Positions 1 to 64,000 of a stretch of DNA of 64,000 bases are shown here, piece by piece. The first letter of the stretch is position 1. Each line of letters starts with the position of its first letter. Origin of the DNA: Pacificispira spongiicola (lineage in GTDB: Bacteria; Pseudomonadota; Alphaproteobacteria; UBA8366; Aestuariispiraceae). The position numbers were made by a program, and so were the translations under genes. Where the stretch lies: contig NZ_JABBNT010000001.1 of NCBI RefSeq assembly GCF_012926505.1, forward strand, positions 496,001-560,000, given 5' to 3'. Under the pieces are notes generated by a model. That model did not search any database and was not told where the DNA came from. It saw only the letters and a list, made by a program, of their open reading frames with translations.

Positions 1-2247
1 GAAGCCATCGTCGGCGGCAGCGAACGGCTGGACACGACCGTCGCCTTCTGGGCGGCGACCGGCATGGCCGCCTTCACGATCTTGTTCGGCACCCGCTCCC
101 TGGATGAAAACGAACGGCATTACGGCGTCGTCGCCGCCATCGCGGCGGAAGCGGTGATCAAGCTGATCGCCTTGATCGCCGTCGGTCTGTTCGCGATTTA
201 CGGCATTTCCGGCGGCCTTCAGGATGTCGTCGACAATGCCGCCCGCGCCCTGCCCAGCCTTCAGGAAATATCGCCGCCGCGCTGGGTGACGCTACTGTTC
301 CTCGCCGGGGCAGCGATCATCTGTCTGCCGCGCCAGTTCCATGTGACCGTCGTCGAAAACTCCAGCGAACGGCATGTCGCGACGGCGTCCTGGTTGTTTC
401 CCTGCTATCTGTTCCTGACATCGATCTTCGTGCTGCCGATCGCCATCGCGGGCACCAGCACCATGCCCGCCGGGTCGAACCCGGACCTTTTCGTCCTGAC
501 GCTGCCCTTGTCCAACGACAATGACGCACTGGCGATCTTCGCCTTTATCGGCGGGTTCAGTTCGGCGACCTCCATGGTCATCGTGTCGACCATCGCCCTG
601 TCGACCATGGTGTCCAACCATATCGTCGCCCCGCTTTCCATGTGGTTCCTGTCGCAGCAAGGAACGGGGCGCAGCGGCGATGTCCTGCGCGTCCTGTTGA
701 ACACGCGCCGTATTTCCATCGGCTTGATCCTGACACTGGGCTTCGTCTATTTCCGTTTTACCGGCGGGTCGGACGCCCTGGCCTCCATCGGCTTGATCGC
801 CTTTTGCGGCGTAGCGCAATTTTTGCCCAGCCTCGTCGCCGGGGTCACCTGGCAGGGCGCCACACGATCCGGCGCCCTGGCCGGATTGATCGGCGGCTTC
901 CTGGTCTGGTGCTACACGTTGCTGCTGCCCAGTTTCGAAGGTACCTTGATCATGTCGGCCGACGCCGTCGCCCATGGTCCCTTCGGCATCGAAATGCTGA
1001 AGCCCCAGGGCCTGTTCGGGGCGCAGGATATCGACCCGCTGGTCCATGCGACGGTCTGGAGCATCGGGCTGAATACCGTGCTGTTGATCCTGGTCTCACT
1101 GGCGACACGGCAAAGTATCCTGGAACGCCTGCAAAGCGCGTTGTTCGTCAATGCCTTCCGGTCGGAACCGGCCTATGCAATGGGTCTTGTGCAACGGTCG
1201 GCGGCCAGTGAGGACCTGTTCATTCTGGCGCAGCGTATCCTGGGCGCCGGAACGGCCAAGACCATGTTCGACAGTGCCGCGCGGGAACAGGGGAAGCTAA
1301 CCGGCCTGCCGGATGCGACACCCAACTTCATCTCGCGCCTGGAACAGGAACTGGCGGGGTCGGTCGGCGCGGCATCCGCCCATGCCATGGTGAATCAGAC
1401 ATCCGGCGGCGGGACGATTTCCCTGGATGCGCTGATGGAAATCGCGGACGAAGCCGCGCGCCTGATGGCGACGACAAAGGCCCTGGAACTGAAAAGTCAG
1501 GAAGCGGAACGCACGGCGGCCCAGTTGCGCGCCGCGAACCAGCGCCTGCGCCTGTTGGATTCGCAAAAGGACGAATTTCTGTCCCAGGTCAGCCACGAAT
1601 TGCGCACCCCCATGGCGTCGATCCGATCCTTCGCTGAAATCCTGGAAAGCACCCCGGAACTGGACGATGCCTCACGCGGTCGGTTTGCCGGGATCATCCA
1701 GTCGGAAAGCGTGCGCCTGACGCGTCTGTTGAACGACATCCTGGACCTGAAGTTCCTGGAAGACGACGCCCAACGGATCCCCAGTCACGCCATCGACGCG
1801 GAACGATCGGTCGATAAGGCGCTGGAAGTCACGGAAGGCACCCTGGCCGACAGTCCGGCCCGTATCGTTCAGGGCCGTCGATGCGGTCAGGCGCAGGTCT
1901 ATGCGAATTCCGACCGCCTGGCCCAAGTGTTCATCAACCTGCTGTCCAATGCGATCCAGCACAATGCTTCCGATACACCGGTGATCACCGTCGAAACCCG
2001 AAAAGACACGAACACCTATTTCGTCGAAATATCCGATAACGGTTCGGGCGTGTCCGCAACGGACAGGGACCGTATCTTCGAGAAAATGGTGCGGGGTGAA
2101 AAATCGCGCGGTGTCGGTCTGGGGCTCCCGATTTCACGCCAGATCGTGCGATCCTTCGGCGGCGATATCGAATTGATCGACCGCGACGGTCCGGGCGCGA
2201 CCTTCCGGGTCACGCTGCCGCTGCACACGCCGGACGAGGCCCCCTAG
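1..2247 (+). CDS. Sodium:solute symporter-histidine kinase hybrid (CbrA-like), 5' partial
   Basis: The frame is open from base 1, so the N-terminus lies outside the window; the ATG at 64 is internal. The first roughly 370 codons are hydrophobic membrane segments like the last helices of the SLC5/SSF sodium:solute symporter fold. A cytoplasmic linker with coiled-coil character follows (about nt 1200-1560). The rest is a histidine kinase: H-box SHELRTP with the phospho-accepting His at nt 1594, N-box FINLLSNAIQHN, G1 box DNGSG and G2 box GVGLGLPIS. The architecture is that of CbrA-type sensors, which couple nutrient sensing or transport to a two-component system. No receiver domain follows, so the response regulator should be elsewhere, probably upstream. 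The stop overlaps the convergent neighbour by 4 bp. The ligand is unknown. Confidence 0.9.
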   Translation, partial: EAIVGGSERLDTTVAFWAATGMAAFTILFGTRSLDENERHYGVVAAIAAEAVIKLIALIAVGLFAIYGISGGLQDVVDNAARALPSLQEISPPRWVTLLFLAGAAIICLPRQFHVTVVENSSERHVATASWLFPCYLFLTSIFVLPIAIAGTSTMPAGSNPDLFVLTLPLSNDNDALAIFAFIGGFSSATSMVIVSTIALSTMVSNHIVAPLSMWFLSQQGTGRSGDVLRVLLNTRRISIGLILTLGFVYFRFTGGSDALASIGLIAFCGVAQFLPSLVAGVTWQGATRSGALAGLIGGFLVWCYTLLLPSFEGTLIMSADAVAHGPFGIEMLKPQGLFGAQDIDPLVHATVWSIGLNTVLLILVSLATRQSILERLQSALFVNAFRSEPAYAMGLVQRSAASEDLFILAQRILGAGTAKTMFDSAAREQGKLTGLPDATPNFISRLEQELAGSVGAASAHAMVNQTSGGGTISLDALMEIADEAARLMATTKALELKSQEAERTAAQLRAANQRLRLLDSQKDEFLSQVSHELRTPMASIRSFAEILESTPELDDASRGRFAGIIQSESVRLTRLLNDILDLKFLEDDAQRIPSHAIDAERSVDKALEVTEGTLADSPARIVQGRRCGQAQVYANSDRLAQVFINLLSNAIQHNASDTPVITVETRKDTNTYFVEISDNGSGVSATDRDRIFEKMVRGEKSRGVGLGLPISRQIVRSFGGDIELIDRDGPGATFRVTLPLHTPDEAP

Positions 2248-3281
2248 CCGTTGGCGAATCCGTCCAGGAAACGTTCCAGGTTCGTCCCCAGATCGTCGCA
2301 GAGATAGCCGCCTTCCTGAACCAGGACCGTCGGCAGGTTCATCTGGCCGATCCGCTGGCCGATTTTGGCGAAGCCTTCTGTGGAAATCCGCAATCCGCCG
2401 AACGGGTCGCCTTCGAACCCGTCCAGCCCCAGGGCGATGACCAGCGCATCCGGCGCGAAGGCGTCGATCCGTTGGATCGCCTGTTCCAGGACCGGCATAT
2501 AGTTCGCATCCTCCGTCCCGCGCGGGATCGGCAGGTTCAGGTTATAGCCCAGCCCTGCGCCCTCTCCGCGTTCATCGGCATGGCCCCAGAAGAACGGATA
2601 GAACCGCACCGGGTCCGCGTGGATCGACACGGTCAGGACGTCATTGCGATCATAGAACATGCCCTGCGTCCCATTCCCGTGATGCAGGTCGACATCCAGG
2701 ATCGCCACCCGTTCATGGGTCCGGCGCAGTTCCGCCGCCGCGACACCCGAATTGTTGACGAAGCAGAAGCCGCCAGCCAAGTCCTTGAAGGCATGATGCC
2801 CCGGCGGCCGGCACAGGGCATAGGCGCCCCGATCCCCAACGCCCCGATCCCCGGCGGCGACGGCCTGCGCGGCCGCAACCGCGCTGTTCGCGCTCCACCG
2901 GATCGATTCCCAGCTATGCGGCCCGATGGGGCAGGCCGTATCCGTTTGATGATAGCCCGCCTGCCCGACGGCGGATGCCGGATAGGCCCCGTCTCGGCGG
3001 TCGGGATGAATGTTCGGAATGACTTCCGGCGAGGCGCCCTCGATCCGTTGCCAACGTTCGTAAATGCCGGACAGGAAGGCGATATATTCCGGTGTATGCA
3101 CCCGCGCGATGGGGCCGACACCGAAATCCTTCGGCGCTTCCTCCGTCAGGCCCGCCGCCTTGGCGCTTGCCAACAGTCGCGTCGCACGTTCCGGCTGTTC
3201 CGGGCTGGGCTGCGGCGCGCCGCTGACCAGAAACATCTGCGGATCGTGTTTCGTCTGGATATCGGAATAGAAAACCTTCAT
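2244..3281 (-). CDS. Histone deacetylase family protein, acetylpolyamine amidohydrolase-like
   Basis: A 345-aa zinc amidohydrolase of the arginase/deacetylase fold. The motifs RPPGHHA (catalytic His pair), GFCFVNNS, DVDLHHGNGTQ (zinc Asp and His) and LGLDGFEGDPF (zinc Asp) match bacterial acetylpolyamine amidohydrolases closely. Those enzymes remove acetate from N-acetylputrescine, N-acetylcadaverine or acetylspermidine. I start at the ATG of MKVFYSD because AAAGG lies 8 bp upstream; an upstream in-frame start would add 13 residues and run into the BKACE gene. It is the last gene of an operon with a polyamine-type ABC importer, a class III aminotransferase and BKACE, which supports a substrate that is an acylated amine. 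It could also act on another acylated amine; a histone-like substrate is unlikely. Confidence 0.85.
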   Translation of the reverse strand: MKVFYSDIQTKHDPQMFLVSGAPQPSPEQPERATRLLASAKAAGLTEEAPKDFGVGPIARVHTPEYIAFLSGIYERWQRIEGASPEVIPNIHPDRRDGAYPASAVGQAGYHQTDTACPIGPHSWESIRWSANSAVAAAQAVAAGDRGVGDRGAYALCRPPGHHAFKDLAGGFCFVNNSGVAAAELRRTHERVAILDVDLHHGNGTQGMFYDRNDVLTVSIHADPVRFYPFFWGHADERGEGAGLGYNLNLPIPRGTEDANYMPVLEQAIQRIDAFAPDALVIALGLDGFEGDPFGGLRISTEGFAKIGQRIGQMNLPTVLVQEGGYLCDDLGTNLERFLDGFANG

Positions 3282-3303
3282 TTCGGTGACCTTTGTTTTC
3301 TGG

Positions 3304-4230
3304 TCAAAAACCGACGGCATCGCCGCCTTTCAAGTTCAATCGCGCGCGTGCCTCCGCGGGGCTTGCAATGTCGATGGACAGACCTTCGGCGATCTTGCGC
3401 ACTTGCCGCACCTGATCCGCATTGCGTTCCGCCATCTTGCCGGGGCCCAGCGTCAAGCTGTCCTCCAGCCCGACGCGCACATTCCCGCCCAGTGCCAGCG
3501 ACACCGCCGCCAGCGGCATCTGGTGACGACCCGCGCCCAGCACGGAAAATTCGTAATCGTCACCGAACAGACGGTCCGCCGTCTGCTTCATGAAGACAAG
3601 GTTTTCCCGTTCCGGCCCGATCCCGCCCAAGACACCCAAAACGAATTGAACGAAATACGGCGCCTTCACCAGACCGCGATCCGCGAAATGCTTCAGCGTG
3701 TAGAGATGCCCGACGTCGTAGCATTCGAATTCGAACCGCACGCCCAGGCCTTCACCCAGCCGGTCCAAGGCGGTTTCGATATCCAGAAACGTGTTCTTGA
3801 ACACGAAATCCCGCGTCGCCTCCAAAAAGGGTTCTTCCCAGTCGTGCTTGAACGTCCTCATCCGGTCCAGCACGGGGAACAGGCCGAAATTCATCGTCCC
3901 CATATTCAGCGAGCACATCTCCGGCCCATGCGCCAGGGCGGCGGCCATGCGTTCCTCCACCGTCATGGTGGACCCGCCGCCGGTCGTGATGTTCACCACG
4001 GCGTCGCAATTCTGCTTGATGCGCGGCAGGAAGGCGGCGAAATCCTCCGGTGCGGGGCTGGGCCTGCCGTCCGGATGGCGCGCATGCAGATGCAGGATCG
4101 CCGCCCCGGCCTCCGCCGCCTCGATCGCATGGGTGGCGATTTCGTCGGCGCTGACGGGCAGATGCGGCGACATGCTGGGCGTATGAACGGACCCGGTAAC
4201 GGCGCAGGTAATGATTGCGGAACGGGCCAT
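3304..4230 (-). CDS. BKACE family protein (3-keto acid cleavage enzyme, DUF849)
   Basis: A 308-aa TIM-barrel protein of the beta-keto acid cleavage family. Characterised members condense a beta-keto acid with acetyl-CoA to give acetoacetate and a new CoA ester; the founder acts on 3-keto-5-aminohexanoate of lysine fermentation. Visible family features are the zinc-ligand region LHLHARHPDG near residue 45, the NITTGGG strand and the VGLEDSL motif near the C-terminus. Length is normal. Its ATG overlaps the aminotransferase stop by one base (TGATG), so the two are translationally coupled. Next to a transaminase, the likely substrate is a keto acid formed by deamination of an amine or beta-amino acid; the exact one is not readable from sequence. 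Confidence 0.92.
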   Translation of the reverse strand: MARSAIITCAVTGSVHTPSMSPHLPVSADEIATHAIEAAEAGAAILHLHARHPDGRPSPAPEDFAAFLPRIKQNCDAVVNITTGGGSTMTVEERMAAALAHGPEMCSLNMGTMNFGLFPVLDRMRTFKHDWEEPFLEATRDFVFKNTFLDIETALDRLGEGLGVRFEFECYDVGHLYTLKHFADRGLVKAPYFVQFVLGVLGGIGPERENLVFMKQTADRLFGDDYEFSVLGAGRHQMPLAAVSLALGGNVRVGLEDSLTLGPGKMAERNADQVRQVRKIAEGLSIDIASPAEARARLNLKGGDAVGF

Positions 4231-5591
4231 CAGGACAATCGCTCCAATCCGGCCTTGTCGGCGAAGGCGTCCAGGGACGCCGTCAGTTTCTCCATGATCT
4301 CGTCAATCTGCGCCTCATTGATGATCATCGGCGGGCAGACCAGGAAATGATCCCCGGCGATCCCGCCCCGCGTGCGCCGGGAATAGATGATCAGCTTCCG
4401 GGCATAGGCTTCTTCGACAAGATCGATATAGGCATTCAATTCCGTCGGCAGGGGCGCCATCGTGTCCCGGTCCGCGACCAGTTCGAAGGCGAGCAACAGC
4501 CCCTTGCCGCGCACATCGCCGACAAAAGGATAGCGCTGTTTCAATGCTTCCAACCGGCCTTTCAGAATCGCGCCCATCCGGTCCGCCCGGTCGACGAGTT
4601 GCAGGCGGTCGATCTCCTCCAGAACGGCCAGACCGGCGGCGCAGGCCAGCGGGTTCCCGGCATAGGTATAGCCATGGATGAAGCCGCCGCTGTTCAGGAC
4701 GGGTTCCACAAGGCGTCGATGGGCCACCATCGCCCCCAAGGGCGAATACCCCGCGGCGAAGCCCTTGGACAGGGCGACGATATCCGGCGGCGCGTCCGGC
4801 CAGTGATCGCCGCCCAGGAACTTGCCCGTACGGCCCGCGCCGGTCATGACCTCGTCGTAGATCAGCAGGATGCCGAATTCGTTACAGATTTCACGGATGC
4901 GCGGCAGGTATGTATCCGGGGCGACCAGCGCCCCGGTCGATGCCCCGCCGACCGGTTCGACGATGAAGGCCAGAACCGTCTGCGGCCCTTCCTGCAAGAT
5001 GCGGTCGCGCAGCATATTGGCATAGCGCAGGCCGCGTTCTTCCGGGGTCAGATCGTCCTGGTCCAAATACCAGGTCGGCGCCGGAATTTTCGGCATTTCG
5101 CGCATCATCGGCGCGAAGGGCGCGGACATTGTCGCCATGCCGGTCAGCGACAACGCCCCCAGGGTCGAGCCATGATAGGACGGAAAACGGGATATCACCT
5201 TCCAGCGTTCGGACTGCCCCACGGCCAGGGCATATTGGCGGGCCAGCTTGATGCAGCTTTCGACCGCTTCCGATCCGCCGGACACGAAAAAGACCCGATC
5301 CAGGCCGGGCGGCATGCGTTTGACCGTCTCATCCGCCAGCCGTTCCGCCGGTTCGTTTTCGAAATGCAGACGATAGCCGAAGGTCGCCTTTTCCATCTGA
5401 CGCCGCATCGCGTTCAGCACATTCGGATTGGAATGACCGATATTCGCGACCATCGCGCCGCTGGACCCATCCAGATAGGCGTTTCCGTCCACGTCATAGA
5501 GGTAAATCCCCTCGCCCCGGTCGAGCATCGGTCGGCGCTGGCGGGTCTGATAGAACAAATGCGAAGGCGGGCGCAAAGCAGTCGCGGTCAT
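4230..5591 (-). CDS. Class III aminotransferase (omega-amino acid/diamine type)
   Basis: A PLP-dependent fold-type I aminotransferase of about 453 aa. The PLP-phosphate region is SGGSEA, the cofactor-binding Asp lies in LIYDEVMTG (about residue 246) and the Schiff-base Lys in ALSKGFAAG (about residue 276). The family moves terminal amino groups of diamines, omega-amino acids or beta-amino acids to pyruvate or 2-oxoglutarate. The ATG at 5591 is chosen; a GTG at 5603 would add four residues and neither has a convincing ribosome site. Directly downstream is BKACE, so its keto product may feed that enzyme. Confidence 0.9.
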   Translation of the reverse strand: MTATALRPPSHLFYQTRQRRPMLDRGEGIYLYDVDGNAYLDGSSGAMVANIGHSNPNVLNAMRRQMEKATFGYRLHFENEPAERLADETVKRMPPGLDRVFFVSGGSEAVESCIKLARQYALAVGQSERWKVISRFPSYHGSTLGALSLTGMATMSAPFAPMMREMPKIPAPTWYLDQDDLTPEERGLRYANMLRDRILQEGPQTVLAFIVEPVGGASTGALVAPDTYLPRIREICNEFGILLIYDEVMTGAGRTGKFLGGDHWPDAPPDIVALSKGFAAGYSPLGAMVAHRRLVEPVLNSGGFIHGYTYAGNPLACAAGLAVLEEIDRLQLVDRADRMGAILKGRLEALKQRYPFVGDVRGKGLLLAFELVADRDTMAPLPTELNAYIDLVEEAYARKLIIYSRRTRGGIAGDHFLVCPPMIINEAQIDEIMEKLTASLDAFADKAGLERLS

Positions 5592-5633
5592 CGGTGCCGT
5601 CACTTACAAAAAGATGGTTGTCGATACGTCTTG

Positions 5634-6716
5634 TCAGGCCGGTAGGACGACACAGTCGCGGGCGCGGATCTTCACCGCGACCGTCTTGCCTTCGGCGATC
5701 GGGTGGTCGTCGATCGGATTGATCGCCTGCAACTGCCTGTCCCCGACGGTCAGGAAATAGCGTGCGACCTGTCCTTGATAGTCAACCGTCCCGACATCGG
5801 CGGAGAAGGAGGAACTGTCGTCCTCCCCATCCGCGTCCAGATAGAGTTTTTCCGCCCGGATGGAGACCTTCACCTTGCCGCCTTTCGACAGTGCGCGGCC
5901 GCCGGTATCGGCCAGGATCGTGCCCAGCCCGTCGACATCCAGTTTCGCGCGGCCTTCGGCGGCGTCGGAAACGGTGGCGTCCAGGATGTTGGAGTTACCC
6001 AGGAACCCGGCGACAAATTCCGATGCCGGGCTGTTATAGACTTCTTCCGGCGTGCCGACCTGTTCGACGTGACCGGCGCTCATCACCACGATCTTGTCGG
6101 ACATGGCCAAGGCTTCCGACTGATCGTGCGTCACGAAGACGGTGGTGACGCCCAGCGTGTGCTGAATCTTCTTCAATTCGATGCGCATATCCTCGCGCAG
6201 ATTGGCATCCAGCGCGGATAGCGGTTCGTCCAGCAACAGCACATCCGGCTGAATGACGATGGCGCGGGCCAGCGCGATACGCTGCTGTTGCCCGCCGGAC
6301 AATTGACTGGGCATCCGGTCCGCCATCTGCGGCAGTTGCACCAGTTCCAATGCGTCCTTCACCCGCTTCGCGGCGTCCGCTTTCGCGACGTTCCGATACT
6401 TCAAGCCGAAGGCGACATTGTCGAAAACGGATTTATGCGGAAACAGCGCATAGTTCTGGAAGACGATGCCCAGATTGCGCTTGTGGATCGGCAGATCGTT
6501 GACGCGGCGGCCCTTGATCAGGACATCGCCTTCGGTGATCGACGTCAGCCCCGCGATCATGCGCAGCGTCGTCGTCTTGCCGCAGCCCGACGGCCCCAAC
6601 AGGGTCAGGAACGATCCGTCCTCAATATCCAAATTGGTGTTGTGAACGGCAGTGAATGCGCCATAGCGCTTCACGACATCCTTCAGTTCCACCGAAATCC
6701 CGGCTGCCTCGCTCAC
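5634..6716 (-). CDS. potA: ABC transporter ATP-binding protein, spermidine/putrescine type (PotA-like)
   Basis: A 360-aa importer ATPase. Walker A is GPSGCGKTT, the signature is LSGGQQQR, Walker B is VLLLDEPLSALD and the H-loop is VFVTHDQSEA. The C-terminal third (about residues 240-360) is the TOBE/MOP-like regulatory domain typical of PotA/FbpC ATPases. It starts at GTG with an AGGAGG ribosome site five bases upstream. It energises the two permeases encoded upstream in the same operon. A stem-loop in the 72-bp gap separates it from the binding-protein gene. Confidence 0.93.
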   Translation of the reverse strand: MSEAAGISVELKDVVKRYGAFTAVHNTNLDIEDGSFLTLLGPSGCGKTTTLRMIAGLTSITEGDVLIKGRRVNDLPIHKRNLGIVFQNYALFPHKSVFDNVAFGLKYRNVAKADAAKRVKDALELVQLPQMADRMPSQLSGGQQQRIALARAIVIQPDVLLLDEPLSALDANLREDMRIELKKIQHTLGVTTVFVTHDQSEALAMSDKIVVMSAGHVEQVGTPEEVYNSPASEFVAGFLGNSNILDATVSDAAEGRAKLDVDGLGTILADTGGRALSKGGKVKVSIRAEKLYLDADGEDDSSSFSADVGTVDYQGQVARYFLTVGDRQLQAINPIDDHPIAEGKTVAVKIRARDCVVLPA

Positions 6717-6747
6717 GGGGGCCTCCTGTCGTTAGTTCCCGGCTGGA

Positions 6748-6775
6748 CCGGGGCGGTAATTGTCCACCGCCCCGG
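6748..6775 (-). other. Intercistronic stem-loop between binding-protein and ATPase genes
   Basis: Nine-base arms CCGGGGCGG (6748-6756) and CCGCCCCGG (6767-6775) are perfect complements around a 10-base loop. No T-run follows on the minus strand, so a rho-independent terminator is unlikely. Stem-loops after periplasmic-binding-protein genes often protect the upstream mRNA from 3' decay and raise binding-protein levels over ATPase; that role is inferred. Confidence 0.6.
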
Positions 6776-6788
6776 CACCGCACAGGTT

Positions 6789-7943
6789 TTAGTAACCCTT
6801 CTGGACGCGGCCGAAGGTCTTAGACCAATCGGCTTCGTTGCTGTTCCAGTAAGGCGGGTCGAAGAAGTTCAGGCCGGACAGCGTGCCGGTCGGGTCGAAG
6901 GCCGGAAGCGCCGCGACCTTCTCGCTCAGCGTCACCTTGGTCGGATCCAGCGCCGGCGGGTAGTTCTGCCCTTCGGCAACCGCGATGGCAACGGCCGGTT
7001 CCAGCATGAAGTTCAGCAGTTCCTCGCAGGCTTCCATCGGGCTGCCCTTCAGAACGAACAGGCATTCCTGCCAGCCCAGACCACCCGGCGGATCGTAGTA
7101 GCCGATGTCGTGCCCCTGATCCTGCAGCGCCTTGATGCGGCCCGACCAGCCTTCGGTGACATAGATTTCCTCTTCGGCCAGCAGGCTCATCAGCTCCGCC
7201 CCCGAACTCCAGTATTTCAGGGCCAGATCGCGATGCTTGCGGATGGCATCCCAGACGGCATCCATATCCTTGATGTCGTTCGGGTTCTGGTCCGTCTGTA
7301 GCGCGCCGTACCAGATACGGGTCTTCCATTCGCCCCAGCCGCCGATCTTACCTTTGTATTTCTCGTCGATCAGGATCGAGGCACCCTTCGCCTTCATCTC
7401 GTCGTCGGAAATGTATTTGCGGTTATAGGCAAGGCTGGTCGTGCCGTAATCGTAGGGCACGGCGGACAGCTTGCCGCCCGTCACGTTGCGGAACACATCC
7501 TGCAGCGCAACGATGACGTTGGCCAGGTTCGGGATATTGGCTTCGTTCAGTTCCGACGACAGGCCCAACCCGTCATAACGGACATAATCGAAGACGCCCG
7601 ACAGGTGGGCGATGTTGTATTCGCCCGGCTGGCTGGCCTTCACGCGGGAGATATATTCGTCCGCACCGCCGAAGGTGCCGTCCACGACTTCAATCCCCGT
7701 CTTCGCGGTATAGGGCTTGAAGGCATATTCGCGGAACGCTTCGGACACGACACCGCCCCAACCGTCGAAACGGACGGAGTCCGGCGTCGCCGCCAGGGCA
7801 TGTTTGTGCAATTTCGCAATCGGGCCGCCCGTGACACCGGCGGTCACCGCCGCCGCGCCGATCAGGCCCAGGAAGGTCCGGCGTTCAAGATCGCCGTTCC
7901 CGTAACGCTCCAACAGTCGTTCATACCGTTTTGTCTCATCCAT
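6789..7943 (-). CDS. ABC transporter substrate-binding protein, polyamine type (PotD/PotF-like), Tat signal
   Basis: About 384 aa. The N-terminus carries a twin-arginine motif (ERRTFLGLIG) and a hydrophobic stretch, after about 20 preceding residues, so export through Tat is likely. The mature part resembles PotD/PotF extracellular solute-binding proteins. Start is taken at ATG 7943; a GTG at 7946 lies directly before it, and GAGGAG is just upstream. It delivers the ligand to the permeases encoded at 8059-9730. With the acetylpolyamine-amidohydrolase-like and aminotransferase genes downstream, the ligand is probably a polyamine, acylpolyamine or other amino compound. Confidence 0.9.
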   Translation of the reverse strand: MDETKRYERLLERYGNGDLERRTFLGLIGAAAVTAGVTGGPIAKLHKHALAATPDSVRFDGWGGVVSEAFREYAFKPYTAKTGIEVVDGTFGGADEYISRVKASQPGEYNIAHLSGVFDYVRYDGLGLSSELNEANIPNLANVIVALQDVFRNVTGGKLSAVPYDYGTTSLAYNRKYISDDEMKAKGASILIDEKYKGKIGGWGEWKTRIWYGALQTDQNPNDIKDMDAVWDAIRKHRDLALKYWSSGAELMSLLAEEEIYVTEGWSGRIKALQDQGHDIGYYDPPGGLGWQECLFVLKGSPMEACEELLNFMLEPAVAIAVAEGQNYPPALDPTKVTLSEKVAALPAFDPTGTLSGLNFFDPPYWNSNEADWSKTFGRVQKGY

Positions 7944-8058
7944 CACCCTCTAAGCTCCTCTGCTCATCTTCGGTCGCGGATTGCTTGCTTGTTTGCGCTT
8001 TAAAACCCGTCGGCGGCTGCGACCTCTACCGACCCGGCGCGGTTGTTCTGTCTTGGCC

Positions 8059-8844
8059 CTACTGCTTTCGGCTCAATCGCCGCGCCGCCGCCGCGCCCAA
8101 GAGGGGCAACGCCACCGTGACGACGATCATCACCGTGCCCAGCGCGTTGATTTCCGGGGAAATCGAATTGCGCAGCATGGCGAAAATCTGGGTGGGGACC
8201 GTTTCGACGCCGCCCGGCTTCCAGAACAGGGTGCCGGTGATGTCGTCGAAAGAGATCGTGAAGGCGAACAGCCCGCCCGCCAGCACCGCCGGCAGGATCA
8301 GGGGCAGCGTGATCTGAAAGAAGGTTTCGATCGGCCCAGCGCCCAGGCTCATCGCCGCTTCTTCATATTCGCGTTTGACCGATACCAGCCGCGCCTGCAC
8401 CACCAGCACCACGAAGGGCAGCGTGAAGATCACATGCCCGGCCAGCAGCAGCGGGAAGCTTTTCGGCACGCCCATCGCGCCCAGGAACAGCAGCAGGGCA
8501 ACCGCCAGCACCACTTCCGGCACCAGGATCGGGGCGATCAGCGCCGTCGAAATCGCCGTCTTGCCGGGGAAGGTGTAGCGAACCATCGCCAGGGAGGCGA
8601 GAACGCCCAATGTCGTGGAGATAACGGCGGTCAACGCCCCCAGCATCATCGACGTCTGGAAGGCCCGCACGATGGCCGCATTGTCCCACAGCGCCACGAA
8701 CCAGCGGAAGCTCAGCCCTTCCATCGGGAAGGACCCGAACTGGCTGGAATTGAAGGACAGCAGGACGACGACCGATACCGGCGCGAACATGAAGACGTAA
8801 ACCAGAATAGTGCCGAGACGAATGAAGCTCCAACCGCTGAACAT
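8059..8844 (-). CDS. ABC transporter permease, PotC-like
   Basis: A 261-aa inner-membrane permease with about six hydrophobic segments. It has a binding-protein-dependent transport EAA loop (EEAAMSLGAGPIETFFQITL) that contacts the ATPase. Length and arrangement match PotC. It begins 10 bp after the PotB-like gene with GGGGG upstream of the ATG, so the pair is co-transcribed and forms the heterodimeric channel. Confidence 0.92.
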   Translation of the reverse strand: MFSGWSFIRLGTILVYVFMFAPVSVVVLLSFNSSQFGSFPMEGLSFRWFVALWDNAAIVRAFQTSMMLGALTAVISTTLGVLASLAMVRYTFPGKTAISTALIAPILVPEVVLAVALLLFLGAMGVPKSFPLLLAGHVIFTLPFVVLVVQARLVSVKREYEEAAMSLGAGPIETFFQITLPLILPAVLAGGLFAFTISFDDITGTLFWKPGGVETVPTQIFAMLRNSISPEINALGTVMIVVTVALPLLGAAAARRLSRKQ

Positions 8845-8854
8845 GATCCGCCCC

Positions 8855-9730
8855 CTATCCGAAGCTCTTGGCGATCTGGTTCATGCCGGCGAAGCGGTTA
8901 TAGACCGCGACGACAAGGCCGAGCAGAATCAGAAGCACAAGGGAAAGGGCGGAGCCGAGCGGCCAGTTCAACTGCGTGATGATCGCGTCGAACACCAGAT
9001 TGGCGAACATCGCATCCGTCGGCCCGCCAAGGACGAGCGGCGTGATATAGGTCCCCGCCCCCAGCACGAAGCACAGCAGCGACCCCGCCGCGAGGCCCGG
9101 CATGGACAGCGGCAGCGTCACTTCCCGGAACGCCTGCCACCCGGTGCAGCCCAAGGACCGCGCCGCGTCGACCAGATTGCGATCGATACCGTAGAGGCTG
9201 ACATAGATGTTCAGGATCATGAAGGGCAGCAGGAAATGCACCAGCCCGACAATCACCGTGCCCTGATTGTACAGCATCTGAATGGGCTCGTCGGTGATGC
9301 CCAGCCAGATCAAGGCCGCGTTGACGATGCCGCTGGACCCCAGAATGTTGATCCAGGACATGGTCCGGATGATGTAGCTGATCCAGAACGGCAGCATCAG
9401 CAGCAGCAACAGGAAGGCCTTGTGCTTGAATTGCGTCGTTGCGATGAAATAGGCCGGAATGTATCCCGCCAGAGCGCAGATCACGGTGGTCGCGAAGGCG
9501 ACCCAGACCGTGTAGCCCAGAATATCGCGATAGAACGGATCCGTCAGAACCTCGATCCAGTTGTCCAGATGGAACCCCGCGACATCGGCGCCGGTCGCCG
9601 TGCGCAGCCAGAAGGAATAGACCGCGATGAAGGCGACGGGGATGGCGAGCAACAGCAGGATCGCCGTCAACGACGGCGCCAACAGGCGCCATGGTTGCCA
9701 AGTATTGTCCGCCGGGTCTAGCGAAGCCAT
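8855..9730 (-). CDS. ABC transporter permease, PotB-like
   Basis: A 291-aa permease with about six membrane helices and the EAA loop around DAARSLGCTGWQAFREVTLP. It is the first gene of the seven-gene minus-strand operon (permease, permease, binding protein, ATPase, aminotransferase, BKACE, amidohydrolase). Its promoter region is shared with the divergent LysR gene at 9868. Confidence 0.92.
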   Translation of the reverse strand: MASLDPADNTWQPWRLLAPSLTAILLLLAIPVAFIAVYSFWLRTATGADVAGFHLDNWIEVLTDPFYRDILGYTVWVAFATTVICALAGYIPAYFIATTQFKHKAFLLLLLMLPFWISYIIRTMSWINILGSSGIVNAALIWLGITDEPIQMLYNQGTVIVGLVHFLLPFMILNIYVSLYGIDRNLVDAARSLGCTGWQAFREVTLPLSMPGLAAGSLLCFVLGAGTYITPLVLGGPTDAMFANLVFDAIITQLNWPLGSALSLVLLILLGLVVAVYNRFAGMNQIAKSFG

Positions 9731-9766
9731 TCCAGATTTTCCCTGTTCGCCACTTTGCTTTTGTGC

Positions 9767-9834
9767 GGGCCGATCTTTATTTCGGCCCTGTCATTTGTCG
9801 AACAGGGTTCGCGAAGCCGTAACATTTGGCAAAT
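9767..9834. promoter_or_regulatory. Divergent control region: stem-loop and candidate LysR operators
   Basis: The 137-bp gap between the polyamine-type operon and LysR holds three elements. A perfect 7-bp stem (GGGCCGA 9767-9773, TCGGCCC 9782-9788) has an 8-base loop. An 11-bp palindrome ATTTGGCAAAT lies at 9824-9834. A related half-site, ATTTGTCGAA, begins at 9793, 31 bp (about three helical turns) from the first. Paired sites on one face of the helix suit a LysR tetramer. Assignment to the adjacent regulator is inferred. Confidence 0.4.
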
Positions 9835-9867
9835 AGATAATGACAATCATCATCATAGTTTGACAGA

Positions 9868-10842
9868 ATGTCTTCCATGAACGACCTGGGATCGGAAGAC
9901 GGCGACCGGCTGGCCCGGCAACTGGATTGGAACCTGTTGCGGACCTTTGTCGTGATCGTGCAGGAAGGCGGCATCACCGCGGCGGCCAACCGCCTGCTGT
10001 TGAAACAGCCGACCGTCAGCAACGCGCTGAAACGCCTGGAAGACCGGATCGGGAAAAAGCTGATCGACCGGGGCCCAGGGCATTTCCGGGTGACGGATGC
10101 GGGCGATACCTTGTATCGGGAATCCATTGAAATCTATGGCTCCATCGCGCGACTAACGGTGGCCGTCCGCGACATTCACGATGCAATCCGGGGTCATGTG
10201 TCCATCGCCCTGGCCAGTCACGTCATCTTCCCCGCCTTCGATGAAACGCTGCGCGAATTCAGCCAGCGCCACCAGCTCGCCAGCTACGACATCAGCGTCG
10301 CGACCAGTGCGGAGGTCACCGGCTGGGTCCTGGAAAAGCGCGCCAGTTTCGGCATCTGTCTGGTCCATCAACAGCATCCGAAACTGACCTATACGCATAT
10401 GTACCGACAGCATTTCGGCTTCTTCTGCGGCCCGGGCCACCGCCTGTTCGGGCGCCCGAATCTGACGCTGGAGGACTTGGCCGGCGAACCGTCGGTGTCC
10501 TTCGGCACCGACCAATTGCACGATGCGCTTCGGCCTGTTGCCTTGCTGCGCGCGCAGGTCGGTCTCGACGACACGATCCGCGCGACATCCCCCCATTTGG
10601 AGGAAGTCCGTCGCCTGATCACGGCGGGCGTCGGGATCGGTCCCCTGCCGATCCACGTCGTGAAACGGGATGTGGAAGACGGAATTCTGTGGCAATTGCC
10701 GCCCTATGAGGACCCGCCGGAAATCGATATCTATCTGGTGGTGAACCCAACCGCGCGCCTGAACCGGGCCGAACAGGGCTTCATCGATTCCCTGACCGCC
10801 CGCGTTCAAGCCCTACCGCTGGATGCGCGGCATTATACCTGA
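9868..10842 (+). CDS. LysR-family transcriptional regulator
   Basis: 324 aa. The N-terminal winged helix-turn-helix (about residues 20-80) has the typical AAANRLLLKQPTVSNALKRL recognition segment. The rest is a LysR substrate-binding domain (about 105-310). It is divergent from the polyamine-type transport and catabolic operon, the usual arrangement for a LysR activator and its target. Its TGA abuts the stop of the convergent P5C-reductase-like gene. The effector is unknown. A second ATG nine bases downstream is an alternative start. Confidence 0.92.
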   Translation: MSSMNDLGSEDGDRLARQLDWNLLRTFVVIVQEGGITAAANRLLLKQPTVSNALKRLEDRIGKKLIDRGPGHFRVTDAGDTLYRESIEIYGSIARLTVAVRDIHDAIRGHVSIALASHVIFPAFDETLREFSQRHQLASYDISVATSAEVTGWVLEKRASFGICLVHQQHPKLTYTHMYRQHFGFFCGPGHRLFGRPNLTLEDLAGEPSVSFGTDQLHDALRPVALLRAQVGLDDTIRATSPHLEEVRRLITAGVGIGPLPIHVVKRDVEDGILWQLPPYEDPPEIDIYLVVNPTARLNRAEQGFIDSLTARVQALPLDARHYT

Positions 10843-11613
10843 CTATTCGCCCTTGCCGATCTGCCGGGACCGAACCGCGGCGGCATCCAACGCCTCCGAC
10901 CAATGCGGAATGGCGCCGGTCGCGTCCAAGACGCGCTTGCCGGCGGCGGTAATGCCGCCCTGCGTCATCAGATCGTTCAGCAGGTCGATCGGCGCCCGGT
11001 CGCTATTCGCGATCACCGCCGCCGCCGCCGATTGGGTCATGCGCGCCGCCAATTCGCGGCCGGTCACCGGGTCAAGGCCGTTTTTCGCCGCCCAGCCGGA
11101 TACTTCATCCAGGAACGCGTAAATCCACCCGTAATAGGCCCCGAAAATACTGGCCGTTTCGAACTGTTCCGCCGTCTGGACCGGATGGGCGGTGCCGAAT
11201 GTCGACAAGACCTCTTCCGTCATAGCATCCGGGGGATAGAAGGCGGTGGGGCTGGCGCCGATACGGCTGGACGCGATCGGCATGGACCGGACCGCCAGGG
11301 CGGGACCGACAGCCGCCTGGATATCGTCCAGCTCGATCCCCGCCGCAATCGAAACCGCCCGTTGTCCGCCACGCCAGGGCAGACCTTTCGCGGTGGAGAC
11401 GATATCCGCCGGGCGCGTCGCCAGGAACACGACATCGGCGGCGGCCACGACTTCCGCATTATCCTGCGCGACGGCGCAGCCATATTGTTTCGCCAGTCGC
11501 GCCGCCCGTTCCGCATTCCGGGGGGACAGGACGATCGGCGTCTTTGACGGGGCCATGCCTTCCACCAGGCATTCTCCCAGATATCCGACCCCGATAATGC
11601 CAACCGTCGTCAT
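10843..11613 (-). CDS. Pyrroline-5-carboxylate reductase-like oxidoreductase
   Basis: A 256-aa two-domain NAD(P)-dependent protein. The Rossmann motif GIIGVGYLGE opens the protein, and the C-terminal helical dimerisation domain has the LMTQGGITAAG segment corresponding to the ProC signature. True ProC reduces pyrroline-5-carboxylate to proline. Here the gene is the third of an operon after a PhyH dioxygenase and a B12-dependent mutase, and overlaps the mutase gene by ATGA. A specialised imine or ketone reductase is therefore more likely than housekeeping proline synthesis. The start codon is fixed by the overlap. Confidence 0.8.
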   Translation of the reverse strand: MTTVGIIGVGYLGECLVEGMAPSKTPIVLSPRNAERAARLAKQYGCAVAQDNAEVVAAADVVFLATRPADIVSTAKGLPWRGGQRAVSIAAGIELDDIQAAVGPALAVRSMPIASSRIGASPTAFYPPDAMTEEVLSTFGTAHPVQTAEQFETASIFGAYYGWIYAFLDEVSGWAAKNGLDPVTGRELAARMTQSAAAAVIANSDRAPIDLLNDLMTQGGITAAGKRVLDATGAIPHWSEALDAAAVRSRQIGKGE

Positions 11614-13382
11614 CCCGTTTCCTTCCTAACTGTTTCCGCAATCGCCGCCAGGGGCGCATAGATATCTTCGACCGACCGGCAGACGACGGCCCCTTCCGCC
11701 GCCAATTCCGCGCCGACATCGACCGGTAGGTTCGTATTCGATGTTACCGGAACCTGATTGAGTTTACCGCCGACGAACACGGGAATGTCCAATCCCCGCG
11801 CCGAAAGTTCCGATTTCAACACCTTCAGAAAATCCAGGGCGACACCGTTATAGGTGCTCAAGAACACCGCGTCCGCGCCGCGCGCCGCCTCCGCCAGTTT
11901 ATCGGGGTCGGTGCTGACACCGCCATCGACCACGGTGACGGACAGGTCGGCAAACATCTCGTCCAGCAGGCGCTTGCCGTATTCGTGCACGTCGGTGGTC
12001 GCGGTGACGACCTGGATACCGGCCTGCGCGATGGTCCGGCGCTGTGCTGCCGTGACATGGGCCAGAGCCTCCGATGCCCGATCCGATATCTCCTTCAGGA
12101 CGGGCGACGGTTCGATAGGGCGATGCCCGTTCGGCCCCTGCGCATCTTCCACGCCCGGCCCGAAAAGTTGTTCCAGCCTTTTCGCCCCGACGCGGCGCAG
12201 GGCCAACAGCATTTCGAACGGGTTGCGCGTATCGATCCCGGCGTCGGCCAATCCGGACAGGACGTCGGATTTGAACCGTTTCGCGCCGTCGATCATCCGA
12301 TCCGCCAGGATATCCGCGCGGTCCGTATCGATCAGGTTCTCCATCCCGTCCGATCGGCGGACCAATTCACCGCAGAAAATCTGAACCGCCACGACCTCAT
12401 CGATATCGGGGATGCGCACGGCCTCCGTGATCGGCACCGGGTTGATCGCATGGCCGCTCGGCCACGCCAATTGCGCCTGGATATCGACGGTCAGATAGGC
12501 CCCCAGGGCGGCATAATTCGCGGCATCGATCGTCCCGAAGGCCGTCGTGTTGCCATAGACCATGGTGCCGGGCGACCGAGATATCTTTGCCAATGCGCGC
12601 TGAAACGCGAAACGCCCGAACGCGTTGGAAAAAGTATGGCCATAGCAATGGGACGCGCGCCCGCCGATCAACTCGTCAACGATATAAATTTCCAACAGGA
12701 CCGACCCCAAGGCACAGGCCAAATCGGCGAAGCGGGCCGCAAAACCGTCATCGAGATTGGAATGGATCAGAACCGGAACCGGTTGGGCGGAGGCCAGGGC
12801 AATCGCCTCCACCGTCGCCCGCGTGGTTTCGACATCGTCGGACCAGCCGGGTAGTTCAAAGGTGAAATACTGCCCCAGATTGCCGATAGAGGTCGCCCCG
12901 GCCAGGATCGCCGCCGCCGTGTTTTCCACCGCTGCCGGCATACCGATAACGAAGTCCCCGAAATGCGGGGCCACCGGCGCCGCATTCGCCAGCCGGACGA
13001 AAGACTCCGCATCGTCCAGAATCAGCCCCGTGCCTTTCGGACGGCCCTGCCGTTCCGCCTGGGGATAGCCCATCGACCAATCCAGACAGATGCCGTAGCG
13101 GTCGACGCGATAGCCTGCGTCGCTGACCTTTCCATGAATGGCAGTGGCGGCCTCCAGCGTTCGATCCAGGCTGCGATAGCCGATCTGCGCATGCTGCATG
13201 ATGCGACCGGCGGCGGCTTCCCGTTGTTTGAAATCGGCTTCGGACGGCGCATCGACCGATTTCAGAAAGGCCGATGGTCCCAGGCGCGTATGTTTCGCCC
13301 GCTCGCGCCCCGCCGCCAGGATCGCCGCCGCCGCAGGCAGGTCGTCTTCCGGCAGGATGCGGTCGCGGGATAACGGTTCCAT
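11610..13382 (-). CDS. Single-chain cobalamin-dependent mutase of glutamate-mutase type (GlmE-GlmS-like fusion)
   Basis: 590 aa. Residues 1 to about 440 resemble the catalytic TIM-barrel subunit E (epsilon) of glutamate (methylaspartate) mutase. The C-terminal ~135 residues are a B12-binding domain with DVHEYG (D464, H466, G469), the DxHxxG motif whose His replaces dimethylbenzimidazole as lower cobalt ligand. Later come LSTYNG and FVGGKLN, at the positions of the SxL and GG motifs. Classical glutamate mutase has these as separate subunits, GlmE (~480 aa) and GlmS (~137 aa); here they are one chain. Start at the ATG 7 bp after the PhyH stop; a longer reading would overlap PhyH. The reaction is probably a radical carbon-skeleton rearrangement of a dicarboxylic amino acid or analogue. 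The substrate is not known. Confidence 0.85.
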   Translation of the reverse strand: MEPLSRDRILPEDDLPAAAAILAAGRERAKHTRLGPSAFLKSVDAPSEADFKQREAAAGRIMQHAQIGYRSLDRTLEAATAIHGKVSDAGYRVDRYGICLDWSMGYPQAERQGRPKGTGLILDDAESFVRLANAAPVAPHFGDFVIGMPAAVENTAAAILAGATSIGNLGQYFTFELPGWSDDVETTRATVEAIALASAQPVPVLIHSNLDDGFAARFADLACALGSVLLEIYIVDELIGGRASHCYGHTFSNAFGRFAFQRALAKISRSPGTMVYGNTTAFGTIDAANYAALGAYLTVDIQAQLAWPSGHAINPVPITEAVRIPDIDEVVAVQIFCGELVRRSDGMENLIDTDRADILADRMIDGAKRFKSDVLSGLADAGIDTRNPFEMLLALRRVGAKRLEQLFGPGVEDAQGPNGHRPIEPSPVLKEISDRASEALAHVTAAQRRTIAQAGIQVVTATTDVHEYGKRLLDEMFADLSVTVVDGGVSTDPDKLAEAARGADAVFLSTYNGVALDFLKVLKSELSARGLDIPVFVGGKLNQVPVTSNTNLPVDVGAELAAEGAVVCRSVEDIYAPLAAIAETVRKETG

Positions 13383-13389
13383 GTGTCGA

Positions 13390-14187
13390 TCAATGCCCGA
13401 TCGTGAAATTGTTTCCGGCCTTGTCTTCGCCGCTGACCAGGAACAACGGACGGGTCCCATATCCCTGTGCCGGGTGCCGTTTGCCGATTTCCGCGCCCAG
13501 CGCGTGATCGTAGAAACTGGTGGCGGGCATCAGGCGCACGATCAGCGCGGGCCGGGCCTTGTCCGTATGGTTCCCTTTCGACCCGTGTATCATATACACG
13601 TCGTGGAAGGATACCTGTCCCGCACGAATGATCAGCGGTTCCGCCGTTGATTCATCGAAATGCTCCGCGTCGCAGACAAGATTGATCGTCTTGTCGTCGC
13701 CTTCGATCCAGGAATGGCTGTAGAGCGTCTTGTCTTTATGCGATCCGGGGATGAATCGCATCGGACCGTTTTCCGGCGTCACATCCTCGAACGGAATCCA
13801 GATCGTCAGCACCTCCAACGGCTTGATCGGGTAATATTCGCCGTCCTGATGCCAGGGCGTTTCCTTGCCCTTATGGGCCGGCTTGCCGAACAGGGTCGTG
13901 CCCCACAGGATGATGTCGTCGCCGATCAATTGGCGCGCAATGGCCATCAGCCCCGGATGGGTGGCGAAGTCCAGCCACTTCTCCGACCCGGCAATCCCCA
14001 TCGACCCGTTTTTCTGATGCGGGGCCATGATGATATCCGGCGCGACGCCTTCGTTCCTGTCCAGCAGCGCAGCATATTCCCGGCGCATATCCGCGATCAG
14101 GTCCTGCGGCAATTCCCAGTCCGGAACGACCCATCCCTTTTCGTGAAACCGCGCCAGATCCGCGTCGGATAAATGCGCTTCCGTCAT
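13390..14187 (-). CDS. Phytanoyl-CoA dioxygenase (PhyH) family Fe(II)/2-oxoglutarate oxygenase
   Basis: 265 aa with a double-stranded beta-helix fold. The iron triad is visible as HQD in PWHQDGEYYP (about residues 118-120) plus the distal His in MIHGSKGN, and an Arg in RPALIVRL follows to bind 2-oxoglutarate. The family hydroxylates unactivated carbons of small substrates or CoA esters. It is first in an operon with the B12 mutase and P5C-reductase-like genes and divergent from a GntR regulator. A substrate-specific hydroxylation feeding or following the mutase step is the simplest reading. Confidence 0.88.
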   Translation of the reverse strand: MTEAHLSDADLARFHEKGWVVPDWELPQDLIADMRREYAALLDRNEGVAPDIIMAPHQKNGSMGIAGSEKWLDFATHPGLMAIARQLIGDDIILWGTTLFGKPAHKGKETPWHQDGEYYPIKPLEVLTIWIPFEDVTPENGPMRFIPGSHKDKTLYSHSWIEGDDKTINLVCDAEHFDESTAEPLIIRAGQVSFHDVYMIHGSKGNHTDKARPALIVRLMPATSFYDHALGAEIGKRHPAQGYGTRPLFLVSGEDKAGNNFTIGH

Positions 14188-14222
14188 GCCCCATCCTTCC
14201 TGTCATTCTTTGCCGACCAACC

Positions 14223-14293
14223 TGTCGACAATTCTAACGTCAGGATTGACGACAAGAGGGAAGCGCGTCAAGGTCCGAAATTAAGACGACAAG
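14223..14293. promoter_or_regulatory. Candidate GntR operator region
   Basis: The gap between PhyH and GntR contains the 8-bp palindrome TGTCGACA (14223-14230) and two direct copies of GACGACAAG (14248-14256 and 14285-14293). FadR/FCD-type GntR proteins commonly bind short GT/AC palindromes of this kind. Function is inferred only from position between divergent genes. Confidence 0.3.
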
Positions 14294-14322
14294 GTGAAGA
14301 CCGCTTCAGGAAGGGCCTGCGC

Positions 14323-14994
14323 ATGACCGGCCAATTGGCGAATACCGTGGAAACGGCCTATGAATACCTGCGCGATCGGGTCGTCACCTTTCGCGTAAAG
14401 CCGGGGGAACGGCTGAACGAAAGCGAGATCGCCGCTACCCTGACGATGAGCCGCGCGCCGATTCGCGAAGCCTTGAACCGCCTGATCGCGGACGGGTTGG
14501 TCAGTTTCGAACCGCGCCGCGGTTTCTTCTGCCGCCGCCTGAGTATCAGCGAAATGGCGGAGCTTTATGCCGTCCGCTACGACCTGGAATCCGGCGCCCT
14601 TCGTCAGTCCCTAGCGGCGGCTGACGGCGGCGCCATTTCAGCCTTCGTGCAGAAGTGGCGGTTTGCGGGCGCGATGCGTCCGTCCGACGATATCGACGCC
14701 TTCGTCACCGCCGACGAGGCCTTCCATCTGGAACTCGCCGCCCTGGCGGGAAATGCCGCGCGCCTGAAATTTCTGGAAAATATCAACAACCGCATCCGCT
14801 TCGTGCGGCGCATCAACCTTGAAACCCGCGACGGCGCACTGGACGAACACCACGACCTGCTGGATGCCGTCGACACCCGCGATGCGACCGCCGCGCAGCA
14901 AATCCTGCGCAACCATCTGGATCGATCGGCCGAGGAGGTGCGCGATCAGGTGCAACAGGCCATCGCGAGGATTTACGCAGATGACGTCGCCTGA
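14323..14994 (+). CDS. GntR-family transcriptional regulator (FCD/FadR subfamily)
   Basis: 223 aa from the ATG of MTGQLANT, with AGGAAGGG upstream. An N-terminal GntR winged helix (PGERLNESEIAATLTMSRAP, then REALNRL) is followed by an all-helical FCD effector domain (about residues 85-215). It is divergent from the PhyH-mutase-reductase operon and probably represses it, with a carboxylic acid as likely effector. Its 3' end overlaps the convergent LysR gene by 22 bp. Confidence 0.9.
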   Translation: MTGQLANTVETAYEYLRDRVVTFRVKPGERLNESEIAATLTMSRAPIREALNRLIADGLVSFEPRRGFFCRRLSISEMAELYAVRYDLESGALRQSLAAADGGAISAFVQKWRFAGAMRPSDDIDAFVTADEAFHLELAALAGNAARLKFLENINNRIRFVRRINLETRDGALDEHHDLLDAVDTRDATAAQQILRNHLDRSAEEVRDQVQQAIARIYADDVA

Positions 14995-15827
14995 ACCCGA
15001 TCCGCCGTCAGCATATCGGCAAGGGCGGGGAACTCCGCGAGACAGCTATCGCGGTAGGACAGGTGAACCCGGCGGGTGAAATCCGGGGCACCGTCGACTT
15101 CGAACAACCGGCCTTCCGCGATCAATCGCTCGACCATGCGTCGCGGCAGATAGGCTGACCCGCCCCGTTCCAACAAGAAGTCCAGGGCCCATTCCGCACC
15201 GCTGATGGTCATATAGGCCGTTCGATCGGCGGACCATATCGCGTCGTGTTGACGTCGAACCTCCGGTCCGTATTCGACATAGATATAGTTCGGATCCCAT
15301 TCGACGGCCTTTCGGGGTTCGGTCGATACCTGAACGATCCGGTCTTCGAGGAAGGGGACGGTTTTGATGCCCGGACCGCCGGCGGGTTCCGTCATCAAGA
15401 CGGCGTCGACAAGGCCGCTTTGCACCCACCGTCTTAGCTGACTGTCATCCCCGGCCCAGGTTTCGAAGGCAAGATCCGGGGCCGCCCGCATGGCTTGAAG
15501 TATCCATGTCTTGCCGAGGCCGCTCCACAGGTCCAAGCCGCAGCCCAGGCTGAACAGACCTTGGAATCCCTTCGGCAGGGACAATTCCGTCTGCGCCTGC
15601 CGCCAGGCCTGCGATATCCGTTCCGCGCGGACCAGGAACTTGTAGCCCGCCTTGGTCATCTGCGCGCCCCGGCGCGACCGGACCAACAGATCCTGCCCCA
15701 GCAAGTCTTCCAATGCGTCCAGCCGGGTGGTCACCGTAGATTCCGTCACATGCAGCCGTTCCGCCGCGCGATTCAGGTTTCCCGTTTCGATAACGGCGAG
15801 AAAGGTCTCGATGAAGGCGATATTCAT
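14973..15827 (-). CDS. LysR-family transcriptional regulator
   Basis: 284 aa. The N-terminal helix-turn-helix (NLNRAAERLHVTESTVTTRL, residues about 17-36) is followed by a ligand-binding domain. It is divergent from the luciferase-like monooxygenase operon at 15938, separated by an AT-rich island with an inverted repeat, so it probably controls that operon. The 3' end runs 22 bp into the convergent GntR gene. Confidence 0.92.
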   Translation of the reverse strand: MNIAFIETFLAVIETGNLNRAAERLHVTESTVTTRLDALEDLLGQDLLVRSRRGAQMTKAGYKFLVRAERISQAWRQAQTELSLPKGFQGLFSLGCGLDLWSGLGKTWILQAMRAAPDLAFETWAGDDSQLRRWVQSGLVDAVLMTEPAGGPGIKTVPFLEDRIVQVSTEPRKAVEWDPNYIYVEYGPEVRRQHDAIWSADRTAYMTISGAEWALDFLLERGGSAYLPRRMVERLIAEGRLFEVDGAPDFTRRVHLSYRDSCLAEFPALADMLTADRVQATSSA

Positions 15828-15852
15828 GGGCTCGGCTTATTTCGACTTTTCC

Positions 15853-15890
15853 GAATTAAGATATTTATATTTTTCAATATATTAATTTAA
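15853..15890. promoter_or_regulatory. AT-rich divergent promoter/operator with inverted repeat
   Basis: A 38-bp island almost free of G and C stands out in this GC-rich window. It contains AATTAAGATAT (15854-15864) and its near-complement ATATATTAATT (15877-15887), separated by 12 bases with one mismatched pair. Position between the divergent LysR and monooxygenase genes points to the LysR binding site and both promoters. Confidence 0.5.
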
Positions 15891-15937
15891 CGTCCCGCAC
15901 CATGCTTATCCCGACATCAAACGGGAGGCTTGGCGCC

Positions 15938-16984
15938 ATGGAGTTCAATTATTTCCTGACCAGCTACATGCCGGACACGAGCGTCGGCGGGAAACGCCAT
16001 TTCGACAATATGGTGGAATTGGCGCAGGCAGCGGACCGGTTAGGGTTCAAGTCGGTTTCCCTGCCGGAACACCATCTGATCAACCTGCTGCTGATGCCTT
16101 CCCCGTTGCAGATGGCGGTGAAGATCGCAGCGGTCACGAAGACCGTGGATATCGTTACGGCGGTCGCCGTCCTGCCGATCCGCGATATGCGCCTTTTCGC
16201 CGGGGAACTGACTCAGGCGGATATCCTGTGCGACGGGCGATTGGTGCTGGGCGTCGGTCGCGGTGCCTTCGCCTATGAAATCGAACGGATGGGCGTGCCG
16301 ATGGATACCACGCGCGACCGCCTGGACGAATCCCTGGCGGTCCTGCAGGCCCTGCTGGATGGCGAGAATGTGTCCTGGGACGGAACCTATTACCAATTCG
16401 ATCCGATCACCGTGATGCCGCGCCCGATGCGGCCGATCCCGATGATGATGGCCGTCATGGTGCCGGAAGGCATCTACCACTGCGCCAAGCGGGGCTTCCA
16501 CATCCAAACGACGGTGTTGAGTGCGACCAACGAAGCCCTGCTGGAACGCGTGCAGTCATTCCACAAGGGCAAGGAAGCCGCCGGGGAGGCGGGCAAGGAT
16601 CTGAAACTGTCGCTGCAACGCGTCGTTTATTGCGCGCGGGACAATGCCGACGCGCGCGAGAAACTTCATATGGCCTATGACTATTACAGCCGCTTCGACA
16701 ACGTCTTTTCCGGCCCCGGCATCGTGGAAGGCGGCGCGATCGCCGCACTACCCCGCGACCAGACGGTCGAAGAACTGGGCCAAAACCTGCTGATCTGTCC
16801 GCCCGACGAAATGGTCGAGAGGTTACGCCTCTATGCCGATGCCGGGATCGATGAGGTCATCCTCAGTTCCGGGATCGGTGCGTCGCACGAAGACTCCCTC
16901 GCCGCGATGGAACGCTTCGCTACCCAGGTCATGCCTCACTACACCGGCCGCAGCGCCCTCCACGATGCCGGGGCCGCCGCTTAA
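15938..16984 (+). CDS. LLM-class flavin-dependent monooxygenase (bacterial luciferase-like)
   Basis: 348 aa from the ATG of MEFNYFLTSYMP, with GGGAGG upstream. The TIM-barrel luciferase family fold is clear: an N-terminal strand, LPEHHL near residue 47, GRLVLGVGRGAFAYE near 105, and a long C-terminal helical part. Such enzymes use reduced FMN (or F420) and O2 to oxygenate small organic substrates. The flavin reductase three genes downstream would supply FMNH2, making a two-component monooxygenase. The tautomerase and hydrolase between them would process the product. The substrate is unknown. Confidence 0.88.
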   Translation: MEFNYFLTSYMPDTSVGGKRHFDNMVELAQAADRLGFKSVSLPEHHLINLLLMPSPLQMAVKIAAVTKTVDIVTAVAVLPIRDMRLFAGELTQADILCDGRLVLGVGRGAFAYEIERMGVPMDTTRDRLDESLAVLQALLDGENVSWDGTYYQFDPITVMPRPMRPIPMMMAVMVPEGIYHCAKRGFHIQTTVLSATNEALLERVQSFHKGKEAAGEAGKDLKLSLQRVVYCARDNADAREKLHMAYDYYSRFDNVFSGPGIVEGGAIAALPRDQTVEELGQNLLICPPDEMVERLRLYADAGIDEVILSSGIGASHEDSLAAMERFATQVMPHYTGRSALHDAGAAA

Positions 16985-17011
16985 CGCCTTCACACCAAGG
17001 AGAAAAACAGA

Positions 17012-17206
17012 ATGCCCATCATTCGCGTCGAAATGTTCCCGGGCCGCGACCGGCAGAAAAAGGCGGAAATCGCCAAGGAACTGACGGATTGCTTCATCCG
17101 CGTCGCCGGTGGCAAGCCGGAAGGCGTGACCATCCTCTTCCAGGAGATCAGCCAGGAGGATTGGAGCGTCGCCGGAACCCTTGTTGCCGACAAGCTGGGG
17201 ACGTGA
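17012..17206 (+). CDS. 4-oxalocrotonate tautomerase family protein
   Basis: A 64-aa protein that begins MPIIRVEMFPGR. After Met removal the N-terminal Pro-1 is the catalytic base of this family, and Arg-12 is in the usual place. AAGGAG precedes the ATG. It likely isomerises an enol or unsaturated keto acid made by the monooxygenase/hydrolase pair beside it. Confidence 0.9.
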   Translation: MPIIRVEMFPGRDRQKKAEIAKELTDCFIRVAGGKPEGVTILFQEISQEDWSVAGTLVADKLGT

Positions 17207-17213
17207 TCGACCG

Positions 17214-17990
17214 ATGAGCAATACGATCGAATGTGCCTACACCGTCGAAGGCGACGGCCCGCCGCTGTTTCTCATCCATGGGATCGGCGCGGCGCGCGAT
17301 ACATGGCGATACCTGATGCCGACCCTGCGCCAGCATTTCACCGTGGTGTCCTACGACCTGCGCGGCCATGGGGCTTCCCCCCTGCCGGACGCGCCGTTCG
17401 GATTGGACGAATTGGTGAGTGATCTGGAATGGGTGCGCGCGCAAACCGGGATCGAACAGGCCCATTTCGCGGGTCATTCCCTGGGCGGCATGATCGGCCC
17501 GGCCTATGCCCGGAAATATCCGGACAGGGTGTTGTCGCTGGGCTTACTGTCGACGGCGGCCTTCCGAACCGAGGATGATAGCAAGAAGGTCTGGGGCGTC
17601 GTGAAAGCCATGGAGGATAAGGGCATTCCCAATATCCTGCCGACACTTACGGACCGCTGGTATACCGACGCCTTCATCGAACAGCATCCGGAGATCGTAC
17701 AACGCCGCTTGAAGCAGGTGATCGATACCGATCCGGAAATCTTTATGAACGTCTTTCGCATCTATGCCGGGGTCGAAATGGGCCCCTGGCTGCATGAGAT
17801 CGATCACCCCAGCCTCGTCCTGACCGGCGAGAACGACGGCGGCTGCAACCCGCGACTGAATAAACAGATCGCGGACGCCATGCCGAATGCGGAATTGGTC
17901 ATCCTGCCCGGTTACAAGCATTCGATCCTGTTGGAAACGGGGGAGACCGTCGCCGACCATATCGTCCGTTTCGTCGAGCGACTTGGCTAA
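17214..17990 (+). CDS. Alpha/beta hydrolase (enol-lactonase-like)
   Basis: 258 aa. Oxyanion-loop motif HGIGAARDTW, nucleophile elbow GHSLGG (Ser at about residue 93) and a C-terminal His in GYKHSILLE are visible. The sequence resembles 3-oxoadipate enol-lactonases and ring-cleavage-product hydrolases. It starts 7 bp after the tautomerase at the ATG of MSNTIE; starting earlier would overlap that gene. In context it probably hydrolyses an ester or lactone formed by Baeyer-Villiger-type oxygenation. Confidence 0.85.
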   Translation: MSNTIECAYTVEGDGPPLFLIHGIGAARDTWRYLMPTLRQHFTVVSYDLRGHGASPLPDAPFGLDELVSDLEWVRAQTGIEQAHFAGHSLGGMIGPAYARKYPDRVLSLGLLSTAAFRTEDDSKKVWGVVKAMEDKGIPNILPTLTDRWYTDAFIEQHPEIVQRRLKQVIDTDPEIFMNVFRIYAGVEMGPWLHEIDHPSLVLTGENDGGCNPRLNKQIADAMPNAELVILPGYKHSILLETGETVADHIVRFVERLG

Positions 17991-18025
17991 CGATGGGGCA
18001 CGCAGCAACAGGCGTAGAGGAACCG

Positions 18026-18502
18026 ATGCCGGCAGCATTGCGCCGGGCTTTCGGCGTCTATCCGACCGGGGTTACCGTGATCACGACAGTGACGGAACAG
18101 GGTGCCCCGGTCGGTTTTACCGCCAACTCCTTCACGTCCGTTTCCCTCGATCCGCCTTTGCTGCTTGTCTGCCCCAGCCTGTCGCTCGGTTGCTATCCGG
18201 CCTTTTCGGCCTGCGCCCGATTTGCCGTCAATGTGCTGGCGGAAGACCAACGCGACATTGCCGATCGTTTCGCATCCTTTCGCGGGGATCGATTTGCGAT
18301 GGCGGGGTGGACGCCCGACGACCGGGGCATCCCCATTCTAGATGGCGTCGCGGCGCATTTCTCCTGCGCCGTCCATGACCGCTACCCCGCAGGCGATCAC
18401 ATGATCTTGCTGGGCCGTGTCGATGCTTGGCGGCGGTCGGATCAAGATCGTCCCCTTGCCTTCGCCGCCGGAAGCTACACAACACTACCCGCCCATCGTT
18501 AG
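18026..18502 (+). CDS. Flavin reductase family protein (HpaC/NtaB-like)
   Basis: About 158 aa from the ATG preceded by GAGG. An upstream ATG at 17993 adds 11 residues but lacks a ribosome site. The FMN-binding split-barrel signature (YPTGVTVITT, then GFTANSFTSVSLDPPLLLVC) is typical of NAD(P)H:FMN reductases serving two-component monooxygenases. It is the last gene of the operon with the luciferase-like oxygenase. Its stop overlaps that of the convergent CoA ligase by 3 bp. Confidence 0.87.
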   Translation: MPAALRRAFGVYPTGVTVITTVTEQGAPVGFTANSFTSVSLDPPLLLVCPSLSLGCYPAFSACARFAVNVLAEDQRDIADRFASFRGDRFAMAGWTPDDRGIPILDGVAAHFSCAVHDRYPAGDHMILLGRVDAWRRSDQDRPLAFAAGSYTTLPAHR

Positions 18503-20043
18503 TCGGGTTGGGCCGTCTTCGCCTGTTCCCGCAATTCCGTTTTCAGGATTTTGCCGTAGCTGTTTTTCGGCAATTCCGACACGAAGTGATAACGCTTCGG
18601 TTTCTTGAAAGACGCGATTTCCGACCGGCACCAGGCTTCCAGCACGTCGGCACTACACGCATCCTTCTCGCGGGCGACGACGAAGGCGACGACGTCTTCC
18701 CCCCATTCGGGGCTGGGCGTGCCGACGACGGACGCTTCCAGCACGGCGGGATGGCGCATCAGCACTTCCTCCACCTCCCGCGGATAGATATTCGTGCCGC
18801 CGGAAATGATCAGGTCCTTCGACCGATCCGTCAGGGTCAGGAACCCGTCAGCATCCAGCACCCCGATATCGCCGGTGCGCAGCCAGCCATCGACCAGCGT
18901 TTCCGCCGTCGCCTCCGGATTGCGCCAATACCCCTTCATAACGGAATCGCCCTTCACCAGGATTTCTCCGGGCGATCCGGCGGGCAGGTCCGTCAGGTCT
19001 TCATCCACGATCCGCAATTGGATGCAGGCCTGCGGCCGGCCCACGGAATCGCGGCGCGCGCGCCAATTCGGGTGGCTGTCGTCGGCGACCAATTCGCGGC
19101 GCATCGCGGTGATCGTCATCGGGCTTTCGCCCTGACCGTAGATTTGCGCGAAACGGGGACCGAACAGGGACAGCGCCTCGTCGATATCGGCGGCATACAT
19201 CGGCCCGCCGCCATAGATGATGGTGCGGATCCCCTCGCCGCGATAGCCGGTCTTCTTCGCACTTTCGATCAGGCGCTTGATCATGGTTGGCGCGGCGAAT
19301 TGCACCGTCTCCCCGAAATGGCGGGACAGATCGGCGATTTCCTCCGGCTCGAAGCCACGGGAGTCCGGGATGCAGTGCCGCGCGCCGACGCGGATATAGA
19401 TGAAGTTGTAGAGGCCAGCCCCATGGGACATCGGCGCGGCATAGAGGATGGTCGCATCGGGCACCGCCGGATCGACGTCCAGGCCATAGCAATAGCACAT
19501 CATCCGCAGGTTCCGATGGGTCAGCATCACGCCCTTGGGCCGCCCCGTCGTGCCGGAGGTATAGAACAGCCAGGCCAGATCGTCGCCTTCCACCGCCGCC
19601 GGTCGGGCGAGGTCGTCTTCCGCCGGATCGGCTGCCGTCAGCAGCGCCTGATACGCATCGCCTTTCAGGCCGATTTCGGTGCAGGTTTCCGGCAAATCCG
19701 CGTCCTGTCCCAGCGCGCCGGTATCGGTGAACAGGATGCGGGACTCGGAATTTTCAACGATCCAGGCGCTTTCGCGGGGATGCAGCTTCGCATTCACCGG
19801 CACCGCCACCGCGCCCAGCCACCAGACGGCATAGAGCAGTTCCAGATAGTCCGGGCAGTTCTTCATGACCAGTGCGACCCGGTCGCCCGCCGCAATTCCA
19901 TATTGATCGCGCAGGGCAGCCGCCACCCGCCGCGACCGGGCGGCAAACGCGCCATAGGTCGCGTGCAAAGTCTTTCCGGAATAGATCGCGGGGGCCGTCG
20001 GTTTGTCGCGGGCGGCCTCGTCCAGCCAATTGGCGATATTCAT
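18499..20043 (-). CDS. Acyl-CoA synthetase (AMP-dependent synthetase/ligase)
   Basis: 514 aa from the ATG of MNIANW. The adenylation motif YTSGTTGRPKG lies at residues 161-171, YGQGES replaces the more usual YGxTE, the hinge region is SGGTNIYPREVEE and the C-terminal catalytic Lys is in SYGKILK (about residue 498). It activates a carboxylic acid to its CoA thioester. It lies 16 bp after an SCP2-type thiolase in one operon, so the two probably act on the same acyl chain. The acid is not identifiable. Confidence 0.9.
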   Translation of the reverse strand: MNIANWLDEAARDKPTAPAIYSGKTLHATYGAFAARSRRVAAALRDQYGIAAGDRVALVMKNCPDYLELLYAVWWLGAVAVPVNAKLHPRESAWIVENSESRILFTDTGALGQDADLPETCTEIGLKGDAYQALLTAADPAEDDLARPAAVEGDDLAWLFYTSGTTGRPKGVMLTHRNLRMMCYCYGLDVDPAVPDATILYAAPMSHGAGLYNFIYIRVGARHCIPDSRGFEPEEIADLSRHFGETVQFAAPTMIKRLIESAKKTGYRGEGIRTIIYGGGPMYAADIDEALSLFGPRFAQIYGQGESPMTITAMRRELVADDSHPNWRARRDSVGRPQACIQLRIVDEDLTDLPAGSPGEILVKGDSVMKGYWRNPEATAETLVDGWLRTGDIGVLDADGFLTLTDRSKDLIISGGTNIYPREVEEVLMRHPAVLEASVVGTPSPEWGEDVVAFVVAREKDACSADVLEAWCRSEIASFKKPKRYHFVSELPKNSYGKILKTELREQAKTAQPD

Positions 20044-20059
20044 CGGTTCCGTCCCCGGA

Positions 20060-21238
20060 TCAGGCGCGGCCGGCTTCCAACACGGTCGCGTAATTCGCCA
20101 CCGCGGATCCACCCATATTGAAGACGAGGCCCAGCCGCGCGCCGTCGCGCTGGATATCGCCCGCCGTGCCGGTCAATTGGCGGTAGGCGATGGCATGCAT
20201 GGAAACGCCGGTCGCGCCAACCGGATGGCCCTTCGCCTTCAAGCCGCCGGACAGGTTGACCGGCGTTTTGCCGGTGCTGTGCACCCGGCCGCTTTCGATA
20301 ACGGAGGCGCCTTCGCCCGGACCGCACAGGCCCATCGCTTCGTAGATCAGCAATTCGGCGATGGTGAAGCAGTCGTGGACTTCCGCGAAATCCAGGTCGT
20401 CGACACCGATCCCGGCCTGGGCATAGGCCTGCGCGATCGCCTTCTTCGGCCCTTCGAAAGCCAGGAAATCGCGGCGCGACATCGGCAGATAGTCGCTGAC
20501 CTGAACCGCCGCCCGGATCGCCGCCGTGCGCTTGAAGCGTTTGGCGTTTTCCGCCGTGGTCAGAATGACCGCCGCCGCACCATCGGTGATCAGCGAACAG
20601 TCGGTCAGCCGCAGCGGCGGCGCGATCAGCGGGTTCTTGTCGCTGACCGTGTTGCAGGCGTCGAACGTCATTTCGCGGCGCATCTGGGCCAGCGGATTCT
20701 TCATCGCGTTTTCGTGGTTCTTCACCGCGATCCGCGCCATGGCGGGCAGCGGGTCGGCATAGCGTTCGGTATAGGCCTCCGCCGCCTTGGCAAAAACCTG
20801 CGGGAAGCTGAGGCCGGATTCCGCCGGGTCGTTCTGATACCCGGCCTGACCGAGGGAGGTCGTGACCTCCGGCGTCGTCTTGCCGGTCATCTTCTCAACG
20901 CCGACGACCAACACCGTGGTCGCGCGTCCCGACGCGATGGCATCCAGTCCGGCATGCAGCGCCGCCGACCCGGACGCGCAGGCATTTTCCAGCCGCGCGG
21001 CGGGCTTGAAACGCAGCCCGTCATCCGCCTGCATGACCAGGGAGGACGCGAACCCGTCCGGGTCCATCCCGGCATTGAAATGACCCAGAAAAACCGCGTC
21101 GATTTCGGATGCATCGATGGCGGCCTCCGCGATGGCCTCGCGCGTCGCCTCGACGATCAAATCTTCCAGGGTCCGGGCATCCAATTTGCCGAACGGGGTG
21201 TGGCCGCTGCCCACGATAGAAATATGCGCGCCCGACAT
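20060..21238 (-). CDS. SCP2/SCPx-type thiolase
   Basis: 392 aa from the ATG of MSGAHIS with GGAGGGAG upstream. The nucleophilic Cys is in ENACASGS (residue 87). VHDCF and AKGHPVGATG are typical of SCP2-thiolases, and the C-terminus has NMGGSA instead of the CxGG motif of classical thiolases. SCP2-type enzymes cleave 3-ketoacyl-CoA, often branched or steroid side chains, or act in non-thiolytic C-C cleavage. It is co-transcribed with the acyl-CoA synthetase and divergent from a PAS-LuxR regulator. Confidence 0.88.
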   Translation of the reverse strand: MSGAHISIVGSGHTPFGKLDARTLEDLIVEATREAIAEAAIDASEIDAVFLGHFNAGMDPDGFASSLVMQADDGLRFKPAARLENACASGSAALHAGLDAIASGRATTVLVVGVEKMTGKTTPEVTTSLGQAGYQNDPAESGLSFPQVFAKAAEAYTERYADPLPAMARIAVKNHENAMKNPLAQMRREMTFDACNTVSDKNPLIAPPLRLTDCSLITDGAAAVILTTAENAKRFKRTAAIRAAVQVSDYLPMSRRDFLAFEGPKKAIAQAYAQAGIGVDDLDFAEVHDCFTIAELLIYEAMGLCGPGEGASVIESGRVHSTGKTPVNLSGGLKAKGHPVGATGVSMHAIAYRQLTGTAGDIQRDGARLGLVFNMGGSAVANYATVLEAGRA

Positions 21239-21310
21239 GGTCGCTCCCTCCAAAATGATGTTTCTTGTTGCCGGTAAGGTGGGCTGCAAGCGCGGTTCCG
21301 TCTATTCGTG

Positions 21311-21336
21311 GAAATACGTAGTCTCCTACGTATTTC
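21311..21336. promoter_or_regulatory. Perfect inverted repeat, candidate operator of the PAS-LuxR regulator
   Basis: GAAATACGTAG (21311-21321) and CTACGTATTTC (21326-21336) are exact reverse complements around TCTC. The element lies 18 bp before the regulator ATG and 72 bp before the thiolase ATG. A dyad of this length in a divergent gap beside a LuxR-type DNA-binding protein is most likely its binding site, allowing autoregulation. Confidence 0.6.
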
Positions 21337-21354
21337 ACATCTAAACTGCGCCGC

Positions 21355-21918
21355 ATGACCGATGCCCTGACCCAAGCCGATATCGAAACCCTGGGATTCC
21401 TGGAATCCCCCGTCCCGCAAGTGGTCTTGTCCTACCGCCGCATCCTGGCGGTGAACCGTGCGACCTGCGACCTGTTCGGCTATACCGGCATGAACATGGT
21501 CGGCGCGTCAGTACGTCAGATGTATTCCAGCCTCGCGGATTACAACGCCATCGGCGCGCGCTGCGAAAAATGGTTCGAAACCCACCGGACCTATGAGGAC
21601 CAGCGATTCATGCAGCGCGCGGATGGGGAGATATTCTGGGTCCGCGCGCGCGGCGTCACCCTGTCCCCGGAAGACCCGTTCCGCCTGACGGTGTGGAGCT
21701 TCGACCCCGCCGTCGAACGAACCGCCCGAACCGGCGCCTTGTCCCCGCGCGAGGAGGAGATCGCGAATTACATCGTCAACGGCTGGACCAGCAAACGCAT
21801 CGCCCAGGCGCTCAGCATCTCCCACCGCACGGTGGAGGTTCACCGCGCGAAACTGATGCGCAAACTGGGGGCGGGCAACACGGCGGAACTGGTATCGCGC
21901 ATCGTCGTCGCCGAATAA
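21355..21918 (+). CDS. PAS-LuxR family transcriptional regulator
   Basis: 187 aa. Residues about 10-120 form a PAS domain; residues about 127-187 form a LuxR/NarL helix-turn-helix (LSPREEEIANYIVNGWTSK, SHRTVEVHRAKLMRKL). No receiver domain is present, so signals would be sensed directly by the PAS domain. It is divergent from the thiolase/CoA-ligase operon and probably controls it through the inverted repeat at 21311-21336. Confidence 0.9.
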   Translation: MTDALTQADIETLGFLESPVPQVVLSYRRILAVNRATCDLFGYTGMNMVGASVRQMYSSLADYNAIGARCEKWFETHRTYEDQRFMQRADGEIFWVRARGVTLSPEDPFRLTVWSFDPAVERTARTGALSPREEEIANYIVNGWTSKRIAQALSISHRTVEVHRAKLMRKLGAGNTAELVSRIVVAE

Positions 21919-21922
21919 GAAA

Positions 21923-21952
21923 ATCCGCGCCCCTGTCGTCAGAGGCGCGGAT
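21923..21952 (-). terminator. Rho-independent terminator of the TRAP/HyuAB/aldolase operon
   Basis: ATCCGCGCC (21923-21931) pairs with GGCGCGGAT (21944-21952), a 9-bp GC-rich stem. On the minus strand the stem is followed by TTTTCTTATT, as expected after the aldolase gene. It lies just after the stop of the convergent LuxR gene and may serve both strands. Confidence 0.75.
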
Positions 21953-21981
21953 CAAGTCGGAGGCAAAAAGGTCAGCCCAAC

Positions 21982-22746
21982 TCAGCTGTTTTGCAGACTG
22001 CCCAGCGCGGCCTTCGCCCCTTGCAGCAGGTAACTCTGATCCGATCCCAGAACGAACAGGGTCGCCCCTTTCGCTTTCCAGCCGGGGGCCGCCGCCGGAT
22101 TGCCGATGAACAGGCCCGCTGCCTTCCCGGCCTGCGCGCCCGCCGCAACCGTCGTTTCGGTCATGACACTCACTTCCGGCGCTGCGGGATCGGTGAAGCC
22201 CGCTGAGACGGCGAGGTCCACCGGCCCGATCAACAATCCATCGACACCGTCGACTGCCGCAATCGACCCGGCATTGGCAACCGCGTCCGGGGATTCGATC
22301 TGACAGATCAGCACCACTTCATTCGGCTGTTGCGCCAAATGTCCGGCGATCCCGCGAATCCCGTAATCGGCCCCCGGCGTGGAGGGGGAGAAGCCGAGGC
22401 CCCCGCCCCCATATCGCATACCGGCGGCCAGCCTGGTTGCCATCGCCGCATCCTGAACCTGCGGGGCCATGATCCCTGCGGCCCCGGCATCCAGACAGGT
22501 GGCGATCCAATGCCCGTCGCTTTGCGGCACGCGCACCAGGGTCGGCAATTGCGCCGCCCGCGACGCGACCAGCATCGCCGCGATTTCGGCCCGGCTGTAG
22601 GCGACATGTTCGGCATCCAGGATCGCGAAGTCGAACCCCGCATGCCCCAGGATTTCGACAATCGCCGGATCGCGGGATTTGACGAAGGTCCCCGCCAGGG
22701 CTTCCCGCGCCCGCACCCGTTCCGCAAACCGCTGCCGATAGGACAT
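21982..22746 (-). CDS. HpcH/HpaI-type class II aldolase
   Basis: 254-aa TIM barrel. FAILDAEHVAYSR near residue 40 corresponds to the usual LDxEH motif, VRVPQSD holds the substrate Arg, and ICQIESPDAVAN with GPVDLA carries the metal ligands. The family makes or splits pyruvate (or glyoxylate/oxaloacetate) aldol adducts with a divalent metal. As last gene of the TRAP-HyuAB operon it could cleave a hydroxy-keto acid released after ring or amide hydrolysis. Confidence 0.88.
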   Translation of the reverse strand: MSYRQRFAERVRAREALAGTFVKSRDPAIVEILGHAGFDFAILDAEHVAYSRAEIAAMLVASRAAQLPTLVRVPQSDGHWIATCLDAGAAGIMAPQVQDAAMATRLAAGMRYGGGGLGFSPSTPGADYGIRGIAGHLAQQPNEVVLICQIESPDAVANAGSIAAVDGVDGLLIGPVDLAVSAGFTDPAAPEVSVMTETTVAAGAQAGKAAGLFIGNPAAAPGWKAKGATLFVLGSDQSYLLQGAKAALGSLQNS

Positions 22747-22768
22747 CGGATCGATCCTCCCTTTCGCG

Positions 22769-24316
22769 TCAGGCCGCGCCGTAGCCGCCGCCGCCCGGCG
22801 TGATCATGAAGACCTCGTCATCCGGCTGCATTTCCCGTTTGCGGGTATCGACCACGTTCTCGCCGTTGATCTGGAAGACACCGGCGGCCCCGTCGCCGCC
22901 GCCCAGCAGACCTTCCGGCGGGGCCGACAGGCGCGACGGAATGGTGTTCAGCAACCAGGGCTGACCCGTGCGCAGCTTATAGCCGATCCGCTGACCGTCG
23001 CCGCCGGGCTGTTTGCCCGTCCCGCCCGTGCCGTGTTCCAGTTCCTTGCACTTGAACACGATGGGATAGGACGCTTCCAGCACCTCCACCGGCACGGCGG
23101 ACACGCCGGTCGGATAGCAGACCGCCGAAATCCCAGGCTTCCCGGCACGCGCGCCCATACCGCCCGAATAGTTGAACATGGACGAGGTGAACGGCTTGCC
23201 GTCCGCATCCTTGCCGCCGATCTGGATCGTCCAGACGGCACCGGAACCTTCGGCAACCACCTGATCCGGCACGACCTGCGCCAGCGCCTTCAGGATCGGG
23301 AAGGGAACATGCATGCCGACCACATGCCGCGCGTTGCAGGGCGACGGGTATTTGGCATTGACGATGGAGCTTTCCGGCAGCTTCAAGCGGATCGGTGCGA
23401 GGGACCCGGCATTGTTCGGCAATTCCGGGTTCAGCGTCGAGCGCACCGCGAAGGTCGCATAGGCATGCGTATAGGCGGGCACGACGTTGATACCCATCGA
23501 GCTGGGGCCGGAGGTCCCTTCGAAGTCGATGACGATATCGCCCTTTTCATTGTCCACCGTGACGGCGGTCTGCAGGACGATTTCCGACCCGCCGGGCATG
23601 TCGATGACCGACTTCCCGTGATAGGTCCCGCCCGGCAGTTTTCGGATGACATCGCGGGTCGCTTCCTCGGACCTCGTGATGATCTCCTCCGACAGGGAGG
23701 CGATATCGTCCAGGCCGTATCGGTCGCACAGCGCGTTCAACCGGTCGGCGGCGATGATGCCGGAGGCGACCTGCGCGCCCAGATCCCCGATCACCGCGTC
23801 CGGCGTGCGGACGTTGCGGCGGATGATCTTGAACAGTGTCTCGTTCGGCTCCCCCTGGTCATAGAGCTTCAAGGTCGGAATCCACAGGCCTTCCTCGTGA
23901 ATGTCCCGTGCGCCGGAGCCGATGCCGTAGCCGCCGATATCGGAATGGTGAATGGTCGATCCGGCATAACCGATGATCCGGTCGTTACGGAAGATCGGGG
24001 ACAGGACGGTCACGTCGAAGAAGTGGCCCGCCGACATCCAGGGATCGTTGGTGATCAGGACATCGCCCGGTTTCAGCTCCTCATCCCCGAAATCGTCCAG
24101 CAGGTTCCGCGCGGCGGCGGCCAGACTGTTGATATGGCCGGGGGTGCCGGTTACCGCCTGGGCCACCATGCGGGCCTTTTCATCGAACAGGCCGTTTGCC
24201 AGATCGCCCGCCTCGCGCACGATGGGGCTGAACGCCGTGCGTTGAAGCGCGCGCGCCTGTTCGCTGACGATCCCGATCAGGTTGCTCCACAGGATTTGAA
24301 GTTCGACGCCGTCCAT
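22769..24316 (-). CDS. hyuB: Hydantoinase B/oxoprolinase family protein (HyuB), copy 1
   Basis: 515 aa. The start, VELQILWSNLIGIVSEQARALQRTAFSP, is typical of HyuB, and a Gly-rich C-terminus (FMITPGGGGYGAA) ends the family. HyuB works with HyuA in ATP-dependent hydrolysis of cyclic amides (hydantoins, 5-oxoproline) or in acetone/acetophenone carboxylation. Its ATG overlaps the HyuA TAA by one base. The second HyuA/HyuB pair, at 30796-34562, is clearly diverged from it. Confidence 0.92.
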   Translation of the reverse strand: MDGVELQILWSNLIGIVSEQARALQRTAFSPIVREAGDLANGLFDEKARMVAQAVTGTPGHINSLAAAARNLLDDFGDEELKPGDVLITNDPWMSAGHFFDVTVLSPIFRNDRIIGYAGSTIHHSDIGGYGIGSGARDIHEEGLWIPTLKLYDQGEPNETLFKIIRRNVRTPDAVIGDLGAQVASGIIAADRLNALCDRYGLDDIASLSEEIITRSEEATRDVIRKLPGGTYHGKSVIDMPGGSEIVLQTAVTVDNEKGDIVIDFEGTSGPSSMGINVVPAYTHAYATFAVRSTLNPELPNNAGSLAPIRLKLPESSIVNAKYPSPCNARHVVGMHVPFPILKALAQVVPDQVVAEGSGAVWTIQIGGKDADGKPFTSSMFNYSGGMGARAGKPGISAVCYPTGVSAVPVEVLEASYPIVFKCKELEHGTGGTGKQPGGDGQRIGYKLRTGQPWLLNTIPSRLSAPPEGLLGGGDGAAGVFQINGENVVDTRKREMQPDDEVFMITPGGGGYGAA

Positions 24317-26391
24317 TATTTGTCTCCCGTCTTTTCAGCGACGAGGCTTCCGCTCTCGTGCCGCGTCACAACCCAGTCCTTCAGGACGAAGATTGTCGTT
24401 TCACGTTCTTCGATGATGACCGGCCCCGGAATTTTGTCCGTCTCAGTCACGGCGCTGCGCTGCCAGACCGGCACATCGGTCGCCTCGCCCCGGATTTGCA
24501 GGACACGGCTTTCATCGCCGCGCCCGTCCGTGCCGCCCGCTGCCGGGGCGGTTTCGCGTTCCGGCTGACGGCCGCTTGCGGTGACCAGCCAGTTCACGAC
24601 CTCGATCTGCATCCCATCGAGTTTCAGGCCGTATTGGCGCTTGTATTCGGTTTCGAACAGCCCCGCGATGGCCGCCGTGTCCTTCTTGATGCGCGGGTCT
24701 TCCGGCAGATCGACGCGAACCTCGAACTGCTGACCCAGATAGCGCATCTCCATCGAGAAGGAGAACTGGAAGTCCTCGTCCCGAATGCCCGCCTCGCTCA
24801 GCGCCGTCTTGCCTTCATCCGTCATGGATTTCAGAACGCCGTCGACCGCGTCCCAATCGGTACCGTCCAGCGTGGTGACGTAGCTGCGCACCAGATCGAT
24901 CTGCGCCGGGGTGACCAGCGTGCCGAAGGCAGACAGGACGGAAGCCAGGGGCGGATAGATCACCTTCGTGCTTTCCGTCAGTTCCGCGACCATGCAGGCA
25001 TGGACCGGACCGGCGCCGCCGAAGGCCAGCAACGGCAGGCCCCGATAATCGATGCCCCGTTCGGTGGCATGGGTCCGGGTCGCCCCCGCCATCTGTTCGC
25101 AGACGAGTTCGAACACGCCCCAGGCCGCCTTGTCGCGCGGCAGGTTCAGGGCTTGACCCAGCTTTTCATACGCCGCCTGCGCGCCTTCCAGGTCCAGCTT
25201 CATATCGCCACCCAGGAAGCGGTCGGCGGCCAGAATGCCCAGAACCAAATCCGCATCCGTCACGCAGGGATCAGTGCCGCCCCGCCCATAGCTGACCGGC
25301 CCCGGCATGGATCCGGCGCTTTCCGGACCGACCTTCAGCAAGCCCAGATCGTTGACCGTGGCGATGGACCCGCCGCCCGCGCCGATTTCGATCATGTCGA
25401 TCGACGGCACCGTGATCGGCATGCCCGAGCCCGGCTTGAAGCGATAGCGTCGATCGACCTCGAACGTACCGGTGACCAGCGGTTCGTGCCCCTGGATCAG
25501 GCAGGCTTTCGCCGTCGTCCCGCCCATATCGAAGGAAATCAGATCGCGGATGCCGAAAATGCGGCTGAAATAACAGGCGACCAGCGCGCCCGCCGCCGGT
25601 CCGCTTTCGATCATACGCACAGGCATGGTGCTGGCCCGTTCCGCACCGATGACCCCGCCATTGGACAGCATGATCAGCGGCTGTTGCTTGAACCCGCGAT
25701 TTTTCAATTCGCTGATCAGCGCAGTCAGATAGGGCCGCGTGATCGGCACGGTATAGGCGTTGATCGCGACGGTGGACGCACGCAGATATTCGCGCATTTG
25801 CGGTGCGATGACCGACGACAGAGAGACATAGATATCCGGCGCTTCTTCCGCGAAAATCTTGCGGACCGTTTCCTCGTTCTCGCCATTGCGATAGGCGTTC
25901 AGGAAGCAGACGGCGACGGAAACGATGCCTTTTTCCCGGCACTGCCGGATGATATCCAAAATCTCGTCGCGATCGACGCCTTTCTGGACCGTGCCGTCGG
26001 AATACATGCGTTCATCGACCGTGAAGGTTCGTTCCGCCGGGATCAGCGGTTCGGCGAATTCGATCTGCGGATCGTACATGTCATAGCGGTGTTCCTCACG
26101 GATATAGAGGACGTCGCGGAACCCTTCGGTCAGCAGCAGCGCGACCGGCGGGCCCTTGCGTTCGATCAGCGCGTTGGTAACGACCGTCGTCGCATGGACC
26201 AGAACGTCGTCGACTTCCTCCGGCTTGATGCCGGCACGACCGGTCACCAGTTCCACGCCCCGGAAGAACCCTTCCAACAGGTCGTTATGCGTGGTCAGCG
26301 TTTTGTCGACGAAGCTGCGCCCGTCGGAGGCGAGCAGCACGGCATCGGTAAAGGTGCCACCGATATCGATGGCCAACGAATATCTGGTCAT
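24316..26391 (-). CDS. hyuA: Hydantoinase A/acetone carboxylase beta-like ATPase subunit (HyuA), copy 1
   Basis: 691 aa. The ASKHA ATP-binding motifs are visible: DIGGTFTDAVLL at residues 7-18 and SFDMGGTTAK near 290, with IESGPAAGA between. HyuA binds and hydrolyses ATP to phosphorylate the amide oxygen of the substrate for HyuB. It overlaps the IclR gene by ATGA. With the TRAP importer upstream, the substrate is probably an imported organic acid carrying a lactam or imide. Confidence 0.93.
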   Translation of the reverse strand: MTRYSLAIDIGGTFTDAVLLASDGRSFVDKTLTTHNDLLEGFFRGVELVTGRAGIKPEEVDDVLVHATTVVTNALIERKGPPVALLLTEGFRDVLYIREEHRYDMYDPQIEFAEPLIPAERTFTVDERMYSDGTVQKGVDRDEILDIIRQCREKGIVSVAVCFLNAYRNGENEETVRKIFAEEAPDIYVSLSSVIAPQMREYLRASTVAINAYTVPITRPYLTALISELKNRGFKQQPLIMLSNGGVIGAERASTMPVRMIESGPAAGALVACYFSRIFGIRDLISFDMGGTTAKACLIQGHEPLVTGTFEVDRRYRFKPGSGMPITVPSIDMIEIGAGGGSIATVNDLGLLKVGPESAGSMPGPVSYGRGGTDPCVTDADLVLGILAADRFLGGDMKLDLEGAQAAYEKLGQALNLPRDKAAWGVFELVCEQMAGATRTHATERGIDYRGLPLLAFGGAGPVHACMVAELTESTKVIYPPLASVLSAFGTLVTPAQIDLVRSYVTTLDGTDWDAVDGVLKSMTDEGKTALSEAGIRDEDFQFSFSMEMRYLGQQFEVRVDLPEDPRIKKDTAAIAGLFETEYKRQYGLKLDGMQIEVVNWLVTASGRQPERETAPAAGGTDGRGDESRVLQIRGEATDVPVWQRSAVTETDKIPGPVIIEERETTIFVLKDWVVTRHESGSLVAEKTGDK

Positions 26392-27173
26392 ACGCGAGTC
26401 TCCATATAGCCGAGGTCGGCCGAGATTTCTCCCGCCGCCTCCTTAACGGCGGCGACAAGTGCCTCCGCCGGTTCCCTTGCAATATCCTGGACAGACCCGA
26501 CGATGGTGATCGTCGCGGCGAATCTGCCCTCACTGTCGAAGATCGGCGCAGAGATCGCATTGACCCCCGGCAGCGTTTCTTCCGGTGCGACGGCCCAACC
26601 TTCGGTATGGGCGTGCGCGATTTCCCGCTCCAGCCAGTCGGGATCGACCGGCACAACGGACGGATCGCCGCTTTTCAGCGCGGCTTCCAAATTCTTGCGG
26701 TAGTCGGATTTGCCGAAGGCGAGTGCCAGCTTGCCTTGTGCGGAGCGGTGGAAATCCAACAAGGCCCCCGGCTTCGTGATGATTTGAACCGGCGTCTCGA
26801 CACGCACAATGTCGAGCACCCGCATGCCGTTATCCTCCGCAATCGACAGGGTCACGGTCTGCCCTACCTTGTCGCGCAGCAAAACCATGACCGGCCGGGC
26901 GACGCTGGTAAGCTGCGTTCCGTCGGCAATGGCCTGCCCCAGATGGAACAGTTTCAACGTCAGGCGATAGCGTTCCGTCGCCGGATCCTGACGCACATAA
27001 CCCAGCGTCACCAGCGTTTGCAGGTACCGGTAGACCCGTGCACGCGGCATGCCCAACGTATTCGCGAGATCGGTCACCCGCGACGGTTCGACATGCGTCG
27101 CCATCTCTTCCAGGATGGAAAATGCGGCAACGGTCGACTGGTTCGTCTGATTGGAATTGTTGACGTCGGACAT
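26388..27173 (-). CDS. IclR-family transcriptional regulator
   Basis: 261 aa. The N-terminal winged helix (EPSRVTDLANTLGMPRARVY, about residues 33-52) is followed by the IclR effector domain (about 85-250). It is embedded in the operon between the TRAP permease and HyuA, so it is co-expressed with its presumed targets. The palindromic TGTTTCA/TGAAACA sites at the operon promoter (30552-30590) resemble those of KdgR-type IclR proteins, suggesting autoregulation. Confidence 0.93.
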   Translation of the reverse strand: MSDVNNSNQTNQSTVAAFSILEEMATHVEPSRVTDLANTLGMPRARVYRYLQTLVTLGYVRQDPATERYRLTLKLFHLGQAIADGTQLTSVARPVMVLLRDKVGQTVTLSIAEDNGMRVLDIVRVETPVQIITKPGALLDFHRSAQGKLALAFGKSDYRKNLEAALKSGDPSVVPVDPDWLEREIAHAHTEGWAVAPEETLPGVNAISAPIFDSEGRFAATITIVGSVQDIAREPAEALVAAVKEAAGEISADLGYMETRV

Positions 27174-27176
27174 GGT

Positions 27177-28457
27177 TCAACCTCCCCCCAACAACGCGGG
27201 CAATGACAAGGTCAGCGCCGGAACGAAGGCCACCAGCAGCAGCACCATCAGGCACAGGCCGATCATCGGCAGGATGGCCACCGCGACCTTCTCCATCGGC
27301 TGCTTGCCGATGGCGGACACGATGAACAGGCACAGGCCGACCGGCGGCGTGATCATGCCGATCATCAGGTTCAGGACGACCATCACGCCGAACTGCACCG
27401 CGTTCATATCCAGCAGCGGGAAAATCTCGTTCAGGATCGGCATGGCGAGGACGAGCGCCGCCAACGGTTCCAGGAACAGGCCGAGGATCAACAGGATGAC
27501 GTTCAGCAGCAGGATCAGGATCCAGGGCTGGTCGGACACTTCGCGGATCGCCTCCGCAATCGCGCGGGGGATGTTTTCGATGCCCAAAATGAAGGCGGTC
27601 ATCGACGCCATGGCCACGATCAGCATCACCCCCGCCGTCATCGTCGCCGTGTCGTAGAAGGCCTGGGCAATAGTCTTCGCCGACAGGCTGCGATACAGGA
27701 ATACACCGATCAGCAGGGCATAGAGCGCGGCGACGGCGGCGGCTTCCGTCGGGGTGAACAGGCCGGACCGTATCCCGCCGACGATGATGACCGGCAGCAG
27801 CAGGGTCGGCAGCGCCTTGATCATCACGCCTGCGCGGTCTTCCGGTTTGACCGGCACCGGGGCGGCATGGGTTTCGCCCCGCGCGCGCCAGATGGCATAG
27901 ACGATCAGCAGGAAGCACAGCACGAAGGCAGGCGCGATCCCCGCCAGGAACAAATCCGCAATCGATGTGCTGGTCAGCACGCCATAAAGGATCAGCGACA
28001 GGGACGGCGGCACCAGCGGCCCCAGAATCGACGCGGTCGCAGTCAAGGCGGCGGCGTAATCGGTGCGGTATCCGTCCTTGCGCATGGCCGGGATCATGAC
28101 GGAGCCGATGGCCGACGCTTCCGCTGTCGCCGCGCCGGACACGCCGGAAAACAGCATGGAGGCGACGACGTTCACGACCGCCAGGCCGCCGCGCATCCCG
28201 CCGACCAGCATCTGGGCGAAGCGCACGATTTCCCGCGTCAAATTGGCGGAGTTCATCAGGTTCCCCGCCAGGATGAAGAAGGGTATGGTCAGCAGGACGA
28301 AATTGTCGATCCCGCCGATCATCTTTTGCGGAAAGCCCAGCATCAGATGCCACTGGTCGTTCACCAGCAGATAGGCGATGGAGGCGATGCCGAGCGAGAA
28401 GGCGATCGGCACGCCCAGAATCAGGCAGAGGATGAAGGCGACAAGGTAGAGGGTCAT
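27177..28457 (-). CDS. dctM: TRAP transporter large permease (DctM-like)
   Basis: 426-aa, about 12-helix membrane protein of the DctM/ion-transporter superfamily, beginning MTLYLVAFILCLILGVPIAFS. It forms the sodium-coupled transport channel with the small subunit encoded just upstream (ATGA overlap). Substrates of TRAP systems are usually carboxylates. It precedes the IclR gene by 3 bp. Confidence 0.94.
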   Translation of the reverse strand: MTLYLVAFILCLILGVPIAFSLGIASIAYLLVNDQWHLMLGFPQKMIGGIDNFVLLTIPFFILAGNLMNSANLTREIVRFAQMLVGGMRGGLAVVNVVASMLFSGVSGAATAEASAIGSVMIPAMRKDGYRTDYAAALTATASILGPLVPPSLSLILYGVLTSTSIADLFLAGIAPAFVLCFLLIVYAIWRARGETHAAPVPVKPEDRAGVMIKALPTLLLPVIIVGGIRSGLFTPTEAAAVAALYALLIGVFLYRSLSAKTIAQAFYDTATMTAGVMLIVAMASMTAFILGIENIPRAIAEAIREVSDQPWILILLLNVILLILGLFLEPLAALVLAMPILNEIFPLLDMNAVQFGVMVVLNLMIGMITPPVGLCLFIVSAIGKQPMEKVAVAILPMIGLCLMVLLLVAFVPALTLSLPALLGGG

Positions 28458-29023
28458 TCCACGACCTCCGTCAGATCATGGCCGATCACGTCGCGCAGCG
28501 TCCCACCCGTCACGATGGCGCGGGCGCACAGGACGACGTCGGCGAGCAAGCGCAGCCCCAACAAGGCGATACCGACCGGTAGAGAGATATAGACCCAGAA
28601 GGTCCCCGGCGCGTCGGGCGCATCCGCGCCGAACAGGTCTTCCAGAATGAAATGCATGGCCGGAATTTCGGAGCCGCCCGCGCGCTGGGCGTAAACGATG
28701 CCGTAATAGACCAACGCGATGCACAGGGCGACGGACAGGCCCCCGCAGAGAATGCCGACGATCAGCGCCGGGACACGCGGCAGGGCGAATCCCAGGAAAC
28801 TCAGCGCGGCGACCTCCCCCCGGTCGTAAGCAAGCGCGATTCCCAGGAAGGACAGCCAGATCAGGATATAGCGACAGATTTCCTCCGCCCACAGCAGGGA
28901 GGAATTGAAGCCGTAGCGCAGCACGATCTGAACGGTCATCACGGTCAGCAAGGTCCCGATCGCGGTGATCAGAAGCCATCGCAGCACCGTGTGAAACGGC
29001 CTCTGGATCGATCCTATCGTCAT
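28454..29023 (-). CDS. dctQ: TRAP transporter small permease (DctQ-like)
   Basis: 189 aa from the ATG of MTIGSIQRP with GGGAGAG upstream; an earlier start at 29056 would add 11 basic residues. Four hydrophobic helices and the SLLWAEEICRYILIWLSFLG segment are typical of DctQ. It partners the large permease and the binding protein of the same operon. Confidence 0.92.
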   Translation of the reverse strand: MTIGSIQRPFHTVLRWLLITAIGTLLTVMTVQIVLRYGFNSSLLWAEEICRYILIWLSFLGIALAYDRGEVAALSFLGFALPRVPALIVGILCGGLSVALCIALVYYGIVYAQRAGGSEIPAMHFILEDLFGADAPDAPGTFWVYISLPVGIALLGLRLLADVVLCARAIVTGGTLRDVIGHDLTEVVE

Positions 29024-29068
29024 CCGTCTCTCCCTCTTGCGGCCGAATTTGGACAATCCGGTCGCATT

Positions 29069-29095
29069 GCCGGGCGCATCGTCTTTGGCGCCGGC
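29069..29095 (-). other. Intercistronic stem-loop between cupin and TRAP permease genes
   Basis: GCCGG-CGC (29069-29077, one bulged G) pairs with GCG-CCGGC (29088-29095) in a 123-bp gap. No T-run follows, so it is more likely an mRNA-processing or stabilising structure that separates the binding protein/cupin transcript from the permeases than a terminator. Confidence 0.35.
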
Positions 29096-29146
29096 CGGTC
29101 AGCCCCTTTTCGGGACAACGTGATTCTGAATGGAAACCGCCCGCAA

Positions 29147-29518
29147 TCAGGCGAAGTCGGCTTCCTGATATGCGGTCAGATGTTTGTAGTCTTCGCGGAC
29201 CGGTCCGAAGATATCCAGATTGACCGCGACCTCATCGCCGACGGCCTCGCCGCAATGGACGACATCCGGCGGAATGCGGACCACTTCACCGGCCCCGACC
29301 TCGACGACCTCGTCGCCGATTTCGAAGCGCACCCGTCCGGACAGGATATAGGCGAGTTGTTCGAACGGGTGGGAATGCGGACGTTTTTCCATGCCCGGTT
29401 CCAGCCAATTCATGACCATCATCGCCCCGTCGCCCCGGAAAGCGGTGCGCGAGACCCCCTCGCGCACCTTTTCCTTCGGCAAGTCGGTCCAGCGATAGAC
29501 GTTGACCTTGCCGCTCAT
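29147..29518 (-). CDS. Cupin-domain protein
   Basis: A 123-aa single cupin. Motif 1 is visible as RPHSHPFEQLAYILSG and motif 2 as PPDVVHCGEAV, giving the usual metal ligands His, His, Glu and His. The ATG at 29518 is preferred over a TTG one codon earlier; GGGG lies just upstream inside the end of the binding-protein gene. Small cupins in TRAP and catabolic operons often are isomerases, lyases or ligand sensors. Its reaction cannot be read from sequence. Confidence 0.88.
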   Translation of the reverse strand: MSGKVNVYRWTDLPKEKVREGVSRTAFRGDGAMMVMNWLEPGMEKRPHSHPFEQLAYILSGRVRFEIGDEVVEVGAGEVVRIPPDVVHCGEAVGDEVAVNLDIFGPVREDYKHLTAYQEADFA

Positions 29519-29521
29519 CAA

Positions 29522-30511
29522 TCACATCCCCGCGCTGTAGGCGTCGAGGAATTTACCGATCAGCGGATCCTTACCCTTCCAGGATTCGATCACCGGCGCG
29601 GTCAGCGCCTTCATCGTGTCCAGGTCCGACAGTTCGGAAATCGTCACGCCATTGTCCTTCAGGAAGGCGATCGTGCCCGCTTCCTGTTCCGCGGCCAGGG
29701 CATAGGCCTCCGCCGTGGTTTCCTTACCGGCCTCGACCATCGCGGCCTTGTCGGCGTCGCTCAATTTGCTCCAGATCGCATCGGACATCATGATGACGCC
29801 CGGCCAGAAATAATGACCGGTCAGCGTCACCTGCTTCGCGGAGTCGTAAAGGCTTTCCGACTGTACCGAAGACAGGTTGATTTCGACCGCGTCGATGGTC
29901 TTGGTTTCCAGCGCCGAATAGACCTCGCCATAGGCCATGCCGATCGGGTTCACACCGATCGTTTCCCAGGTCGCCTTATGCAGCGGGATCGGCACGATGC
30001 GGGTTTTCAACCCCTTGAAATCCGCCGTGGACTTGACCGCGTCGCCGCTGGTCAGAAAGTGGCGCAGGCCGGCTTCGATGAAGCCCAGGCCCTTGATCGA
30101 TTTGGCATCCAGCGTGGCCAGCAACTCGTCGCCCAACGGGGAGGTCAGAACCTGCGAGAGTTGGTCATAGCTTTTTACCGCGAACGGCATCTGCAGCGCG
30201 TCGAAACCGCCCGCGCCCAGCACCAGCGGCAGCACCGGCGACGACACCAGCGCCCCGTCGATCAGGCCGATCTGCAAGCCTTCGAGCAGCGCCTTGTCGT
30301 CGCCCAACTGACGATCGCCGTACACTTCGATCGCAATCCGGCCGTCCGTCTTGTCGGCAACCTTCTTCGCGAAGATTTCCAAACCCTGATGGAAGATGTG
30401 CTTGGAGGAGGCTGCATGCCCCATCTTGATCGTCATATCCGCCGCGGATGCCGAACAGGCGGCGACCAGCGGGAAAAGGCAGGCAAGCGCCGCCGTAAGA
30501 ATCCGTCGCAT
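29522..30511 (-). CDS. dctP: TRAP transporter substrate-binding protein (DctP family)
   Basis: 329 aa from the ATG of MRRILTAAL with AAGGGAGG upstream. The N-terminal signal peptide ends near SASAAD; VAAC just before also fits a lipobox. The DctP signature and the conserved Arg in GLKTRIVP, which salt-bridges the ligand carboxylate, are present. It is first in the operon TRAP-cupin-IclR-HyuAB-aldolase. The imported acid is probably the source of the HyuAB substrate. Confidence 0.94.
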   Translation of the reverse strand: MRRILTAALACLFPLVAACSASAADMTIKMGHAASSKHIFHQGLEIFAKKVADKTDGRIAIEVYGDRQLGDDKALLEGLQIGLIDGALVSSPVLPLVLGAGGFDALQMPFAVKSYDQLSQVLTSPLGDELLATLDAKSIKGLGFIEAGLRHFLTSGDAVKSTADFKGLKTRIVPIPLHKATWETIGVNPIGMAYGEVYSALETKTIDAVEINLSSVQSESLYDSAKQVTLTGHYFWPGVIMMSDAIWSKLSDADKAAMVEAGKETTAEAYALAAEQEAGTIAFLKDNGVTISELSDLDTMKALTAPVIESWKGKDPLIGKFLDAYSAGM

Positions 30512-30551
30512 TTTCTGAAACCCTCCCTTGGGTTTATGGTTCGTTTTTTCT

Positions 30552-30611
30552 TGTTTCACATATTGAAACACGTTATACGACAATGAAACAACAGTTCTCT
30601 CACCCTGTCAA
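30552..30611 (-). promoter_or_regulatory. Promoter and IclR/KdgR-like operators of the TRAP operon
   Basis: Reading the minus strand, TTGACA (30611-30606) is a perfect -35, and 17 bp later TTTCAT (30588-30583) can serve as -10. TGTTTCA overlaps the -10 (30590-30584). A palindrome TGTTTCA-5-TGAAACA lies just downstream (30552-30570). The two TGAAACA copies on the plus strand are 20 bp apart, two helical turns. This suits repression by the IclR protein encoded in the operon. Confidence 0.6.
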
Positions 30612-30703
30612 CGGAAGGTTGGGGGAATTTTGCCGTTTGTCCTGTAAGGGCCGGTTTTCCTGGGCCCAATGGGCCTGTTTTCCTGGCCTCCCCGCATAAG
30701 AAA

Positions 30704-30734
30704 ACCGCGTCGTCCGGGATTGGGACGACGCGGT
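30704..30734 (-). terminator. Rho-independent terminator after the XDH/HyuAB operon
   Basis: ACCGCGTCGTCC (30704-30715) and GGACGACGCGGT (30723-30734) form a perfect 12-bp stem with a 7-base loop. On the minus strand it ends in TTTTCTTAT. It closes transcription from the HyuB gene and insulates the downstream TRAP promoter. Confidence 0.9.
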
Positions 30735-30795
30735 CTGCAATGTCTTCTTATGTCCGTATGCGGGTCGAGCCCGCCTTATAAAGGCTTCTTCCGGG

Positions 30796-32484
30796 TTACT
30801 TCGCGGCAGCACCGAACAGGGCCGACGCCTCCTCTGGGGAATAGCGGCCCAACCGAACATCTTCGGCCACTAGCTTCGGGTCGCGCGCTTCCGGCGCCCC
30901 GTAGCCGCCGCCGCCCGGCGTGCCGACACGCACGCGGTCTCCCGGTTTCAACGGGATGTCCTGCTCCTTGGACAGATGTTCCGGCACCATGGCTTTACCG
31001 CCCTGCCAGACGGTCACCGTATTCGGCTTCCCATCCTTGCCGCCCAACGCGCCCTGCGGCCCGAAGCGGCCGTGATCCATGACGAAGCTGGCCGTCGCCT
31101 GGCCGCGCAGCAATTCGATCTCGTAATCCAGACCGAAGCCGCCGCGGTGTTGTCCGGCACCGCCGGACCCTTCGCGCAGGGCATAGCGGTGGTAGAGGAT
31201 CGGATATTGCTGTTCCATGATTTCGACCGGCGGGGCCTTCGAAATCCCGATGGTGGAACAGCCATTGGTCAGACCGTCATGGTCCGAATTCCCGCCGTAA
31301 CCGCCGCCGGAAATCTGATACATGACATAGCCCCGGTCATGCGCCGGATCGAACCCGCCCAGCGCGAAATTGCCCGAACTGCCGGCGGGCGACGCCGTCA
31401 CGCGGTCCGGCAGGGCCTCCACCAGCGCCGCGAAGACGCCTTCGGCGATGCGTTGGCTGACCTCCGCCGCGCAACCGGAAACCGGTCTGGGATAATGCGC
31501 ATCCAGGAAAGTCCCTTCCGGGCGGATGACCTTCAACGGCTCGAACGCCCCGGCGCTGATCGGCACGTCCGGGAAGATATGGCGCATCGCCAGATAGACG
31601 GAAGACAGTGTCGTCGCCAGAACGGAATTCATCGGCCCCAGACAAGGCGGGGAAGACCCGGCGAAATCGAAGGTCAGTTCCCCGTCCTTCGCGGTGATCG
31701 AAAGCTTGATTTCCAGCGGTTCGTTGACGACGCCGTCGCTGTCGACATAGGCGGTGGAGGTATAGACCCCGTCCGGGATCAACCGGACATTGGCGCGCAT
31801 CTGATCCGCCGCGCGCTGGCGCAATTCGGCGATCGCTTCCGTCACCACGTCGTCGCCGTAGCGGTCGAGGATACGGGTCAACCGTTCCGCCCCGACCAGC
31901 AGCGCCGCCGCCTGCGCCTTCACATCGCCGATCCGCTGTTCGGACACGCGAATGTTGGAGCAGATGATGGAATAGATTTCGGTATCCAGAACGCCTTCCT
32001 TGAACAGCCGGACCGGCGGCAGACGCAGCCCTTCCTGTTCGACAGAGGTCGCGGAGGCGGAAAAGCCGCCCGGCACGACGCCGCCCGTATCCGGCCAATG
32101 CCCGGTATTGGACAGCCAGCAATAGATTTCCCCATTGCGATAGAATGGCATGGCGAAGCGCACGTCCATCAGATGGGTGCCGCCCAGATAGGGATCGTTG
32201 ACGATATAGATATCGCCCGGCACCGGCGCCTTGACCCGACCGTCGGCGATCATTTCGATCAGCGTGCGCGTGGAATACTGCATCGTGCCGACGAAAACCG
32301 GCAGCCCCTGCGCACCCTGCGCGATCAGCGACCCGTCCACGGCGGAATAGATCCCGTCCGACCGGTCGTTGGCTTCCGCGATGACCGGCGAGAAGGCGGC
32401 ACGGGAAAAGCTCAAATCCATCTCGTCGCAGACCTGCTGCAACCCGGACTGGATGACGCTTAGGGTAATCGGATCGACGGTCAT
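30796..32484 (-). CDS. hyuB: Hydantoinase B/oxoprolinase family protein (HyuB), copy 2
   Basis: 562 aa from the ATG of MTVDPITLSVIQ, which overlaps the HyuA stop as ATGA with GGGAGCGG upstream. The frame stays open further upstream but that part is out of frame with HyuA and is not coding. The HyuB start, the central GDIYIVNDPYLGGTHLMDV motif and a Gly-rich C-terminal GTPGGGGYGAPEARD are present. It sits with HyuA and a molybdenum hydroxylase in one operon, so it likely opens a lactam generated from a hydroxylated N-heterocycle. Confidence 0.93.
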   Translation of the reverse strand: MTVDPITLSVIQSGLQQVCDEMDLSFSRAAFSPVIAEANDRSDGIYSAVDGSLIAQGAQGLPVFVGTMQYSTRTLIEMIADGRVKAPVPGDIYIVNDPYLGGTHLMDVRFAMPFYRNGEIYCWLSNTGHWPDTGGVVPGGFSASATSVEQEGLRLPPVRLFKEGVLDTEIYSIICSNIRVSEQRIGDVKAQAAALLVGAERLTRILDRYGDDVVTEAIAELRQRAADQMRANVRLIPDGVYTSTAYVDSDGVVNEPLEIKLSITAKDGELTFDFAGSSPPCLGPMNSVLATTLSSVYLAMRHIFPDVPISAGAFEPLKVIRPEGTFLDAHYPRPVSGCAAEVSQRIAEGVFAALVEALPDRVTASPAGSSGNFALGGFDPAHDRGYVMYQISGGGYGGNSDHDGLTNGCSTIGISKAPPVEIMEQQYPILYHRYALREGSGGAGQHRGGFGLDYEIELLRGQATASFVMDHGRFGPQGALGGKDGKPNTVTVWQGGKAMVPEHLSKEQDIPLKPGDRVRVGTPGGGGYGAPEARDPKLVAEDVRLGRYSPEEASALFGAAAK

Positions 32485-34562
32485 GCGCCCGCTCCCAATT
32501 CGATGATGATGTTGCCGTCCGCGTCCTGGATGGCCTTGTCGCCCGGATCGATGACGATGGTCGTGTCCATTTGCTCGACGATCGCGGGGCCATGGATTTC
32601 GGCGTCCAGCGGCAGGTGATCGCGCCAATAGATGGGCGTATCGACCATACCGTCGAACCAGACCGGGCGCGTGCCGGTGACAGCCTCTTCCAACGTATCC
32701 TTCCGCCCCGCCGGATCGATCAACAGGGACAGGTCGATTTCCGACCGCCGCCCGATCACCGAACAATTGACGTTCACGAGGCTCGCCTTGATTTCCGGCA
32801 GTTCGACATGGAAGCGGTTGAAATAGGCCTTTTCGAACAGCGATTGCAGATCGTCCAGGCTGGGCCGGGGACCGCTCAACGGTACGCGCAGCAGGTGGGT
32901 CTGCCCGATGAACTGCATGTCCACGGAATAGATTTCACGCAATTCCTCGATCCGGACATTTTCCTTTTCGATCAGCGACCGGCCTTCAGACGCTTGCTGA
33001 TCGAAAATCGCATGGACCGTGTCGATATCCAGTTCCGAGAGGCGCTTGTTCACCGTGCTGACGAAATCATGGCGCAGATCCGCGACGACGCAGCCCAGCG
33101 CATTGGTAATGCCGGGCCGCGACGGGACCAGCACGCGCGGCACACCCAATTCGCGCGCAATCGCCGTGGCATGCAGCGGCCCCGCCCCGCCGAACGCGAA
33201 CAGCGCATAATCGCGCGGGTCCTCGCCCAGGCTGATAGACACCATGCGCACCGCGTCCGCCATGCGCGTATTGGCGATTTGCAGGACGGCGGCGGCGGCT
33301 TCCTTCGCCCCGACGCCCAGCGGCTTGCCCAGCTTGTCGGCGAAGGCCGCTTCGATATCCGACATGGAAACGGTTTCAGACACGGAATTCAGCTTTTCCG
33401 GATTCATCCGGCCCAGGAACAGATTGGCGTCCGAAATCGTCGGCTCCTGCCCACCCCGGCCATAGCAGATCGGCCCGGGCGTCGATCCGGCGCTTTCCGG
33501 CCCGACGCGCAGCAGCCCTGCCTCCGTAATCTGCGCGATCGACCCGCCGCCCGCGCCGACGGTGCGCACATCCACCATCGGGACATGGATCGGCATGGCA
33601 TATTCGATTTCGATCTCGTTCGACACGGCGGGTTCCGCACCCCGGATCAAGGCGACATCGGTCGATGTCCCGCCCATATCGTAGGTCAGCAGGTTCGGAA
33701 TCCCCGCGCGCCGCCCGGTATAGGCCGCCGCCATCACGCCCGATGCCGGACCGGACATCACGGTCTTCGCGGCCTCTATCGCCACCCGGCGGGCGGATAC
33801 CATGCCCCCGTTGCCATTCATCACCAGAACATCGTGACGATAGCCCTTTTCCGCCAAGTGATCCGCCAGCCGTTCGACATAGCGCCGCAACAGCGGCTGA
33901 ACGGAGGCATTGATCGCCGCCGTGACGCCGCGTTCGTATTCCCGACTTTCGGACAATAGGGAATGGCCCAGCGTGATGTTCTCGTTCGGCCAGACCTCCG
34001 CCGCGATTTCCCCAGCGCGCAATTCATGCGCCGGATTGGCATAGGAATGCAGGAAGTGGATCACCAGCGCCTCGCAGCCCTTGTCCAGCAGGGCGCGCAA
34101 CGCCGCCTTGAACGCGTCTTCGTCCAACGCGGTATGGACCGTGCCGTCGACATACAGCCGTTCCGGTACTTCCAGACGCAGGTCGCGCGGGATGACCGGC
34201 TTGAATTCCCCTTTCATGCCATAGGCATTGGGGCGGGTCCGGCGGCCCAGTTCCAGGATATCGCGGAAGCCCTGGGTCGTGACCAGACCGGTCTTGCACA
34301 GGGTTCGTTCCAGCACCGCGTTCGTCGTCGTCGTCGTCCCGTGCACGATCAAGTCCAAGGTGGACAGGTCCGCCTCCGCCATTTCCAGTGCCTTCAGCAC
34401 CCCGAAGGCCTGATTGTCCAGGGTGGTCGGCGTCTTTGCCAACCGCACCGACCCGCTTTCGGCGTCATACAGGATCAAATCCGTGAAGGTTCCCCCGACA
34501 TCGACGCCCGCGACCTTCGAATTGGACGGAACGGCGGCGGCACTGGATACGGAATCACTCAT
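32481..34562 (-). CDS. hyuA: Hydantoinase A/acetone carboxylase beta-like ATPase subunit (HyuA), copy 2
   Basis: 693 aa. ATP-binding motifs GVDVGGTFTDLILYD (about residue 19), MSGPASGVMA and TYDMGGTSTDVALI are in order. It follows the fused hydroxylase gene by 8 bp. HyuA provides ATP-driven activation of a cyclic amide for HyuB. It differs clearly from copy 1 at 24316, so the two pairs probably act on different intermediates or arose by separate acquisition. Confidence 0.93.
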   Translation of the reverse strand: MSDSVSSAAAVPSNSKVAGVDVGGTFTDLILYDAESGSVRLAKTPTTLDNQAFGVLKALEMAEADLSTLDLIVHGTTTTTNAVLERTLCKTGLVTTQGFRDILELGRRTRPNAYGMKGEFKPVIPRDLRLEVPERLYVDGTVHTALDEDAFKAALRALLDKGCEALVIHFLHSYANPAHELRAGEIAAEVWPNENITLGHSLLSESREYERGVTAAINASVQPLLRRYVERLADHLAEKGYRHDVLVMNGNGGMVSARRVAIEAAKTVMSGPASGVMAAAYTGRRAGIPNLLTYDMGGTSTDVALIRGAEPAVSNEIEIEYAMPIHVPMVDVRTVGAGGGSIAQITEAGLLRVGPESAGSTPGPICYGRGGQEPTISDANLFLGRMNPEKLNSVSETVSMSDIEAAFADKLGKPLGVGAKEAAAAVLQIANTRMADAVRMVSISLGEDPRDYALFAFGGAGPLHATAIARELGVPRVLVPSRPGITNALGCVVADLRHDFVSTVNKRLSELDIDTVHAIFDQQASEGRSLIEKENVRIEELREIYSVDMQFIGQTHLLRVPLSGPRPSLDDLQSLFEKAYFNRFHVELPEIKASLVNVNCSVIGRRSEIDLSLLIDPAGRKDTLEEAVTGTRPVWFDGMVDTPIYWRDHLPLDAEIHGPAIVEQMDTTIVIDPGDKAIQDADGNIIIELGAGA

Positions 34563-34570
34563 CTATCGGC

Positions 34571-37324
34571 TCAATTCTTCGCACTGGGGGATTGGGTTTG
34601 GGCCAGGATCGCCGCGCGCACCCGATCCGGCGTGGCGGGTAGATGGGCGACGCGCGCACCGCTGGCATGCTTGATCGCGTTCAGGATCGCCGGCGCCGTC
34701 GGGATCAGGCAATGTTCGCCCAGTCCTTTCGCACCATAGGGACCGTGTTCGTCCCCGCTTTCCACGATCAGGGTCTCGATCGGCGGCACGTCGCCGACAG
34801 TCGGGATCAGATAGTCGTGCAGGTTTTCCGTCCGGCCGGGCAGGAATTCCTCCATCAGCGCCAGACCGATACCCTGGGCGACGCCGCCCTGAACCTGACC
34901 TTCGACCAGTAGCGGATTGATCGCCTTGCCGACATCATGGGCTGCGGTGATTTTCAAAAGCTTCACCGTGCCCAATTCCAGATCGACCTCCAATTCCGCG
35001 ATCTGCGCGGTGGTGCCGAACACGGCATAGGGAACCCCCTGCCCGTTTTCGTCCAACGGCAGAGTCGGCGGATCGTAGGATTCCACCGATTCCAGCACAT
35101 AGGTCGCATTGTCCGGTGTCAGCGTGTCGAGCGGGAACAGACGTTCCCCGCCGTCGTCACGCACCCGGATCGCGCCGTCGCCAACGCTGATTTCCGCATC
35201 GCCGGAAACATTGGCAAGCCGCAGGATGCGCGCCCGCATCGCTTCCCCGCACAGGCGCGCGGCATTGCCCGTGACGAAGGTTTGGCGGCTGGCCGAGGTC
35301 TTGCCCGCGTCCGGGGTCACGTCCGTATCCGGTCCGACGATATCGATTCCGTCGACCGGCACGCCCAGCGCGGTCGCGAAAATCTGGGCAATGACGGTAT
35401 TCGCCCCCTGCCCGATATCCATCGCCCCCTGATGAAGAACGACATGCCCGTCCAGCGTGATCCCCGCGCGGATGGTCGACGGATTGGACAGGGAGGTATT
35501 GCCGCAACCATACCAACCGCCCGCGATGCCGACGCCCCGGCGCACGGTGCCGCCCTTGGCATTCGCTGTTGCCGCATCGGCCAGCGCCCGCTTCCAATGC
35601 GGTTCCAGGACATCGAAACATTCAACAATACCCATGCCGGTTTCGAAGACCTGTCCGGTCACCGTCGGGTCGCCGTTGCGCAAGGCATTGCGGCGGCGGA
35701 ATTCCAATCGGTCGATACCCAGCGCATCGGCCAGATCGTCATACAGCGGTTCCTGCGCCAGCGCCGATTGCGGCACACCGAAGCCCCGGAACGCGCCGGA
35801 CGGCGCTGTGTTCGTGTGGATACCCGCGCTGCGCGCCAGATAATTCGGCGTCTTGTAGGGGCCGGAGGCATGGATCGGCACCCGGTTGGCGACGGTCGGC
35901 CCCCAACTGGCATAGGCGCCGGTATTGAAGATCCCGTCGAATTCCGCCCCGACGATGGTACCGTCCGCATCCGCGCCGATCCGCATGGTGATTTCAGACG
36001 GATGCCGCTTCGTGGAGGTGGAAATGGATTCGATCCGGCTGTAGGTCACGCGGACGGGTTTGTTCAACACCCAGGCCGCCAGCGCGACATAGGGCTGCGC
36101 CGTCAGATCCAGCTTCGATCCGAAGCCGCCGCCCACGGCGGTCGGAATGATGCGGACGCTTTCTTTCGGCAGGCCCATCAGAATGGCGATGCCGTCCTGG
36201 TTCATGACCGGGGCCTGGGTACAGCATTGCACCTCTATCCGGTCGCCGACCCGTCGCGCGACGGCGGCTTCCGGTTCGATATAGCCATGTTCGATGAAGC
36301 CGGTGGAAAACGACCCTTCCGCGACGACCGCCGCCGATTGCAGGGCCGCCGACGCGTCGCCGCGCTTGACGAAGCCTCGGCACATGACATTGCCGTCCCG
36401 GCCCTTATGCATATCGCCGATACCGGCGGCATCCTTCGGCAACAACGCGTGCGGCAACGGCGTGTAGGTGACCGGGAATTCCGTCAGGTCCAGGGCGTTG
36501 ACGATATCCGCCGACCCGACCACGGCGGCCACGGCCTCCCCCTTGAAGCGGGTTTCGCCGTCGGCGAAGATCGGTTGATCCTCGAAGCCCGGAATGACGC
36601 CGAACCGGTTATCGCCCGGCACATCCGCGACCGTCAGAATCAGGTCCAGACCGGTGCGGAGTTTGTAGGCGTCCAGATCGCCGAGTTCGAACCCGGCACG
36701 GTGATGCGGACACCGAACGAGACGCAGCACCAAGGTACCTTCCGCCGCGACGTCGTCGGCGAATCGTTCGGTGCCGGACACTTTCGGCAGGCCGTCGACG
36801 CGGGCCATCGGGGTCCCGACGCCGCCGACCGGATTGGCGGTCGTGCCGCCGCAATCCATCACCGCATCGATGATCTTGCGATACCCGGTACAGCGGCACA
36901 GAACCCCGCCCAGCGCGTCTTCGACGGCGGCCTGATCGGGTTTTGACCTATCGCGCAGCAAGGCGACGGCGGATACCATCATACCCGGCGTGCAAATGCC
37001 GCATTGGGCCGCCTGATGCCGCTGAAACGAGGCGGCGAGGTCCTTCGCGATGGGATCGGCGGCGAATAGCCCCGCCTGTGTTTCGATCACCGCGCCGTCG
37101 ACCTGCCCCAGCGCCGTCGTACAGGCACAGACGGGATTGCCGTCGATCAGGATCGTGCAGGCCCCGCAATCGCCCGCATCGCAACCGACCTTAACATCAC
37201 GCGTCCCCGCCCGCTCGCGCAGGGCATAGGACAGTCTTTCGCTGGGCGGACCATCGACCCGAACCGGTTTGCCGTTGAGGGAAAAGGATATGCCGGGCTG
37301 ATGATCGATATCGGTAAGGGCCAC
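34571..37324 (-). CDS. Molybdenum hydroxylase, fused 2Fe-2S and molybdopterin subunits (xanthine/nicotinate dehydrogenase type)
   Basis: 917 aa. Residues 1-165 hold two [2Fe-2S] clusters: the plant-ferredoxin type with C48, C53, C56 and C68, and the helical type with C108, C111, C143 and C145. Residues about 165-917 are the molybdopterin-binding subunit with VGGGFGSK, MDIGQGANT and a C-terminal AKGLGEH whose Glu is the catalytic base. It starts at GTG with AAAGGAG upstream. The FAD subunit is the gene just before it. Such enzymes hydroxylate a carbon next to a ring nitrogen using water. With the 6-hydroxynicotinate-reductase-like gene nearby, nicotinate or a related heteroaromatic acid is the best guess. 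Confidence 0.92.
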   Translation of the reverse strand: MALTDIDHQPGISFSLNGKPVRVDGPPSERLSYALRERAGTRDVKVGCDAGDCGACTILIDGNPVCACTTALGQVDGAVIETQAGLFAADPIAKDLAASFQRHQAAQCGICTPGMMVSAVALLRDRSKPDQAAVEDALGGVLCRCTGYRKIIDAVMDCGGTTANPVGGVGTPMARVDGLPKVSGTERFADDVAAEGTLVLRLVRCPHHRAGFELGDLDAYKLRTGLDLILTVADVPGDNRFGVIPGFEDQPIFADGETRFKGEAVAAVVGSADIVNALDLTEFPVTYTPLPHALLPKDAAGIGDMHKGRDGNVMCRGFVKRGDASAALQSAAVVAEGSFSTGFIEHGYIEPEAAVARRVGDRIEVQCCTQAPVMNQDGIAILMGLPKESVRIIPTAVGGGFGSKLDLTAQPYVALAAWVLNKPVRVTYSRIESISTSTKRHPSEITMRIGADADGTIVGAEFDGIFNTGAYASWGPTVANRVPIHASGPYKTPNYLARSAGIHTNTAPSGAFRGFGVPQSALAQEPLYDDLADALGIDRLEFRRRNALRNGDPTVTGQVFETGMGIVECFDVLEPHWKRALADAATANAKGGTVRRGVGIAGGWYGCGNTSLSNPSTIRAGITLDGHVVLHQGAMDIGQGANTVIAQIFATALGVPVDGIDIVGPDTDVTPDAGKTSASRQTFVTGNAARLCGEAMRARILRLANVSGDAEISVGDGAIRVRDDGGERLFPLDTLTPDNATYVLESVESYDPPTLPLDENGQGVPYAVFGTTAQIAELEVDLELGTVKLLKITAAHDVGKAINPLLVEGQVQGGVAQGIGLALMEEFLPGRTENLHDYLIPTVGDVPPIETLIVESGDEHGPYGAKGLGEHCLIPTAPAILNAIKHASGARVAHLPATPDRVRAAILAQTQSPSAKN

Positions 37325-37327
37325 GGG

Positions 37328-38170
37328 TTACTCCTTTTCCTGGGCGGCGCGGGTAACGGCGCGCCCGATCAGCGTCCGCACCGCGTCCAGCCGATAGGCG
37401 GCGGTCGCACGGACATCGTCGATGGGGGACAGGACGGACAAGTCGGCCTTTTGCAAGGCGTCGGCGAAGTCGATCGATCCGGGGACAAGGCCGGTCAGCG
37501 CCCGCTCCATCGTATCGATCCGTTGCGCAACGGGGGAACAGGCCCCCACCGCGATCGAAACGCTTTCAAGCGCACCGTCCGAGGTCACCGACACATTCGC
37601 AGCGACCATGGCCATGGAGATCACCAGATACCGCCGCGCGCCCAGTTTCAGGAAGCAGGAGCGATCCGACGGTCGATCCGGGACGATCACCGCCGTCACC
37701 ATTTCACCCGGCTGCAAGGCAATCGACCGAACGCCGGTAATGAACTGGCCCAGCGGCACGGTGCGGCTGCCACTTGTGCCTGCGACCTCAACCGATGCAT
37801 CCATCGCCAGCAAGGGCGGCACGCCGTCGGCGGCGGGCGAGGCATTGCAGATATTGCCGGCAATCGTCCCGGCATTTTGAATTTGGATAGACCCGACTTC
37901 CCGCGCCGCCAATTGCAGGGCGGTGAATTGCGGCGGCAGGTCAGCATCGCGGATATGCGACCAGGTCGTCGTCGCGCCGATACGCCATGCATCGCCGGAT
38001 TTCGTAATGCCTTTCAGACCCGACACGCGGCTTAGGTCAAGTACCGGCCCATCCGCCGTGCGCCCCGCCCGGGCCGGGAAAAAGTCCGTCCCCCCGGCCA
38101 GCATCGTCACCGATCCGTCGGCCAGCAGCCCCAAGGCAGCGTCAATCGTTTCCGGTCTATGGAACTGCAT
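37328..38170 (-). CDS. Molybdenum hydroxylase FAD-binding subunit (CoxM/XdhB-like)
   Basis: 280 aa from the ATG of MQFHRPETID; an in-frame ATG 10 codons earlier would run into the operator. FAD motifs AGGTDFFPA (about residue 34) and IQNAGTIAGNICNASPAAD (about 105) are typical. It passes electrons from the 2Fe-2S clusters of the fused subunit to an acceptor. It is first in the minus-strand operon FAD subunit, fused hydroxylase, HyuA, HyuB. Confidence 0.92.
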   Translation of the reverse strand: MQFHRPETIDAALGLLADGSVTMLAGGTDFFPARAGRTADGPVLDLSRVSGLKGITKSGDAWRIGATTTWSHIRDADLPPQFTALQLAAREVGSIQIQNAGTIAGNICNASPAADGVPPLLAMDASVEVAGTSGSRTVPLGQFITGVRSIALQPGEMVTAVIVPDRPSDRSCFLKLGARRYLVISMAMVAANVSVTSDGALESVSIAVGACSPVAQRIDTMERALTGLVPGSIDFADALQKADLSVLSPIDDVRATAAYRLDAVRTLIGRAVTRAAQEKE

Positions 38171-38192
38171 CGGTACCCCCACAATGCATTTC

Positions 38193-38236
38193 ATTTGCAT
38201 ACAAACGAATTAGAGACCCTTCAGAAAAATTGTCAA
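38193..38236 (-). promoter_or_regulatory. Promoter of the hydroxylase operon with operator copy A
   Basis: On the minus strand a perfect -35 TTGACA (38236-38231) is followed after 16 bp by TCTAAT (38214-38209), five of six matches to -10. Operator copy A, ATTTGCATACAAACGAAT on the plus strand (38193-38210), overlaps the -10 edge and transcription start. The same sequence recurs at 38305 and 39250. Its position suits a repressor. Confidence 0.65.
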
Positions 38237-38304
38237 GCGGTGGCGACCGAAAATCAACGCGCGGCCGCAATCAATATTTTTTAGTTGCGTTTCTTCACAA
38301 ACTC

Positions 38305-38322
38305 ATTTGTATACTAACGATT
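38305..38322 (+). promoter_or_regulatory. Operator copy B at the ferredoxin-NADP reductase promoter
   Basis: ATTTGTATACTAACGATT matches copies A and C in the core TTTGYATACWAACGA, centred on the palindrome GTATAC. It contains a -10-like TATACT (38310-38315), with TTGCGT 19 bp upstream as a weak -35. It lies 37 bp before the reductase ATG. Confidence 0.6.
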
Positions 38323-38358
38323 ATCTGCACGGCTCACGGAACGTCAGGAGACTTCGTA

Positions 38359-39192
38359 ATGTCCGAAACGCTCGCCATCGACACCGCCGCCTCCGCGGTG
38401 GGAAAAAATGAATTTCCGATTCCGACCGGCTGTTATGGCCTGACGGTTCAGGAGGTTGAGCATTACACCGACACCTTGTTCCGATTCCGGCTGGCCCGTC
38501 CGGCGGATTTTCGCTTTCGGTCCGGCGAATTCGTGATGATCGGTCTGCCGAACGCGGAAAAACCCGTCTTCCGCGCCTATTCCGTGGCCAGCCCGTCCTG
38601 GGACGAGGAACTGGAATTCTATTCGATCAAGGTGCCGAACGGTCCGCTGACCGAACATCTGCAAAAAATCCAGCCGGGCGACACCGTATTGATGCGGAAG
38701 AAATCCACCGGGACCCTGGTGAACGACGCGCTGATCCCCGGCAAACGCCTGTGGATGTTCTCCACCGGCACCGGCATCGCCCCCTTCGCCAGCCTGATCC
38801 GCGATCCCGAAACCTACGACAAGTTCGACACCGTGATCCTGACCCATGGCTGCCGCACGGTGGCGGAATTGAAATACGGCGAGGACCTTGTCGCCGCCCT
38901 GCGCGACGATCCGCTGGTCGGCGAATTGGTGAAGGACCGCCTGATCCATTACACCACGGTCACACGGGAAGAATTCGTCCGGCAGGGCCGGATCACCGAC
39001 CTGATCGAAAGCGGCAAACTGTTCGACGACCTGGGATTCCCGCGCATGGGACCGGAAGACGACCGCGCCATGATCTGCGGGTCGATGGCGATGTTGAAAG
39101 ATACGAAAGCCCTGTGCCTCCGCCACGGGTTGGAGGAAGGCGCGAACAACAAACCGGCCCAGTTCGTGGTCGAACGCGCCTTTGTCGACTAA
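38359..39192 (+). CDS. fpr: Ferredoxin-NADP(+) reductase
   Basis: 277 aa from the ATG of MSETLAID with CAGGAG upstream. The FAD motif RAYSVASP and the NADP-binding GTGIAPFASLIRDPETY are clear, and the C-terminus ends in FVVERAFVD, the Fpr type. It moves electrons between NADPH and ferredoxin or flavodoxin. It is divergent from the molybdenum hydroxylase and just upstream of the 6-hydroxynicotinate-reductase-like gene, both under copies of one operator. Its role is probably to supply low-potential electrons for ring reduction, or to take electrons from the hydroxylase. Confidence 0.93.
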   Translation: MSETLAIDTAASAVGKNEFPIPTGCYGLTVQEVEHYTDTLFRFRLARPADFRFRSGEFVMIGLPNAEKPVFRAYSVASPSWDEELEFYSIKVPNGPLTEHLQKIQPGDTVLMRKKSTGTLVNDALIPGKRLWMFSTGTGIAPFASLIRDPETYDKFDTVILTHGCRTVAELKYGEDLVAALRDDPLVGELVKDRLIHYTTVTREEFVRQGRITDLIESGKLFDDLGFPRMGPEDDRAMICGSMAMLKDTKALCLRHGLEEGANNKPAQFVVERAFVD

Positions 39193-39247
39193 GGCCGTCC
39201 GGAACCGCTGGGACAGCGTAATCTTCATTGACACGCATTTCGGTAAC

Positions 39248-39268
39248 ATGTTTGCATACTAACGAAAT
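39248..39268 (+). promoter_or_regulatory. Operator copy C upstream of the 6-hydroxynicotinate-reductase-like gene
   Basis: GTTTGCATACTAACGAAA (39250-39267) repeats the core of copies A and B. It lies 31 bp before the GTG start. TTGACA at 39228-39233 could be a -35, but the CATACT inside the site is 21 bp away, longer than ideal. The reductase-like gene thus seems to have its own promoter in the same regulon as the divergent operons. Confidence 0.55.
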
Positions 39269-39298
39269 GCAGATGCTGCATTTGGGGGAGCCACGACA

Positions 39299-40810
39299 GT
39301 GACCACAGCCGACGGTAAGCCGGATAAGATTCGTTGCGATGCCTGCCCGGTCATGTGCTACATCGCCGAAGGCCGTTCCGGTGCTTGCGACCGGTACGCC
39401 AATGACAACGGCCATCTCGTCCGTCTCGATCCCCTGAAAATCCTGCAAAAGACCGAAGCCGCCGGTGGCGACATCGTGCCCTTCCTGGAAAAGGAATGGG
39501 ACGGCGATATCGTTCCCGGCAAGGACGGATTCGTGACCGCCATCGGTGCGGGCACGACCTATCCCGATTACAAACCCGCCCCCTTCATCGTCTCGTCGGA
39601 AGTCGACGGCGTGGACATGATCACCGTGGTGACCGAAGGCATCTTCAGCTATTGCGGCGTGAAGCTGAAGATCGACACCGACCGCCATCTGGGCGCCGAA
39701 TGCGCCCCGGTCCGCGCGGATGGGGAAATCATCGGCCATGTCACGACATCCGAATACGGCAGTCAGATGCTGGCCGTCGGCGGCGTGCATCACCTGACCG
39801 GCGGATCCAAGAAGGAAGGCCGCGTTACCTGTTCCACCATGCTGGCGCTGTGTAACGGCGAAAAGGTCGATATCGAAATCGACGGCGGCGCCGCCCTGGA
39901 AGTTCAGGCGGGCAAGGCCCCCGTCATCAACGGCATGTTGGAAGAACGCATGCGCGTCGGCTGCGGGTCCGCCACGGTCGGCATGTTCGCCGCACAATGG
40001 AACGGTCTGGTGGACGAAGTCGTCGTCGTCGACGATCACATTACCGGCGTCATGTCCGAACATCAGGCGGGCAAGGTCATCGGCTGGGCCCCGACGGGCA
40101 TCAAGATCAACGGCCGACGGTCCACGCCCGGTCGCTATTTCCAGGTTGCGGAACCCGGCACCGGTTGGGGCGGGACGAACCTGCAAGACCCGCTGTCCAT
40201 CATCGGGGCCTTCGATCCGAAGACGGCGCGCGCCGGGCAGTCGCTGCTGATGGTGTCCACGACCGGCGAACATGCTGCCTATTTCGAATTGAACGACGAT
40301 CTGGTGCCGGTCCAAATGGACATGCCGGACCGCTTGCAACCGTCGATCAAACGGATTGAAGAAAACTGCGAACCGGCCCTGACCTCCGTCGTATTCATGG
40401 CGGGGGCGGGCGGGTCCTTGCGGTCCGGCGTTACAGAACATCCGGTCGGCCTGACCCGCTCTGTTCAGCAATCGCTGACCTATGTCAGTTGCGGCGGCGC
40501 GCCGGTCTATATCTGGCCGGGCGGCGGCATCACCTTCATGGCCGATGTCACCCGCATGCCGAAGAACGCCTTCGGCTATGTGCCGACCCCGGCCCTGGTT
40601 GCACCGATCGAATTCACCATGCGCGCCGCCGACTATCGCGCGCTGGGCGGTCATATGGATTACGTCATGCCGCTGGCCGAAGCCCTATCCGGCAAGACGG
40701 GTCGCCAGAACGACCATATCCTGAAAGGACGGCGCGGCGTTTCGTCATCGGGCAACAATCCCTGGCCGACCGGCCCCGGCAACTATCCCTGGAGAGGCGC
40801 CGGCGGATGA
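39299..40810 (+). CDS. 6-hydroxynicotinate reductase-like iron-sulfur protein
   Basis: 503 aa, starting at GTG with GGGGGAG upstream. The N-terminus has a Cys cluster C13-C16-C20-C30 for an Fe-S centre. The remainder resembles the 6-hydroxynicotinate reductases known from nicotinate fermentation and from Azorhizobium-type aerobic degradation. These reduce 6-hydroxynicotinate to 1,4,5,6-tetrahydro-6-oxonicotinate with ferredoxin as donor. A VGCGSATVG segment (T226) resembles a flavin-attachment motif. Neighbours fit: ferredoxin reductase upstream, UPF0280 overlapping downstream (ATGA), molybdenum hydroxylase and HyuAB divergent. The assignment rests on recognised family resemblance; the true substrate may be another pyridine or pyrimidine acid. 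Confidence 0.75.
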   Translation: MTTADGKPDKIRCDACPVMCYIAEGRSGACDRYANDNGHLVRLDPLKILQKTEAAGGDIVPFLEKEWDGDIVPGKDGFVTAIGAGTTYPDYKPAPFIVSSEVDGVDMITVVTEGIFSYCGVKLKIDTDRHLGAECAPVRADGEIIGHVTTSEYGSQMLAVGGVHHLTGGSKKEGRVTCSTMLALCNGEKVDIEIDGGAALEVQAGKAPVINGMLEERMRVGCGSATVGMFAAQWNGLVDEVVVVDDHITGVMSEHQAGKVIGWAPTGIKINGRRSTPGRYFQVAEPGTGWGGTNLQDPLSIIGAFDPKTARAGQSLLMVSTTGEHAAYFELNDDLVPVQMDMPDRLQPSIKRIEENCEPALTSVVFMAGAGGSLRSGVTEHPVGLTRSVQQSLTYVSCGGAPVYIWPGGGITFMADVTRMPKNAFGYVPTPALVAPIEFTMRAADYRALGGHMDYVMPLAEALSGKTGRQNDHILKGRRGVSSSGNNPWPTGPGNYPWRGAGG

Positions 40811-41703
40811 CGGGTCAAGCGACGGGGAAGGCCTGGACCGAAACCGCATGCATGCGCATGCTTCCCGACGGGCGCCGCCTGCACCTGTCGCATGGTCCGA
40901 TCGACCTGATCGTGGAAGCCGTCGGCGACCCGTCGGAACGATCCCAGGCCTATATCCAGGCGCAAAACGCCTTCGCCGACATTCTGCCGACCTTGGTGCA
41001 GGAATTGCCGCGCCTGCGCTCGCCGTCCGGCCCCGTTCCGAACGGTCCCGTTGCCTGCCGAATGCATGCGGCGACGGCGCGTTTCGCCCCCGAATTCATC
41101 ACGCCGATGGCCGCGGTCGCGGGCAGTGTCGCGGATTATATGCTGGAAAAGATGATCGCGGGCCGCACCTTGTCCCGCGCCTATGTCAATAATGGCGGGG
41201 ATATCGCGCTGCATCTGGCGGATGGTGTGTTCCGTATCGGTGTCTGCGACGATCCGGTGACCGGCGCGGCGGGGGGCATTGTCGACCTGCGCCCGGAAGA
41301 CGGGATCGGCGGTATCGCCACCAGCGGCTGGAAGGGCCGGTCCCATTCCCTGGGCATCGCCGATGCGGTCACCGTTCTGGCGACGACGGCGGCGCAGGCC
41401 GACGCCGCCGCCACGATGATCGCCAATCAAGTCGATCTGCCCGACTCCACCAAAGTCACGCGGGAACGCGCCTGCGACCTTTCCCCCGATAGCGATCTGG
41501 GGGACCTGTTGGTCACGACCGGCGTCGCGCCCTTATCGCCCTTGGAAATAGATGCGGCTCTGCAGGGCGGCGAGCAAGCGGCGCGGATCTATCTGGAGGA
41601 CGATCGGATCGCGGCTGCCTATATCGCGCTTGCCGGGGAACGCCGCATCATCGACACCAATCACCATCAAATCATAACCGCCCGGGAGGCCGCCTGTGCC
41701 TGA
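40807..41703 (+). CDS. UPF0280 family protein (ApbE-like)
   Basis: 298 aa; the ATG overlaps the preceding stop as ATGA. AYVNNGGDIALHL and GIATSGWKGRSHS are UPF0280 hallmarks and correspond to the NGGD and ATSG segments of ApbE flavin transferases, although the HxIDP part is missing. The family has no firmly assigned function that I know of. Tight linkage to the Fe-S reductase suggests it may mature or flavinylate that enzyme, or handle a flavin-like intermediate; this is inference. Confidence 0.85.
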   Translation: MTGQATGKAWTETACMRMLPDGRRLHLSHGPIDLIVEAVGDPSERSQAYIQAQNAFADILPTLVQELPRLRSPSGPVPNGPVACRMHAATARFAPEFITPMAAVAGSVADYMLEKMIAGRTLSRAYVNNGGDIALHLADGVFRIGVCDDPVTGAAGGIVDLRPEDGIGGIATSGWKGRSHSLGIADAVTVLATTAAQADAAATMIANQVDLPDSTKVTRERACDLSPDSDLGDLLVTTGVAPLSPLEIDAALQGGEQAARIYLEDDRIAAAYIALAGERRIIDTNHHQIITAREAACA

Positions 41704-42280
41704 ACCTATCCTGCGAAAAAGCGCGCTTGTCGTTGAAGAGATTTTCCATGAAGGCGGCCCGGTCGCCGAAAAACCCCTCCGCCGGGCCGCGATGCTCTGT
41801 GTCATCAAGAACCCGTTCGCCGGACGCTATGTCGAGGATATCGCCGGGTTCATGGAAGACCTGAAGCCGCTGGGCGTGGATATGGCGCAGAAACTGGTCG
41901 ATGCCCTGGGCGGCGATGCAGGCATCGTCGAAGGCTACGGCAAGGGCGCGATCGTCGGCACGGCGGGCGAATTGGAACACGGCGCGCTGTGGCATGTGCC
42001 CGGCGGTTATTCCATGCGCGAAATCTTACCCGCGTCCAACGCGATTGTTCCCTCCACGAAAAAGATCGGCGGACCGGGGACTCGGTTGGACGTGCCGGTC
42101 ACGCATTGCAACGCCTCCTATGTCCGGTCGCATTTCGACGCGATGGAGGTCGGCCTTGCCGACGGGCCAAAGGCGGATGAAATCCTGCTCGCCCTCGTCA
42201 TGACGACGGGCCCGCGCATCCATGCCCGCGTCGGCGGCTTGAAAGCGTCCGATATCGAAGGGAAAGACGGCCTGCGATGA
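41696..42280 (+). CDS. Amino acid synthesis family protein (AA_synth/DUF1185), first copy
   Basis: 194 aa from a GTG start with CGGGAGG upstream, overlapping UPF0280 by 8 bp. The family features VIKNPFAGRYVEDI, VPSTKKIGGPGTRLDVP and YVRSHFDAMEV are shared with the next gene. Solved members have a variant of the Bacillus chorismate-mutase fold; activity is not established. The location between a ring reductase and HyuAB-linked genes points to a step on a cyclic or just-opened ring product, perhaps a tautomerase or hydrolase. Confidence 0.88.
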   Translation: MPEPILRKSALVVEEIFHEGGPVAEKPLRRAAMLCVIKNPFAGRYVEDIAGFMEDLKPLGVDMAQKLVDALGGDAGIVEGYGKGAIVGTAGELEHGALWHVPGGYSMREILPASNAIVPSTKKIGGPGTRLDVPVTHCNASYVRSHFDAMEVGLADGPKADEILLALVMTTGPRIHARVGGLKASDIEGKDGLR

Positions 42281-42861
42281 TTGCCCGCCTGCGCAAAATC
42301 GTGACCTTCCTGGAAACGATCGACCGGGAATTCGATCGGCCCGTCTCTCCACCGGCCACCCGTGTCTGTTGCGCGGCGCTGATCGAAAATCCCTGCGCCG
42401 GACGCTATGTCGAAGACCTGTCCGAACTGATCGAAATCGGTGCGGAAATGGGTACGCAACTGGCTCGGCGCTGTCTTGAGGTCGGTGGGCTGCGCGCGGA
42501 AGATATTCAAAGCTTCGGTAAGGCCGCGATGGTCGGGGAAGCCGGGGAAATCGAACACGCCGCCGCGATTCTGCACCCGTCCCTGGGCGCACCGTTGCGG
42601 GCGATTCTGGGCGGCGGCAAGGCGCTGGTCCCGTCCTCGAAGAAGATGGGCGGGCCCGGCGATACGCTGGACGTGCCGCTAGGTCACAAGGATGCGGCCT
42701 ATGTCCGGTCGCATTTCGACGGGATGCCGGTCACAATCGCGGACGGGCCGCGCGCCAATGAAATTCTGGTCGCCATCGCCCTGGCCCCGACCGGCCGCCC
42801 CCTGCCCCGCGTGGGCGGATTGGAACATGCCGACATCGTCGGAAATGACGGGCTGCGGTAG
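42277..42861 (+). CDS. Amino acid synthesis family protein (AA_synth/DUF1185), second copy
   Basis: 194 aa, the same length as its upstream paralogue, and ATGA-overlapping with it. ENPCAGRYVEDL, VPSSKKMGGPGDTLDVP and YVRSHFDGMPV align with the first copy throughout, while the rest has diverged. A coupled tandem pair of similar proteins suggests hetero-oligomer subunits or two related reactions. No catalytic residue can be named with confidence. Confidence 0.88.
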   Translation: MIARLRKIVTFLETIDREFDRPVSPPATRVCCAALIENPCAGRYVEDLSELIEIGAEMGTQLARRCLEVGGLRAEDIQSFGKAAMVGEAGEIEHAAAILHPSLGAPLRAILGGGKALVPSSKKMGGPGDTLDVPLGHKDAAYVRSHFDGMPVTIADGPRANEILVAIALAPTGRPLPRVGGLEHADIVGNDGLR

Positions 42862-42970
42862 AGGAGGACACGAATTCATACCGCCCGGACAACAAAATCG
42901 TCGCCGTGCGGTCAGATACGGGAGAGGCTAGGGAACCCCGCCGGGAACGGCACCTTCCCCCGCCGATCAC

Positions 42971-43014
42971 AAGTGCCCCGGGAAAAGTCGGATGAACCGA
43001 TGCCGGGGTGGCTT
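42971..43014 (+). other. Structured leader upstream of the ABC binding-protein gene
   Basis: CCCCGG (42976-42981) pairs with CCGGGG (43003-43008); inside it TCGG (42988-42991) pairs with CCGA (42997-43000). Outside it AAG (42971-42973) pairs with CTT (43012-43014). The result is a multi-bulge hairpin 55 bp before the ATG in a 207-bp gap. It could be a processing or attenuation element; I could not match it to a known riboswitch class. Confidence 0.4.
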
Positions 43015-43068
43015 TAAAACTGAGTGACAGAAACGTCACCGCAAACATTGAACAGAAAGAGGCAGAGA

Positions 43069-44274
43069 ATGAAGCATTTGAAGACATTGATGGCCGCTGC
43101 GACGGCCGTCCTGGCGGTCGCGGGTTCCGCGCAGGCCCAGGAAAGCATCAAGATCGGGGACATCAACCATTACAAACGACTGGCGGCCTTCGCGGAACCC
43201 TACAAGAAGGGTCTCGACCTCGCGGTCCAGCAGATCAACGACGCCGGCGGCGTTCTGGGCCGTCCGCTGGAAGTCATTTCCCGCGACGATAACGGCAAGC
43301 CGGGCGACGCGGTGAAAATCGCCGAAGAACTGATGACCCGCGACGGCACGGTCATGCTGACGGGCAGCATCCTGTCCAATGTCGGCCTCGCCATTTCGTC
43401 CCTGGCGGCGGAAAAGGGCTATATCTACCTCGCCGCCGAACCGCTGGCCGACGCGCTGGTTTGGGAATCGGGCAACCCCTACACGTTCCGCCTGCGCACC
43501 TCCACCCATGTTCAGGCCGCCATGCTGGCCGAAGAAGCGGCGAAGACCGACGCGGTTCGCTATGCCACCATCGCGCCGAACTACGCCTACGGCACGGCCG
43601 CCGTCGCCGCCTTCAAGGAAATCCTCACGAAACTAAAGCCGGACGTCGAATTCGTCGCCGAACAGTGGCCCGCCCTGTTCAAAATCGACGCCGGTGCGGA
43701 AGTCCAAGCGCTGGAAGCCGCGAAGCCGGATGCGATCTACAACGTCACCTTCGGCACCGACTTGCAGAAATTCGTGCGTGAAGGGTCGACCCGCGGCCTG
43801 TTCGAAGGCCGCAAGGTCTATGGCCTGCTGACCGGTGAACCGGAATACCTGGACCCGCTGGGCGAGGAATCGCCGGAAGGCTGGTTCGTCACGGGATATC
43901 CCTGGTACGGTCTGGAAGACGGCCCAGGTAAGAAATTCGTCGACGAATACATGGCGGCCTATCCGGATGAAACGCCGAAGGTCGGCAGCATCGTCGGCTA
44001 TATGACGATCCAGAGCATTGCCGCCGCCTTGACCAAGGCCGGTTCGACGGACACGCCCGCGCTGCTGGCGGCGTTCGAAGACCTGCAGGTCCCGAACACC
44101 CCGATGGGCGACATCATGTACCGTGGCCTCGACAACCAGTCGACGATGGGCGCCTATGTCGGCACCACGGCCATCAAGGACGGCAAGGGCGTGATGGTGG
44201 ATTGGGAATACAAGAACCCGGTCCCGTACATGCCCAGCGACGAAGAAATCAAGGCGAAGCGCCCGGCCGAATAA
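43069..44274 (+). CDS. Branched-chain-type ABC transporter substrate-binding protein (LivK-like)
   Basis: 401 aa from the ATG of MKHLKTLMAAAT. A signal peptide ends at AGSAQA-QE. The mature protein is a Peripla_BP_6 two-lobed binding protein (ESIKIGDINHYKRLAAFAEP, then INDAGGVLGRPLEVISRDD). In catabolic clusters these proteins often bind aromatic or heteroaromatic acids rather than leucine. It is followed by its permease and ATPase genes and sits directly after the AA_synth pair, so it probably imports the heteroaromatic substrate. Confidence 0.9.
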   Translation: MKHLKTLMAAATAVLAVAGSAQAQESIKIGDINHYKRLAAFAEPYKKGLDLAVQQINDAGGVLGRPLEVISRDDNGKPGDAVKIAEELMTRDGTVMLTGSILSNVGLAISSLAAEKGYIYLAAEPLADALVWESGNPYTFRLRTSTHVQAAMLAEEAAKTDAVRYATIAPNYAYGTAAVAAFKEILTKLKPDVEFVAEQWPALFKIDAGAEVQALEAAKPDAIYNVTFGTDLQKFVREGSTRGLFEGRKVYGLLTGEPEYLDPLGEESPEGWFVTGYPWYGLEDGPGKKFVDEYMAAYPDETPKVGSIVGYMTIQSIAAALTKAGSTDTPALLAAFEDLQVPNTPMGDIMYRGLDNQSTMGAYVGTTAIKDGKGVMVDWEYKNPVPYMPSDEEIKAKRPAE

Positions 44275-44295
44275 GCCGACGCCACCCTACCTGAC

Positions 44296-44336
44296 GCCGC
44301 CGCGGATCGCCGATATCCCCGGCCGTTCGCGGCGGC
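44296..44336 (+). terminator. Weak intercistronic stem-loop after the binding-protein gene
   Basis: GCCGCCGCG (44296-44304) and CGCGGCGGC (44328-44336) are perfect complements with a 23-base loop, followed by TTCTGTTT. It probably gives partial termination or mRNA protection, raising binding-protein levels over the permease. Confidence 0.45.
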
Positions 44337-44372
44337 TTCTGTTTCCAAAAACGTTTCGGGTTGATAGACGCC

Positions 44373-46232
44373 ATGGGTCTCTTTGCGGCACAGCTCATTA
44401 CCGGGCTTGCGAATGCGGCGGCTTTGTTCCTCGTCGCCTCCGGTCTTTCCTTGATATTCGGCGTCACCCGGATCGTGAACTTCGCGCATGGTTCGCTGTA
44501 TATGCTGGGCGCCTATTTCGGCGTCACCCTGATGCAGATGCTGCCCGGCGGCTTCGGCTTCTGGGGGTCGGTCCTGCTGTCCGGCCTGATCGTCGGGCTG
44601 ATCGGCGTGGTGATCGAAATCTGCGTTCTGCGTCCGGTCTATCGCGCGCCGGAACTGTTTCAACTGGTCGCCACGTTCGGCGTTATCCTGGTCATTCAGG
44701 ATCTGACGTTGATGATTTGGGGTGCCGACGATCAGATCGGCCCACGCGCGCCCGGCCTGAAATCCGTCGTCCGCATCCTGGGCGAACCCATTCCGCAATA
44801 CGACCTTGCCCTGATCGCCATCACGCCCTTCATCCTATTGGCGCTGTGGTGGCTGATCACCAAGACCCGGATCGGCATCCTGGTCCGGGCGGCGACGCAG
44901 GACCGCACCATGGTCGGCGCGCTGGGCGTCAATCAATCCTGGCTGTTCACCGGCGTGTTCTTCCTGGGCTCCGCGCTTGCCGGTTTGGGCGGCGCGATCC
45001 AGTTGCCGAAGGGCGGCGCCGACTTGTTGATGGATTTGAACATCATTTCGGCCGTCTTCGTCGTCGTCGTCATCGGCGGCATGGGATCCATTCCGGGGGC
45101 CTTCGTCGCCTCCGTTCTGATTTCCGTCCTGAACGTCTTCGGCGTCGCCTATCTACCGCAGAGCACCCTGGTCCTGATGTATGTGGTGATGGCCGTCGTC
45201 CTGCTGATCCGCCCTTACGGCCTGCTGGGACGGGAGGAAAAAGGCGGTGAGCACGGACAGGTCGGTGAACCGGACCGGCCGATCCGGCCTGCCGGACTTG
45301 TCGGGCGATCGCTGGTCGCGGCCTTGATGGTCGCCCTCGCCCTCATCCCTGTTTTCGGCAGCAACTTCACCCAGGTCCTACTGACCGACATCATCATCTT
45401 CTGCCTGTTCGCGGCCTCGCTGCAATTCATGCTCAGCACCGGCGGGCTGGTCAGTTTCGGGCATGCGGCCTATTTCGGCGGCGGCGCCTATGCCGCCGCG
45501 CTGCTGGTCACGCATGCGGGCACGCCGATGGAACTCGCCTTCCTGTTCGCGCCTTTCGCCGCCGGTCTACTGGCCATCATCTTCGGCTGGTTCTGCATCC
45601 GGTTGAGCGGCGTTTACTTCGCGATGCTGACGCTTGCCTTCAGCCAATTGGTCTGGTCCGCCGCCTTCCAATGGTACGATGTGACCGGGGGCGACGACGG
45701 GCTGGTAAACATCTGGCCGTCGGAATGGCTGTCCGGCACCACGACCTATTACTATTTCACCCTGATCGTCGGGGTCGGCGGCATCATCCTGTTGCGCCAC
45801 CTGACGCATACGCCGCTCGGCTATGCCTTGCGGGCGGGCCGTGACAGCGACCGTCAGGCGGAAGCGACCGGCATCAATGTGAAGCTGGTGCAATGGACGG
45901 GTTTCGCCGTCGCCGGGGCCTTGGCCGGTCTGGCGGGCGGATTGTTCGTCTTCTCCAAGGGATCGATCTTCCCGAACGAATTGGAAATCGCGAAAAGCTT
46001 CGACGCGCTGATCGTCGTCTTCCTGGGCGGCGTGAAGACCCTGTCCGGCGGTGTCGTCGGCGCGGCCTTCATGGACGGCGTGCGGGACTGGCTGACCCGG
46101 TTGGAATATTGGCGGCTGATCCTGGGCCTGCTGATCATCGCGGTGGTCATCATCGCCCCCAACGGAATCGTCGGCAGCCTGCGGAAAGGCGCTGAACGGC
46201 TGGGCTTCTATCGCGGGGAGTTTTCGGAATGA
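44373..46232 (+). CDS. Fused LivH-LivM branched-chain-type ABC permease
   Basis: About 619 aa from ATG 44373; a TTG at 44361 is an alternative. Residues 1 to about 290 are LivH-like (VTRIVNFAHGSLYMLGAYFG, then GAFVASVLISVLNVFG). A charged linker (REEKGGEHGQVGEPDRP) follows, then a LivM-like half (GLVSFGHAAYFGGGAYAAAL, LRAGRDSDRQAEATGIN). The two permeases are usually separate genes; here one chain makes the whole channel. The LivG gene overlaps by ATGA. Confidence 0.92.
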   Translation: MGLFAAQLITGLANAAALFLVASGLSLIFGVTRIVNFAHGSLYMLGAYFGVTLMQMLPGGFGFWGSVLLSGLIVGLIGVVIEICVLRPVYRAPELFQLVATFGVILVIQDLTLMIWGADDQIGPRAPGLKSVVRILGEPIPQYDLALIAITPFILLALWWLITKTRIGILVRAATQDRTMVGALGVNQSWLFTGVFFLGSALAGLGGAIQLPKGGADLLMDLNIISAVFVVVVIGGMGSIPGAFVASVLISVLNVFGVAYLPQSTLVLMYVVMAVVLLIRPYGLLGREEKGGEHGQVGEPDRPIRPAGLVGRSLVAALMVALALIPVFGSNFTQVLLTDIIIFCLFAASLQFMLSTGGLVSFGHAAYFGGGAYAAALLVTHAGTPMELAFLFAPFAAGLLAIIFGWFCIRLSGVYFAMLTLAFSQLVWSAAFQWYDVTGGDDGLVNIWPSEWLSGTTTYYYFTLIVGVGGIILLRHLTHTPLGYALRAGRDSDRQAEATGINVKLVQWTGFAVAGALAGLAGGLFVFSKGSIFPNELEIAKSFDALIVVFLGGVKTLSGGVVGAAFMDGVRDWLTRLEYWRLILGLLIIAVVIIAPNGIVGSLRKGAERLGFYRGEFSE

Positions 46233-47002
46233 CGGTCGTCCTGAAAGTCGAAAACCTGTCGAAACATTTCGGCGGTCTGCGCGCCGTGAACGGCGTCACA
46301 TTCGACGTTGCGCGCGGCGAGTTGAAGGCGCTGATCGGTCCCAACGGCGCGGGCAAATCGACCTGCTTCAACATGCTGATGGGTCAGTTGAAACCGTCCG
46401 CCGGACGCGTTTCCCTGAACGGCGAGGATATTACCGGCAAGCCGCCCCGCGATATCTGGCGGCGCGGCGTCGGGCGGACGTTCCAGATCACCGGCACGTA
46501 TCAAAGCATGACCGTGGCCGAAAACGTCCAGATGGCGCTGATCTCCCACCACCGGAAAATCTTCGCCATCCGTCCCTTCGCCCACAAGCTGTATCGGGAC
46601 GAGGCCCTCGCCCTGCTGGAAATCGTCGGCATGGCGGATCAGGCGGATCGGGCCTGCGCGATCCTGGCCTATGGCGATTTGAAACGTCTGGAACTGGCAA
46701 TTGCCCTGGCCAACAATCCGACGCTGCTGTTGATGGACGAACCGACGGCAGGCATGGCGCCCAAGGAACGGGAACGCCTGATGCAATTGACGGCGGATAT
46801 CGTGCGCGACCGGAATATCAGCGTCCTGTTCACCGAACACGACATGGACGTGGTCTTCGCCCATGCCCATCACATCATGGTGCTGAACCGGGGCGAGTTG
46901 ATCGCCGACGGCACGGCGGCGGAGGTCCGCAACAACGCACAGGTGCAAGAAGTCTATCTGGGCGGCGGCACCCTTTACGCGAAGGAGGACGCCCATGCTT
47001 GA
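46229..47002 (+). CDS. livG: Branched-chain-type ABC transporter ATP-binding protein (LivG-like)
   Basis: 257 aa. Walker A GPNGAGKST, a LivG-type Walker B region (LLMDEPTAGMAPKE) and the C-terminal H-loop (VLFTEHDMDVVF) are visible. The usual LSGG signature is replaced by LAYGDLKRLE, as in many LivG proteins. It overlaps the fused permease by 4 bp and LivF by 8 bp. Confidence 0.93.
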   Translation: MTVVLKVENLSKHFGGLRAVNGVTFDVARGELKALIGPNGAGKSTCFNMLMGQLKPSAGRVSLNGEDITGKPPRDIWRRGVGRTFQITGTYQSMTVAENVQMALISHHRKIFAIRPFAHKLYRDEALALLEIVGMADQADRACAILAYGDLKRLELAIALANNPTLLLMDEPTAGMAPKERERLMQLTADIVRDRNISVLFTEHDMDVVFAHAHHIMVLNRGELIADGTAAEVRNNAQVQEVYLGGGTLYAKEDAHA

Positions 47003-47696
47003 GGTATCCGGCCTGAACAGCTTCTACGGCAAGGCGCATATCCTGAACGATCTGAGCTTCACCGTCGGTCGCGGAGAGGTCGTCGCCCTGCTGGGCCGCA
47101 ACGGCGCGGGCAAGACGACCACGATGAAATCGATCATGCAGTTGGTCCATCCGAAATCCGGCGCGGTGACGTTCGAGGGCAAGGATATCGCAGGCTACAG
47201 CGCCCACCGCGTGGCCCGGATGGGCATCGGTTACGTGCCGGAGGAACGCCGCATCTTCACCGACCTGACCATCCTGGAAAACCTGGAGGTCGGTCGACAA
47301 AAGCCGCGCGAGGATGCGCCCGTCTGGACCGTGGACGCGCTGTTCGAAATCTTCCCGAACCTGTCCGAACGCCGCAACAACCGCGGCAAGGCCATGTCCG
47401 GCGGCGAACAGCAGATGTTGACCATCGCCCGCACGCTGATGGGCAATCCGAAACTGTTGCTGCTGGACGAACCGTCCGAAGGGATCGCGCCCGTGATCGT
47501 GGAGCAGATGGCGAAAACCATCCTGCGCTTCAAACGCGAGGGCCTGACCGTCGTGATTTCGGAGCAGAACCTGCATTTCGCCGGGATCGTTGCGGACCGG
47601 GCGATAATCATCGAAAGTGGCGTCAAGAAATTCGACGGCAGTTTTTCCGAATTGGAAAAGTCGCCGGAAATCCGGGATGCCTACCTGTCCGTATAG
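46995..47696 (+). CDS. livF: Branched-chain-type ABC transporter ATP-binding protein (LivF-like)
   Basis: 233 aa. Walker A GRNGAGKTT, signature MSGGEQQML, Walker B LLLDEPSEGIAP and H-loop VVISEQNLHF are in order. With LivG it forms the ATPase dimer of the importer. It is followed by a MarR regulator after a 36-bp gap. Confidence 0.93.
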   Translation: MLEVSGLNSFYGKAHILNDLSFTVGRGEVVALLGRNGAGKTTTMKSIMQLVHPKSGAVTFEGKDIAGYSAHRVARMGIGYVPEERRIFTDLTILENLEVGRQKPREDAPVWTVDALFEIFPNLSERRNNRGKAMSGGEQQMLTIARTLMGNPKLLLLDEPSEGIAPVIVEQMAKTILRFKREGLTVVISEQNLHFAGIVADRAIIIESGVKKFDGSFSELEKSPEIRDAYLSV

Positions 47697-47732
47697 GAAG
47701 GGAGGGGCGAAAGCGGAAATTGAGGAAACAAC

Positions 47733-48212
47733 GTGAAGAACGATGCCGAAGGCGCAGGCGGGCCGATCCCGGAAGACAGCGGGGAAACCGATGCGAAACC
47801 GGATCACGGCTATATCCTCGATGAGCAGATCGGATATTTGCTGCGCAAGGCCTATCAGCGCAACGCGGTGATCTTTTCCGAAAATATCCAGGACCTGACC
47901 CCGACGCAGTTCGCCGTCATGGCGCGGCTGACGGAATTGGGGTCCGTCTCGCAAAACCAGCTTGGCCGGACGGTCGGGCTGGACGTCGCCACGACAAAGG
48001 GCGTTGTGGACCGTCTGAACGCCAGGGGTCTTGTTCACACTGAAAAAGACCCGGTCGATCGTCGGCGGCAGTTGATTTCCCTGACCGAAGACGGCTGGCG
48101 GCATTTCACGGAGAATGCCCCGCGCGGCATTCACGTTTCCGACCAAACCGTCGCGCCCCTGACCCAGGCCGAACGGCGCAATTTCATGCGTCTTCTGAAG
48201 AAAATTCTCTAA
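47733..48212 (+). CDS. MarR-family transcriptional regulator
   Basis: 159 aa from GTG with TGAGGAAAC upstream. The winged helix spans about residues 55-120 (LGSVSQNQLGRTVGLDVATT, then DPVDRRRQLISLT in the wing). It ends the plus-strand gene string of the heteroaromatic locus. MarR proteins typically bind 16-20-bp palindromes over promoters and are released by aromatic acids or their CoA esters. It is the best candidate for the repeated TTTGYATACWAACGA operator; no other regulator lies within that locus. Confidence 0.92.
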   Translation: MKNDAEGAGGPIPEDSGETDAKPDHGYILDEQIGYLLRKAYQRNAVIFSENIQDLTPTQFAVMARLTELGSVSQNQLGRTVGLDVATTKGVVDRLNARGLVHTEKDPVDRRRQLISLTEDGWRHFTENAPRGIHVSDQTVAPLTQAERRNFMRLLKKIL

Positions 48213-48341
48213 CCCGCCCGCCGATACAAACCAAAGAGTGACTTGATGCCCCGCGAGCCGTCGCGGCGGCAAAGGACGGCATGTACGATGAATCCCCATT
48301 GACGCCGATTTCAAAACGATGCAACTATACGACCGTTCAAC

Positions 48342-48371
48342 AAGCATCGTCCCTTGCGATGGGCGATGCTT
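48342..48371. promoter_or_regulatory. Inverted repeat before the TMADH-like operon
   Basis: AAGCATCG (48342-48349) and CGATGCTT (48364-48371) are exact complements, and CCC/GGG extend the stem inward past one bulge. It lies 46 bp before the ATG of the flavoprotein gene in a 205-bp gap. It could be an operator for the MarR or downstream TetR regulator, or an RNA hairpin; no T-run follows. Confidence 0.4.
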
Positions 48372-48417
48372 CGGGGGGAACTCGTCGCATTCAACTTCAG
48401 TTTGGTAAGGGCGTCGC

Positions 48418-50490
48418 ATGGAACGGAACCCGCGGTATGATGTGTTGTTTGAGCCGGTCCAGATCGGACCGAAGGTCGCGCCCAATCGATTCTATCAAGT
48501 GCCGCATGCCTCCGGCATGACCAATGCGAATCCGCGCGTTCGGGCGGCCTTTCGCGGCATGAAGGCGGAAGGCGGTTGGGGCGTCGTGTCGACCGGGGCC
48601 TGTTCCGTCCATCCGTCGTCGGATGACAGCCCCTTCCCCTTTGCCACGCTGTGGGACGATGCGGATATCCGCGCCCATGTTGCGATGACGGATGCCGTGC
48701 ACGAACATGGCGCCTTGGCGGCGGTCGAATTGTGGCACGGCGGCGCGGCGGCGGTGAACCGCACCAGCCGCGACGCGCCCCTGTCCCCGTCCGGCGTGCC
48801 CTGGATGGCGACGCATGTCGGGTTCATGTCCTCCGCGCGGCCGAAGGTGATGGACCAGGGCGATATCCGCGACCTGATCCGCTGGCATGCGGAAGCCGCG
48901 AAACGCGCCGAAAGTGCCGGGTTCGATATCCTCTATGTCTATGCCGGAATGGGCTATCTGCCCTATCAGTTCCTGTTGAGCAGCTGTAACAAACGCACCG
49001 ACGCCTATGGCGGCAATGCGCGCAATCGTGTCCGGCTTGTGGAAGAACTGATCGACGCGGTTCGCGAGGCGACCCAGGGGCGTTGTGCGGTCGCCCTGCG
49101 CATTTCCCTGCAGGAATTGCGATCCATGCCGTCCGACAATGCGGAATCCGAAGGACATGAGATCATCGGCTTGCTCAAGGACGCGCCGGATCTGTTCGAT
49201 GTGAAGATGGATTATTCCACGACCGACTGTTCGCCGTCCCGCTTTTCCCCGGAGGGCAGCCACGAACCCATCGTCGATTTCGTGAAGACCGTCACCGACA
49301 AGCCGGTCGTCGGCGTCGGTCGTTTCACCTCCCCCGACACGATGGTGGGGATGGTCAAGCGGGGGGTGCTGGACCTGATCGGCGGCGCGCGTCCGTCGAT
49401 CGCCGACCCCTTCCTGCCCAAGAAGATCGCAGAGGGCCGCGAGGACGAAATCCGCGAATGCATCGGCTGCAACATCTGTATTTCGTCCTGGCATGACGGC
49501 GTCTGGGTCCGCTGTACGCAGAACCCGACGGCCGGGGAAGAATGGCGGCGCGGCTGGCACCCCGAAAACGTCAAACAGGACGCGGCGGGATCGGCGCTGG
49601 TCATCGGCGGCGGGCCGTCGGGACTGGAAGCGGCGCTGACATTGGCGCGGCGCGGCTTCACGGTATCCGTTGCGGAACGGGCGCGGGACTTCGGCGGTCG
49701 GCTGCTGTGGGAATCCGGCCTGCCCGGACTGCGGCAATGGTCCCGTGTGGTGGACTACCGGCTGGGCCAACTGCGTCGGATGCCCAATGTTTCCCTCTAT
49801 GCGGAAAGCGATCTTTCCGCGTCGGAAGCGGTGGAATTCGGGGCCGATCACATCGTCGTCGCGACAGGCGCGAAATGGACGAAAATCCTGTGCGGCGCGA
49901 ACGAAATTCCGGGCGGCATGCTGGACGGGCCGACGGTTTATACCCCCGACGATCTGGCGGCCGGATCGCAGATCGAAGGGCCCGTCGCCGTCTTCGATTT
50001 CGACAATTACTATATGGGATCCGCCGTCGCCTTGGCGCTTGCCGCGCAAAATCTGGACACGACCTACATCACCACGGCGGGCGCCCCGGCGGCCTGGGGC
50101 ATCATGACCAACGAACAGCCGCAGGTTTCGCAGGCGTTCCGGGAAGCCGGGGTCCGGTATCGCACATTGGAAATCGTCCAGGCATTCGACGGCCGGACAC
50201 TGTCCCTGCAACAGATCTTCAGCGGCGAACATCGCGACATCGCCGTTCGGTCCGTCGTGATCGTCGGTCAGCGTGCGGGAAATACGGACCTGTACGACGC
50301 GCTGAAAGCCGAAGCGCCGCAGCAATCCGTCGTTCTGACCGGTGACGCGAACGCGCCGGGTGCGATTGCCCATGCCGTTTATCAAGGACACAAGACGGCG
50401 CGCGACCTTGGGCGTGCCGCCGAGTCCATCGACGTGCGCCGAGACTTCCCCCTGGTGCCGGACATGTCCCGATTGGAGGCCGCCGAATGA
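48418..50490 (+). CDS. Trimethylamine dehydrogenase-like Fe-S flavoprotein (NADH:flavin oxidoreductase family)
   Basis: 690 aa, closely similar in layout to trimethylamine and dimethylamine dehydrogenases: an FMN TIM barrel (about 1-340), a [4Fe-4S] site with C348, C351, C354 and C366 (ECIGCNICISS), and nucleotide-binding domains (VIGGGPSGLEAA near 395). NRFYQVPHAS has Ala31 where TMADH has Cys30, which links FMN covalently, so FMN is non-covalent here. By alignment from memory, the TMADH His172 position is Met, and the Tyr60 of the substrate bowl is Ala. Trimethylamine is therefore an unlikely substrate; another methylated amine or betaine-derived compound is more plausible. It overlaps the MttB-like gene as ATGA. 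Confidence 0.88.
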   Translation: MERNPRYDVLFEPVQIGPKVAPNRFYQVPHASGMTNANPRVRAAFRGMKAEGGWGVVSTGACSVHPSSDDSPFPFATLWDDADIRAHVAMTDAVHEHGALAAVELWHGGAAAVNRTSRDAPLSPSGVPWMATHVGFMSSARPKVMDQGDIRDLIRWHAEAAKRAESAGFDILYVYAGMGYLPYQFLLSSCNKRTDAYGGNARNRVRLVEELIDAVREATQGRCAVALRISLQELRSMPSDNAESEGHEIIGLLKDAPDLFDVKMDYSTTDCSPSRFSPEGSHEPIVDFVKTVTDKPVVGVGRFTSPDTMVGMVKRGVLDLIGGARPSIADPFLPKKIAEGREDEIRECIGCNICISSWHDGVWVRCTQNPTAGEEWRRGWHPENVKQDAAGSALVIGGGPSGLEAALTLARRGFTVSVAERARDFGGRLLWESGLPGLRQWSRVVDYRLGQLRRMPNVSLYAESDLSASEAVEFGADHIVVATGAKWTKILCGANEIPGGMLDGPTVYTPDDLAAGSQIEGPVAVFDFDNYYMGSAVALALAAQNLDTTYITTAGAPAAWGIMTNEQPQVSQAFREAGVRYRTLEIVQAFDGRTLSLQQIFSGEHRDIAVRSVVIVGQRAGNTDLYDALKAEAPQQSVVLTGDANAPGAIAHAVYQGHKTARDLGRAAESIDVRRDFPLVPDMSRLEAAE

Positions 50491-52007
50491 CCGCCACCGG
50501 CCGCCGCCGTCCCCGCGCGCCGAGATCGACCGGCCTCAATCAGGCTGCCTTCGGCCAGCGTGTCCGACCCTATGCCCCGGTTCGCGTGATAAGCCTGGAT
50601 CAGGTTGAAGCGATCCATCAGGCGGCCCTGCGCGTCCTGTCGGTAATCGGCATTCGCGTGCTCGATCCAACGGCGCGCAGCCTGTACGCGCAGGCCGGGG
50701 CGACCATCATCGAAGACCGGGTCCGCCTTGACCCCGCGATGATCGAAGGCCTGCTGAAAACCGTCCCGGAAAGTTTCACGCTGTCGGCGCGCAACCCGAT
50801 CCACGACGTTGTCGTCGGCGGCGATGTCTGTGTTTACACCTCCGTCGGCGGCCCGGCCTATGTCATGGACAATGACCGCGGGCGGCGCGACGGCACATTC
50901 GCGGAAATGTGTGATTTTATGCGTCTGGTGCAGAGTCTGAACGTCCTTCACCAGGAAGGCGGCGGCCCCTTCGAACCGATGGACCTGCCCGCCAATACGC
51001 GCCATCTGGACATCTACCGCGCGCAGATCACCCTGGTCGACAAGACGTGGCAGGGTCAGACCCTGGGCCGCGCGCGCACCATGGACGGGATCGAACTGGC
51101 GGCTTTGTCCCTTGGAACCACGCCGGATGGCTTGAAGGACCGCCCGGTGCTGGTCGGCGTCATCAACACCAATTCGCCGCTACAGCTCGACATCCCGATG
51201 GCCGAAGGCCTGATCGCGATGGCGGAACACGGGCAGCCCGTGGCGATCACCCCCTTCACTCTGGCGGGGGCGATGGCGCCGGTGACGATCGGCGGCGCGC
51301 TGACACAGCAACATGCGGAAGCGATGGCCGTGATCGCCCTGACCCAGATCGTGCGGCCCGGCGCGCCGGTTCTGTATGGCGGGTTCACGTCGAATGTCGA
51401 TATGCGCACCGGCTCCCCGGCTTTCGGCACGCCGGAATATATGAAGGCCGCCCAGGCCTCCGGCCAGTTGGCGCGGCGGATCGGCGTGCCCTTCCGGTCG
51501 TCCAACGTCACGGCGGCGAACGATGTCGATGCCCAGGCCGCTTACGAATCTCAGATGGCCCTGTTCGGCGCGTTGATGGGCGGTTGTCACCTTCTGGAAC
51601 ACGGGGCGGGCTGGATGCACGGCGGATTGACCGCCAGCTTCGAAAAACTGATCCTCGACGCCGAACTGCTGCAGATGATGGATGCCTATTTCGAACCGAT
51701 TCGGACGGATGCGGACTCCCTCGCGCTCGACGCCATAGAGGAAGCCGGACCCGGCGGTCATTTCTTCGGTACCGCCCATACGATGGACCGCTACGGAAAG
51801 GCGTTCCATACGCCGCTACTGTCGAATTGGGACAATTATCCGACCTGGCTGGACAAGGGCGGCATCGACGCCCGGACCCGCGCGCATCAGGTTTGGACGG
51901 CCCTGCTGAAAGACTATGAACAACCGCCGCTCGACCCCGGAATTGCGGAAGCGATCGACGCCTATGTCGCCCGCCGCAAGGAAGAGGGCGGCGCGCCGAT
52001 GAACTGA
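50487..52007 (+). CDS. Trimethylamine methyltransferase family protein (MttB-like, no pyrrolysine)
   Basis: 506 aa. It belongs to the MttB superfamily (TIM barrel) but reads through without an in-frame UAG, so it is a non-pyrrolysine member, like the glycine-betaine methyltransferases (MtgB). Those move a methyl group from a quaternary amine to a corrinoid protein. No corrinoid protein or RamA-like activator is in the window. The gene is coupled to the TMADH-like flavoprotein, so the two probably act on successive methyl groups or on the same amine. The acceptor is unknown. Confidence 0.88.
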   Translation: MTATGRRRPRAPRSTGLNQAAFGQRVRPYAPVRVISLDQVEAIHQAALRVLSVIGIRVLDPTARSLYAQAGATIIEDRVRLDPAMIEGLLKTVPESFTLSARNPIHDVVVGGDVCVYTSVGGPAYVMDNDRGRRDGTFAEMCDFMRLVQSLNVLHQEGGGPFEPMDLPANTRHLDIYRAQITLVDKTWQGQTLGRARTMDGIELAALSLGTTPDGLKDRPVLVGVINTNSPLQLDIPMAEGLIAMAEHGQPVAITPFTLAGAMAPVTIGGALTQQHAEAMAVIALTQIVRPGAPVLYGGFTSNVDMRTGSPAFGTPEYMKAAQASGQLARRIGVPFRSSNVTAANDVDAQAAYESQMALFGALMGGCHLLEHGAGWMHGGLTASFEKLILDAELLQMMDAYFEPIRTDADSLALDAIEEAGPGGHFFGTAHTMDRYGKAFHTPLLSNWDNYPTWLDKGGIDARTRAHQVWTALLKDYEQPPLDPGIAEAIDAYVARRKEEGGAPMN

Positions 52008-52022
52008 GGATCGGGGAGCGAT

Positions 52023-54047
52023 ATGGCCGTGACGAAGATCCGAACCGATTTCCCCCATGACGTGGAGGTCACGGAGAATATCTTCGTTCCCCTGCCCGAT
52101 GGTACCCGTTTGGCCGCGAAACTCTGGCGCCCGAAAGGCGTCGGCCCGGTTCCGACGATCCTGGAATACCTGCCCTATCGAAAGCGGGAAGGCACCCGCG
52201 CGCGCGATGAGAAGGCGCATGCCTATCTTGCCGGGCACGGATATGCCTGCATCCGTCTCGACATTCGCGGAACCGGCGACAGCGAGGGGCTGATCGACGA
52301 CGAATACACCGTCCAGGAACAGATCGACGGCTGCGACGCCATTGCCTGGATCGCGGCGCAGGACTGGTGCGACGGTCAGGTCGCGATGTACGGCATATCC
52401 TGGGGCGGCTTCAACGGGTTGCAGATCGCCGCCCGCAAACCGCCGGCGCTGAAGACCATCATCACGGTGGGATCGACGGACGACCGATACGCCACCGATG
52501 TGCACTATGTCGGCGGGTGCGTCAGCAAGGACAATTTCGATTGGTCCGCCACGATGCTGGCCCATAACGACCTGCCGCCGGACCCGGCGATTGTCGGCGA
52601 CGCATGGCGCGCGATGTGGAAGGCCCGATGGGCGCATAACCAACCGTGGATTCTACAGTGGCTGGCCCATCAACGGCGCGACGACTATTGGAAACAGGGA
52701 TCGGTCTGCGAGGATTTCTCGAAGATCACGATCCCGGTTTACGCCGTATCCGGATGGGCGGACAATTATTCGGAAAGCGTCCCCCGCCTTCTGGCCGGAT
52801 TATCCGGGCCGCGTCTGGGACTGATCGGTCCCTGGGCGCATTCCTTCCCACATGATGCCGCCGTGCAGCCCGCCATCGGCTGGTTACAGGAAGTCCTGCG
52901 CTGGTGCGATCACTGGATGAAGGGCCGGGATACCGGGATCATGGACGAACCGATGCTGCGCGCCTGGATGCAGGACAGCGTCGCGCCCGCCACCTGTTAT
53001 TACGAGCGCACGGGCCGCTGGATCGGCGAGGCGGAATGGCCGTCCCCCCGTATCGAACAGCGTGCCTTGTATCTAAGCGCCGATCATACCTTGTCCAATA
53101 CACCCGGACCGTCGGCGGAACTGTCGGTTTGCTCCCCCCTATGGGTCGGGAATGCATCGGGCGAGGTCGGACGGTACGGCCAAGATGCGGAATGGCCGAC
53201 CGATCAGCGCGAAGATGACGGCGGGTCACTGGTTTTCCTCTCGGAACCCCTGTCCGAAACGACGGAAATCCTGGGGGCGCCGCAACTGCATTTCAGCTTT
53301 TCCTGCGACAAACCGCTGGGGCTGGTGGCGGTGCGCCTGAACGATGTCATGCCCGACGGCCGGTCGACCCGTGTGACCGTCGGCTATCTGAACCTGACTC
53401 ATCGGAACGGTCACGAAACACCGGAACCGATGGTGCCCGGACGGCTATACCGTGCGACGGTGGATCTGGACGATACGGCGCATTCCTTCCCCCCGGGCCA
53501 CCGGGTCGCGGTGTCGATATCGACCGTCTATTGGCCGGTATGCTGGCCATCGCCGGAACTGGCGACCGTGACGATCCAGGCGGGCGATTCCCAATTGGAC
53601 CTGCCCGTGCGACCGGTAGATCCGGCAGATGCATCCCTGCGCGCCTTCGGACCGGCGGAAATGGCCGCGCCGACGCAAACCATCGATCATCCGGTCGAGC
53701 CCGCGATCCGGCGCAGCATCCGACGCGACCTTCTGTCCGGCGAAACGGTCGTCGATTTCCCGCGTTGGACCTATTCCAGGGAAATGCCCGATATCGGACA
53801 GACCGTCACCTCCGACGCGTTCGTCCGCTACACGATCATCGACGGTGATCCGCTATCCGCCCGCTGCGATAGCGAATCCAATGTCGAAATCCGTCGGGAG
53901 GACACGACCATCGGCCATCATTCGACGGGAAGCATGACTTGCGACGCGACGACGTTCCGCATCCAGATGTCCCTCCGGATAACGGAAAACGCCGAAACCG
54001 TGTTCGAACGGAACTGGGATGAAAGGATTCCCCGTGACATGGTCTGA
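52023..54047 (+). CDS. CocE/NonD family hydrolase (S15 peptidase-like)
   Basis: 674 aa. The alpha/beta-hydrolase core has DIRGTGDSEG and a nucleophile elbow YGISWGGF (Ser at about residue 125). The C-terminal half is the jelly-roll X-Pro dipeptidyl-peptidase C-terminal domain. The family hydrolyses esters, amides or acyl-prolyl bonds. No signal peptide is seen, so it probably acts in the cytoplasm on an imported substrate. It is 15 bp after the MttB-like gene and 21 bp before the Dpp-type permease. An ester or amide of a methylated amine is a reasonable guess. Confidence 0.88.
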   Translation: MAVTKIRTDFPHDVEVTENIFVPLPDGTRLAAKLWRPKGVGPVPTILEYLPYRKREGTRARDEKAHAYLAGHGYACIRLDIRGTGDSEGLIDDEYTVQEQIDGCDAIAWIAAQDWCDGQVAMYGISWGGFNGLQIAARKPPALKTIITVGSTDDRYATDVHYVGGCVSKDNFDWSATMLAHNDLPPDPAIVGDAWRAMWKARWAHNQPWILQWLAHQRRDDYWKQGSVCEDFSKITIPVYAVSGWADNYSESVPRLLAGLSGPRLGLIGPWAHSFPHDAAVQPAIGWLQEVLRWCDHWMKGRDTGIMDEPMLRAWMQDSVAPATCYYERTGRWIGEAEWPSPRIEQRALYLSADHTLSNTPGPSAELSVCSPLWVGNASGEVGRYGQDAEWPTDQREDDGGSLVFLSEPLSETTEILGAPQLHFSFSCDKPLGLVAVRLNDVMPDGRSTRVTVGYLNLTHRNGHETPEPMVPGRLYRATVDLDDTAHSFPPGHRVAVSISTVYWPVCWPSPELATVTIQAGDSQLDLPVRPVDPADASLRAFGPAEMAAPTQTIDHPVEPAIRRSIRRDLLSGETVVDFPRWTYSREMPDIGQTVTSDAFVRYTIIDGDPLSARCDSESNVEIRREDTTIGHHSTGSMTCDATTFRIQMSLRITENAETVFERNWDERIPRDMV

Positions 54048-54068
54048 CGACATCGGGCGGACGAACGG

Positions 54069-55019
54069 ATGCTGAATTACGCCATCAAGCGCATCGGCCT
54101 CGCCATCGTGATCCTGTTCACGGTGATGCTGTCCATGTATGCGATGGTGTTTCTCGTCCCCGGCGATCCCGCCTCCCTCGCCCTCGGGCCACGCGCCACA
54201 CCGGCCTTGAAGGAACTGTTGCGCGAACGCATGGGATTGGATCAGCCGGTCCTGATCCAGGTTTGGAGTTTTTTCCGCAACGCCGCCACCGGCGATCTGG
54301 GATACGACGTTTGGTCGAAGCGTCCGGTCTTCGACCAGATCATGGAATTCTTCCCCAACACCCTGGCCTTGGGCGCGGTCGCACTGGGATGGGCCTTGGT
54401 GCTCGGTATCCTGCTGGGCTGTGCCGCGGTCGTGTGGCGCGGGACCTTCATGGACCGGCTTCTGGGCGTCCTGTCCGTCGGGCTGATTTCGATTCCCGCC
54501 TTCGTTATCGCGATCTATGCCTTGCTTATCTTCGCGGTCTGGCTGCATTGGCTGCCGGCGATCGGCGCGGGGCAGCCCGGCGATATCGTCAGCCAAATCA
54601 AGGCCGTCATCCTACCGGCCTTCGCATTGGGCATCGGTTGGGTCGGGTATCTGGCGCGGCTCGTCCGTGCCTCCATGCTGGAGGTGATGAACGAGAACCA
54701 CATTCGAACCGCGCGGGCTTTCGGGCTGCCGGAACGGCGCATCGTCTTCCGCTATGCGCTGCGGATCGCGATCATTCCGACCATCGCCATCCTGGCCGTC
54801 GGATTGGGGTCCATCCTGTCCAGCGCCGTCTTTGTGGAAACCGTTTTCGGGCGCCCCGGGATCGGCACTTTGATTACCGGCGCCGTTCAGAAGCGAAACT
54901 ATCCGGTGGTCATGGGAACGGTCCTTTTCATGACCGCCTTCTATCTGGTCGTCGTCACCGCCGCCGATCTGTTGATCGCCCGCCTGGACCCGAGGATTCG
55001 CGATGTCTTCCGGGGCTAA
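54069..55019 (+). CDS. Dipeptide/oligopeptide-type ABC permease (DppB-like)
   Basis: 316-aa membrane protein. The N-terminal helix IGLAIVILFTVMLSMYAMVF, then GDPASLALGPRATPALKELL and the EAA loop around NHIRTARAFGLPERRIVFRY are typical of DppB. It forms the channel with the next gene, which overlaps by 17 bp. Confidence 0.93.
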   Translation: MLNYAIKRIGLAIVILFTVMLSMYAMVFLVPGDPASLALGPRATPALKELLRERMGLDQPVLIQVWSFFRNAATGDLGYDVWSKRPVFDQIMEFFPNTLALGAVALGWALVLGILLGCAAVVWRGTFMDRLLGVLSVGLISIPAFVIAIYALLIFAVWLHWLPAIGAGQPGDIVSQIKAVILPAFALGIGWVGYLARLVRASMLEVMNENHIRTARAFGLPERRIVFRYALRIAIIPTIAILAVGLGSILSSAVFVETVFGRPGIGTLITGAVQKRNYPVVMGTVLFMTAFYLVVVTAADLLIARLDPRIRDVFRG

Positions 55020-55860
55020 CAGGGGCATATTCCGGTCGCTGATGCGCGACCCGATGGGCGCTTTCGGGCTGATATTGGTCGTAGCGTTCCTGATCATGGC
55101 CCTCGCCGCCCCCTGGATCGCGCCTTACGATCCCTTGAAAATCAGCATCACGGAAAGGTTTCAGCCCCCCAGTCTGGCCCATTGGGCGGGCACCGACCAA
55201 CTGGGCCGCGATCTTCTGTCCCGCATTATTTTCGGCGCGCGAACCGCCCTGTCGATCGCGATGACGGCCGCCGGGATCGCCGGTGGGGTGGGACTTCTGC
55301 TGGGCATGATCGCCGGATACGGCCCCCGATGGCTGGACGCCTTTCTGGTCCTGATGTTCGATTCCATGTCGTCCCTGCCGATGATCATGTTCGCATTGGC
55401 GGTGATTACCGTCGTCGGCCCCGGTACGGGCACCTTGATCCTCGTCGTCGTTCTGGTGTCCATTCCGGGTTATGCGCGCCTTATCCGCGCGCAAACGCTC
55501 AGCCTGGGCTCCGCCGATTTCATCCTGGCCGAACGGGTCATGGGCGCGTCCTCCGCCCGGATACTGGCACGCCACCTCCTGCCGAATGTCGTCGGCCCCC
55601 TGGTCATCGTGCTATCGATGGATATCCCCGTCATCATCATGCTGGAAGCGGGATTGAGTTACCTGAACCTTGGGGTTCGTCCGCCGATCCCCTCCTGGGG
55701 CAATATCCTATACGACGGCTACACCTCCCTGCGGGCCGCGCCGTCGATGGTGCTGATCGCGGGGCTTCCGCTCGTCCTCGCGACATTGGGGTTCACCTTT
55801 CTGGGCGAAGGCCTGAGGGACGCCATTGATCCCAAGCTGAAGGTGAGGGTGCCGCGATGA
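55003..55860 (+). CDS. Dipeptide/oligopeptide-type ABC permease (DppC-like)
   Basis: 285 aa. DppC features are visible: a short cytoplasmic start, HWAGTDQLGRDLLSRIIFGA, the EAA loop FILAERVMGASSARILARHL, and the C-terminal LGEGLRDAIDPKLKV. It overlaps DppB-like upstream and the first ATPase downstream (ATGA). Confidence 0.93.
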   Translation: MSSGANRGIFRSLMRDPMGAFGLILVVAFLIMALAAPWIAPYDPLKISITERFQPPSLAHWAGTDQLGRDLLSRIIFGARTALSIAMTAAGIAGGVGLLLGMIAGYGPRWLDAFLVLMFDSMSSLPMIMFALAVITVVGPGTGTLILVVVLVSIPGYARLIRAQTLSLGSADFILAERVMGASSARILARHLLPNVVGPLVIVLSMDIPVIIMLEAGLSYLNLGVRPPIPSWGNILYDGYTSLRAAPSMVLIAGLPLVLATLGFTFLGEGLRDAIDPKLKVRVPR

Positions 55861-56825
55861 CGACACCGCTGCTGACGGTCGAGAATTTGACGCTCAACTA
55901 TCGCACCGGGGGCGACCCGGTGCAGGCCCTGCGCGGGGTCAGTCTGACGGCGCGGGCGGGAGAGGTTCTGGGCATCGTCGGGGAAAGCGGCTGCGGAAAG
56001 TCGACGCTGGCGGCAACGCTGATGGGCCTCGCGGGGACGAATGCGGAAATCACCGACGGCGCTGTGTCGTTTCGCGGTGAGAACATCCTGACCGCGCGCG
56101 AGGAAACCCGCCGGAAATTGCGCGGGAAGCATATCGCCATGGTGTTTCAGGATCCGATGACGGCCTTCAATCCCGTTCTGACGATCGGTGCGCAACTGGT
56201 CGACTTCCAGCACAATTCCGGTACGCCCAAGCGGCAACGACACAGCGCGGCGCGGGACATGCTGGACCGCGTGGGCATTCCCGATCCCGATATCTGTATG
56301 GGACGGTTTCCGCATGAATTGTCCGGCGGCATGCGGCAGCGCGCGGCGATCGCGGCAGCCTTGCTGATGCAGCCGGAAATCCTGATCGCCGACGAGCCGA
56401 CGACGGCGCTGGACGTGACGATGGAGGCGCAAATCATCCATCTTCTGCGCAATCTGCAATCCGACTACGACGGGGCCATCATCATCGTGACCCACCAACT
56501 GGGCGTCATCGCCCAACTCTGCGATCGTGTCGTTGTCATGTATGCCGGTCAGGTCGTCGAGGAAGCGGATGTCGATACCCTGTTCCATGCGCCGCGCCAT
56601 CCCTATACCAAGGCGCTTATCGCCTGCGACCCGGCCAGCCTGTCGATCAAGGAAAAGCGATTGCCGACCATCGGCGGTCGCCCGCCCGATCTGGCACACC
56701 CGCCGGCGGGATGCGCCTTCGCTGATCGGTGCGCCCAGGTGGAGCCGATTTGCCGAACCGCCGCCCCGCCCCGTGTGGAGATTGGCCCCGATCACATCGC
56801 GAAATGCCATGAGGCATGGTCATGA
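55857..56825 (+). CDS. Dipeptide/oligopeptide-type ABC ATPase (DppD-like)
   Basis: 322 aa. Walker A GESGCGKST, signature LSGGMRQR, Walker B LIADEPTTALD and H-loop ITIVTHQ-like (IIIVTHQLGV) are present. The C-terminal oligopeptide-transporter extension has the Cys motif GCAFADRCAQVEPICR. It pairs with the following ATPase. Confidence 0.93.
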   Translation: MTTPLLTVENLTLNYRTGGDPVQALRGVSLTARAGEVLGIVGESGCGKSTLAATLMGLAGTNAEITDGAVSFRGENILTAREETRRKLRGKHIAMVFQDPMTAFNPVLTIGAQLVDFQHNSGTPKRQRHSAARDMLDRVGIPDPDICMGRFPHELSGGMRQRAAIAAALLMQPEILIADEPTTALDVTMEAQIIHLLRNLQSDYDGAIIIVTHQLGVIAQLCDRVVVMYAGQVVEEADVDTLFHAPRHPYTKALIACDPASLSIKEKRLPTIGGRPPDLAHPPAGCAFADRCAQVEPICRTAAPPRVEIGPDHIAKCHEAWS

Positions 56826-57790
56826 GCGCGCTGCTGGAACTGGACCGTCTGTCCGTCGACCTGTCGATTTCCCGCTGGCCGCTGCGAACGACACTGAACA
56901 TCCTGTCCGACATCACCCTGACACTCGCGCGCGACGAAACAGTGGGACTTGTCGGCGAAAGCGGATCCGGGAAAACGACGTTGGGACGCGCCCTATTGGG
57001 GTTGCAGCATATCAGCGCGGGGACCGTCCGCTTTGACGGGACGCCGTTGAAAACCGCCGCCGATTTCGACCGGATACGGCCGCGCACGGCGCTGATGTTC
57101 CAGGATGCGGTCGCCTCCCTAAGCCCCCGCATGACAGTGGGAGAAGCCGTCACCGAACCCTTCCGCATTCACAACCGCCCAATGCCCGATTGGCGCGCCC
57201 GCGCGGCGGAACTGCTGGAAGAAGTGGGCCTTCCGGCCGACATGGCGTCCCGGTATCCGCATGAACTGTCCGGCGGTCAGGCCCGGCGCGCCGGGGTGGC
57301 GCGGGCGCTGGCCCTGAAACCCGATCTGGTCATCGCGGACGAACCGACGGCGGGATTGGACGTATCGGTTCAGGCGGAAATCCTGAATCTCATGGCCGAC
57401 CTGAAGGATCGATACGGTCTGTCCTATATGGTGATCACCCACAATCTGGCCCTGGTTCGCCACGTCGCGGACCGGATCGCCGTCATGTATTTGGGACGGC
57501 TGGTCGAAACGGGCCCGACGGCGGAGGTTTTCTCCAACCCGGCCCACCCCTATACCGGCAGCCTGATCGCCGCGGAACCGAAACCCGACCCACGAAAACG
57601 CCGCACCGATCTGGCGATCAAAGGCGAAATTCCCAGCCTGATACGACGGCCCAGCGGATGCGAATTCCATGGGCGTTGTCCCCTTGCGACGGCACGTTGC
57701 CGCACCGAAGCACCAGCCTTGCGCGACATCGCGCCCGGCAGGAAAGCCCGATGTCATTTTGCTGAAACTTACCAAAAACAGGGAGCGTGA
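56822..57790 (+). CDS. Dipeptide/oligopeptide-type ABC ATPase (DppF-like)
   Basis: 322 aa from the ATG of MSALLELDRL, which overlaps the preceding stop as ATGA; an ATG two codons earlier is possible. Walker A GESGSGKTT, signature LSGGQARR, Walker B VIADEPTAGLD and the C-terminal GCEFHGRCPLATARCR motif match DppF/OppF. It precedes the binding protein by 1 bp. Confidence 0.92.
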   Translation: MSALLELDRLSVDLSISRWPLRTTLNILSDITLTLARDETVGLVGESGSGKTTLGRALLGLQHISAGTVRFDGTPLKTAADFDRIRPRTALMFQDAVASLSPRMTVGEAVTEPFRIHNRPMPDWRARAAELLEEVGLPADMASRYPHELSGGQARRAGVARALALKPDLVIADEPTAGLDVSVQAEILNLMADLKDRYGLSYMVITHNLALVRHVADRIAVMYLGRLVETGPTAEVFSNPAHPYTGSLIAAEPKPDPRKRRTDLAIKGEIPSLIRRPSGCEFHGRCPLATARCRTEAPALRDIAPGRKARCHFAETYQKQGA

Positions 57791-57791
57791 T

Positions 57792-59342
57792 ATGACTTGG
57801 ATAACCGATAGACGTGCGTTCTTGAAAACCGCCGGTGTGGGGTTCGCCGCGGCAATGGCCAATCCGAAATTCGCATGGTCCGCCGTTGGCGACACGCTGC
57901 GAATCCGGATGGGCAGCGATTTCCAGGTGCTGGACCCCTGGGGCATTATCGGCGCATTGGATGAAGTTATTCCCCGCTGCACGACGGTTTCCCTGATCCG
58001 AATGGGCGACATTCGCGACGGCAATGAATGGGAACCCTATGGCGCGGAAAAAATCGAATGGCTCGACGGCAAACGTCTGGCCTTCACCCTGCGCGATGGC
58101 CTGACCTGGACCGGCGGTTACGGGCCGGTCACGGCGGAAGACGTCAAATATTCCTTCGAACGCATCGCCGGGTCGGACAGTGCCTGGGCCTATCAGTTCG
58201 AGAAATTCAAGGAAGTCGAGGTCATCGACGACCGCAACGGTATCATTCACCTGACGGAGGCCTTCGCCCCGTTCCTGGTGATCGCATTGCCCTATTACGG
58301 CGGACACATCGTCTGCAAAAAGGCGGTCGAGGCCGTGGGCGGGAAGTATACAACGGAAATCCCCGCCCAATGCGGCCCCTATCTTTTCGACAGTTGGGAA
58401 CAGCAGCAGAAAGTAACGTTGACGGTCAACCCCGACTGGACCGGCGAAAAGCCGGCCTTTTCGACCGTGGAAATTTACATCGTCGGCGACGATCAGGCGG
58501 CCCAACTGGCCTACGAAGCGGACGCTTTCGACTTCACGAAGTTGACGCCCAGCGCCGTGCGGCAATTGAAAGGCGCAATGCCGGACGGGGCGACCCTGAT
58601 CGAGGCGGAATCGACCCGCTATGTCTGGATGACCATCAACCAGAATGCGGAACCGCTGAAAGATATCCGTGTGCGGCAGGCCATCCAGTACGCGTTCGAC
58701 GCCGATGCCGTCCTGCTGGGTGCCTATGACGGTTTGGTCGGTCGTTCCGCCGGTGTGGTGCAGCCGGGTACGGCCTTCGCCCGCGACAAGAACATCATCG
58801 ACCAACGGGATGTCGAAAAGGCAAAGGCGCTCCTCTCCGAGGCGGGTGCGGAAGGATTGACGCTCAATCTAGTGGCACTGACCGATTCCACCTCACAGAC
58901 CATCGCACAGATCGTTCAGGCGAGCCTGGGCGAGGCCGGAATCACCGTCGAAATCCAGCCGACGGAAGACGCGGCTTATTGGGCCTTGGGCGACAAAACG
59001 GCCGGGGACGACTATCTGTCCCTGGAACTGGTCCTGCAGAATTTCGCAGGCGGCATCGACCCGACGGAAAACCTTGTCTGGTTCCGCCCCGACCAGATCG
59101 GCGTTTACAACTGGGCCTTCTTCGACAATGCGGAATATGAAGAATTGTATCAGAAGTCGCTGGTTGAACTCGACCCGGACAAGCGTCGCCAAATGTTCAA
59201 CCGGATGGAGGATTTGATGGAGGAATCGGGCGATTTCGTCTTCATCTGCTTCGAACCGCTGATCGCGATTCACGATTCCGATCTGAAGCCGGTGATTCTT
59301 GCCGACGGTCATCCCGATCCGGTACAATTCACCAAGGTCTAA
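57792..59342 (+). CDS. Dipeptide/oligopeptide-type ABC substrate-binding protein (DppA-like), Tat signal
   Basis: 516 aa from the ATG of MTWITDRRAFLKT with GGGAG upstream. A twin-arginine signal (DRRAFLKTAG) directs export. The mature part is an SBP_bac_5 protein (VKYSFERIAGSDSAWAYQFE and later DIRVRQAIQYAFDADAVLLG). It is the last transporter gene, followed by a strong terminator. In this operon the ligand may be an ester or amide of a methylated amine rather than a peptide. Confidence 0.92.
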   Translation: MTWITDRRAFLKTAGVGFAAAMANPKFAWSAVGDTLRIRMGSDFQVLDPWGIIGALDEVIPRCTTVSLIRMGDIRDGNEWEPYGAEKIEWLDGKRLAFTLRDGLTWTGGYGPVTAEDVKYSFERIAGSDSAWAYQFEKFKEVEVIDDRNGIIHLTEAFAPFLVIALPYYGGHIVCKKAVEAVGGKYTTEIPAQCGPYLFDSWEQQQKVTLTVNPDWTGEKPAFSTVEIYIVGDDQAAQLAYEADAFDFTKLTPSAVRQLKGAMPDGATLIEAESTRYVWMTINQNAEPLKDIRVRQAIQYAFDADAVLLGAYDGLVGRSAGVVQPGTAFARDKNIIDQRDVEKAKALLSEAGAEGLTLNLVALTDSTSQTIAQIVQASLGEAGITVEIQPTEDAAYWALGDKTAGDDYLSLELVLQNFAGGIDPTENLVWFRPDQIGVYNWAFFDNAEYEELYQKSLVELDPDKRRQMFNRMEDLMEESGDFVFICFEPLIAIHDSDLKPVILADGHPDPVQFTKV

Positions 59343-59348
59343 ATCGGT

Positions 59349-59387
59349 AGGCGGTGCCGTGACGCGGCACCGCCTATCCTTCTTTTT
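59349..59387 (+). terminator. Rho-independent terminator of the TMADH/MttB/Dpp operon
   Basis: AGGCGGTGCCG (59349-59359) and CGGCACCGCCT (59365-59375) make a perfect 11-bp stem with a 5-base loop, followed by ATCCTTCTTTTTG. It starts 6 bp after the binding-protein stop and ends 9 bp before the TetR ATG, so the regulator may be read by leakage or its own promoter within the terminator. Confidence 0.9.
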
Positions 59388-59396
59388 GGGAGTCCC

Positions 59397-60002
59397 ATGG
59401 CGCGCACGACCAATCAGCCACGATTCACGAGACTGACCAGCGAGGAACGTCGCGCCGAACTCGTCGATGCTGGCCTGACCTGCATGGCGCGCGGCGGGAT
59501 TCAGGAATTCACCGTCGACAAGATTTGCGCCGAAGCCGGGGTGTCGCGCGGCCTGATCACGCACCATTTCGGATCGATGAACGGCTTGCTGGCCGCCGTC
59601 TATGCCCGCATGTACGAAACGACGACCCCGCAAATTGCATCGCTGGACGGATACGAAACGCGTCTCGCCGCCCTGATCGACGCCTTCTTCGCCCCTGACG
59701 TCTTCAATCGTAAGGTGATGAATATCTGGCTCACCTTGTGGGGGGAGATTTCCAACAACCCGACGCTGCGGGACGAACATCGACGGGAATATTCGCGCTA
59801 TGTCGATGATGTCGCGGGCCTCGTAGCGGAGGCTGCCGATGCGCGCGGTCGGACTGTCGATGCCCGTGGCTTGGCGCGAGCCCTGATCTGTCTGGTGGAC
59901 GGTTTGGGCCTGCAATACTGCATCGACCCGGATTCCATGCCGCCCGAGGACGCCAAGGCCGCGTGCCGGTCGCTCTTGGAACCCAGCATCGGGCCGCTCT
60001 GA
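59397..60002 (+). CDS. TetR-family transcriptional regulator, BetI-like
   Basis: 201 aa. The helix-turn-helix (FTVDKICAEAGVSRGLITHH, about residues 38-57) and the C-terminal domain resemble BetI-type regulators, whose prototype responds to choline. It directly follows the flavoprotein/methyltransferase/Dpp operon on the same strand. It may be its repressor, and the BetI resemblance fits a quaternary-amine ligand. Confidence 0.85.
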   Translation: MARTTNQPRFTRLTSEERRAELVDAGLTCMARGGIQEFTVDKICAEAGVSRGLITHHFGSMNGLLAAVYARMYETTTPQIASLDGYETRLAALIDAFFAPDVFNRKVMNIWLTLWGEISNNPTLRDEHRREYSRYVDDVAGLVAEAADARGRTVDARGLARALICLVDGLGLQYCIDPDSMPPEDAKAACRSLLEPSIGPL

Positions 60003-60027
60003 CCGCGCCGAAGGGCGGTCGCCGCCG

Positions 60028-60708
60028 CTATGACCGCCGCTCCGGCAGGCACGCGTTCAGCACCAAATCCTGTACGGTCTCGATATAGGTTTCCATCGAC
60101 ACGCCGCGCCGCCGGTATTTGGATCGCTTCACATACCATTCCTGCAGCAGCGGCTTGATCAGGGAGGGCAGCAAAGGGGATACGTCCGCCCGGAATCTGC
60201 CCTCCGCCACCGCGCGGTCTATCACCGCCGCGAAATAGCTTTCCGTCAGGATTTCGCTATCCACCGCCGTTCGCCGTTCCGACGGCGGGAAATTCTTGGC
60301 TTCCAGAAAGGCGAAGCTGAACCAGGGCTGCATCGCCTCCGTCAGTCGGATATGGGTATCGATCAGCCATTTCAGATGATCGACCGGGTCGATGGTCATC
60401 GTCTGCGGAGGATCGGCTAGAACCCGCTGCACCTGACCGGTGACTTCCTCCAAAATCATCTTCAGCAACGTGGTCTTGCTGTCGAAATAGGCATAAAGCC
60501 CGCCCATGGAAACGCCGGACGCCTTCGACAAATCGCGCAACGACATCGCCTGGAAGCCATTGCTGTTCGACAGGTTCAGCGCCGCCGTCACGATGACGCT
60601 CAGCTTCCGGATCGCAAAGTCCGGCTTTTGCACGACGATCGTATCGCGATGTCGGTCTAGCATGGACCGGCACAAAGCCTCCGTCGTGAACTCCGCCGTA
60701 TCGATCAT
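60028..60708 (-). CDS. TetR-family transcriptional regulator
   Basis: 226 aa. The helix-turn-helix MSLRDLSKASGVSMGGLYAY lies at about residues 55-74, preceded by an unusually long ~35-residue N-terminal part; an internal ATG at 60663 is an alternative start. It is divergent from the SDR/acyl-CoA dehydrogenase/kinase operon with a near-perfect palindrome between. TetR proteins of this context (FadR/PsrA-like) usually respond to acyl-CoA. Confidence 0.9.
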   Translation of the reverse strand: MIDTAEFTTEALCRSMLDRHRDTIVVQKPDFAIRKLSVIVTAALNLSNSNGFQAMSLRDLSKASGVSMGGLYAYFDSKTTLLKMILEEVTGQVQRVLADPPQTMTIDPVDHLKWLIDTHIRLTEAMQPWFSFAFLEAKNFPPSERRTAVDSEILTESYFAAVIDRAVAEGRFRADVSPLLPSLIKPLLQEWYVKRSKYRRRGVSMETYIETVQDLVLNACLPERRS

Positions 60709-60786
60709 CTGAACCTATCCTTCACCATTCCTGAACGGACCCGATACAAACGGACACTTGCATGTCGACGCCCCTTCCGGTATCCA

Positions 60787-60810
60787 TTTTTCGAGCGTTC
60801 GCTCGAAAAA
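60787..60810. promoter_or_regulatory. Near-perfect 24-bp palindrome, TetR operator candidate
   Basis: TTTTTCGAGCG (60787-60797) and CGCTCGAAAAA (60800-60810) are exact reverse complements with TT at the centre. It lies 19 bp before the SDR start and 78 bp from the divergent TetR start. The CGAGCG...CGCTCG core is typical of operators bound by TetR regulators of fatty-acid and acyl-CoA operons. Confidence 0.65.
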
Positions 60811-60829
60811 TAAAGAGAGAACTTGGGAT

Positions 60830-61606
60830 ATGGCGGAAAATAACGGCCCGCAGACGGGCCTTTGGCCGGGAATAGCCGGAAAACGCGCCCTCGTCACCGG
60901 GGCGTCCTCCGGGCTCGGCGCGCATTTCGCCCGCCTGCTGGCGGATCAGGGCGCGACAGTCACCGCCGCCGCCCGTCGCCTCGACAAACTGCAAACGGTT
61001 TGTTCGGAAATCACCGCCTCCGGCGGACAGATCGTCCCCCTGGAAATGGACGTATCCGATCCAGCATCGGTAAAGCGGGCACTGGACGGCACCGCCTTCG
61101 ATATCGTCATCAACAATGCGGGCACGACGCTGTCGGCCTCTGCCCTGGATCACGATGCCGATGCGATCGACCGCATCATCGACACCAATTTGAAAGGCGC
61201 ATTCCATATCGCGCGCACCGCCGCCCAGGCAATGCGGGACACGGGATCCGGCGGCAGCATCGTAAATATTGCATCGATCCTGGGCCTCCGCGTCGCGGGC
61301 CATGTCAGCGCCTATGCCGCGTCGAAGGCAGGCCTGATCCAATTGACGCGCAGCCTTGCCCTGGAATGGGCGCGCCACGGTATCCGTGTGAACAGCCTGT
61401 GCCCCGGCTATATCGAAACCGATCTGAACCGCGACTTCTTTCAGACCGATACGGGTAAGACGCTGATCAAACGCATTCCCCAACGCCGCTTGGGTCAACC
61501 GGAAGACCTGAATGGGCCGTTATTGCTGCTCGTGTCCGATCTTGGGCGCTTTATGACCGGGTCGGAAATTGTCGCCGATGGCGGTCATCTGATCTCTTCA
61601 CTCTAA
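60830..61606 (+). CDS. Short-chain dehydrogenase/reductase
   Basis: 258 aa from the ATG of MAENNGP; starting earlier would cover the operator. The motifs TGASSGLG (cofactor), NNAG, the catalytic Ser in NIASILG and YAASK (Tyr and Lys) are all present. It interconverts a hydroxyl and a ketone, probably on an acyl-CoA. The following acyl-CoA dehydrogenase and kinase genes suggest a role like LvaD of levulinate catabolism (4-ketoacyl to 4-hydroxyacyl-CoA). Confidence 0.9.
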   Translation: MAENNGPQTGLWPGIAGKRALVTGASSGLGAHFARLLADQGATVTAAARRLDKLQTVCSEITASGGQIVPLEMDVSDPASVKRALDGTAFDIVINNAGTTLSASALDHDADAIDRIIDTNLKGAFHIARTAAQAMRDTGSGGSIVNIASILGLRVAGHVSAYAASKAGLIQLTRSLALEWARHGIRVNSLCPGYIETDLNRDFFQTDTGKTLIKRIPQRRLGQPEDLNGPLLLLVSDLGRFMTGSEIVADGGHLISSL

Positions 61607-61616
61607 GGAACGTGTC

Positions 61617-62825
61617 ATGGATTATACGATATCGCCGCGCATCGAGGATTTCCGGGTAAGAATCGCCCGTTTCGTCGAAGACGAGCTCCTGCCGCTCGAA
61701 GAAGGCCGCGCCGCCTGGGACGCCCATGGCAACATCGCCCTCGACTATCTGGAACCGTTGCGGGAAAAGGCGCGCGGCGAGGGCCTTTGGTGCCTTCAGC
61801 TAAAGCCGGAAACCGGCGGCCAGGGTCTCGGCAAGGTCGGCATGGCCGTCTGCTACGAGGAAATGAACCGCTCGATCTTCGGTCCTGTCGTGTTCAACTC
61901 CGCAGCGCCGGACGACGGCAATATGATGGTGATGGAACAGGCCTGCACCGACGCGCAAAAGGCCCAATGGCTGGCCCCCATCGTCACCGGTCAGGTCCGA
62001 TCGTCCTTCGCCATGACGGAACCGCATCCCGGCGGCGGGTCCGATCCCGGCATGATGCTGACCACGGCGACGAAGAAGGGCGATAAATACGTCATCCGCG
62101 GGCGCAAATGGTTCATCACGGGCGCGGAGGATGCATCGCATTTCATCCTGATGGCCCGCACGTCCGACGATCCCCGGCGCGGCCTGACGGCCTTCCTGCA
62201 TCACCGGGACGAGCCGGGCTGGCGCATCGACCGGCGCATCCCGATCATGGGACCGGAGGAACATGGCGGTCATTGCGAAATCGTCTACGAGGATATGGAA
62301 CTGCCGGCGGATCGGATCATCCTGGGCGAGGGCATGGGGTTGAAGATTACCCAGATGCGTCTGGGTCCGGCGCGTTTGACGCATTGCATGCGCTGGCTGG
62401 GACTGGCGAAGCGATGCCTGGAAATCGCGCAGGAATACGCGCAAAACCGACATGGATTCGGCGTTCGGCTGTCCGACCGCGAGAGCATTCAAATCAAGAT
62501 GGGCGACATCGCGATGGGGATCGAGGTCGGGCGCCTGCTGGTTATGAAAGCCGCCTGGGAACTGGATCGCGGCAGCTTCGCCCGCAAGGAGGTTTCCATG
62601 GCGAAGATCCATGTTGCGAACCTGCTGCACAAGGCGGCGGATACCGCCATCCAGATCAACGGCGCGCGTGGCTATTCCCAGGACACGGTGCTGGAATGGA
62701 TTTACCGATACGCCCGTCAGGCGCGGCTGGTCGACGGCGCGGATGAGGTTCATCAGATGGTGTTGAACCGACACCTGACGGATCAGAAACGAGATTTCTG
62801 GAAGTGGGAGCCCGCAGAGGCATGA
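61617..62825 (+). CDS. Acyl-CoA dehydrogenase family protein, ACAD10/11-like (LvaC-like)
   Basis: 402 aa. FAD-binding and substrate segments (FAMTEPHPGGGSDPG, then WFITGA) and a C-terminal GARGYSQDTVLEWIYRYAR with DGADEVHQ at the catalytic-base region are visible. NSAAPDDGNM and RLTHCMRWLGLAKRC are typical of the ACAD10/11 subgroup. In that subgroup the enzyme can process 4-phosphorylated acyl-CoAs made by a partner kinase. The partner kinase gene follows with an ATGA overlap. Confidence 0.88.
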   Translation: MDYTISPRIEDFRVRIARFVEDELLPLEEGRAAWDAHGNIALDYLEPLREKARGEGLWCLQLKPETGGQGLGKVGMAVCYEEMNRSIFGPVVFNSAAPDDGNMMVMEQACTDAQKAQWLAPIVTGQVRSSFAMTEPHPGGGSDPGMMLTTATKKGDKYVIRGRKWFITGAEDASHFILMARTSDDPRRGLTAFLHHRDEPGWRIDRRIPIMGPEEHGGHCEIVYEDMELPADRIILGEGMGLKITQMRLGPARLTHCMRWLGLAKRCLEIAQEYAQNRHGFGVRLSDRESIQIKMGDIAMGIEVGRLLVMKAAWELDRGSFARKEVSMAKIHVANLLHKAADTAIQINGARGYSQDTVLEWIYRYARQARLVDGADEVHQMVLNRHLTDQKRDFWKWEPAEA

Positions 62826-63835
62826 GCGATTTGGACCTTCCCGCGCTCGACACATGGCTGACCGCGAAGCTGCCCGGTGAAAGCGGCCTGTCCGTTGAAC
62901 GGATCGGCGGCGGTCAATCCAACCCGACATGGTTCGTAACATTCGGGTCGGCGAAATTGGTTCTCAGGAAGAAGCCGGCCGGGCCGATCCTGAAGGGCGC
63001 GCATGCGATCGAACGCGAATTCCGGGTCCAGAAAGCCCTAGAAGCCACCAATGTTCCCGTCCCGAAAGTCCTTTGGCTGGAGGAAGACGACAGCATCCTG
63101 GGCACGCCGTTCTATGTCATGGAACGATTGGACGGCCGGGTTTTTTCCGATTGCCGCCTGCCCGGCATGCCTCCGGAAGACCGCAAGGCGATCTATCTGG
63201 AAATGGCCCGAACCCTGGCGAAACTGCATGCCGTCCGGCCCGATACCGTCGGACTGGGCGATTACGGCAGGCCCGGCAACTATTTCGAACGCCAGATCAG
63301 CCGGTGGAGCCGTCAATATGCGGACTCCACCGGACCGCGCATCCCGGCGCTCGACCGGCTGGTCGAGTGGCTGCCCGCCCATATCCCGGCGGACGATGGG
63401 GCGGTTTCGATTGCCCACGGCGATTTCCGGCTGGGGAACCTGATGTTCCATCCGACCGAACCGCGCGTCATCGCGGTCCTGGATTGGGAGCTATCGACCC
63501 TGGGCCACCCGCTGGCGGATGTCGGGTTTTGCGTCATGCCCTGGCATTCTAGCCCAGACGAGTACGGCGGTATCCTTGGCACCGACTGGCAGGAGAACGG
63601 TATTCCGACGCGCGACGACTTTCTGACGGAATACTACGCCCACGCTATACCGACGGAACCGCTGTTGCCGTTCCATGTCGCCTTCGCATTGTTCCGGTTT
63701 TCCGTGATCTTCGTCGGGATCGCCGACCGCGCCCGTGCTGGTAATGCGGCATCGGCGGAGGCCGCATCTCTGGCCCCACTCGCGGAACGGTTCGCGATCC
63801 GGGCCGCGCAAGCAGCAGACATTGACGTCAGCTAA
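62822..63835 (+). CDS. APH-like phosphotransferase (LvaA/ACAD10-11 kinase-domain type)
   Basis: 337 aa from the ATG of MSDLDLPA, overlapping the dehydrogenase stop as ATGA. It has a protein-kinase-like fold: the ATP-binding Lys in LVLRKKPAG, the catalytic loop AHGDFRLGN and the metal-binding DWELSTLG. In mammals this domain is fused to the acyl-CoA dehydrogenase in ACAD10/11; in Pseudomonas LvaA phosphorylates 4-hydroxyacyl-CoA. An aminoglycoside kinase role is unlikely given the neighbours. Its TAA overlaps the stop of the convergent cupin gene. Confidence 0.88.
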   Translation: MSDLDLPALDTWLTAKLPGESGLSVERIGGGQSNPTWFVTFGSAKLVLRKKPAGPILKGAHAIEREFRVQKALEATNVPVPKVLWLEEDDSILGTPFYVMERLDGRVFSDCRLPGMPPEDRKAIYLEMARTLAKLHAVRPDTVGLGDYGRPGNYFERQISRWSRQYADSTGPRIPALDRLVEWLPAHIPADDGAVSIAHGDFRLGNLMFHPTEPRVIAVLDWELSTLGHPLADVGFCVMPWHSSPDEYGGILGTDWQENGIPTRDDFLTEYYAHAIPTEPLLPFHVAFALFRFSVIFVGIADRARAGNAASAEAASLAPLAERFAIRAAQAADIDVS

Positions 63836-64000
63836 ATTCCGATAAACGGCTGAACCAGCCTGAAGGCAAGATTCCGGAACTTCAAGGGGGCGTCCGTCAC
63901 CGCAAGGCAGATGCAGTCGCGGTCCTTTTCCGCATGCGGTTGGTGCAGGACCGTTTCGTCCGCTTCCTGAAAATCGCCCGCCGCATAAATCCCGGTCGAA
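63832..64000 (-). CDS. ChrR-like anti-sigma factor cupin protein, C-terminal fragment
   Basis: The open frame on the minus strand from the window edge to TAG at 63832 encodes about 56 residues. QEADETVLHQPHAEKDRDC, ICLAVTDAPLKFR and LVQPFIGI match the C-terminus of ChrR cupin anti-sigma factors, which bind zinc and hold group IV (ECF) sigma factors. The upstream part and any sigma gene are outside the window. Assignment rests on this short region only. Confidence 0.7.
   Translation of the reverse strand, partial: STGIYAAGDFQEADETVLHQPHAEKDRDCICLAVTDAPLKFRNLAFRLVQPFIGI

Follow-up and report, generated by a model that had tools for sequence, protein, structure and literature searches.

A probable reductive nicotinate locus of Pacificispira spongiicola in which a HyuA/HyuB pair appears to replace enamidase

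In the nicotinate fermentation of Eubacterium barkeri, the ring is hydroxylated, reduced by Hnr, an enzyme with covalently bound flavin, to 1,4,5,6-tetrahydro-6-oxonicotinate (THON), and opened by hydrolysis; 2-formylglutarate is then reduced. The route proposed here for Pacificispira spongiicola has the hydroxylation, the Hnr step and the hydrolytic opening in common with this fermentation, but E. barkeri employs an enamidase (structure 2vun) where our locus has the pair HyuA/HyuB (HyuAB). A reductive nicotinate cluster is also said to have been described for Azorhizobium caulinodans and Bradyrhizobiaceae SG-6C, in work by Alhapel in 2006 and Kitts in 1992. As described in PMC3511419, such a cluster combines a 6-hydroxynicotinate reductase (HNR) gene with those of the three initial steps, an ABC transporter and a pair of unknown proteins, and in these respects our locus is similar. 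Bradyrhizobium-type loci further share with it UPF0280, AA_synth, a Liv-type importer, a MarR regulator and a ferredoxin-NADP reductase (FNR). A. caulinodans and SG-6C possess a NicAB-type dehydrogenase and an enamidase, whereas the window, by which we mean the whole 64,000-nucleotide stretch analysed, carries an FAD-type molybdenum hydroxylase, HyuAB and two AA_synth genes.

Judged by its sequence, the locus resembles the known reductive nicotinate route in an aerobic form, with one step replaced and with proposed roles for two of its proteins, UPF0280 and AA_synth. We consider it likely that it imports and degrades nicotinate by this route, with HyuAB opening the ring in place of enamidase. 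The original prediction of a distinct route is thereby narrowed to the ring-opening step, the overall route being a known one. A widespread, half-annotated gene set would thus become a vitamin-B3 catabolic pathway with nameable steps.

All of the genes concerned are present as intact ORFs (Table 1) and, with their domain matches, bear out the gene list that had been predicted for a single divergent locus; the coordinates of UPF0280 and the start of HyuB, at about 32487, are refined ones. FNR matches PRK10926 with 135 bits, under the NCBIfam cut-off of 390. The start of the FAD subunit at 38170 is more likely than that at 38200 because one of two palindromes spans 38191-38208. The near-identical gene order in Salipiger, Actibacterium and Sagittula argues that the arrangement is not due to chance. 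Genes for an OYE and an MTTB protein (48418-52007) were set aside as locus members; Sagittula lacks both within 7.6 kb past its MarR gene, and neither was matched in 80 relative loci, the best 80 of 591 candidates. As many of the compared loci, including those of Salipiger and Actibacterium, end soon after MarR, this is moderate evidence for the exclusion.

Table 1. Features of the locus, with positions in the window
Feature	Position	Strand	Evidence
HyuB, putative ring-opening subunit B	30796..32487	-	Hydantoinase_B 528 bits
HyuA, putative ring-opening subunit A	32481..34562	-	Hydantoinase_A 294 bits, Hydant_A_N
Mo-hydroxylase large subunit, fused [2Fe-2S] domains (putative nicotinate 6-hydroxylase)	34571..37324	-	MoCoBD_1, MoCoBD_2, Fer2, Fer2_2
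Mo-hydroxylase FAD subunit	37328..38170	-	FAD_binding_5, CO_deh_flav_C; ORF open to 38200
Operator-like palindrome, copy 1	38191..38208		2 mismatches against TCATTYGTATACRAATGA
Operator-like palindrome, copy 2	38303..38320		same palindrome search of the window
Ferredoxin-NADP reductase (putative electron donor to HNR)	38359..39192	+	FAD_binding_6, NAD_binding_1
6-Hydroxynicotinate reductase homologue (HNR), Fe-S protein	39299..40810	+	plasmid homologues, conserved Cys
UPF0280, ApbE-fold partner of HNR (putative flavin loading)	40807..41703	+	NF003322 330.9 bits, cut-off 290
AA_synth 1 (PF06684)	41696..42280	+	238 bits; 3byq_A 194 bits
AA_synth 2 (PF06684)	42277..42861	+	223 bits
LivK-type binding protein	43024..44274	+	Peripla_BP_6; best solved match 3i45_A 470 bits
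Fused LivHM permease	44361..46232	+	BPD_transp_2, two stretches
LivG ATPase	46229..47002	+	ABC_tran, BCA_ABC_TP_C
LivF ATPase	46995..47696	+	ABC_tran
MarR-family regulator (NicR/BpsR-like)	47733..48212	+	MarR; 2nnn_A 100, 6pco_A 89, 6pcp_A 88 bits

For comparison we assembled 104 loci: that of the window, 20 from 20 other HNR genomes, the best 80 of 591 candidates and 3 of 26 plasmid hits. As L031 and L121 are the same locus, the set comprises 103 distinct loci, with HNR proteins less than 99% identical; in L044 a frame break splits HNR between two ORFs, and this locus was counted although its HNR enters no alignment.

In the proposed pathway, the Liv-type importer would take up nicotinate, the molybdenum hydroxylase would convert it to 6-hydroxynicotinate, and HNR, with electrons from FNR, would reduce this to THON, a lactam. 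HyuAB would open THON at the cost of ATP, replacing enamidase, and the resulting 2-aminomethyleneglutarate would pass, perhaps with the help of AA_synth, through 2-formylglutarate to ammonia, CO2 and glutarate semialdehyde. Nicotinate is the most likely substrate. The original prediction named an N-heteroaromatic acid in general, and we specify nicotinate because HNR clusters of the HyuAB type exist with genes annotated nicA/nicB and, in one case, nicR and because the second and third best solved matches of the MarR protein are 6pco and 6pcp, which we take to be BpsR, a regulator responsive to 6-hydroxynicotinate. A Paracoccaceae plasmid carries HyuAB together with genes annotated nicA/nicB, hnr and nicR, and in Neorhizobium it accompanies nicA/nicB and hnr. 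Another N-heteroaromatic acid, such as picolinate or a substituted nicotinate, with HyuAB opening a saturated lactam such as 6-oxopipecolate, could account for two features of the locus: its hydroxylase, a xanthine-dehydrogenase-type enzyme of putative substrate, is of the FAD and not the NicAB type, and HyuA and HyuB come closest, among NCBIfam models, to caprolactamase, an enzyme whose substrate is a saturated lactam. We nonetheless regard it as improbable, as HNR is about 70% identical to the HNRs of clusters with NicAB and enamidase, the importer proteins match those of Bradyrhizobium-type clusters at 51-66%, and both types of hydroxylase occur with both types of ring opener: in the 103 loci, which include the best 80 of 591 candidates, NicAB pairs with enamidase in 32 and with HyuAB in 7, and the FAD type with enamidase in 15 and with HyuAB in 9.

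We identify the product of 39299-40810 as HNR because 26 plasmid homologues match it at 60-78% identity, with 90-99% of the query aligned (17 annotated as 6-hydroxynicotinate reductase, 9 hypothetical or unannotated), and because PMC3511419 describes a gene in such a cluster that shares 42% identity with the enzyme of E. barkeri. The window's protein matched no Pfam family over cut-off and no NCBIfam model; a sub-threshold match to GCV_T_C (19.6 bits, cut-off 25.9) recurs in 44 of 47 homologues at E <= 1, with a best E of 0.00032. Among PDB sequences an HNR profile found nothing below E 0.1, and a fold search with the predicted model, which is only fair (pLDDT 76.7), gave no PDB match at E <= 0.001. 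The structural match to an unrelated reductase that would have spoken against the original prediction was therefore not seen, and the fold, as modelled, may be absent from the PDB so far. Seven cysteines (C13, C16, C20, C30, C119, C222 and C357) are invariant in 49/49 aligned sequences, drawn from 48 of 52 non-redundant loci and the window. ApbE-type systems have an acceptor Thr or Ser in the target protein, whereas HNR revealed no universal acceptor of this type: Thr226 of its GSAT stretch was rejected as such, being T in 43 of the 49, A in 5 and V in 1, and five of the six homologues without it come from loci that carry UPF0280. A further 28 alignment columns are T or S throughout (49/49).

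What might UPF0280 contribute to HNR? Genome comparison pairs the two: of 299 genomes, 21 hold HNR, and UPF0280 was found in precisely these 21. Its predicted model matched 41 PDB chains at E <= 0.001, two of DVU1097, itself a UPF0280 protein, and 39 of ApbE, FmnB or Ftp, with TM-scores of 0.34-0.54 on the query length, which points to an ApbE fold. The 404-residue ORF containing UPF0280 has no Pfam match, PF02424 included, and the UPF0280 gene of one relative scores 20.5 bits with this family, whose cut-off is 25.6. In an alignment built from 59 of 79 loci and the window, Ser173 and Asp199 are invariant (57/57) and match two residues of the ApbE catalytic triad Asp-Ser-His, whose positions are named in PMC12052999; the triad His is not conserved, the nearest column being H in 12 and F in 34 of the 57. 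UPF0280 thus has in common with the ApbE, FmnB and Ftp flavin transferases the fold, the conserved Ser and Asp and the pairing with a presumed covalent flavoprotein, but differs in the catalytic His. Given this combination, a role of UPF0280 in loading HNR with its flavin, or in attaching the flavin to it, is no more than plausible. The fold matches of the model, confined to UPF0280 and ApbE/FmnB/Ftp, the two invariant residues and the covalently bound flavin of E. barkeri Hnr make it rather unlikely that UPF0280 instead serves the Fe-S or persulfide chemistry of HNR, a kind of function put forward for related proteins that act in homocysteine synthesis. Such a function would suit the seven invariant HNR cysteines and the missing His, as well as the requirement of COG2122 for homocysteine formation given in PMC5764234, which presents the chemistry behind this phenotype as unsettled. 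A clean answer on UPF0280 in the HNR system would therefore bear on the homocysteine question.

How, then, is the ring opened? The adjacent Hydantoinase_A and Hydantoinase_B domains place the pair in the HyuA/HyuB family, and these domains are also what it shares with caprolactamase CapAB and the hydantoinase-oxoprolinase family. The best NCBIfam models are those of caprolactamase, at 505 bits for HyuA (alpha) and 314 bits for HyuB, far under the equivalog cut-off of 1000, and the best solved match of HyuB is 6yra_B (263 bits). By analogy, HyuAB would use ATP. In the genome of the window, HyuAB is found in enamidase's stead: an enamidase query, which scores 374 bits against E. barkeri 2vun, found no match of this type there at E <= 1e-60. 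An empty result would by itself mean little, but the query did pick up 10 of the 21 genomes searched together. Across 28 HNR genomes, 8 hold only an enamidase orthologue (E 1e-60), 18 only a HyuB orthologue (65% identity), 2 both and none neither; at the level of the 103 distinct loci, again with the best 80 of 591 candidates, enamidase is present in 48, HyuAB in 17, both in none and neither in 38, as counted within the sequence examined, many loci being short. Since these counts are near mutually exclusive, HyuAB seems to have taken the place of enamidase without being homologous to it, although the probability computed for such exclusivity takes no account of relatedness. The comparative counts thus lend good support to the original prediction that HyuA/HyuB act in the place of enamidase after hydroxylation and reduction.

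The 38 loci without a visible ring opener, and six genomes (those of loci L032-L037) in which HyuB lies on another contig or more than 70 kb from HNR, would also be consistent with HyuAB acting on a later intermediate or side product while some other amidase opens THON. We think this very improbable, as none of the 28 HNR genomes lacks both enamidase and HyuB and no more than two combine them, and as the 13 genomes, among 299, with a HyuB orthologue at least 65% identical are without exception HNR-positive. Reading eight HNR loci without either opener for a third one yielded only two unassigned ORFs alike, at 27%. In two genomes that have HyuB (G123 and G194), a second locus elsewhere combines two AA_synth genes with a relative of enamidase (64-65% identical); the HyuB genes of G194 and G197 contain one stop each and were scored present on homology, without being taken to function. 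The ring is probably opened by an ATP-using enzyme pair rather than the usual enamidase, which in this vitamin-B3 route seems to have given way to an ATP-driven lactamase. In the limited collection of literature searched, we found no description of a HyuAB-type nicotinate route.

Both AA_synth proteins score far above the Pfam cut-off of 27 bits. In 165 aligned copies from nicotinate, trigonelline and other sources, redundant ones retained, K83, E92, E94, H95 and R108 are present in 165/165 and R174 and R178 in 164/165. Among the 103 loci (including the best 80 of 591), AA_synth occurs both in some with enamidase and in some with HyuAB and was therefore rejected as the ring opener. AA_synth 1 is found in 16/17 Hyu and 18/48 enamidase loci of this set; within NicAB loci the figures are 7/7 and 5/32, but FAD-type loci show no difference (8/9 and 12/15), which weakens the case for a HyuAB-specific partner. 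One genome (G139) has HNR, UPF0280 and HyuB but an AA_synth match nowhere, so that AA_synth is not always needed. Outside nicotinate loci, AA_synth stands in one gene row with tgnA/B/C, and an LLM oxygenase lies beside it in 11 of 18 AA_synth loci, including the query locus L187, drawn from 18 of the 21 HNR-free genomes with AA_synth. In the trigonelline system TgnABCDEF of Acinetobacter, AA_synth adjoins genes for a hydrolase, a flavin reductase, an oxygenase and an aldehyde dehydrogenase, and the hydrolase of this pathway splits an N-substituted aminomethylene dicarboxylate. There an oxygenase opens the ring and the product is succinate semialdehyde, whereas here HyuAB would open it and the product would be glutarate semialdehyde. 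We propose that AA_synth aids the conversion of an aminomethylene or formyl dicarboxylate to a semialdehyde. PMC7913881 treats TgnF as a homologue of HcdD, both PF06684 members, and describes unsuccessful attempts to observe any stimulation by HcdD; the portions of the PF06684 literature available give no enzymatic reaction.

The original prediction knew of no role assigned to UPF0280 or AA_synth in any such pathway; working hypotheses can now be offered for both. In the boldest reading, which is less likely than not, HyuAB would be an ATP-dependent THON lactamase, UPF0280 a second, His-less class of protein flavin transferase, or a maturase that loads flavin, serving HNR specifically and, by extension, a target in homocysteine synthesis, and AA_synth a new enzyme family with the chorismate-mutase-like fold that deaminates or decarboxylates aminomethylene or formyl dicarboxylates to semialdehydes in the breakdown of both nicotinate and trigonelline, perhaps by way of its invariant lysine. 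The orphan families UPF0280/COG2122 and PF06684 thereby each obtain one biochemical hypothesis that is testable with single proteins.

The MarR protein would govern the divergent promoters through the two palindromes, which flank the divergent promoter region. Allowing up to three mismatches, TCATTYGTATACRAATGA has only 2 matches in 64 kb, where 0.01 would be expected, and similar palindromes occur in the same intergenic gap of three other loci (L045, L046 and L127).

What can be discerned from comparative analysis about the route encoded here? The original prediction of a real and coherent divergent locus was borne out: ORF and domain analysis confirm a single locus and the gene content of both arms.

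Features of the locus and its surroundings (window positions; HNR, 6-hydroxynicotinate reductase homologue; FNR, ferredoxin-NADP reductase)
Feature	Position	Strand	Content
Divergent locus	30796-48212		two arms separated by a gap
Minus-strand arm	within 30796-48212	-	FAD subunit, large Mo subunit fused to [2Fe-2S] domains, HyuA, HyuB
Plus-strand arm	within 30796-48212	+	FNR, HNR, UPF0280, two AA_synth, four-gene Liv-type importer, MarR regulator
HNR	39299-40810	+	
Near-palindrome, first copy	38191-38208		TCATTYGTATACRAATGA, 2 mismatches
Near-palindrome, second copy	38303-38320		TCATTYGTATACRAATGA, 2 mismatches
Second HyuA/HyuB pair	22769-26391		near TRAP transporter and HpaI-type aldolase
OYE/MTTB pair	48418-52007		OYE-type flavin oxidoreductase, then MTTB-family methyltransferase; directly after MarR gene

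At up to three mismatches, the two near-palindromes in the gap between the arms are the only matches in 64 kb, with 0.01 expected by chance, and the corresponding gap of Salipiger marinus, Actibacterium ureilyticum and Sagittula stellata holds similar palindromes. Second and third among the best solved relatives of the MarR protein are 6pco and 6pcp, which we take to be BpsR, responsive to 6-hydroxynicotinate. For HNR, neither PDB sequence search nor fold search found a solved relative at the thresholds used, and its predicted model is of only fair quality; homologues 60-78% identical to it come from 26 plasmid records, and in 17 of these the annotation reads 6-hydroxynicotinate reductase. Bradyrhizobium-type loci combine HNR, UPF0280 and AA_synth with the same importer and MarR as the window, a pair here termed NicAB (a large Mo subunit bearing cytochrome c and a small [2Fe-2S] subunit), in some cases a NAPRTase gene, and an amidohydrolase that matches the solved Eubacterium barkeri enamidase 2vun with 374 bits. 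Excerpts of PMC3511419 describe a cluster with a gene sharing 42% identity with the E. barkeri enzyme and a pair of unknown proteins; given the content of the Bradyrhizobium-type clusters, the pair in these excerpts is most probably UPF0280 and AA_synth.

Substitution of HyuA/HyuB for enamidase, the usual ring opener, was a good guess, strongly supported by comparison. Among 299 genomes of the phylum, 21 carry HNR, one copy each; ten of these match the enamidase query at E <= 1e-60 and 13 have HyuB at 65% identity or more, a level reached in no other of the 299; all further matches at E <= 1e-100 show 42-44% identity. Both openers occur only in G123 and G194, whose enamidase relatives (64-65%) are the most divergent of the ten and lie with two AA_synth genes in a separate locus lacking HNR, the sole HNR being elsewhere. 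Seven further HNR genomes, five from the window's genus and two from its family, all have HyuB (66-69% identity) and no match to the enamidase query, bringing the 28 genomes to enamidase only in eight, HyuB only in 18, both in two and neither in none. In a sample of 103 distinct HNR loci, which includes the window and the best 80 of 591 candidates, enamidase was found in 48, HyuAB in 17, both in none and neither in 38 within the examined stretches; the probability of zero overlap by random draw is 6e-6, computed as if the loci were unrelated. Since all four pairings occur in this sample with its best 80 of 591 candidates (NicAB with enamidase 32, with HyuAB 7; FAD-type hydroxylase with enamidase 15, with HyuAB 9; one or both partners absent from the examined stretch in the other 40), dehydrogenase type does not dictate the choice of opener. 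Gene order agrees: on plasmid pLA6_008, genes annotated nicA/nicB on one side and hnr on the other enclose two genes that are annotated as acetophenone carboxylase subunits but by similarity are HyuB and HyuA, and nicR lies downstream. In Neorhizobium NCHU2750, hnr is followed by three genes at the positions of UPF0280 and two AA_synth, then hyuA and hyuB, while nicA/nicB are located some 8 kb upstream of hnr. From these distributions and gene orders, HyuAB therefore appears to behave as a non-homologous replacement of enamidase, and its family membership suggests ATP use. Of the predicted distinct, incompletely described route, the overall reductive route is known, but a variant ring-opening step is strongly supported; the argument rests on annotation and orthology, and the reactions are proposed. 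No paper on a HyuAB-type nicotinate route was found in the literature searched.

The separate enamidase loci of G123 and G194 (L178 and L179) hold AA_synth 1, AA_synth 2, the divergent enamidase and MarR, with an isochorismatase-type gene adjoining in L178, and perhaps serve a similar route acting on a different ring compound. In a search of the window's own genome with the HNR-linked HyuB, the second HyuB of the window is not among the matches at E <= 1e-100.

The two orphan families, UPF0280 and AA_synth, each gain one testable role. E. barkeri Hnr carries a covalently bound flavin. The UPF0280 (COG2122) profile picks out exactly the 21 HNR genomes among the 299, with one copy each, and UPF0280 lies near HNR in 101 of the 103 loci (best 80 of 591 candidates included), the exceptions being L055, whose contig spans 5.5 kb, and L074, covered for 10 kb on each side. 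With a confident predicted model (pLDDT 93.5), fold search of the PDB at E <= 0.001 returned 41 chains, all of them either the UPF0280 protein DVU1097 or flavin transferases of the ApbE/FmnB/Ftp kind, at TM-scores of only 0.34-0.54 on query length; profile comparison gave 90% probability (E 1.6e-6, 100 columns). The ApbE triad described in excerpts of PMC12052999 includes Ser, Asp and His; UPF0280 resembles it in Ser173 and Asp199, invariant in 57 of 57, but has no invariant counterpart of the His. HNR does not seem to depend generally on ordinary ApbE, which exceeds the cut-off in 11 of the 21 HNR genomes and was not detected in the genome that contains the window. We lean slightly towards UPF0280 loading or attaching the HNR flavin, by variant chemistry or as a chaperone; PMC5764234, as excerpted, takes a more reserved view of the family.

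AA_synth (PF06684) reaches further, occurring in 41 of the 299 genomes, including 20 of the 21 with HNR (no match in G139), and at least one copy lies in 97 of the 103 HNR loci, best 80 of 591 candidates included. Of the 21 HNR-free genomes with AA_synth, 18 supplied loci, whose genes were judged by similarity to a trigonelline-type reference locus, L187, itself among the 18 and assigned by Pfam. LLM oxygenase occurs in 11 of the 18, together with flavin reductase in nine, and alpha/beta hydrolase together with aldehyde dehydrogenase in 13, the same layout as in the trigonelline cluster; on an Acinetobacter plasmid, AA_synth and an alpha/beta hydrolase form a single gene row with annotated tgnA, tgnB and tgnC. 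In both the nicotinate and trigonelline routes, an aminomethylene or formyl dicarboxylate lies one step ahead of the semialdehyde, and AA_synth would speed this step. Such an enzyme would also pass for a dehydrogenase stimulator: excerpts of PMC7913881 report that TgnF, an AA_synth homologue, stimulates TgnE-dependent succinate semialdehyde oxidation, and that the authors' own attempts to see such stimulation by HcdD failed. K83, E92, E94, H95 and R108 are found in all 165 aligned copies, whether of nicotinate, trigonelline or other type, and would fit a common reaction. A tree of 62 copies sets the trigonelline-type apart from the nicotinate-type and places AA_synth 1 and 2 largely in separate groups. 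We consider the role at the pre-semialdehyde step tentative, at somewhat under even chances. On a Thermomicrobium roseum plasmid (L202), AA_synth is flanked by a Mo-hydroxylase subunit and an amidohydrolase, and the 14 kb stretch covered has no gene annotated as HNR.

Some neighbouring genes vary. A Rieske oxygenase alpha subunit occurs in seven HNR loci of the sample (best 80 of 591 candidates included): the Sagittula locus L127 (19535-20605), L045, L046, L049, L050, L058 and L084. The six other copies are 54-85% identical to that of Sagittula, those of L049 and L084 being in pieces or cut. In Sagittula, whose locus sits on a plasmid typed as conjugative, the gene is inside the operon; it is absent from the window. 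The oxygenase might supply the route, by demethylating trigonelline or in another way. The OYE/MTTB pair of the window, followed by a CocE hydrolase and an Opp importer, has no counterpart adjoining the Sagittula locus.

Among the matches listed, the window HNR shares 78% identity with its homologues in both Salipiger and Sagittula but 65% with those in five further genomes of the window's genus, suggesting that the locus has been transferred horizontally. In L044 of genome G016, the HNR frame (about 9225-10764) is split into two overlapping ORFs, either a pseudogene or a sequencing error.
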